From Micromonospora coxensis (GTDB lineage: Bacteria; Actinomycetota; Actinomycetes; Mycobacteriales; Micromonosporaceae), in contig NZ_LT607753.1 of NCBI RefSeq assembly GCF_900090295.1, positions 6,200,001-6,264,000 on the forward strand: DNA of 64,000 nt, written 5' to 3'. The notes below the pieces were generated by a model. It was not told the DNA's origin. It searched no databases and was given only the letters and a program-made list of their open reading frames with translations. Below are positions 1 through 64,000 of this stretch, one piece after another. A program made the position numbers and the translations under genes. The first letter of the stretch is position 1, and each line of letters opens with the position of its first letter.

Positions 1-1786
1 GGGAGACCGGGATGACGGTGTCGGTGGCTTCGTCGATGGCCGTGGCGAGGGTGGCGGATTGCAGGGAGGTGCCGCCGAGGTCGAAGAAGCTGTCGTGGAC
101 GCCGACCTGGTCGAGCCCGAGGACGCCGGCGAAGGTGTCGGTGAGGAGTCGTTCGGTGTCGGTGGTGGGTGCGGCGTAGTCGATGTCGAGGTCGGGACGC
201 TGGGTGGTGGGTTCGGGTAGCTGCCGGCGGTCGATCTTGCCGGTGTCGCCGGTGGGGAACCGGTCGAGCACCATGATCACGGCGGGGACCATGTAGGCGG
301 GGAGTTGTGCGGCGGCGTGTTCGCGGAGCGCGGCGACGGCGGGGTTGCGGCCGGTCACGTAGCCGACGAGTCGGGCGACGCCTTGGTCCTCGCGGCGGAC
401 GACGACGGCGGCGTCGACGTCGGGGTGTTGGGCGAGGACGGCTTCGATTTCGCCGAGTTCGATGCGGATGCCGTTGACTTTGACCTGGTGGTCCATGCGG
501 CCGAGGATTTCGAGGGCTCCGGCGGTGTTCCAGCGGCCGAGGTCGCCGGTGCGGTAGGCGGGGCCGGCGCCGTAGGGGTCGGTGACGAATCGTTCGGTGG
601 TGAGGTCGGGGCGGTGCAGGTAGCCGTCGGCGACGCCGAATCCGGTGATCAGGATTTCCCCGGGTGTCCCGGCGGGGACGAGGTTCAAATCGGCGTCCAC
701 GACGCGGATCTGCCGGTTGGGCATGGGCCAGCCGATCGGCACGTACGCGCCGTCCCAGCCGGCGGAGGTGTCGAACCAGGTGCACGCCACCGCCGCCTCC
801 GCCGGCCCGTACGCGTTGAGCAGGCGGGCGCCGGCGGCCGTCCAGCGGCGCGCCATCCGGGGCGGCACCGGCTCTCCGGCCAGGGTCAGGCAGGACATGC
901 TCGGGCAGTCGGCCGGGTCGACGGCGGCCAGGTTGGTCGGCGGGCAGAAGGCGTGGGTCACCTGCTCCTTGGCGATCAGGTCGGTGAGCCGCCGGCTGTC
1001 GAGCAACTCGTCCCGGGAGCAGACGACGACCCGCGCGCCGGAGGTGAGGGCGGTGTAGATCTCGCCCAGGGCCACGTCGAAGACGGGCGCGCAGCAGTGC
1101 AGCATGCGGCTGTCGGGGCCCACGGCGCACTCGTCGCTCATCCAGGCCAGGAAGTTGGTGAGCTGCTGGTGGGTCAGCACCACGCCCTTGGGGGTGCCGG
1201 TGGATCCGGAGGTGTAGATGACGAAGGCGGGGGCGGTGGCGGGCACGTCGGGTAGTTCGGCCGGCTCGGCGGCGTGGGTGTTGGTCCAGTCGTCGAGGGC
1301 GATGACGTGGACGCCGTCGGGTCGGGGGATGTGGGGTGCGGTGTGGCGGGTGGTGAGGACGATGCGGGCGCCGTGGTCTGCCAGGAGCATGTGCATGCGG
1401 GCGGTGGGCCAGGTGGTGTCCATGGGGGTGTAGGCGGCGCCGGCGCGTAGGACGGCGAGGGTGGCGATGAGGGTCCAGAGGCTGCGGTCCAGGGCCAGGG
1501 AGACGACGTCGCCGTCGTTGACGCCGTTGGCGCGCAGATGGGCGGCGAGGGCAGCGGAGCGGCGGTCGAGGTCGGCGTAGGTGAGCGTTTCGTCGCCGGC
1601 GATGCCGGCTATCGCGTCGGGGGTGTGGCGGGCCCAGCGCAGGACGAGGTCGTGGATCGGCTCGGTCGGGATCGGGCGTTGCGGTCCGCGTCCCCAGGCG
1701 AGCAGCCGCTCGCGTTCGGCGTCTCCCAGTGGCCCGGCGTCGACCGTGCCTGCCACGGCGTGCGCGGCATCGAACCCGACAGACAT
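1..1786 (-). CDS. NRPS, adenylation-PCP, 3' end outside window
   Basis: Nonribosomal peptide synthetase that should activate an amino or related carboxylic acid as its AMP ester and load it on its own carrier domain. The protein starts directly with an A domain: the TSGSTGTPKG core is near residue 185, NAYGPAEAA near 318, YRTGDLG near 415 and TGDTGKIDRR near 508. A PCP follows, with GGTSLQS Ser near residue 571, and the gene then leaves the window, so any C domain is unseen. The start is chosen because GGAGG (1794-1798) sits 7 nt upstream of ATG. It lies 100 bp downstream of a sister NRPS gene in the same direction with no promoter-like box between them, so they are probably co-transcribed. 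It is almost identical to that sister except in the pocket region (1126-818), so it probably takes a different substrate. Tentative pocket residues are D235, V236, G239, F278, T299, A301, A322, V330 and A331 (GrsA numbering, aligned by eye). Confidence 0.93.
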   Translation of the reverse strand, partial: MSVGFDAAHAVAGTVDAGPLGDAERERLLAWGRGPQRPIPTEPIHDLVLRWARHTPDAIAGIAGDETLTYADLDRRSAALAAHLRANGVNDGDVVSLALDRSLWTLIATLAVLRAGAAYTPMDTTWPTARMHMLLADHGARIVLTTRHTAPHIPRPDGVHVIALDDWTNTHAAEPAELPDVPATAPAFVIYTSGSTGTPKGVVLTHQQLTNFLAWMSDECAVGPDSRMLHCCAPVFDVALGEIYTALTSGARVVVCSRDELLDSRRLTDLIAKEQVTHAFCPPTNLAAVDPADCPSMSCLTLAGEPVPPRMARRWTAAGARLLNAYGPAEAAVACTWFDTSAGWDGAYVPIGWPMPNRQIRVVDADLNLVPAGTPGEILITGFGVADGYLHRPDLTTERFVTDPYGAGPAYRTGDLGRWNTAGALEILGRMDHQVKVNGIRIELGEIEAVLAQHPDVDAAVVVRREDQGVARLVGYVTGRNPAVAALREHAAAQLPAYMVPAVIMVLDRFPTGDTGKIDRRQLPEPTTQRPDLDIDYAAPTTDTERLLTDTFAGVLGLDQVGVHDSFFDLGGTSLQSATLATAIDEATDTVIPVS

Positions 1787-1800
1787 GGAGCCAACCTCCG
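429..1800. repeat. Left copy of NRPS tandem duplication
   Basis: This copy pairs with 3676-5038. The block 429-817 matches 3676-4064 base for base as far as I can read. The block 1126-1252 matches 4373-4499, and 1313-1800 matches 4551-5038 with one difference, changing His to Tyr near the N-terminus. Between them, 818-1125 has diverged strongly while keeping the same length, and a small indel region lies at 1253-1312. The duplicated block includes the ribosome-binding site and start codon. Confidence 0.92.
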
Positions 1801-1886
1801 ATCAGGACCGGCGCAGGGGTACGGCCGGGTCAGGAACCAGGAACTGCGGGACGCGCCCGGTGACGGCCGCGTCCGATGGGACGACC

Positions 1887-4800
1887 TCAGTGCGCAGCCG
1901 ACGCCGGGCCGGCTTCGAGGAAGCGCAGCATGTGACCGTTCAGCTCCTCGGCGAAGCGGTACGGCAGGTAGTCCGTACGGATGGTCACGCGTAGCAGGGC
2001 ATGGTCGGGCCGGGGCAGCACCTCGACCGTGAGACCGTTGGACACCTCCCGGGCGTACGGGTCGACGACCTCCTCGGCCCGGCAGCCGGGCAGCTCCAGC
2101 GGCAGCACGACGTTGTCCTGGAAGACGAACGTCGGGAGGCTGGCGACCACCTCGCCCGAGAGCCCGGCGGCGGGATCGTCGGCGGTCTCCGCGAAGGGGA
2201 CGTCCTGGGCCCGCATCAGGTCGCTGATCGTCTCGTGGACCCGCAGGACGAGCTTGTCGTCCTGCGCCCCGTCGAACCGCACCCGGACGCAGTTGAGGTT
2301 GAGCCGGGTGGTGAACGCGGAGTCGAGAACCCGGCTGCCCCGCTTCGCGACGACCATCAGCAGGCCGATGTCGTCCTGCCGGTGCACGGCGCGCAGCGCC
2401 GAGGCGAACGCGGCGACGAAGTAGCTGGAGCGGCTGAACCGCTGTTCCCGGGCCGCCCGGTCCCAGCGCTGCATCACCTCGGGGGCGACGGTGACGGTGT
2501 GGCCGGCCTTCGGCCCCCAGGCCAGCGCCTGCTCCAGGGACACCGTCGGATCACCCGTGCCCTGACGCGGCAGCCCACGCAACTGCTCGCGCCAGTACGC
2601 CCGCTGGGCCTCCAGGTCGGCCGCGTCGCGTAGCCGGGTGTACTCGTCGTAGGACTGGCGCAGGGTGGGCGCGGGCCGCTCCCACACCGGGGCCTGACTA
2701 GACCTCCGCGCCGCGTACGCGTGGCTGAGGTCGCGCACCAGCAGCGCGTACGCCCAGCCGTCGAAGGCGATGTGGTGGATGCCGATGCCGAGCAGGACGC
2801 GGTTGGTGGCGGGGTGTCGGACGAGTGCGGCACGCCAGTTGCGGCCCTGGGTGTAGTCCAGTGGCTGCTGCACGGCGGTCGCCAGCTGGTCCAGCGCCTC
2901 CTGCTCGGTGGCGGCGTCGGAGAGCAACTGCAACTGCGGCATCCCCGGGTTCGGCGGCACGAGCGCCACCGGCGGCTGCACCCGCCGGTAGCGGGCGTGC
3001 AACGCCTCGTGCCGGCGGTGCACGTCGCCCAACGCCGCCATCAGCGCGCGCAGGTCCAGCTCACCCTCGATCCACCAGGTGACCGGGACGACCACCTCCA
3101 ACGGCGACATCAGGCACTTCGCCACCTGTTGCGCGAGCGGCACCGGCCCGGAGCGCTGCCGGGTCGGCGCCGGCCCGGTGGGCGTACGCCGGGGCGCGCC
3201 GGCCAGCCACTGGGCCAGGGCGTGCGGGGTGGGGGTGCGGTGGATCTGGGAGACGGGAACGACCACGTCGGCGGCCTCGTCGATGGCCGTGGCGACGGCG
3301 GCGGATTGCAGGGAGGTGCCGCCGAGGTCGAAGAAGCTGTCGTGGACGCCGACCTGGTCGAGCCCGAGGACGCCGGCGAAGACACCGCTGACCAGCCGTT
3401 CCTCCTCGGTGCCGGGCGCGGCGTAGTCGACGTCGAGGTCGGGGCGTCGGGTGGCGGGTTCGGGTAGCTGCCGGCGGTCGATCTTGCCGGTGTCGCCGGT
3501 GGGGAACCGGTCGAGCACCATGATCACCGCCGGCACCATGTACGCGGGCAACTGCGCGGCGGCGTGCTCGCGGAGCGCGGCAACCCCCGGGCTGCGGCCG
3601 GTCACGTACCCCACCAGTCGCGCGACACCCCGGTCCTCGCGGCGGACCACCACCGCCCCGTCCACGTCGGGATGCTGGGCGAGGACGGCTTCGATTTCGC
3701 CGAGTTCGATGCGGATGCCGTTGACTTTGACCTGGTGGTCCATGCGGCCGAGGATTTCGAGGGCTCCGGCGGTGTTCCAGCGGCCGAGGTCGCCGGTGCG
3801 GTAGGCGGGGCCGGCGCCGTAGGGGTCGGTGACGAATCGTTCGGTGGTGAGGTCGGGGCGGTGCAGGTAGCCGTCGGCGACGCCGAATCCGGTGATCAGG
3901 ATTTCCCCGGGTGTCCCGGCGGGGACGAGGTTCAAATCGGCGTCCACGACGCGGATCTGCCGGTTGGGCATGGGCCAGCCGATCGGCACGTACGCGCCGT
4001 CCCAGCCGGCGGAGGTGTCGAACCAGGTGCACGCCACCGCCGCCTCCGCCGGCCCGTACGCGTTCAACACCCGGGCGCCCGCCGTCGACCACCGCCGGGC
4101 CAACTGCGGCGGCAGCGCCTCCCCACCGAAGATGATGCAGCGCAGACCGGGACAGGCCGCCGGGTCGAGCGGGGCGATGTTGGTGGCCGGCCCGAACGTG
4201 TGCGTCACCTCGTGCCGGTTGACGAGGTCGGTGAGCCGACGCGCGTCGAGCAGGTCGTCGCGGGAGCAGACCACCACGCACCCGCCGGCGGTGAGCGTGG
4301 CGAAGACCTCCCCGAACGCGGCGTCGAAGACCGGCGCCGCCGAATGCAGCATCCGGCTGCCGGGACCGATGCCGCACTCGTCGCTCATCCAGGCCAGGAA
4401 GTTGGTGAGCTGCTGGTGGGTCAGCACCACGCCCTTGGGGGTGCCGGTGGATCCGGAGGTGTAGATGACGAAGGCGGGGGCGGTGGCGGGCACGTCGGGC
4501 AGTTCGGCCGGCTCGGTGGTCCAGTGGTCGTCGAGGGCGATGACCGTCAGGCCGTCGGGTCGGGGGATGTGGGGTGCGGTGTGGCGGGTGGTGAGGACGA
4601 TGCGGGCGCCGTGGTCTGCCAGGAGCATGTGCATGCGGGCGGTGGGCCAGGTGGTGTCCATGGGGGTGTAGGCGGCGCCGGCGCGTAGGACGGCGAGGGT
4701 GGCGATGAGGGTCCAGAGGCTGCGGTCCAGGGCCAGGGAGACGACGTCGCCGTCGTTGACGCCGTTGGCGCGCAGATGGGCGGCGAGGGCAGCGGAGCGG

Positions 4801-5024
4801 CGGTCGAGGTCGGCGTAGGTGAGCGTTTCGTCGCCGGCGATGCCGGCTATCGCGTCGGGGGTGTGGCGGGCCCAGCGCAGGACGAGGTCGTGGATCGGCT
4901 CGGTCGGGATCGGGCGTTGCGGTCCGCGTCCCCAGGCGAGCAGCCGCTCGCGTTCGGCGTCTCCCAGTGGCCCGGCGTCGACCGTGCCTGCCACGGCGTA
5001 CGCGGCATCGAACCCGACAGACAT
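1887..5024 (-). CDS. NRPS, adenylation-PCP-condensation
   Basis: Protein of 1045 residues with the order A-PCP-C. The A domain spans about residues 30-520, with the ATP loop TSGSTGTPKG near 187, NAYGPAEAAVAC near 318 and catalytic Lys in GDTGKIDRR near 510. The PCP has GGTSLQS Ser near 570. The condensation domain spans about 628-1040 and has an intact HHIAFDG motif near 748. It has no upstream C domain and no TE, so it looks like an initiating unit that passes its amino acid onward through its own C-terminal C domain. Tentative pocket residues D235, A236, G239, F278, I299, G301, A322, V330, A331 match no code I can name. ATG 5024 is chosen over an in-frame upstream start because GGAGG lies 7 nt before it. 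It is the first gene of the leftward NRPS operon, with a boxed promoter at 5183-5233. Confidence 0.95.
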   Translation of the reverse strand: MSVGFDAAYAVAGTVDAGPLGDAERERLLAWGRGPQRPIPTEPIHDLVLRWARHTPDAIAGIAGDETLTYADLDRRSAALAAHLRANGVNDGDVVSLALDRSLWTLIATLAVLRAGAAYTPMDTTWPTARMHMLLADHGARIVLTTRHTAPHIPRPDGLTVIALDDHWTTEPAELPDVPATAPAFVIYTSGSTGTPKGVVLTHQQLTNFLAWMSDECGIGPGSRMLHSAAPVFDAAFGEVFATLTAGGCVVVCSRDDLLDARRLTDLVNRHEVTHTFGPATNIAPLDPAACPGLRCIIFGGEALPPQLARRWSTAGARVLNAYGPAEAAVACTWFDTSAGWDGAYVPIGWPMPNRQIRVVDADLNLVPAGTPGEILITGFGVADGYLHRPDLTTERFVTDPYGAGPAYRTGDLGRWNTAGALEILGRMDHQVKVNGIRIELGEIEAVLAQHPDVDGAVVVRREDRGVARLVGYVTGRSPGVAALREHAAAQLPAYMVPAVIMVLDRFPTGDTGKIDRRQLPEPATRRPDLDVDYAAPGTEEERLVSGVFAGVLGLDQVGVHDSFFDLGGTSLQSAAVATAIDEAADVVVPVSQIHRTPTPHALAQWLAGAPRRTPTGPAPTRQRSGPVPLAQQVAKCLMSPLEVVVPVTWWIEGELDLRALMAALGDVHRRHEALHARYRRVQPPVALVPPNPGMPQLQLLSDAATEQEALDQLATAVQQPLDYTQGRNWRAALVRHPATNRVLLGIGIHHIAFDGWAYALLVRDLSHAYAARRSSQAPVWERPAPTLRQSYDEYTRLRDAADLEAQRAYWREQLRGLPRQGTGDPTVSLEQALAWGPKAGHTVTVAPEVMQRWDRAAREQRFSRSSYFVAAFASALRAVHRQDDIGLLMVVAKRGSRVLDSAFTTRLNLNCVRVRFDGAQDDKLVLRVHETISDLMRAQDVPFAETADDPAAGLSGEVVASLPTFVFQDNVVLPLELPGCRAEEVVDPYAREVSNGLTVEVLPRPDHALLRVTIRTDYLPYRFAEELNGHMLRFLEAGPASAAH

Positions 5025-5038
5025 GGAGCCAACCTCCG
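3676..5038. repeat. Right copy of NRPS tandem duplication
   Basis: Partner of 429-1800. It holds the N-terminal part of the second NRPS gene including its start codon and GGAGG ribosome-binding site. The diverged pocket segment is 4065-4372. Flanks on both sides are near-identical, which points to a recent duplication or ongoing gene conversion. Confidence 0.92.
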
Positions 5039-5182
5039 AGGCGAGATGGGGTGACCGGGAGACGCGTGGCCGCGGCGGCCGGTCGGCCCCTGTGCCGTAC
5101 GGCGCACGACACCCGGGCACCCACCCACATCCGCCCCCGACCCGTTGCGGTGGATGGGGGAGCGACGACCTGGCGGCTGCCG

Positions 5183-5233
5183 ACGCTACGGATCCCGACG
5201 CGGTGGCGTACACCCCTAGCCGCCACCCCTAGC
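5183..5233 (-). promoter_or_regulatory. NRPS promoter with two TAGGGGT boxes
   Basis: Read on the minus strand, GCTAGGGGTG occurs twice (5233-5224 and 5220-5211), the two copies 13 nt apart. The proximal T (5218) lies exactly 30 nt upstream of TAGCGT (5188-5183), a plausible -10 hexamer. A start near 5175 would leave a leader of about 150 nt before the NRPS ATG at 5024. The same box-to-hexamer spacing recurs at five other promoters in the window, which is the main support. Confidence 0.7.
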
Positions 5234-5582
5234 CGACCGGTGGCGGAACGGGCTGCGGGCACTCGGCTGTCCGGCCCATCCCGCGCCCGGATCGCCGCTG
5301 ACTATGCTTCGTCGATCATGAGCCAGGCGGTGGCCCGCAACCACCACCGCCTGCTGGTGCGCACCTCGCCGGAGCAGTGCTGACCACAAGCCAGCCGCTG
5401 CCTGGGCCGGTCCGACCCGGGACCGTCCGGCGGTGCGCACGGCACGCCCGACTGTCACGGCCGAGCGGCCTCACCACACCGGGACGCCACGCATCACGTT
5501 CTCCGCTGTTCGTGGACGTCGTGCACCCGGAATTCGTGCCATCCCCGAGGCCCCCTGCGGGCCGGCATGTCAGGAGATCCCC
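5234..5582. other. Intergenic stretch before ATP-grasp gene
   Basis: No convincing gene here. It should hold the rightward promoter for the ATP-grasp gene, but no TAGGGGT box occurs in that direction. TATGCT at 5303-5308 is a weak -10 candidate without a clear -35. AGGAG at 5572-5576 is the ribosome-binding site for ATG 5583. Confidence 0.5.
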
Positions 5583-6773
5583 ATGGACGGGCCGATCCAG
5601 GTACAGATTTTCTCCCCCGAGGGCGTGCTCCTCGCCCGGCCACCCAGCCCGGTGGCGACCGCCGGCAGCCGCTACCTGACCGCCGCCGGAGTGGGCCTGA
5701 ACAACGGGCTGGACATGGTCACCGGGCTGCACCTGACCCTGCCGCACCAGGCGGCGACCATCTGCAGCACCGGAGCCACCGCGGACAAGTCGCTGCGCCT
5801 GATCAGCCGCTGTGGCCTCAAGGTCCCCAGTGACCTGCGCGAGTTCCGGTCCGGTACGCAGGCGGTCCAGCTCGCCCGGGAGGCCGCCGACCGGGGCGAG
5901 CTGTTGGAACTCCAGTTCCCCCCACAGGACCCGCAGCTGCGCGCGGCGCCGGCCCGCAACTCGCCGGAGCTGCTGACCCGGCTCAACAACAAGACCGTCC
6001 TGGAGACCCTGATCGCACCGGAGTACCTGCCCCGGCGTCAGGTCGCCACCCCCGCCGAGGTGCGCCGGATCGTGCAGGAGGACCGCCGCCCGGCGGTCGT
6101 CAAGCCGGCCGGCACCGAGGTGTACAGCGGGATCGCGATCTTCACCAGACGGTTGCAGGATCGGCTGAACCGGTCGATGTTCCAGCAGATGGAACAGGTC
6201 AGTGATCGGTGGATCGTCGAGGAGGAGGTTCCCTTCAGGACGGTCTGGGGAATCCAGTTCGCCGTCACGGTGAGCGGTTCGGTGGAGTACCTCGGGTCGT
6301 CCGTCCATCTACCTCAGCCCACCTCGACGTGGACCGGTTGTGTGCTGGACGATGACCAACCGCCGGCGGAACTGGTCGAAGCGCTGACCGTAGGGGTGCG
6401 AAAGGCCAGCGCCCTCGGGTACCGGGGGTACTGCTCGTTCGACGCGGGGATCAGCCGCACCGGTGAGCTGCGGGTGATCGACCCGAACTTCCGGGTCAGC
6501 GGCGCCACCACCTCGGTGCTGCACCGCAGCTCGCTGCTGGGTCAGCACCCGTGCGCCATGACCACGTTCTTCACCCTCGCGCCCGGGGTCGACGCCGAAC
6601 CGGTCCTCGCCCCCTTCATCGACCGTGGACAGCTCGTCGTGTTCATGCACTACGACCCCGCGATGACGGACAACGGCCTGTTCCCGGCGACCATCCTCGG
6701 CATGGTCGGCGCCTCGGGACGGGACAGTTGCGGCGTGCTGATCGCGCAGATCCAGCGGGCGCTGAGCAGCTGA
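5583..6773 (+). CDS. ATP-grasp carboxylate-amine ligase-like protein
   Basis: Protein of 396 residues with an ATP-grasp fold in its C-terminal two thirds. Visible elements are the lysine strand AVVKPAG (Lys174), the acidic strand WIVEEEV (Glu213-215) that would bracket the adenine, and the metal-binding IDPNFR (Asp300, Asn302, Arg304). Enzymes of this family activate a carboxylate as acyl phosphate and join it to an amine or thiol. The substrate cannot be read from sequence. The N-terminal 130 residues resemble no family I can name. ATG 5583 is preferred over an upstream in-frame start at 5433 because AGGAG lies 6 nt before it. It stands alone, divergent from the NRPS genes and convergent with the cyclase gene, and may form an amide on a precursor made by those neighbours. 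It lacks the TAGGGGT box. Confidence 0.8.
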   Translation: MDGPIQVQIFSPEGVLLARPPSPVATAGSRYLTAAGVGLNNGLDMVTGLHLTLPHQAATICSTGATADKSLRLISRCGLKVPSDLREFRSGTQAVQLAREAADRGELLELQFPPQDPQLRAAPARNSPELLTRLNNKTVLETLIAPEYLPRRQVATPAEVRRIVQEDRRPAVVKPAGTEVYSGIAIFTRRLQDRLNRSMFQQMEQVSDRWIVEEEVPFRTVWGIQFAVTVSGSVEYLGSSVHLPQPTSTWTGCVLDDDQPPAELVEALTVGVRKASALGYRGYCSFDAGISRTGELRVIDPNFRVSGATTSVLHRSSLLGQHPCAMTTFFTLAPGVDAEPVLAPFIDRGQLVVFMHYDPAMTDNGLFPATILGMVGASGRDSCGVLIAQIQRALSS

Positions 6774-6778
6774 CGGAC

Positions 6779-6808
6779 CACCCCGGGCCGCGCCGGCGGC
6801 CCGGGGTG
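6779..6808. terminator. Bidirectional hairpin between convergent genes
   Basis: Perfect 11 bp inverted repeat (CACCCCGGGCC at 6779-6789, GGCCCGGGGTG at 6798-6808) with an 8 nt loop. It fills the 38 bp gap between the stop of the ATP-grasp gene and the stop of the convergent cyclase gene. There is no T-run, as is usual in high-GC actinobacteria. Confidence 0.85.
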
Positions 6809-6811
6809 CGG

Positions 6812-7960
6812 TCACATCCCCGCGAGAGCGGCGCGGACGGCGGCCTCGGGAACCTCGGCGACCAGTTCCGGACCGGTCGGGCCGTCGAGGACGAAGGAGA
6901 GCCCGGCCACCGCCTTCTTGTCCCGGCGCATCAACGCGACCAGGTCGTCGTGGTCGACGTCGGCGGGCAGCGCGGTGTCCAGGCCGTAGTCGGCCACCAC
7001 GTCGACATGCTCGGCCACCCGCCCGGCCGGGATCCGGCCGAGGACGCCCGCCAGCCGGCCCGCGAACACCGTCCCGACGCCGACCGCCTCGCCGTGGCGC
7101 AGCCGGAAGTCGGTGGCCCGCTCCAACGCGTGGCCGAGGGTGTGGCCGTAGTTGAGGATGTGCCGCAACCCGGCGTCGCGCTCGTCCGCGGCCACCACCC
7201 GCGCCTTGAGCGCCACGCACGCGGCGATCTGCTCGGCCACCGGCCGCCCGCGCAGCTCGCCCGCACCGATGAAGTGCGCCCGGGCGATCTCCCCGTACCC
7301 GTTGCGCCACTCCCGGCGCGGCAGCGTGTCCAGGTGCTCGGTGTCGCAGAGCACCGCCCGGGGCTGCCAGTACGTCCCCACCAGGTTCTTGCCCTCCGGC
7401 AGGTTCACCGCCGTCTTGCCGCCGACGCTGGCGTCCACCTGGGCCAGCAGCGAGGTCGGCAGGTGGATCACCGCGATGCCCCGGTGGTAGAGGCCCGCCG
7501 CCAGGCCGACCACGTCGGTGGTGGTGCCGCCGCCGCAGGAGACCACCGCGTCGGAGCGGGTCAGACCGAACTCGGCGAACACCCGGCAGAGCTGCTCCAC
7601 CGTGGACAGGTTCTTGTCGTGCTCGCCGTCGCGCGCCGGCACCACCCGGTGCGGCACCCCCGGGTCCGGCGTCCACTGCGCCGGCCGGGCCGACACCACC
7701 ACGACCCGCCGCGCCCCGACCCGGGCCACCTCCGCCGGCAGCCGGTGGCGCACGCCGGGGCCGATCAGCACCGGGTACGCGCGCTCGCCGAGCGCCACGT
7801 CGATCCGGACCGGCCCACCGCCCCCGACGGCGGCGGCCGGCACGGTCGACTCCGGTCCCGCCCCCACGGCGGCGACCCGGGCGGTCCGCGCCGGCACGTC
7901 CACGGGGGTCGCCGGTCGGGTCGGGTCGCTGACGGGACGTTCAGGCGCGGACGGATGCAT
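6812..7960 (-). CDS. 3-dehydroquinate synthase-family sugar phosphate cyclase
   Basis: Protein of 382 residues. Residues 50-382 match the DHQS family, with NAD-binding GGGTTTD (143-149), LLAQVDASVGGKTAVN (171-186) and PEGKNLVG (188-195). It keeps the metal and phosphate residues in LNYGHTLGH (269-277) and RHGEAV (288-293) and a terminal RRDKK (345-349). The AQVDASVGGKT and EGKNLVG wording fits DHQS or aminoDHQS better than the valiolone-type cyclases. At the conserved AEVxK position it reads GEIAR (223-227), an Arg where primary DHQS usually has Lys. The N-terminal 50 residues are low-complexity. AGGAGG (7972-7977) precedes ATG 7960. It overlaps the upstream gene by 20 nt, so translation is probably coupled. 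Inferred role: a cyclic C7 precursor for the PKS starter or the ATP-grasp/NRPS branch. A second copy of the housekeeping shikimate enzyme is the alternative. Confidence 0.88.
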   Translation of the reverse strand: MHPSAPERPVSDPTRPATPVDVPARTARVAAVGAGPESTVPAAAVGGGGPVRIDVALGERAYPVLIGPGVRHRLPAEVARVGARRVVVVSARPAQWTPDPGVPHRVVPARDGEHDKNLSTVEQLCRVFAEFGLTRSDAVVSCGGGTTTDVVGLAAGLYHRGIAVIHLPTSLLAQVDASVGGKTAVNLPEGKNLVGTYWQPRAVLCDTEHLDTLPRREWRNGYGEIARAHFIGAGELRGRPVAEQIAACVALKARVVAADERDAGLRHILNYGHTLGHALERATDFRLRHGEAVGVGTVFAGRLAGVLGRIPAGRVAEHVDVVADYGLDTALPADVDHDDLVALMRRDKKAVAGLSFVLDGPTGPELVAEVPEAAVRAALAGM

Positions 7961-8837
7961 GGGGCTGCGGCCTCCTCGGTGCGGGGGGACTCGGGGTCGG
8001 GGCGGCCGGCCGGTCGCGGACCATCGACAGCCGCAGCGCCAGCGCGGCCAGCGAGTCCACGTCCGGGCCGATGCCCCACCGTTCGTGGGTGAGCTGGGCG
8101 TGGTGCGCCAGCAGGAACCCGCGCGGCGGCGACGTGCTCTCGTCCCGGTCGACCACGTCGGCCACCCGGTCGAGGTAGCGCCGCCACGCGGTGGCGACCG
8201 CGCCGGTCAGCGGCAGGTCCCCGGCGGCCAGCACGATCTTCTCCGCCCCGATGTCCGCCTGCGCGGCCAGCTCCCGCCGGTGCGCCCCGGTGAGCCGTCG
8301 GCTGCGGTCCTGCCAGTGCAGGAAGAGGAACGCCAACCGGTCGGCCGCCGGCATGAGGTCGCAGAGGTGACGCAGGTGGGTCACGGCCAGCGCCAACTCG
8401 GCGCCGGCCAGCCAGGGAGTCTCCCCGCCGAGCAGCGCCAGGGCCAGGTCGCTGGCCGCCGACGCGAGCGGGCCGCCCCGGGCGGCGTCGCGCACGGCGT
8501 ACGGGTCGGCGGCGAAGGCGACCTGCGGGTCGTACGCCCGCAGTCGTCGCCGTACCGCGTCCAGCGCGCCCGGCCCGGCGACGACGCCGAGGCTGACCCG
8601 CGGCCCGGCGGGGGAGTCGACCCGGTCGTAGAACCACTGCGCCTCCGGGTCGGCGCGGCGGGCGGTGGCGACCAGGTCGGTGAGCACGGTCCCGACCAGC
8701 GAGGCCACCCGGGCGTCCGGGCACCCACCGGCCGGCACGGCCAGGTGGGCGAACAACCACGAGCGTTCCAACGACGGCACCTCGACTGACGGCGGGCGGA
8801 GCACGGGCACGACGGTCTGCGCGGGTCGACCCATCAT
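7941..8837 (-). CDS. Lantibiotic-dehydratase C-terminal-like protein (tentative)
   Basis: Protein of 298 residues. Features that recall the thiopeptide-type bacteriocin / lantibiotic dehydratase C-terminal domain are an N-terminal SWLFAHLAV strand, QWFYDRVDS followed by GPRVSLGVV near residues 68-85, and a long helical part with an SAASDLALALL segment. This domain acts as an eliminase in lantibiotic enzymes and as part of tRNA-dependent ligases in others. No substrate peptide gene is seen here. The last 30 residues are Pro-rich. ATG 8837 and ATG 8834 are both possible, and neither has a strong ribosome-binding site. It overlaps the cyclase gene by 20 nt, so the two probably act together. No TAGGGGT box reads in its direction. 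The family call is from memory of its pattern and should be tested. Confidence 0.5.
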   Translation of the reverse strand: MMGRPAQTVVPVLRPPSVEVPSLERSWLFAHLAVPAGGCPDARVASLVGTVLTDLVATARRADPEAQWFYDRVDSPAGPRVSLGVVAGPGALDAVRRRLRAYDPQVAFAADPYAVRDAARGGPLASAASDLALALLGGETPWLAGAELALAVTHLRHLCDLMPAADRLAFLFLHWQDRSRRLTGAHRRELAAQADIGAEKIVLAAGDLPLTGAVATAWRRYLDRVADVVDRDESTSPPRGFLLAHHAQLTHERWGIGPDVDSLAALALRLSMVRDRPAAPTPSPPAPRRPQPHASVRA

Positions 8838-8890
8838 CGCCCCCGCCGCCGCTCGCGCCGGTCGGCCGACGGCCGGATCTGGGGACGGGT

Positions 8891-8935
8891 TAGGGGGTGA
8901 CAGGGGTAGGTCGGCGGCAGGGCGCTCGGAAGGAT
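8891..8935 (+). promoter_or_regulatory. PKS1 promoter with paired boxes
   Basis: TAGGGGG (8891) and CAGGGGT (8901) lie 10 nt apart, one helical turn. The proximal box starts 29 nt upstream of AAGGAT (8930-8935), a weaker -10 candidate lacking the leading T. The same layout, with 10 nt between boxes and 29 nt to the hexamer, is found at the PKS4 promoter. PKS1 starts at 9004. Confidence 0.55.
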
Positions 8936-9003
8936 TGCACCGTTACGGCGAGCGAGGTCTACGCCGCGGATGAGGAGTTTCGCCGACGGACGGATGTGGT
9001 GAC

Positions 9004-12000
9004 ATGCTTCGGAGCGACCTGGTCCAGCCGTTGCCCGCGCTGCTGAGGGCCCACGCCGACAGGTTCGGGGACAAGGTCGCGTTCCGCGACGACCGCCGCG
9101 CGGTCGGGTACGCCGACCTGGAGGCACGGACCCGCCGGCTGGCCGGGCACCTCGCCTCGGCCGGGGTGGCCCGTGGCGAGCGGGTGGCCTTCTGCCTGGG
9201 CAACCGGGTGGAGACGGTCGAGACGTGGCTGGCCGTCACCCGGGCCGCCGCGGTCGGTGTGCCGCTGAACCCGCGCAGCACCGACGCGGAGCTGGCCCAC
9301 CTGCTGGACGACTCCGGCGCGGTCCTGGTGGTCACCGACCCCGAACACCTGGCGCAGCTGCTGCGGCTGCGCGCGGACCGGCCGTACCTGCGGATCTGGG
9401 TGACCGGGGACGACCCCGCGCCCGCCGGTGTCGCGGCCTGGCGCGACCTCGCCGACGCCGAGCCGGGCGTCGACGCGCGCGACGACCTGGGCCTCGACGA
9501 GGTCGCCTGGATGCTCTACACCTCCGGCACCACCGGCCGGCCCAAGGGCGTGCTGTCCACCCAGCGCACCTGCCTGTGGTCCGTCGCCGCCTGCTACGTC
9601 CCGATCCCCGGCCTCACCCCGGACGACCGGGTGGTCTGGCCGCTGCCGCTGTTCCACAGCCTGTCCCACATCGGCTGCGTGCTCAGCGTGACCGCCGTAG
9701 GCGCCACCGCCCGGATCGTCGACGGCTTCTCCGCCGACGACGTGCTGCGCGCCGTGGCGTCCGACGAGGCGACCGTGCTGGCTGGCGTGCCGGCCATGTA
9801 CCACCACCTGATCTCCGCCGCCCGCGACACCGGCTTCCGCGCCCCCGCCCTGCGGGTCTGCCTGGTCGGCGGGGCGATCACCACGGCGGCGCTGCGCACC
9901 GCGTTCCGCGAGGTCTTCGCCGCGCCGCTGCTCGACGCGTACGGCAGCACCGAGACCTGCGGGTCGATCGCGATCAGCCGGCCGGACCGGCCCCCGGTCG
10001 ACGGCTCCTGCGGGCTGCCCGTGCCGGGGGTGCAGGTGCGGCTGGTCAGCCCGCAGACCGGCCTGGACGTCCCGACGGGCGCCGAGGGCGAGGTGTGGGT
10101 ACGCGGGCCGAGCGTGATGCTCGGCTACCACGGCCTGCCGGAGGTGACCGCCGCCGCGCTGCGCGACGGCTGGTACCGCACCGGTGACCTGGCCCGCCGC
10201 GACGCCGACGGCAACCTCTTCGTCACCGGCCGGCACCAGGAGCTGATCATCCGGGGCGGGGAGAAGGTCCACCCGTCCGAGGTGGAGGAGGCGCTGCGCG
10301 CGGTGCCCGGCGTCGCCGACGTGGCGGTGACCGGCCGCCCGCACGACGTGCTCGGCGAGGTGCCGGTGGCGTTCGTCGTTCCCGGGCCGGAGGGCTTCGA
10401 CCCCCGCGCCGCGTACGCCGCGTGCCGGGAGCGGCTCTCCTACTACAAGGTCCCCGACGAGCTGTACGAGATCGGGCAGGTTCCCCGCACCGCCTCCGGC
10501 AAGGTGACCCGCCGGCTGCTGCTGGCGCGCCCGGCCCGGCTGCGCGCGATCAACGCCGCCCACCACGAGTCGGCCAGCCGGATCTCCTGGCGACCGCTGG
10601 ACCTGACCGCCGTACCGGCCCGGACCGGCCGCCGCTGGGCGGTCGTCGGCGCCGACGCCGAGGCACTGGTCGCGCTGCTGCGCCCGACCGCCGACGGGGA
10701 CCGGTTCGCCGCCCACCCGGACCTCGCCGCGCTGCGCGGACACCCCGACGTGCCGGACGTGACGGTGCTGCTCGACGGTGACGCGCCGCAGCTCGCCGAC
10801 CGGGTGCGCGGCTGGCTCGCCGACGACCGGCACGCCGCCGCCCGGCTGGTGCTGCTGACCACCGGCGCGGTGGACGCGTCCACCCCGGACCGGGCCGACG
10901 ACCCGGACCTCGTGCCCGCCGGCGTCGTCACCTGGGCGGTGGGGCGCAGCCTCCAGGCGGCGTACCCGGACCGGATCGTGCTGGTCGACCGGGACGCCGA
11001 CGACCGCTCGTCGGCCCTGCTGCCGGCCGCCGTCGACGCCGGCGTGGCGCAGCTCGCCCTGCGGGGCGGCGCCGCCCGGCACCCGGTCCTCGCACCGGCC
11101 CCCGCCGGCTCGGCGGCGCGACCGGCGACCGTCGTCGACCCGGCCGCCCTCACGGTGGTCACCGGCGTCGACGCGCGGGCCGGGGCGGCGCTGGCCCGGC
11201 ACCTGACCGCCGCGCACGGCGCCCGCCGGCTGCGGCTGCTGACCACCGGCCCGACCACCGACGCCGCCCGCGACGACGCGGGCTCCTCCGCCGTACGGCC
11301 CGGCACCTCGCCACCCGCCGACGCCGCCACCTCGAGGCCGGACGCGGGCGACCCGACCGGGCTGGTCGCCGACCTGACCGACGCCGGCGCCGAGGCCGTC
11401 GCGGTGGTCGCGCTGCCGGCCGGCGACGGGCTCGGGCCGGCCGGGCCCGACGAGCCGGTCGGCGCGGTCTTCCTCTGCCCGTCCGACGCCGACCTCGACG
11501 ACGACGCGGCCGTCGCCCGGCTGCTCGCCCTCGCCGCCGCGCTGGACGCCCGGACCCGGCACGCCGCCGCCACGGCGTTCACCGTCGCCGTCCCGGCGGC
11601 CGTGCTGCTCGGCACGGCCGGCGGGGAGCGGGCGGCGGCGGCCGTCGGCGCGTTGCACGCCCTTCTCGCCCGCCGTCGCGCGGCGGGGCTGCCCGCCCGG
11701 CTGCTCGGCACGACCGGCGACGCCGCGGCGGGGGAGGGCGGCACGGCCGTCCGGGCCGGGCTCGCCGCGTTCGACGTCGCCCACGACGGCGGCGACCTGG
11801 TGCTGCTGGCCGTCGCGGCCGACCGGGCCGTCGCGGCCCACCCCGCCTGGCGCGCGCCGGCCCGCGACGGCGTCGACGGCGAGCCGGATGCCGCCGTGCT
11901 GCGCCGCCGGCTGGCCCGGCTGACCGGCGCCGACGGGGACCGGCTCGTGCTCGACCTGGTCCGGGCCGCCACCGCCGAGGTCGCCGGCCTGCCCGGCGCG

Positions 12001-15000
12001 GCGGCGGTCCGCCCCGGCCGCGCCTTCACCGAACTCGGCTTCACCAGCGTCGGCGCGGTCGCGCTGCGCGACCGGCTCGCCCGGGCCACCGGGGTACGGC
12101 TCTCCGCCACCGCCGCCTTCGACCACCCGAGCCCCGACGCCCTCGCCCGGCACCTGGCCGCCCGGCTGCGCGGCGCCGCCCCGGACGTCCCGGTCGCCCC
12201 GGTCGCCCCGGTCGCGGGCGCCGACGTGGACGACCCGGTGGTCGTCGTCGCCATGGCCTGCCGGCTGCCCGGCGGGATCGGCTCCCCCGAGGAGCTGTGG
12301 GACCTCGTCGCGCGGGGCGGTGAGGGGCTCACCGGCTTCCCCGCCGACCGGGGCTGGGACCTGACCCGGTTGTTCGCCGACGACCCCGACCAGCCCGGCA
12401 CGTCGTACGTGCGCGTCGGTGGGTTCCTGCCGGACGCGGGGGACTTCGACGCCACCCTGTTCGCGATCAGCCCGCGCGAGGCCCTGGCCATGGACCCGCA
12501 GCAGCGGCTGCTGCTGGAGACCTCCTGGGAGCTGTTCGAACGGGCCGGCATCGACCCGACCTCGCTGCGCGGCAGCGCCACCGGTGTCTTCACCGGCGTC
12601 ATGCACCACGACTACGCCGCCAACCTGCGCCAGGCGCCGCCCGGCACGGAGGGCTACCTCGGTGTCGGCACCGCCGGCAGCGTCGTCTCCGGCCGGGTGG
12701 CGTACGCGCTGGGGTTGGAGGGGCCGGCGGTCACCGTGGACACCGCCTGCTCGTCGTCGCTGGTCGCGCTGCACCTGGCCGCGCAGGCGCTGCGCGCCGG
12801 GGACTGTGTGCGGGCGGTGGCCGGCGGGGTCGCGGTGATGGGCACCCCGCAGGCGTTCGTCGAGTTCAGCCGGCAGCGCGGGCTCGCCCCCGACGGCCGG
12901 TGCAAGGCGTTCGCCGACGCCGCCGACGGCACCGGCTGGTCCGAGGGTGTCGCCGTGCTGCTGCTGGAACGGCTCTCCACCGCCCGCCGCGACGGGCACC
13001 GGGTCCTCGCCGTGCTGCGCGGCAGCGCGGTCAACTCCGACGGCGCCTCCAACGGACTCACCGCCCCCAACGGCCCCGCCCAGGAGCGGGTCATCCGCCG
13101 GGCGCTGGCCGCCGCCGGCCTCACCGCCGCCGACGTGGACGCCGTCGAGGCGCACGGCACCGGCACCCGGCTCGGCGACCCGATCGAGGCGCAGGCGCTG
13201 CTCGCCACGTACGGCGTGGGACGCGGGGACGCGGCGCCGCTGGCGTTGGGCTCGCTGAAGTCCAACCTCGGCCACACCCAGGCCGCCGCCGGGGCGGCCG
13301 GGGTGATCAAGATGATCCTCGCCATGCGGCACGGGACGCTGCCGCGCACCCTGCACGTGGACGCCCCGACGTCCGAGGTGGACTGGTCCGCCGGCGCGGT
13401 GCACCTGCTCACCGAGGCCCGCCCGTGGCCCCACGTGGACCGGCCCCGGCGGGCCGGCGTCTCGTCGTTCGGCATCAGCGGCACCAACGCCCACGTCATC
13501 GTCGAGGCGCCCCCGGCCGACCCGGCGCCCACCGCCACGCCGCACCCCGCAGGCCACGCCGCACCGCCCGCCACGACGCACCGGACGCCAGCCCTAGCCG
13601 TCCCGGCCGCCCCTGTCCCGGGCACCGCCACCCCGGACGCCGCTGCGCCCGCCAGTGCCGCTGCGCCCGCCAGTGCCGCTGCGCCCGCCAGTGCCGCCGC
13701 GCCCGACACCGTCGGCCGGGACACCGACGACGTGCGCCCGGCGGCCGTGCCGTGGCCGCTCTCCGCCGCCACCGGCGAGGCGCTGCGTGACCAGGCGGCC
13801 CGCCTGCTCACCTGGCTCGACGGCCCCGGCGCGGACGCCGATCCGGCCGACGTGGCGCACGCCCTGGCCACCACCCGCGCCGCCCTGGAACACCGGGCCG
13901 TGGTGCTGGCCGGCGACCCGGACACCGCCCGGGCCGGGCTGACCGCGCTGGCCCGCGGCGACGTCGACCCCGACGGTGCCGCCGTGCTCACCGGCCGGGT
14001 CACCGAGGGCCGGCTCGCCCTGCTCTTCGGCGGGCAGGGCGGCCAGCGTCCCGGCATGGGGCGGCGGCTGCGCGCCGCGTACCCGGTCTTCGCCGGCGCG
14101 TACGACGCCGCCTGCGCCGAGCTGGACCGCTGCCTCGCCGGGCACGCCCCGCACCCGATCGCCGACGTCGTCGCCGCCGACGAGGGCGACGGCCTGGCCG
14201 CCCTGCTCGACCGGACCCTCTACACCCAGCCGGCGCTGTTCGCCTTCGAGGTGGCCCTGTACCGGCTGCTGGAGTCCTGGGGCGTACGCCCCGACGTGCT
14301 GCTCGGCCACTCCGTCGGCGAACTGGCCGCCGCGCACGTGGCCGGGGTGTTCTCCCTCGCCGACGCGGCGACGCTGGTGGCCGCCCGGGCCCGGCTGATG
14401 CAGCAACTCCCGGACGGGGGCGCGATGGTCGCCGTCGAGGCCGACGAGGCCGAGGTCACCGCCCACCTGACCGACCGGGTGGGCCTCGCCGCCGTCAACG
14501 GCCCGACCAGCGTGGTGCTCTCCGGCGACGCCGACGCCGTGCTCGCCGTCGCGGCCACCCTGCGCGCCGCCGGCCGGCGGACCAGCCGGCTGCGGGTGTC
14601 GCACGCGTTCCACTCCCCGCGCATGGAGCCGATGCTCGACGCGTTCCGGGAGGTGGCCGCCGGCCTCACGTACCGCACCCCGCAGCTGCCCGTGGTGTCC
14701 GACCTGACCGGCCGCCCGGTCGAGGCGGCCCGGCTCTGCTCGCCCGACTACTGGACGGCTCACGTACGCGGCACCGTCCGCTTCCTGGACGGGATGCGCG
14801 CCCTGCGCGAGCAGGGGGCCACCACCTTCCTGGAGATCGGCCCGGGCGGGGTGCTCACCGCGATGGCCCAGGACTGCCTCGCCACCGACACCGACGACCT
14901 GGCCTTCGTCCCCGCCGTGCGCACCGTCGACGGCGAACCCGGGGACCTGCTCGCCGCCGTCGCCCGGCTGCACGTGCGGGGCGTCGCCGTGCGCACCGCC

Positions 15001-18000
15001 GCGCTCGCCGGAGCGGGCCCGCGCCGCCGGGTCGACCTGCCCACGTACGCCTTCCAGCGGCGGCACTACTGGCTGCCGTACTCGGCGGTGGCCGGTGGCC
15101 CGGCCGACGTCGGGCTCGCCGACGCCGGGCACCCGCTGCTCGGCGCGGTGCTGCCGGTCGCCGGCACCGGGCAGGTCGTCTGCACCGGCCGGCTCGCCGC
15201 GACCACCCACCCGTGGCTGGTCGCGCCCGACGGCGGCCCGGCGCTGCTGCCCGCCACCGCCGTGCTGGACATGCTCACCCACCTCGGGGGACTCCTCGAC
15301 ACCCCGACCGTGCAACGGCTGCGGGTGCCCGCCCCGGTGCCGTTGCCGGCGGAACTCGCCGTCGACGTGCAGGTCGCCGTCGACGCCCCGGACGAGCACC
15401 TGCGCCGGGTGGCGCGCTGCCACGTCCGGGCCGCCGACGGCCAGCCGTGGCGGGAGGTCGCCGAGGCCGTGCTCGCCCCGGCCGACCCGACCGCCGGCCC
15501 GGCCACCACCGTCCCGGCGTGGCCGCCCGCCGGGGCCCGGCCGGTGGACCTGGACACCCCGCGCCGGCGTGCCCTCGCCGGTGAGCCGGCCCGCGCCGCG
15601 TGGGTCGCCGGGGACCGGCTCTTCGTCGACGTACGCCTGCCCGACGACGCCCGCGACGCCGACGCCGAGCGGTACGGCGTGCACCCGCTCGTGCTGGACG
15701 CGGCCCTGCGCCTGTTGCCGCTGGCCGACTTCGCCACCGCCGACCCGGACTCCGGCGGCCGGCCGGTGCCCACCGACTGGTCCGGGGTGCGCGTCCACGC
15801 CACCGGCGCGCACGCGCTGCGGGTCTGCCTGGCCCCCGCCGGGGCGGACGCGGTGACGCTCAGCGCCGTCGACGACGCCGGCGCGCCGGTGCTCGACGTC
15901 GACCGGGTGGTGCTGCGCCACGTGGCGCCACCGGCCGACGCCCCGCCGCCTCCGCCGGACGCCGCCCCCGCCGGCCTGTACGCCGTCGACTGGCTGCCCG
16001 CCACGGCCCCGGCCACGCCGGTGCCCGCCTGGACCCTCGCAGACGGCGTGCCCCCGGACGGGCCGCTGCCGCCGGTGCTGGTGCTGCGGGTCGGCGACGG
16101 GGATCCGGACCGCCCGGTGCCCGACCGCGCGCACACCGTCGGCCTCGACACCCTCGGCGTGCTCCAGCGCTGGCTGGACGACCCCCGCGCCGAGAACACC
16201 CGGCTCGCCGTCGCCGTGCGCGCCGACGACCCGGTGCACGCCCCGGTCGCCGGGCTGGTCCGGGTCGCCCGGGCCGAGCACCCCGACCGGTTCCTGCTGC
16301 TCGCCCTCGACGCGGCCGACGACACCGCCGTGCGGGCCGCCCTGACCGTCGCGACGGACGAGCCCGAGGTGGCCGTCCGCGACGGCCGTGCCCTGCTGCC
16401 CCGGCTGCGCCCCGTCGAGCACCCCACCGCCGGCCCGCCCGCGCCGGGCGCGGCCGGCCCGCTGCCGGCGCTGGCCGGCGGCACCGTGCTGGTCACCGGC
16501 GGCACCGGCGGGATCGGCCGGCACGTCGCCACCCACCTCGCCGCCGTCCACGGCGTGACCGAACTGGTGCTGCTCAGCCGCGCCGGCCGCTGGGCGGACT
16601 GGATGGACGCGCTGGTCGACGCCGGGGTGAGCGTGCGGACGGTCGCCGCCGACGTCGCCGACCGGGCGGCCCTCGCCGAGGTCGTCGCCCCGCTCGCCGA
16701 CCGGCTGGTCGCCGTGGTGCACGCCGCCGGAGCCACCGACGACGCGCTGCTCACCGGCCTCGACGCGGCCCGCTGGGAGCGGGCCCTGCGGTCCAAGGTG
16801 CACGGCGCGTGGCACCTGCACGAGCTGACCGCCGGCCTCGACCTGGCCGCGTTCGTGCTGTTCTCCTCGGCGTCGGCCACCTTCGGCAGCCCCGGGCAGG
16901 GCAACTACGCGGCCGGCAACGCGTTCCTCGACGCCCTCGCCGCGCACCGCCGCGCCCACGGCCTGCCGGCGACCGCGCTGGCCTGGGGCCTGTGGGCCGC
17001 CGAGGACGGGATGGCCGGCCGGCTCGGCCCCGCCGACCTGGCCCGCCTCGCCCGGGGCGGCACCCGCCCCCTCGCCACCGCCACCGGCCTGGCCCTGCTC
17101 GACGCCGCGCTGCACGCCGACCGGCCGGCGTTGGTCCCGATCGGGCTGGACCTGGCCGCCGTCCGGGCCTCCGGCGAGGTGCCCGCGCTGCTGCGGGCGC
17201 TGCTGCCCCCGCCGCCGCGCCGGGCCGTCAACGCCGCGCCCGCGCCGGCCGCCGCCACCGGATTCGCCGACCGGCTGGCCGGCCTCGGCGAGCCCGAGCG
17301 GGCCGCCCTGCTGCTCGACCTGGTCCGCGCCCGGTGCGCCACCGTCGTCGGGCACGCCGGCCCCGAGCAGGTCGAGCCGCGCCGGCCGTTCAAGGAGCTG
17401 GGCTTCGACTCGCTGATGGCGGTGGAGCTGAGCAACCGGCTCTCCGCCGTGACCGGCGTCCGGCTCGCCCCGCACGCCGTGTTCAACCACCCCACCCCGG
17501 AGCTGCTCGCCGCGCACCTGCACGCCCGGCTGCTCGGCACCACCGCCACCGAGGTCGTCGACGCCGGCACCGTCGCCCTCGACGAGCCGGTCGCGGTCGT
17601 CGCCATGGCCTGCCGGTTCCCCGGCGGCATCGGCTCACCCGACGAGCTGTGGCGGCTGCTCGACGCCGGCGGGGACGTCATCGGCGACCTGCCCACCGAC
17701 CGGGGCTGGCCCGACCTGTACGACCCGGTCCCCGGCACGCCGGGCCGCACCTACGTGCGCGCGGGCGGGTTCCTCACCGGCATCGCCGACTTCGACGCCG
17801 CGTTCTTCGGCATCAGCCCCCGCGAGGCGCTGGCCATGGACCCGCAGCACCGGCTGCTGCTGGAGACCTCCTGGGAGGCGCTCGAACGGGCCGGCATCGA
17901 CCCGGGCACCCTGCGCGGCAGCCGCACCGGCGTGTTCGCCGGCACCCACGGCCAGGACTACGCCGACCAGATCGCCCCGGGCGTCGCCGCCGACGACGGC

Positions 18001-21000
18001 GAGACCACCGCCGACGAGGGGCACCTGCTCACCGGCACCGCCGGCAGCGTGCTGTCCGGCCGGGTCGCGTACGCCCTCGGGCTGGAGGGGCCGGCGGTCA
18101 CCGTGGACACCGCCTGCTCGGCGTCCCTGGTGGCGCTGCACCTGGCCGTGCAGGCGCTACGGCAGGGCGACTGCGACCTCGCCCTGGCCGGCGGCGTGTC
18201 GGTGCTGTCCAGCCCCGCCGGGCTGACCGGGTTCAGCCGCCAGCGCGGCCTCGCCGCGGACGGCCGGTGCAAGGCGTTCGCCGAGGACGCCGACGGCTTC
18301 GGCATGTCCGAGGGCGTCGGGGTGCTGGTGGTGGAGCGCCTCTCCGACGCCCGCCGCCGGGGACACCCCGTCCTCGCCCTGGTGCGCGGCACGGCCGTGA
18401 ACCAGGACGGCGCGTCCAACGGGCTGACCGCCCCCAACGGGCCGTCGCAGGAGCGGGTGATCCGGGCCGCGCTGGCCGCCGCCGGGCTCGAACCGGCCGA
18501 CGTGGACGCCGTCGAGGCGCACGGCACCGGCACCCCGCTCGGCGACCCCATCGAGGCCGAGGCGATCCTGGCCACCTACGGCCGGCGTCCCGCCGACGCC
18601 CCGCCGCTGCTGCTCGGCTCGGTCAAGTCCAACCTCGGGCACACCCAGGCCGCGGCCGGTGTCGCCGGGGTGCTGAAGATGGTCCTCGCCATGCGGCACG
18701 GCCGGCTGCCGCGCACCCTGCACGCCGAGCGGCGCACCTCCCGCGTCGACTGGGACGCCGGTGCGGTGGAACTGCTCACCGAGGCCCGCCCGTGGCCGCG
18801 CGCCGACCGTCCGGCCCGCGCCGGGGTGTCCTCGTTCGGCATCTCCGGCACCAACGCCCACGTCGTCGTCGAGGCGGTCGCCGCCCCCGAACCCGCCGCC
18901 CCCGAACCCGCCACGCCCGACGGCCCGGTCGCGCTGCCGGGCACCGTCGCCGCGCCGTCGCCGGCGACCGTCGCCGCGCCGGCGGACGCTGCCGCGCCAA
19001 CGCCGTCGACCGCCGCCGTGCCGGCGTCCGCTGCCGTGCCGGCGTCCGCTGCCGTGCCGGCGTCCGCTGCCGTGCCGGCGTCCGCTGCCGCGCCGGCCGG
19101 GGCGCGGGACGCGACGGCGCTGCCGTGGCTGCTGTCCGCGCGTACCCCGGAGGCGCTGGCCGGGCAGGCCCGCCGGCTGCGTGCCCACCTCGCCGAGCGG
19201 CCCGACCAGCCGTCCCTGGACGTGGCCTGGTCGCTGGCCGGCACCCGGGCCACCTTCGACTCCCGGGCCGTGCTGGTCGGCGCCGACCCCGACCGGGTCG
19301 CCGCCGTCCTCGAGGCGCTCGCCGACGGCCGTCCCGCCCCCGAGCTGGTACGCGGCGACGCCCGCCCCACCGGCCGGTGCGTGTTCGTCTTTCCCGGCCA
19401 GGGCTCCCAGTGGCCCGGCATGGGGCTGGACCTGCTCGACGAGGCCCCCGTCTTCGCCGAGCGGATGGCCGCCTGCGACGCCGCGCTGCGGCCGTACCTG
19501 AACTGGTCCCTGCGCGACGTGCTGCGCCAGGCCCCCGGCGCGCCCGGCCTCGACCAGGTCGACGTGGTCCAGCCGGTCCTGTTCGCGGTGATGGTGTCGC
19601 TGGCCGAGCTGTGGCGCTCGTACGGCGTCCAGCCCGACGCCGTGGTCGGCCACTCGCAGGGCGAGATCGCCGCCGCCTGCGTCGCCGGGGTGCTCTCCCT
19701 GCCCGACGCCGCCCGGGTGGTGGCGTTGCGCAGCCGCGCGATCCGGGCGCTGGCCGGGCACGGGGCGATGGCCTCGGTGGCGCTGCCCGCCGACACGGTC
19801 CGCGAGCGGATCGCCCGCCACGGCGACCGGATCGCGGTGGCCGCCGTGAACGGTCCGGCCGCCGTGGTGGTCTCCGGCGACGAGGACGCCGTCGTCGCAC
19901 TCCTCGACGAGCTGGCCGCCGACGGGGCCCGGGTCCGCCGGATCGCCGTCGACTACGCCTCGCATTCCGCCCAGGTGGAGCGCATCCGGGACGAGCTGGC
20001 CGAGGCCCTCGCGCCGATCACCCCCGGCCCGGCGGCGGTGCCGCTGTTCTCCACCACCGACCTGCGCTGGCTCGACGGCGAGGAGATGGGCCCCGACTAC
20101 TGGTACCGCAACCTGCGCCGGCCGGTGGAGCTGGAGCAGGCGGTCCGGGCGCTGGCCGACCAGGGCCACGACACGTACGTCGAGTGCAGCCCGCACCCGG
20201 TGCTCACCGTCGGCGTCGAGGAGACGCTGGCCGAGCAGGACGCCGTGGTCGTCGGCTCGCTGCACCGCGACCAGGGCGACCGGGCCCGGTTCCTGCTCTC
20301 CGCCGCCCAGCTGCACGTGCGCGGTGTGCCGGTCGACTGGCAGCCGGCGTTGGCCGGCGGCCGCCGCGTCGACCTGCCCACCTACGCCTTCACCCACCGC
20401 CGCTACTGGCCGCGGCCGGTGACCGGCCCCGGCGACGTCGGCGCGGCCGGGCTGGACACCTCCGGCCATCCGCTGCTCGGCGCGTCCGTGACGTTGGCCG
20501 AGACCCGAGGGCACCTGTTCACCGGCCGGCTCGCCGCCACCGCCCCGGCGTGGCTGGCCGACCACCGGGTCTCCGGGACCGTGCTGGTGCCGGGCACCGG
20601 GCTGGTCGAGCTGTGCCTGCGCGCCGGCGACGAGGTGGGCTGCCCCGTCCTCGACGAGCTGGTCATCGAGGCGCCCCTGGCGTTGCCGGACGACGCGGCC
20701 ACCCAGGTGCAGGTGGCGCTCGGCCCGGCCGCCGACGACGGCCGCCGCCCGGTCACCGTGCACTCCCGTCCCGCCGACGGCCCGCCCGGCGCCCCGTGGA
20801 CCCGGCACGCCAGCGGCAGCCTCAGCGCCGCCCGAGCCGCCTCGCCGCAAGGGTCCGGCCCCTGGCCGCCGCGCGACGCCCGCCCGGCGGACCTGACCGA
20901 CTTCTACGCCGGCCTCGCCGCCGACGGCTACGGCTACGGGCCCGCCTTCCAGGGCCTGCGCGCGGTGTGGACCACCGCCGACGAGGTGTACGCCGAGGTG

Positions 21001-24000
21001 GAGCTGCCGGCCGCGCCGCGCGCCGACGCCGACCGGTACGCCCTGCACCCGGCCCTGCTCGACGCCGCCCTGCACGCCGCGCACTTCGGCGGCCTCGGCG
21101 ACGCCGGTCCGGACCGGCTGCTGCTGCCCTTCGCGTGGAACGGCGTCACCCTGCACGCCGCCGGGGCCACCGCGCTGCGGGTCCGGATCACCCGGGTCGC
21201 GCCGCACGCCATCGCGCTGACCGTCGCCGACGCCACCGGCGCGCCGGTGGCCGAGGTCGGGTCGCTGGCCATGCGCCCGATCTCCCGCGCCGAACTGGCC
21301 GCCCGGGACGCCGCCGTCGACGACGCGCTGTTCCGCCTCGACTGGCAGCCCCTGGCCGCGCCGGAGCCGGTCGCGCCGGCCCGGGTCGTGGCGCTCGGCC
21401 GGGCCGTCGGCGCGTTCCCGCACCACGCCGACCCGGCCGCGCTCGCCCGCGCCGTCGACGCCGGCGCACCCCTGCCCGACGCCGTCCTCGTCCCGCTGTT
21501 CCGGCCCACCGCCTTCCCCTCCACCGCCCCCGACTCCACCGGCCCCGACGTCGCCGCCGCTCCGGACGTCGCCCTCGCCGCCTCGGACGCCGCCGCCCTC
21601 GCCCCGGGGACCGCCGCCGGCGACGGTGACGCGGCCACCGGCACCGTCGCCGCTGCCGGTCCGGGGGATGTTCCGGGCACGGCAGGCACGGCCACCACCG
21701 GTGGCACTGCCGCCGGTGTGCACGAGCCGGCGGGCGGGGACCGGGCCCGGGCCGTCGCCGCCGAAGCCCTCGCCCTGGTGCAGGGCTGGCTGGCCGACCC
21801 CCGCTGGTCGGGCACCCCGCTGGTCCTGCTCACCCGGGGCGCGGTGGGCGTGCACAGCCCCGCCGAGGTCGACGACCCGGACGCCGCCACCGCCTGGGGA
21901 CTGGTCCGCTCCGCCCAGTCCGAGCACCCCGACCGGTTCGTCCTGCTCGACGCCGACACCCCGCCGGACGCCGGCCAGCTCGCCGCCGTCCTCGCCACCG
22001 GCGAACCCCAGGTGGCGGTGCGCGGTGGCACCCCGTACGCCCCCCGGCTGGCCCGCCGCGCCGAGGCGACGACGCTCACCCCGCCGGCCACCGCGACCGC
22101 CTGGCGGCTCGACGCGCCGGCGCGCGGCAGCCTCGACACCCTCGTCCTGGCCGCCACCGACGCCGCCGACGTGCCGCTCGGCCCGCTGGAGGTGCGGGTC
22201 CGGGTCCGCGCCGCCGGTTTGAACTTCCGCGACGTGCTCAACGCGCTCGGCCTCTACCCGGGCGACCCCGGGCCCCCCGGCGGCGAGGCGGCCGGCGTGG
22301 TCACCGAGGTCGGCGCCGAGGTCACCGACCTGCGCCCCGGCGACCGGGTGCTCGGCGTCTTCGTCGGCTGCTTCGGCCCGGTCGCGGTCACCGACCGCCG
22401 GCTGCTGGTGCCGATGCCCGACGGCTGGACGTACGCGCAGGCCGCGTCCGTGCCGGTGGTCTTCCTCACCGCGTACCACGGGCTGGTCGACCTGGCCGGG
22501 CTGCGCTCCGGCGAGGCGGTGCTGGTGCACGCCGCCGCCGGTGGCGTCGGCATGGCCGCCGTCCAGCTCGCCCGCCACCTCGGCGCCGAGGTGTACGCCA
22601 CCGCCAGCCCCGGCAAGTGGCCGGTGCTGCGGGCGATGGGCGTCCCCGACAGCCACCTCGCCTCGTCGCGCACCCTCGACTTCGAGGCGCACTTCCGGGC
22701 CGTCACCGGCGGGCGCGGCGTCGACGTGGTGCTCGACTCCCTCGCCCGGGAGTTCGTCGACGCGTCACTGCGGCTGCTGCCCCGCGGCGGCCGGTTCGTC
22801 GAGATGGGCAAGACCGACCTGCGCGACCCCGACCGGGTCGCCGCTGACCACCCCGGCGTCGCCTACCAGGCGTACGACCTGACCACCGTGGACCCGGCCC
22901 GGATCCAGCGGATGCTGGTCGAGCTGATGGAGCTGTTCGCGGCCGGGACGCTCACCCCGCTGCCGGTGCGCGCCTGGGACGTCCGGCAGGCCCCCGACGC
23001 GTTCCGCTACGTCCAGCAGGCCCGGCACGTCGGCAAGGTGGTGCTCACCGTGCCGACGCCGTGGGCGCCGGACGGCACCGTCCTGGTCACCGGCGGCACC
23101 GGCCTGCTCGGCGGGCTGGTCGCCCGCCGTCTGGTCACCGGTCACGGGGTCCGCCACCTGCTGCTGGCCAGCCGCGGCGGCCCGGACGCCCCCGGCGCGG
23201 CCGAGCTGACCGCCGAGCTGACCGCCCTCGGCGCCACGGTCACCGTGGCCGCCGCCGACGTGGCCGACCGCGACGCGGTGGACCGGCTCGTCGCCGCCGT
23301 GCCGGCCGCCCACCCGCTCACCGCCGTGGTGCACCTCGCCGGGGTGCTCGACGACGGGGTGGTCACCGCGCTCACCCCGCAGCGCATCGACACCGTCTTC
23401 CGGCCCAAGGTGGACGCCGCCCGGCACCTCGACGAGGCGACCCGCCACCTCGACCTCGCCGGGTTCGTGCTCTTCTCCTCCGGCGCCGGGGTGTTCGGGG
23501 TCCCCGGCCAGGGCAACTACGCCGCCGCCAACGCGTACCTGGACGCCCTGGCCCGGCGGCGGCGCGGCGCCGGCCTGCCCGCCCAGTCGTACGCCTGGGG
23601 CCTGTGGGAGCAGGCCAGCGCGATGACCGCCGGGCTGGACCGCGCCGACCCCCGGATCACCGCCCGCGACGGGCAGGTCGCCATCCCCTCCGACCTCGGC
23701 ATGGCGCTGTTCGACGCCGGGCTGGCCGCCCCGGAGGAGCACCTGGTGCCCACCCGCGTCGACGTGTCCGCCCTCGCCGGCCGGGCCACCGTGCCGGCGC
23801 TGATGCGGGGCCTGGTCCGGCGGGAACGCCCCCGGGCCCGCGCCGAGGCCGCCACCGGCGGCCGGGACCTGGCCGGCCGGCTGCGCGCGCTCACCGGCCC
23901 GGAACAGTCCGCCCTGCTGCTGGACCTGGTCCGCGCCGAGGCGGCCACCGTGCTCGGCCACGCCACCCCGGACGCGATCGGGCCCGCGCAGGCGTTCAAC

Positions 24001-24378
24001 GAGGTCGGCTTCGACTCGCTGACCGCGGTCGAGCTGCGCAACCGGCTCACCGAGGCCACCGGGCACCGGCTGCCCGCCACGGCGATCTTCGACTACCCGG
24101 ACCCGACCGCGCTGGCCGGCTTCCTGCGCGCCCAACTGGTGCCCGACGGCGCGCAGGCCGTCCCGGCGATCCTCGCCGAGCTGGAGGGCCTGGAACGGTC
24201 GCTGGCCGAGACGGTGGTGGAGCCGGAGCTGCACAGCCAGGTCGCGGCGCGGCTGGAGGTGCTGGTCGCCAAGTGGCGGACGATGCGCGGCGCGTCCGCC
24301 ACCGACCACGACCTGGACCTCGACCAGGCCAGCGACGACGAGATCTTCAGCCTGATCGACACGGAACTCGGGCTCTGA
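9004..24378 (+). CDS. PKS1: loading module, modules 1 and 2
   Basis: Type I polyketide synthase of 5124 residues. Loading: acyl-CoA ligase-type domain (1-520; [11 protein letters not shown] near 172, GKVTRR Lys500), a KR-like remnant (about 533-960) without the GGTGxxG loop or catalytic Tyr, and ACP (Ser1015). Module 1: KS Cys1249; AT with GHSVGE (Ser1770) and HAFH, so malonyl; DH with the catalytic His replaced (WLVAP, Pro2075), so dead; KR with TGGTGGIG and active Tyr, Asp of the B-type motif present; ACP Ser2803. Module 2: KS Cys3038 (CSAS); AT with GHSQGE (Ser3551) and YASH, so methylmalonyl; DH His3854; ER with [12 protein letters not shown] with LDD (B-type); ACP Ser5005. The acidic C-terminal tail is a docking element for PKS2. 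The free carboxylic acid starter is activated in cis, as in AHBA- and cyclohexene-carboxylate-primed systems. The ATG has only a weak ribosome-binding site. Confidence 0.97.
13642..13695 (+). repeat. 18 bp tandem repeat x3, KS1-AT1 linker
   Basis: Three exact copies of GCTGCGCCCGCCAGTGCC, in frame, encoding AAPASA three times. It lies in the flexible Ala/Pro linker after KS1, where length change should be tolerated. Confidence 0.95.
19018..19089 (+). repeat. 18 bp tandem repeat x4, KS2-AT2 linker
   Basis: Four exact copies of GTGCCGGCGTCCGCTGCC, in frame, encoding VPASAA four times. It sits in the matching linker of module 2. Its unit length equals that of the module 1 repeat, but the sequence differs. 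Confidence 0.95.
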
Positions 24379-24413
24379 TGCCGGGCCCGACGCGCACGGA
24401 CGAGGAAACGGCG

Positions 24414-25997
24414 ATGACGGACGTACTGATCGTGGGCTACGGCCCGGTGGGCCAGGTGGCGGCGATCCTGCTGGCCCGGCGCGGCTTCACCGTACGGGTG
24501 GTGGAGAAGTGGGTCACCCCGTACAGCATGCCCCGCGCGGTGTCCTACGACGGCGAGGCCAGCCGCATCCTCGCCACCTGCGACCTCGGCGACGCCCTCG
24601 ACCCGGTGTGCGAGCTGTCCGGCGAGTACACCTGGAAGAACGGCTTCGGCCGTACCCTGCTGCACGTCAAGGTCGCCGAGGACGGACCCGCCGGCTGGCC
24701 CGACTCCGTCTCCTTCTACCAGCCCGGCCTGGAGGCCGCGCTCGCCGAGCGGGCCGCCGCCCTGCCCGGCGTCGAGGTGCTGCGCGGCCTGGAAGTGACC
24801 GAGCTGGCCGACCGGGGCGACCGGGTCGACGTGACCGCCGTCGCCGCCGACGGCGCCACGCACGCCTTCACCGCCGACTGGGTGATCGGCTGCGACGGGG
24901 CGAACAGCTTCGTGCGCCGCTGGCTCGGCAGCACCGTCACCGACCTGGGCTTCACCCACGACTGGCTGGTCTGCGACGTGGTGCTGCACGAGCCGCACGA
25001 GTTCAAGCCCAACAACCTGCAGATCTGCGACCCGGCCCGGCCCCGCACCGCCGTCTCCGCCGGCCCCGGGCACCGCCGCTGGGAGTTCATGCGGGTGCCG
25101 GGGGAGACGCTGGAGGAGTTCCGCACCGAGGCCAGCGTCTGGCGGCTGCTCGGGCTGTTCGACATCACTCCCGACACCGCCCGGCTCGACCGGTACGGCG
25201 TCTACACCACCCAGGCCTGCTACGCCGACACGTGGCGCGCCGGCCGGGTCCTGCTCGCCGGGGACGCGGCCCACGTCATGCCGCCCTTCCTCGGCCAGGG
25301 CATGAGCTCCGGCTTCCGCGACGTGATCAACCTGGCCTGGAAGCTGGACCTGGTGCACCGGGGCATCGCCGACGACGCGCTGCTGGACTCGTACGAGGTG
25401 GAGCGGCGGGCGCACGTGCAGCACGCCATCCGGATGTCCATCGACTCCGGCACGGTGATCTGCGAGACCGACCCGAAGCAGGCCTCCGGCCGGGACGCGG
25501 TGATGCTGGCCGCGCTGCGCCGCCGTACCCAGCAGAAGCACGCGCGGTCGCTGCGCGAGGCCGTCGTCGACGGCGTGCTGCACCGCGGCCCCGACGGCAC
25601 GCCCGCCCCGCACGCCGGGGAACCCGCACCCCAGGGCCGGGTCACCGCCGGTGGGCGGACCGGGCGCTTCGACGACGTGGTCGGCACCGGCTTCGTGCTG
25701 CTCACCCGCGCGGACGCGCCCGCGCTCGGCCCCGACGCCGTGGCGTTCCTGGACACCCTCGGCGCCCGGCGGGTCACCGTCCGCCCCGCCGACGCCGCCG
25801 CGCCCACCGACGCGGCCGGCACCGACGTCGTCGACCTCGACGGCGTCCACCTCACCTGGCTGGCCGGCGTGGACGCCGACGGCGCGCTGATCCGGCCCGA
25901 CTTCTACGTCTTCGGCGTCGCGGCCGGCCCGGACGGCCTGGCCGCCCTGGTGGACGACCTGCGCCAGCAGGTCTCCGCCCGGGCCCTGCACCCCTGA
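24414..25997 (+). CDS. Class A FAD monooxygenase, aromatic hydroxylase type
   Basis: Protein of 527 residues. It has the FAD Rossmann motif GYGPVG (8-13), the DG motif in VIGCDGANSFVRRWLG, and the GD motif LLAGDAAHVMPPFLGQG. The layout and length match phenol hydroxylases of the 3-(3-hydroxyphenyl)propionate type, which also occur in ansamycin clusters, where they oxidise the aromatic starter-derived ring. A phenolic or enolic substrate on the chain or product is therefore likely. The downstream ATG 24414, preceded by GAGGAA, is chosen. ATG 24378 overlaps the PKS1 stop (TGATG) and is a possible coupled alternative start, adding 12 residues. It lies in the PKS1 operon. Confidence 0.9.
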   Translation: MTDVLIVGYGPVGQVAAILLARRGFTVRVVEKWVTPYSMPRAVSYDGEASRILATCDLGDALDPVCELSGEYTWKNGFGRTLLHVKVAEDGPAGWPDSVSFYQPGLEAALAERAAALPGVEVLRGLEVTELADRGDRVDVTAVAADGATHAFTADWVIGCDGANSFVRRWLGSTVTDLGFTHDWLVCDVVLHEPHEFKPNNLQICDPARPRTAVSAGPGHRRWEFMRVPGETLEEFRTEASVWRLLGLFDITPDTARLDRYGVYTTQACYADTWRAGRVLLAGDAAHVMPPFLGQGMSSGFRDVINLAWKLDLVHRGIADDALLDSYEVERRAHVQHAIRMSIDSGTVICETDPKQASGRDAVMLAALRRRTQQKHARSLREAVVDGVLHRGPDGTPAPHAGEPAPQGRVTAGGRTGRFDDVVGTGFVLLTRADAPALGPDAVAFLDTLGARRVTVRPADAAAPTDAAGTDVVDLDGVHLTWLAGVDADGALIRPDFYVFGVAAGPDGLAALVDDLRQQVSARALHP

Positions 25998-26019
25998 CCA
26001 TCCCGCTCAAGGAGTAGAC

Positions 26020-26907
26020 ATGCTGGAGAACCTCCGCACCCTCGGCCGGGTCATCCGCACCCTGGCCACGAAGGACCCGGTGACCCGGGTCCGGCGCTTC
26101 TACGAGATCCAGTCCCCGGGGGTGGAGTTCGCCGCCCGCACCACCCGCTACATGAACGTCGGCTACTGGGAGGACGGGGTGACCAGCCTCGACGTGGCCG
26201 GCGCGGCGCTGGCCACGAAGCTCGCCGACGCCGCCGGCTTCAAGCCCGACGACACCGTGCTCGACGTCGGCTTCGGCTACGGCGACCAGGACTTCGCCTG
26301 GCTGCGCGAGCGCCGGGTGGCCAAGGTGCACGGCATCAACGTCACCCCCCGGCACGTCGAGCACGCCCAGCAGCGCGCCCGGCAGGAGGGCCTCGCCGAG
26401 CAGGCCGAGTTCCAGCTCGGCACCGCCACCGCGCTGCCCTTCGCCGACGGCACCTTCGACCGGGTGGTGGCGCTGGAGTCGGCGTTCCACTTCTACCCGC
26501 GCAGCGCCTTCTTCGCCGAGGCGTTCCGGGTGCTCAAGCCCGGCGGCACCATCGCCACCGCCGACATCATCCCGCTCAGCAACGACACCGCCCGGATGTC
26601 GATCAGCTCCGGCCCGCTGAGCTTCGTCAAGTTCAGCATCCCGGACGAGAACTGGCACGACCGCGCCGTCTACGCCGAGCAACTCGCCGCCGCCGGGTTC
26701 GTCAACCCCGACGTGCAGTCCATCCAGGACCGCACCTGGGAGGGGTGGCGCCGGTTCCAGGCCGCCCGCCCCTCCGACCCGGCGTTCCAGGCCGAGGCCG
26801 ACCGCAGCGCGGTCAAGGGGATGGCCAACCACTGGCGCGACGAGGACCTGATCAAGAAGGAGCTGGCGCTGCTCGACTACGTCATCGCCGTCGCGCACAA
26901 GCCGTGA
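26020..26907 (+). CDS. EryG-like SAM-dependent O-methyltransferase
   Basis: Protein of 295 residues with SAM-binding motif LDVGFGYGDQDFAWL (81-95) and the later motifs LESAFHFYPRSAFF and LKPGGTIATADIIPL. These match EryG and related macrolide/sugar O-methyltransferases closely, more so than aromatic or C-methyltransferases. The acceptor is probably a hydroxyl on the polyketide or an attached sugar. AAGGAG lies 7 nt before the ATG. It follows the monooxygenase by 22 bp, so it is the last gene of the PKS1 operon and ends at the hairpin 26916-26955. Confidence 0.88.
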   Translation: MLENLRTLGRVIRTLATKDPVTRVRRFYEIQSPGVEFAARTTRYMNVGYWEDGVTSLDVAGAALATKLADAAGFKPDDTVLDVGFGYGDQDFAWLRERRVAKVHGINVTPRHVEHAQQRARQEGLAEQAEFQLGTATALPFADGTFDRVVALESAFHFYPRSAFFAEAFRVLKPGGTIATADIIPLSNDTARMSISSGPLSFVKFSIPDENWHDRAVYAEQLAAAGFVNPDVQSIQDRTWEGWRRFQAARPSDPAFQAEADRSAVKGMANHWRDEDLIKKELALLDYVIAVAHKP

Positions 26908-26915
26908 CGCACGCC

Positions 26916-26955
26916 GGCCCCCGCCGCCCCGGGTACGTCCCGGGTGGCGGGGGCC
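26916..26955. terminator. Bidirectional hairpin, methyltransferase/thioesterase
   Basis: GGCCCCCGCC (26916-26925) pairs perfectly with GGCGGGGGCC (26946-26955). The inner part continues as an imperfect CCCGGG-rich stem around a short loop. It lies between the convergent stops of the methyltransferase (26907) and thioesterase (26975). Confidence 0.8.
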
Positions 26956-26974
26956 GCGTCGTGCGTGCGCCGGA

Positions 26975-27733
26975 TCAGCCCACCGTCGTGCGGGTCAGGG
27001 CCGTCGAGAGGGTACGCAGGATGGCCGGCTGGTGCTGGGCCAGGAAGAAGTGCCCGCCCGGGAAGACCTGGAGGTCGAACGGGCCGGTGCTGTGCTGCTC
27101 CCACGCCTTGGCCTCGTCGATGCTGGTCTTCGGGTCGTCGTCACCGGTGAACACCGTCACCGGGCAGCTCAGCTTCGGTCCCGGCGTGTACGCGTACGTC
27201 TCCGCGGCCCGGTAGTCGTTGCGGATCGCCGGCAGCGCCGCCCGCAGCATCTCCGGGTCGCCGAGCACCGCCTGGTTGGTGCCGCTGAGCTTGCGTACGT
27301 CGGCCAGCAGGCCCTCGTCGTCGAGCAGGTGCACCGTCTCGTGCCGGGCGCAGGACGGCGCCCGCCGCCCGGACGGGAACAGGTGCGCGACCGGGGTCCC
27401 GCCGTCGGCCTCGATCAGCCTCGCCACCTCGAAGCCCAGGGTCGCGCCCATGCTGTGCCCGAAGATCGCCAACGGCTGGTCCCGCCACGGCCGCAGCACC
27501 CCGTACACCTGCCGGGCCAGCTCACCGATGCTGTCCACGCACGGCTCCAGCCGGCGGTCCTGCCGCCCCGGGTACTGGATGGCGAGGACCTCCACGGCCG
27601 GCGACAGGGCCCGGGAGACGGGGAAGTAGAAGCTCGCGGAGCCACCGGCGTGCGGCAGGCACACCAGCCGCGGGGCGCCGGCCGGCGCCGGATGGAACCG
27701 GCGGACCCACAGGCCGTTGTCTGAGTCGGTCAT
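26975..27733 (-). CDS. Type II thioesterase
   Basis: Alpha/beta-hydrolase of 252 residues of the free-standing PKS/NRPS editing type. It has LPHAGGSA near residue 27, nucleophile elbow GHSMGA (Ser near 92), FTGDDDP carrying the acidic residue and GGHFFL carrying the catalytic His. It would clear mis-acylated carrier domains rather than release the finished chain. ATG 27733 gives the usual N-terminus for the family. A longer in-frame form from 27769 is less likely because it places extra residues before the conserved start. It is convergent with the methyltransferase and divergent from PKS2, with its own boxed promoter at 27793-27828. Confidence 0.93.
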   Translation of the reverse strand: MTDSDNGLWVRRFHPAPAGAPRLVCLPHAGGSASFYFPVSRALSPAVEVLAIQYPGRQDRRLEPCVDSIGELARQVYGVLRPWRDQPLAIFGHSMGATLGFEVARLIEADGGTPVAHLFPSGRRAPSCARHETVHLLDDEGLLADVRKLSGTNQAVLGDPEMLRAALPAIRNDYRAAETYAYTPGPKLSCPVTVFTGDDDPKTSIDEAKAWEQHSTGPFDLQVFPGGHFFLAQHQPAILRTLSTALTRTTVG

Positions 27734-27792
27734 TCTCACGAGGTCCTTCCAGCGGAGGTGCCCGGACACCTGGCACCGGGGCGATCACAGGG

Positions 27793-27828
27793 ACGCTAAA
27801 CCGACCCGTCGGGGCCCGGACACCCCTA
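27793..27828 (-). promoter_or_regulatory. Thioesterase promoter, TAGGGGT box
   Basis: On the minus strand TAGGGGT starts at 27828, and TAGCGT starts at 27798 exactly 30 nt downstream. Box, hexamer and distance are identical to the NRPS promoter. The thioesterase ATG is at 27733. It faces away from the PKS2 promoter, forming a back-to-back pair. Confidence 0.7.
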
Positions 27829-27846
27829 GCGGACGGGCGTACGGGT

Positions 27847-27882
27847 TAGGGGTTGTCGCAGGTCATCGCGACGCCATAGCTT
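27847..27882 (+). promoter_or_regulatory. PKS2-PKS3 promoter, TAGGGGT box
   Basis: TAGGGGT starts at 27847, and TAGCTT (27877-27882) starts exactly 30 nt further on. The ATG of PKS2 is at 28014, giving a leader of about 125 nt. PKS3 follows PKS2 by 49 bp without its own box, so this promoter probably drives both. Confidence 0.72.
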
Positions 27883-28013
27883 CCCCGCAGAGGGGACCCG
27901 TGGCTCTCGGCTGAATTGTGCTCAAGGAAATCACCGATCTGGCTTGAGGAATTCGCGCATTCGTACCGTCGCCTACGTCAGGTCTCCGCCGGCCACCGCG
28001 ATGGGTCAGGTTG

Positions 28014-31000
28014 ATGGACACCGAAGAGAAGCTCCGGGAGTATCTGAAGAGGGTCACCACCGACCTGCGGCGGACCCGGCAACGGCTGCGCGACGTCGAG
28101 GACGAGGCCCGACAGCCGATCGCCATCGTCGGGATGGCCTGCCGCTTCCCCGGCGGGGTCAGCTCGCCCGAGGCGCTGTGGGACCTCGTCGCCGCCTCCG
28201 GTGACGCGGTCGGCGGCTTCCCCACCGACCGGGGCTGGGACCTCACCGACCTGTACGACCCGACCGGGGAACGCGCCGGCACCTCCTGCGTCCGCGAGGG
28301 CGGCTTCGTCCACGACGCCGCCGACTTCGATCCCCGGTTCTTCGGCATCTCACCGCGCGAGGCGCTGGCCATGGACCCGCAGCAGCGGCTGCTGCTGGAG
28401 GTGTCCTGGGAGGCGTTCGAGTCGGCCGGGGTGGACCCGACCGGCCTGAAGGGTGGCCGGGTGGGCGTCTTCGCCGGCCTCACCCACGGCGGCTACGCCG
28501 CCGGCGCCACCGACGTGCCCGACGGCGCCGTCGACTACCTCGGCCTCGGCAACGCCGGCAGCATCAGCTCCGGCCGGGTGGCGTACGCGTTCGGCTTCGA
28601 GGGGCCGGCGGTCACCGTGGACACGGCGTGCTCGTCGTCGCTTGTGGCGTTGCACCTGGCGGTGCAGTCGCTGCGGTCGGGGGAGTCCGACCTCGCCCTG
28701 GCCGGGGGTGTCACGGTGATGCCGACCCCGGCCGTCTTCGTCGACTTCACCCGGCAGGGCAACCTGTCGATGTCGGCCCGCTGCAAGGCGTTCGCCGACG
28801 CCGCCGACGGCACCGCCCTGGCCGAGGGTGTGGGCGTGCTGCTCGTGCAGCGGCTCTCCGACGCCCGGCGCGACGGCCGGCGGATCCTGGCCGTGGTGCG
28901 CGGCACGGCGGTGAACCAGGACGGCGCGTCGAACGGGTTGACCGCCCCGAACGGCCCGTCGCAGCAGCGGGTGATCCGTCAGGCCCTCGCCTCGGCGCGG
29001 TTGTCGTCGGTGGACGTGGACGTGGTGGAGGCGCACGGCACCGGCACGACGTTGGGCGATCCGATCGAGGCGCAGGCGCTGCTCGCCACGTACGGGCAGG
29101 ACCGGCCGGCCGACCGGCCGCTGTGGCTCGGCTCGGTCAAGTCGAACATCGGGCACACCCAGGCGGCGGCGGGCGTCGCCGGTGTGATCAAGATGGTGCA
29201 GGCGATGCGGCACGGTGTGGTGCCGGCGACGCTGCACGTGGACGCCCCGTCGTCGAAGGTGGACTGGTCGGCGGGTGCGGTGGCGTTGGTGACCGAGGCG
29301 CGGGGTTGGCCGGTGGTGGATCGGCCGCGTCGGGCGGCGGTGTCGTCGTTCGGGATCTCGGGCACCAACGCCCACGTCATCATCGAACAGCCCGAGCCCG
29401 AGCCCGATTCGGATTTGCCGACGCAGCACGATCCGGCCGCCGCGCAGCCGGCATCGAGCGCCGCGCAGCCGGCAACGGGCGCCGACCTGCCGGTGGTGCC
29501 GTGGCTGGTGTCGGCGCGGTCGGTCGAGGGCCTTGCCGGGCAGGCGGCCCGGCTGGCCGCGCTCGCCCGCCGGGAGCCCGCCACGTCGCCTGTGGAGATC
29601 GGCTGGACCCTGGCCACCGCCCGCGCCGCCCTCGACCATCGGGCCGTGCTCCTCGCCACCGACCGCGACGGTCTCCTCGCCCTGACGGACGCCCTCGCCG
29701 ACGGCGCTCCCGAGCAGGTCACCCCGTCGAGCCCCGCGGCGACCCTCGTCACCGGTCAGGTGTCGACGGGCCGCCGGGCGATCCTGTTCACCGGTCAGGG
29801 TGCGCAGCGTGCGGGTATGGGTCGTCAGTTGTACGCCCGGTTCCCGGTGTACGCGGATGCGTTCGATCGGGTGTGCGCCCTGTTCGAGGGTCGGCTGGAC
29901 CATGCGTTGCGGGAGGTGGTGTTCGCCGAGCCCGGCACTGACCTGGCGGGTCTGTTGGATCAGACGGTGTTCACCCAGGCGGGGTTGTTCGCGGTGGAGG
30001 TGGCGCTGTTCGAACTGCTGTCCTCGTTCGGGGTGAGCGCCGATTATCTGGTGGGGCATTCGATCGGTGAGGTGGCGGCCGCGCATGTGGCGGGGGTGTT
30101 GTCGCTGGAGGATGCCTGCGCGTTGGTGGCGGCGCGCGGTTCGTTGATGCAGGCCCTGCCCGCCGGTGGCGGGATGCTGGCGGTGGCCGCGAGCGAGACC
30201 GAGATTCGCGAGGTCATCGGCACCGATACCGGCGCTGCAGGCGATGTGGACGTTGCGGCGGTGAACGGCCCCCGGTCGGTCGTGCTGTCCGGCCCAGCCG
30301 TCGAGCTGGACCGGGTTGCGCGGTTGTGTGGTGAGCGGGGTTGGCGGGTCAAGCGCCTGTCGGTCAGTCACGCCTTCCACTCGAGCCTGATGGAGCCGAT
30401 GCTGGAGCAGTTCCGCACGGTCCTGGCCGGCCTGGACTGGCACGCGCCGAAGCTGCCGATCGTGTCGAACCTGACCGGCCGGATCGCCGATCCGGCAGAG
30501 ATCGCCGGGCCGGACTACTGGGTCCGGCACGTGCGTCAGGCGGTCCGTTTCGGCGACGCGGTGGCCACCCTGCACCAGGCCGGGGTCACCACGTTCCTGG
30601 AAGTCGGCCCCGACGCCACGTTGACGACGATGGCGGCCGACACCCCCACCGACCGTCCCACCCACCACATCGCCGCCCTGCGCCGCGACCAACCGGAGAC
30701 CAGCAGCCTGGTCACCGCCCTGGCCCGCCTGCACGTCACCGGGACCCCCGTCGACTGGACGCCCTGGTTCACCCACACCGGCCACCAGCCCCGCACCGTC
30801 GACCTGCCCACCTACGCCTTCCAGCGGCAGCGGTACTGGCTCGACGCCGGCCCGTCCGGCGCCGACGCCTCCGGCCTCGGCGTGCGGGCAACCACCCACC
30901 CCCTGCTCGACGCCGAACTGGTCACCGCCACCGACGACGTCCGCGTCCACGGCGGCCGGCTCTCCGTACGGACCCGGCCCTGGCTCGCCGACCACGTGGT

Positions 31001-33623
31001 GTGGGGATCGGTGGTCGTACCGGGGGCGGCACTGGTGGAGATGGCGCTGCACGCCGGCGCGCAGGCCGCCTGCGACACGCTGGAGGAGCTGACCCTCGCC
31101 GCCCCGCTGGTCCTGCCCGAACAGGGTGCCTGCGCGGTGCAACTCGTCCTCGGCGCCGCCGACGAGCACGGCCGCCGCCAGGTCAGCGTCCACTCCCGGC
31201 CCGCCGACGACCCGCACGCCGACTGGACCCGGCACGCCGAGGGCGTGCTCGCGCCCGGCGCGGCCGAGCCGGCGGAGCCGCTGACCACGTGGCCGCCACC
31301 CGGCGCCACCGCCGTGCCGGTCGCGCCGATCTACGAGCAGCTGCACCGGCTCGGTGTCGACCACGGGCCCACCTTCCGCGGCCTGCGTGCCGCGTGGCGT
31401 ACCGACGACGCCGTCTACGCGGAGGTCGCGCTGCCCGACGGCGTCGCCGCCGCCGGATTCGGTCTGCACCCGGCGCTGCTGGACGCGGCGCTGCACGTCG
31501 TCGGCCTCACCGACGACACCGACGACACCGACGACGCCACGGCCCGACTTCCGTTCGCCTGGTCGGGCGTCGCGCTCACCGCCGTCGGCGCGACCCTGCT
31601 GCGGGTACGGGTCACCCGGGCCGCCTCGGCGGTGTCACTGACCCTCGCCGACGGGACCGGCGCACCCGTCGCCCGCGTCGACTCGCTCGTCTCCCGGCCG
31701 GTGAGCGCCGAGCAGCTCGACGCCACCGACCCGACCGACCTGCCCCTGTTCGACCTGCGCTGGTCCCCGCTGCCGCTGCCGCCGCGACCGGCGAGCGGGA
31801 TCGTGGCGCTCGACGCCGCCGCCGGCCTGGCCGCCACCGCGCTGCCCGGCGGGCTCCCCGCGCTCGCCGACGCCCTCGACACCGGCCGGCACGATCCCCG
31901 GCTGGTGCTGCTCGCCGCCGGCGACCCCCCGACCGGGGACCCCCTCGACGCGACCCGCACCCGTCTCACCGAGACCCTGACCGCCGTACGGGAGTGGTTG
32001 GCCGACGACCGGTTCGCCGACCGGCGGCTCGTGGTGCTCACCCGCGGCGCGGTCCCCGCCGACGCCACGGGCGAGGTGACCGACCTGCCCGGCGCCGCCG
32101 TCTGGGGCCTGGTCCGCTCGGCGCAACTGGAGCACCCCGGCCGGTTCGTGCTGGTCGACCTCGACGGCGAGGTCGACGCCGACCTGCTCGGCCGCGCCCT
32201 CGCCGGCGACGAACCGCAGCTCGCCCTGCGCGCCGGCCGGCTGCTCGTACCCCGGCTCGCGCCGGCCGAGCCGGACCCGACGGGCGCGGTCGACCTGCTC
32301 CCCGACGGCACCGTGCTGGTCACCGGCGCCACCGGCGCCCTCGGCGGCCTCGTCGCCCGCCACCTGGTCACCGTGCACAAGGTCCGGCACCTGCTCCTGG
32401 TCGGTCGGCGCGGCGGCGACGCGCCCGGCGCGGCCGACCTGCTCGCCGAGCTGACCCGCCTCGGCGCGCAGGCCCGCTTCGTCGCCTGCGACGTGGCCGA
32501 TCGTGACCAGGTCGCCGCGCTGCTGGCCGCCGTCCCCACCGACCACCCGCTCACCGGGGTGGTGCACGCCGCCGGTGTCCTCGACGACGCGACCGTCACC
32601 GCGCTGACCGCCGAGCGCATCGCCGCCGTGCTGCGCCCCAAGGCCGACGCCGCCTGGCACCTGCACGACCTCACCCGGCACCTGCACCTGCCGATGTTCG
32701 TGCTCTTCTCCTCGATCGCCGGTCCGCTCGGCGGCCCCGGACAGGGCAACTACGCGGCGGCCAACGCGTTCCTCGACGGGCTCGCCCACCAGCGGCGCGC
32801 CGCCGGGCTCGCCGCCACCAGCCTGGCCTGGGGCCTGTGGGAGCAGGACAGCGGGATGACCCGCGACCTGGGCGCCGGCCGCCGGGAACGGATGGCCCGC
32901 CAGGGCATCGCCCCGCTCGGCACCGGCCAGGCGCTGGCCCTCTTCGACGCCAGCCGGCGCAGCAGGCAGCCGCTGCTGCTGCCCGTCCGGCTCGACCTGG
33001 CCGCGCTGCGTACCCTCACCAGCGTCGACCACCTCCCGGCGCCGCTGCGCGGCCTGGCCGGTGTCCGCACCCGGCGGGCCGCCGCCGGCGCGGCGCCGGG
33101 CGGCGGGTGGCGGGACCGGCTCGCCGCCGCGTCCGACGAGGACCGCCGGCGGCTGGTCGAAGAGCTGGTCACCGGCCAGGTGGCGGACGTGCTCGGGTAC
33201 GCCTCGGCGGCGGCCGTCGGCGCCGGGCAGTCCTTCACCGAGCTGGGCTTCGACTCCCTGACCGCCGTGGACCTGCGCAACCGGCTGACCACCCTGACCG
33301 GCCTGTCGCTGCCGGCCACCCTGGTCTTCGACCACCCCACCCCGGAGACGCTCACCGGGTACCTGATGTCCCGGCTCGGTCCCGGCCGGTCCGCCCCGGA
33401 CGTCCTCGACGAGCTGGCCCGGCTGGAGGCGGCGTTCGCGGCGGAGACCCTCGCCGAGCTGACCGCCGACGAGGAGACCCGGGCGGCGCTCACCGCGCGG
33501 CTCCGGGCGCTGCTCACCCGCCTCGACGGCGACGCCGCCGCCCCGGGAGTCGCCCAGGCCCTCGACGAGGCCAGCGACGACGAACTCTTCGACTTCATCG
33601 ACAGCACGTTCGGTCGTTCCTGA
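28014..33623 (+). CDS. PKS2: module 3 (KS-AT-DH-KR-ACP)
   Basis: Single-module type I PKS of 1869 residues. The N-terminal coiled coil (about 3-33) is a docking element for the PKS1 tail. KS has Cys206 in [10 protein letters not shown] has GHSIGE (Ser683) and HAFH, so malonyl. DH has an intact WLADH His994 and a downstream LLDAALH Asp. KR has [11 protein letters not shown] (B-type) and the GQGNYAAAN Tyr. ACP has Ser1748 in LGFDSL. The module should leave a double bond at the beta position of its chain. The acidic C-terminal tail (SDDELFDFI) docks to PKS3. ATG 28014 is chosen; TTG 28011 directly before it is in frame and would add one residue. The KS-AT-linker and AT part use more G/T-ending codons than the rest of the gene. 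Confidence 0.96.
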
Positions 33624-33672
33624 CCGTCGTACCGCCCCGGCTTGCCGACCAACGCGACAGGTGAATACCCCG

Positions 33673-48369
<14,697 letters not shown>

Positions 48370-48430
48370 CCACCGTCCGCCCCCGGGCGGGTGTCGCCGT
48401 CCCCGACCGGCGCCGCGGCACCCGCCCCAG

Positions 48431-48492
48431 GGCCTGTGTCGACGTCGCCGCATGGGCCCGCCGCAGGCCGGCCGGGGACGTCGACACCGGCC
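48431..48492. terminator. Long inverted repeat after PKS3 (possible terminator)
   Basis: Arms 48431-48446 and 48477-48492 match at 15 of 16 positions, with a perfect 11 bp core (GTGTCGACGTC). The spacer is 30 nt, GC-rich and may fold further. It lies 62 bp after the PKS3 stop, and its right arm abuts the first TAGGGGT box. It may end the PKS2-PKS3 transcript or serve as an operator dyad. Confidence 0.5.
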
Positions 48493-48493
48493 C

Positions 48494-48550
48494 TAGGGGT
48501 GTGCCGTGTCCATCTAGGGGTGTGCCGCCACCGGCGGGCCTCCATAGGGT
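48494..48550 (+). promoter_or_regulatory. Phosphoesterase promoter with two boxes
   Basis: CTAGGGGTGTGCCG occurs twice as an exact 14 bp direct repeat (48493 and 48514), 21 nt apart, two helical turns. The proximal T (48515) starts 30 nt before TAGGGT (48545-48550), the proposed -10. The start codon is at 48647. Confidence 0.7.
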
Positions 48551-48646
48551 CGGAGCCCGTCAGGTGGTCGTACCCGGCCCGCGCGCCGACGCGCCGGCCG
48601 GGCGGTGGGGGTGCGCGCGGGTGCCCGGAGACACGGGAGGTGCCGG

Positions 48647-49498
48647 GTGACCCGGATCCGCCAACTCGTCGCGATCAGCGACCTGCACGTGGTGTACGCG
48701 GAGAACCGCGCCGTCGTCGAGGCGCTGCGCCCCGACGGCGACGAGGACTGGCTGATCGTCGCCGGTGACGTGGGCGAGTTCGCCGCCGACGTCGAGTGGG
48801 CGCTCACCCTGCTGCGCGACCGGTTCGCCAAGGTCATCTGGGCGCCGGGCAACCACGAGCTGTGGACACCCCGCGACGACACCGTCCAACTGCGCGGCGA
48901 GGCGCGCTACCGGCACCTGGTCGAGCTGTGCCGCCGCCTCGGCGTGCTCACCCCGGAGGACCCGTACCCGGTGTGGGACCCGGACGGCGATCCCGTCCTC
49001 ATCGCCCCGCTCTTCGTCGGGTACGACCACAGCTGGCGGCCCCCGGGGACGTACACCCGGGAGCAGGCGCTGGCCCGGGCGCACGAGACCGGGGTGGTCT
49101 GCACCGACGAGATCCTGCTGCACCCCGACCCGTACCCGACCCGGGACGCCTGGTGCCGGGCCCGGGTGATCCAGACCGAGCGGCGGCTCGACGCCGAGCG
49201 CGGCGGGCTGCCCACCGTGCTGGTCAACCACTATCCGCTGGTCCGCGAACCGACCCGGATCCTGCGCTTCCCCGAGTTCGCCCAGTGGTGCGGCACCGAC
49301 CTCACCGCCGACTGGCACCTGCGCTACGACGCCCGCGTCGCCGTCTACGGCCACCTGCACATCCCCCGCACCACCTGGTACGACGGCGTCCGGTTCGAGG
49401 AGGTGTCCGTCGGCTACCCCCGCGAGTGGCGGCGCCGCGCCACCCCGCCCGGACGGCTGCGGACGATCCTGCCGACCCCCGCCCGGCACCTCGGCTGA
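48647..49498 (+). CDS. Calcineurin-like metallophosphoesterase
   Basis: Protein of 283 residues with the full dinuclear-metal motif set: SDLH (Asp12, His14), GD (40-41), GNHE (68-71), VNHYP, and YGHLH near the C-terminus. It has no signal peptide or membrane segment, so it is probably cytosolic. The start is GTG 48647, with GGGAGG (48635-48640) 6 nt upstream. It is the only non-PKS gene between PKS3 and PKS4 and has its own boxed promoter, so it belongs to the pathway regulon. Possible jobs are removing a phosphate from a cyclic precursor (the cyclase branch would start from a phosphate ester) or activating a phosphorylated, self-protected product. The sequence does not decide between them. 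Confidence 0.88.
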   Translation: MTRIRQLVAISDLHVVYAENRAVVEALRPDGDEDWLIVAGDVGEFAADVEWALTLLRDRFAKVIWAPGNHELWTPRDDTVQLRGEARYRHLVELCRRLGVLTPEDPYPVWDPDGDPVLIAPLFVGYDHSWRPPGTYTREQALARAHETGVVCTDEILLHPDPYPTRDAWCRARVIQTERRLDAERGGLPTVLVNHYPLVREPTRILRFPEFAQWCGTDLTADWHLRYDARVAVYGHLHIPRTTWYDGVRFEEVSVGYPREWRRRATPPGRLRTILPTPARHLG

Positions 49499-49613
49499 CC
49501 GGCCGCGCCCGACCGGTCCGTCAGCCCGCTGCCGGCCCGTCCCGCGCTGCCGGCCCGGCACCGGCCCGACCCGCCGCACGCTGCGGATATCCGGTCACCG
49601 GGCGGGCGCGAAT

Positions 49614-49658
49614 GAGGGGTCCGTAGGGGTTGGGCCGCCCCGCACCGCTCAGTACCGT
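49614..49658 (+). promoter_or_regulatory. PKS4 promoter with paired boxes
   Basis: GAGGGGT (49614) and TAGGGGT (49624) lie 10 nt apart. The proximal box starts 29 nt before TACCGT (49653-49658). PKS4 starts at 49837, so the leader would be about 170 nt. The 49499-49836 gap holds this promoter and no gene that I can support. Confidence 0.65.
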
Positions 49659-49836
49659 CCAGTCACGGTGGCGGTCGGATGCCGGCATTCCCGGTCGTGC
49701 GGTGATCAGCGGTGAGGACAACACGTTGAAGCGGTGAGTGCGTTCGCCATCGGTCGCGCCGGTCAGTGACGCCGAGCCGGATCGATGGCCTCCAGTCGGT
49801 GGAATCGATCGGCAGCAAGCTCCGGGCGGGTGGGTC

Positions 49837-64000
<14,164 letters not shown>

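Follow-up and report, generated by a model that had tools for sequence, protein, structure and literature searches.

Promoters and genes at the locus

The window (the whole analysed stretch of 64,000 nucleotides from Micromonospora coxensis) makes up a third of a type I PKS cluster of about 205 kb. Its genes include PKS1 (9004-24378, plus strand), a thioesterase gene (26975-27733, minus strand) and a metallophosphoesterase gene (48647-49498, plus strand), each located downstream of a copy of the heptamer TAGGGGT, here called the box, which is degenerate in the case of PKS1. The order and sizes of the PKS genes fit the published table of the quinolidomicin (qnm) cluster, in which the first PKS gene comprises a loading module and two modules, the next one module and the one after it three (PMC8698034). 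Judged by gene order and size, it appears to be an ortholog of the Micromonospora quinolidomicin cluster, which that source describes, in the part available, as larger than 200 kb and widespread in the genus, with no account there of its regulation. One difference concerns the left end, where three of the four other clusters compared do not have the NRPS genes present here.

A pattern search of the window for TAGGGGT-N22..25-TANNNT returned 5 exact matches, compared with a mean of 0.02 over 100 shuffles, and TAGGGGT itself was counted 10 times when 1.31 copies were expected. With a spacer of N22/23, the distance from box start to hexamer start is 29-30 nt. At the NRPS promoter (5183-5218, minus strand), the proximal box is located at 5212-5218 and the hexamer TAGCGT, a putative -10 element 30 nt away, at 5183-5188; a second TAGGGGT (5225-5231, minus strand) lies a further 13 nt upstream. 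The thioesterase promoter (27793-27828, minus strand; box 27822-27828, putative -10 TAGCGT 27793-27798) is divergent from the PKS2 promoter (27847-27882, plus strand; box 27847-27853, putative -10 TAGCTT 27877-27882). The other two matches are on the plus strand. The phosphoesterase promoter (48515-48550) has its proximal box at 48515-48521, the putative -10 TAGGGT at 48545-48550 and a second TAGGGGT 21 nt upstream of the proximal one (48494-48500, plus strand). The PKS4 promoter (49624-49658) has its proximal box at 49624-49630, the putative -10 TACCGT 29 nt from it at 49653-49658 and a degenerate GAGGGGT 10 nt upstream of the proximal box (49614-49620, plus strand). At the PKS1 promoter, also on the plus strand, the proximal box CAGGGGT (8901-8907) carries one mismatch, the hexamer AAGGAT (8930-8935) is a weak putative -10, and TAGGGGG is found upstream at 8891-8897. 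All four other clusters have TAGGGG at the place of this upstream copy and CAGGGGT as the proximal box, with AAGACT as the hexamer.

The original prediction, made from the window's sequence, listed six such sites. Five of them are exact and lie where they had been placed, while the PKS1 site is degenerate, its box at 8901 reading CAGGGGT rather than TAGGGGT; the predicted distance of 29 nt to AAGGAT is correct. The copies upstream of the proximal boxes of the NRPS, PKS1, phosphoesterase and PKS4 promoters were absent from that prediction. As it also claimed, none of the intragenic TAGGGGT copies (573, 3820 and 6391) is followed by a TANNNT 29-30 nt on.

Distribution and conservation of the motif

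Four further motif promoters were found in the cluster outside the window, and nine cluster promoters altogether have a box-to-hexamer distance of 29-30 nt. In the 206.7-kb cluster there are 30 copies of TAGGGG, of which three have TANNNT at 29 nt and six at 30 nt, while none of the 83 copies in 1,457,300 bases of genomic background outside the cluster has TANNNT at either distance (mean 0.17 per distance). Cluster and background together cover 24.6% of the letters of the 6.77-Mb genome, in which TAGGGGT occurs 138 times. Within the sampled portion of the genome, the expectation that the full motif would be denser in the cluster than at random genomic sites was borne out: one cis element is common to the cluster operons and is rare in the 1.46 Mb examined. 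A chance origin of the motif was rejected on both the shuffle mean (0.02 versus 5) and the absence of a match in this background.

The arrangement is also retained in related clusters. The thioesterase promoter has the box with TANNNT at 29-31 nt in all 28 orthologous loci, and the motif is present in 27 of 28 loci for the PKS2 promoter, in 26 of 26 for the PKS4 promoter (24 automatic and 2 read separately) and in 21 of 26 for the phosphoesterase promoter (19 automatic and 2 read separately), the other five clusters being without the box-hexamer arrangement at the last of these. The two loci read separately are L236 and L246, whose contigs are cut short; both were counted as motif-bearing. Because the automatic extraction picks by motif, its 100% is by construction, and the conservation values were therefore taken from unselected alignments, which cover the thioesterase/PKS2 and PKS4 promoter regions. 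In these the boxes score 0.97-1.00 (1.00 each for the thioesterase and PKS4 boxes) and the hexamers 0.91-0.98; the rest of the same alignments scores 0.70 (thioesterase/PKS2) and 0.55 (PKS4). Four other clusters, three full and one partial, have boxes at the same operons except for the phosphoesterase of G091. In G008, for example, the NRPS promoter has a box and the hexamer TATGGT at 30 nt.

Extra boxes mostly lie one or two helical turns upstream. Upstream of 39 promoters, 31 of the 33 extra AGGGG copies are found at distances of 10-13 or 20-23 nt. Some phasing is also seen among boxes that have no -10: it applies to 23 of 26 upstream copies in the five clusters, many of which belong to the same arrays, and to 27 of 60 copies elsewhere. 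A single exact box is present at four promoters of the cluster itself (27828, 27847, 196333 and 200243), although degenerate second copies are possible. Boxes in reverse orientation, also without a -10, were seen before an ABC transporter gene and in the gap between the two regulator genes described next.

Candidate regulators and rival explanations

Two LAL-type genes are located in the cluster, 125-131 kb beyond the right edge of the window. Their products, LAL1 and LAL2, have 934 and 922 aa, and each has an N-terminal AAA_16 domain, a C-terminal GerE domain and a Walker A sequence. A LAL1 ortholog accompanies the cluster thioesterase in 27 of 28 genomes, in one of them split over two contigs; in G136 it was not found at E 1e-100. 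This regulator gene is thus conserved together with the cluster in Micromonospora. The original prediction had proposed that the box is an activator site in place of the -35, used by a LuxR/LAL-type pathway activator encoded outside the window. This proposal gains support from the presence of both genes in the same cluster past the right edge, from the LAL1 orthologs that accompany the cluster, from the geometry kept in related clusters, from the motif density in the sampled portion of the genome and from the co-occurrence of the motif with LAL genes elsewhere. The regulator that could not be seen from the window is probably this AAA_16 and GerE gene pair at the far end of the cluster.

The co-occurrence was evaluated in 74 loci of other actinobacteria. 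The distance to TANNNT peaks at 29 nt (10) and 30 nt (10), compared with 0.68 per other distance, and the motif is present in 10 of 13 LAL loci versus 8 of 61 others, a count that ignores relatedness; three of the 13 LAL loci are without it. Three of the 18 motif loci have neither a LAL nor a SARP gene within 10 kb. In the plasmid LAL loci, six TAGGGGT copies have TANNNT at 29-30 nt against 0.02 per other distance. The full motif lies within 20 kb in three of these eight loci, two of the three being near copies, while four are without it and the remaining one has just a TAGGGGG followed by TANNNT 31 nt on. LAL loci were found in 5 of 296 genomes in a phylum-wide search, and LALs in 84 of 246 genomes of a Streptomyces set.

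We consider it probable that the box is the site of the cluster's own LAL1 and/or LAL2, that docking of a single protomer replaces the -35 and that the boxed operons are switched on together. One LAL protomer would dock on the asymmetric TAGGGGT through its C-terminal LuxR/GerE helix-turn-helix. With the box starting 29-30 nt before TANNNT, it would span roughly -42 to -36 with the hexamer taken as the -10, and the docked LAL would stand in for the -35 element and recruit RNA polymerase. Upstream boxes one or two helical turns away may receive neighbouring protomers of an ATP-dependent oligomer, bound cooperatively on the same face as in MalT, and the boxed operons of the quinolidomicin-type cluster of about 205 kb would thus be activated jointly. 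Box, spacing, phasing, enrichment and conservation are observed, as are the presence of the LAL genes, their conservation with the cluster and the co-occurrence of the motif with LAL genes in other genera. We infer LAL binding, activation and the -10 role of the hexamer, and either LAL or both may be the acting one.

Another explanation, which we judge improbable, is that the box is a SARP operator, consisting of heptameric direct repeats about 11 or 22 bp apart near the -35 and bound by a SARP-family activator. A candidate adjoins the cluster: a gene for a 1028-aa BTAD protein lies just beyond it at 205904-208990 in window numbering. The operators of SARP and SARP-LAL proteins (PimR, DnrI, ActII-ORF4) do resemble the present boxes in that heptamers are repeated directly, one or two turns apart, around the -35, and the 10-13/20-23 bp phasing matches SARP repeat geometry in the available parts of PMC10972967 and PMC5930380. 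In addition, a SARP gene but no LAL lies within 10 kb in four of the 18 motif loci, all four being one homologous Streptomyces locus. Ten motif loci have a LAL and no SARP match. The heptamers of the known SARP operators differ from the box, and PimR, whose heptamer is CGGCAAG, requires two of them according to the available part of PMC5930380, whereas single exact boxes occur here at the four promoters named above. The adjoining SARP gene had no match in the stretches examined around three box-keeping clusters, those of G012, G032 and G091, of which that of G032 covers the whole expected place and the other two end inside it. In 30 SARP loci (100 kb), no TAGGGG with the spacing was found, although this is a weak control because only 3 copies of TAGGGGT occur in all of them. 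The SARP operator was rejected on these locus and gene searches.

Slightly less probable is binding of the box by a protein encoded outside the cluster, either a response regulator of the NarL/FixJ type or an orphan LuxR protein. GerE matches number 35 in the genome; some are in short frames of response-regulator size, and one is about 49 kb left of the window. However, there is no GerE match from -5 to 188 kb in window numbering, the full motif is confined to the cluster within the part of the genome sampled, and in other genera it tracks LAL genes.

Recognition of box and hexamer by an alternative sigma factor, as its -35 and -10, is very unlikely. The constant spacing and the location at promoters would suit this explanation, but it was rejected on the 22-23 bp between the elements, which exceed the 16-19 bp known for sigma spacers. 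The hexamer resembles an ordinary TANNNT, and repeated boxes in helical phase are, to our knowledge, not a known sigma feature.

PAS-LuxR (PimM-type) sites are likewise G-rich, LuxR-type and near the -35. That the boxes are half-sites of such an operator is nonetheless hardly credible and was rejected on palindrome counts, since the 16-nt PimM consensus CTVGGGAWWTCCCBAG (given in the available part of PMC6448028) occurs with up to 3 mismatches 2 times in the window versus 1.89 expected, neither at a promoter box, and CCCC[TA] follows within 30 nt of the box in only 3 of 72 motif promoters.

We conclude that the boxed operons form a putative regulon of a LAL (MalT-like) activator, governed by a strict promoter grammar. 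As a more tentative extension, which we rate as possible but somewhat less likely than the contrary, TAGGGGT-N22/23-TANNNT with phased extra boxes may be the promoter grammar that LAL activators of actinobacteria use in general, in which a rigid class II-like proximal contact is combined with a variable upstream array that sets operon strength or order. Its generality is judged from the 74-locus set and the eight plasmid LAL loci, and the rating takes account of the near identity of two of the three positive plasmid loci and of the inverted repeats described for the LAL SCO6993 (below). If it is true, LAL regulons, orphan ones included, could be recognised throughout the phylum by their sequence alone.

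Comparison with known LAL systems

MalT of E. coli, the LAL prototype, is similar in being a large ATPase with a C-terminal LuxR-type domain and a short box. The available part of PMC4381067 describes it as a cooperative multimer on boxes that recruits RNA polymerase. Its box is GGA[TG]GA (PMC9628970, available part), different from the conserved TAGGGGT found here, and the upstream region of E. coli malP contains GGATGAGG in the gene's orientation. With the full-length MalT model, LAL1 scores 25.3 bits, far below the cut-off of 537, and LAL2 is not among the matches listed. SCO6993, a LAL of S. coelicolor, bound short inverted repeats according to the available part of PMC9628970, in contrast to the single asymmetric box here; this LAL study states that prediction of its consensus site was not possible.

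LAL activators govern many large polyketide clusters, and LAL control of PKS clusters is already known, but a usable DNA code is hard to find. A similar consensus, like CTAGGGGGTTGC, is given for rapamycin/FK506-type LALs in the patent and journal literature, and a LAL box was not found in the parts of the open-licence PMC literature that were available. Known LAL regulators of type I PKS clusters include AveR, PikD, RapH/FkbN, SlnR and MilR (PMC5015266, PMC7105598 and PMC3551636, each in part), and the targets of AveR are all ave promoters (PMC7105598, available part). As far as these partial sources go, such regulons resemble the present case in that a cluster-situated regulator with an N-terminal ATPase and a C-terminal LuxR HTH has several cluster promoters as targets. 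They differ in that no defined box or box-to--10 rule was found in those parts for AveR, PikD, RapH/FkbN, SlnR or MilR, whereas both are sequence-defined here. With no match in the 1.46-Mb background, the rule allows prediction of the operons that a silent giant cluster would turn on and of the regulator to overexpress, and it names the exact bases for mutation.

Box-hexamer spacing in the cluster

The pattern TAGGGGT-N22..25-TANNNT matches five times in the window versus 0.02 expected from shuffles, before the NRPS (5183-5218, minus), thioesterase (27793-27828, minus), PKS2 (27847-27882, plus), phosphoesterase (48515-48550, plus) and PKS4 (49624-49658, plus) genes. The original prediction had placed this box and a putative -10 hexamer at six promoters; five were found where it put them, while the sixth, PKS1, is degenerate, with CAGGGGT at 8901 and AAGGAT 29 nt on (distances run from box start to hexamer start). 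It had also noted correctly that the intragenic TAGGGGT copies at 573, 3820 and 6391 lack a hexamer. The flanks of the copies at 573-579 and 3820-3826 are identical across the 87 bases printed; the two adjoining NRPS genes therefore share a near-identical stretch, which probably reflects a recent duplication.

The window covers positions 6200001-6264000 of a host genome formed by a single contig of 6.77 Mb, from which flanks were taken to 6.000-6.464 Mb, and gene models came from a simple codon-usage script. The PKS genes span window coordinate 9004 to about 185460, and their order and size fit the quinolidomicin cluster in a gene-level match with the PKS domains left unannotated. PMC8698034 describes that cluster as widespread in Micromonospora. 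The closest named record to the cluster phosphoesterase is from M. halophytica (98% identical, in a search that may omit the window's own genome).

Outside the window, the motif also precedes the DegT aminotransferase gene (-4773, plus), PKS6 (103354, plus), an AMP-ligase gene (196333, plus) and a second AMP-ligase gene (200243, minus), bringing the promoters that combine TAGGGG with a TANNNT 29-30 nt on to nine, besides the degenerate PKS1. Under a triple box lie consecutive DegT aminotransferase, Gfo/Idh/MocA oxidoreductase and HAD hydrolase genes (L005 15412-18438, window about -4588 to -1562), a trio that resembles AHBA starter genes; a similar trio adjoins the LAL gene of plasmid locus L334.

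In the whole cluster (206.7 kb), the 30 copies of TAGGGG yield three TANNNT at 29 nt and six at 30 nt, and the 58 remaining distances within 10-69 nt hold five altogether. The original prediction had named an equal motif density elsewhere as an outcome that would refute it, and the background sampled does not show this: in 1,457,300 background bases of the same genome (six 200-kb blocks and the cluster flanks), none of the 83 TAGGGG has TANNNT at 29 or 30 nt.

Additional boxes, absent from the original list, lie upstream of the proximal box. Among 39 motif promoters of five clusters, 31 of the 33 extra AGGGG copies within 60 nt upstream are offset from the proximal copy by 10-13 or 20-23 nt, one or two helix turns. 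Elsewhere (L082-L160 and L328-L335, including some orthologs of this cluster), 33 promoters have 24 of 26 extra copies at 10-13 or 20-22 nt. Phasing is also seen, in part, where a box lacks a -10 at 29-30 nt: it holds for 23 of the 26 copies that precede 86 such boxes in the five clusters, many of these copies belonging to the same arrays, and for 27 of the 60 that precede 294 such boxes in other loci.

Conservation in the genus

The cluster thioesterase (at least 78% identity) is found in 28 of 160 genus genomes. Its promoter has the box with TANNNT in 28/28 (29 nt in 19, 30 in 7, 31 in 2), and the divergent PKS2 motif appears at 27 of the same loci (30 nt in 25, 29 in 2), G136 being the genome where it was not found. 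PKS4 promoters carry the motif in 26/26 and phosphoesterase promoters in 21/26; four of the five phosphoesterase exceptions have a box abutting the coding sequence, and in one the box was not found. At L230, L231, L234 and L238 two boxes abut the phosphoesterase coding sequence and lack a -10 at 29-30 nt, which a deletion may explain.

The counts above stem from searching for the motif itself; letter conservation was therefore measured separately, on alignments of regions unselected for the motif. Across the gap between thioesterase and PKS2 (27 distinct rows from 28 loci), conservation is 1.00 and 0.97 for the boxes, 0.98 and 0.91 for the hexamers and 0.70 for other columns; for PKS4 (26 rows) the values are 1.00, 0.96 and 0.55. 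Non-motif columns reach 0.95 in 27% and 15% of cases, respectively.

Metallophosphoesterases close to that of the cluster occur at least once in 155 of 160 genus genomes, cluster copies included (e.g. G000:C1:1022382-1023200). The motif is absent from the stretches printed for five relatives outside the cluster, L247-L250 and the own genome's paralog; L249 has two TAGGGG, without hexamer.

Three full clusters (G012, G032, G091) and a partial one (G008) were compared. All four retain boxes before DegT, PKS1, thioesterase, PKS2, PKS4 and PKS6, and all but G091 before the phosphoesterase; in the full clusters both AMP-ligase genes are boxed as well. At PKS1 these clusters read AAGACT in place of TANNNT. 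The left-end NRPS pair (window about -1375 to 5213) is missing from its place in three of them and present with its box in G008. Immediately upstream of an ABC-transporter gene, phased minus-strand copies (185463-185560 in extended window numbering, L012) point away from the transporter and are kept in three other clusters.

Candidate regulators

Two of the 35 GerE matches in the genome adjoin the cluster end, at 6388965 and 6392296. As both genes (934 and 922 aa; 39% identity) encode AAA_16, GerE and a Walker A sequence, their predicted products are of LAL type, and LAL1 and/or LAL2 would be the acting regulator, both being candidates. LAL1 orthologs (at least 70% identity) occur in 26 of 160 genus genomes, counting the own one, and in one more whose copy is divided between two contigs; this set differs from the thioesterase set solely by G136. 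There (L200) the thioesterase box is retained, and neither the PKS2 box nor a LAL1 ortholog (at E 1e-100) was found; the cluster is perhaps decaying. The gap between LAL1 and LAL2 contains boxes at 191823 and 191999 (extended numbering, L012), both opposite in strand to LAL1, making autoregulation possible; TAGGGGTTGC at the latter is retained in the three full other clusters.

Among 74 loci of other genera (L087-L160, 1.46 Mb) selected solely for encoding a phosphoesterase relative, the 251 TAGGGG have TANNNT ten times at 29 nt and ten times at 30 nt, versus 0.68 per other distance. The motif occurs in 10 of 13 loci with a LAL gene above 150 bits versus 8 of 61 others (Fisher p 1.2e-5, kinship ignored). 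Of those eight, L117 has a partial LAL gene (HTH 62% identical), four represent one homologous SARP-gene locus and three have neither. L098, L101, L102 and L105 show the same box-hexamer spacing near 9888, close to a SARP gene, and 10 kb to either side contains no LAL. A set of 30 SARP loci (100 kb) gave no spaced motif, a result of little weight because their TAGGGGT number only three. Immediately beyond the cluster lies a large SARP-type gene (1028 aa, 205904-208990 in extended numbering), to which the stretches covered in three other clusters gave no match.

The plasmid sample covered eight of 16 LAL records found (332 kb). Six TAGGGGT there have TANNNT at 29-30 nt, versus 0.02 per other distance, in three loci (L332, L333, L335), the first two being near copies at the motif sites. 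L334 has only TAGGGGG with a hexamer at 31 nt, and four of the eight loci have no motif.

Relation to known LAL systems

Work on rapamycin-type clusters reportedly gave a LAL consensus close to CTAGGGGGTTGC, which makes it unlikely that the box as such is new. No account of a strict 22/23-nt spacing, of the phasing or of a link to LAL genes across genera turned up in searches of an open-licence library. The box is asymmetric: CCCC[TA] follows it within 30 nt only 3 times in 72 promoters. This asymmetry, a constant position at about -42 to -36, phased arrays and an ATPase-type regulator together match the mode of MalT, which, according to PMC4381067, forms a multimer, binds its boxes cooperatively and recruits RNA polymerase; by analogy, we infer a MalT-like working in this cluster. 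The MalT box, GGA[TG]GA in PMC9628970, differs from TAGGGGT. The same paper reports a LAL binding inverted repeats, and therefore the rule may not cover all LALs. Control of type I PKS clusters by LALs is already established (PMC7105598, PMC5015266, PMC3551636); the rule given here is sharper than any we found stated for it.
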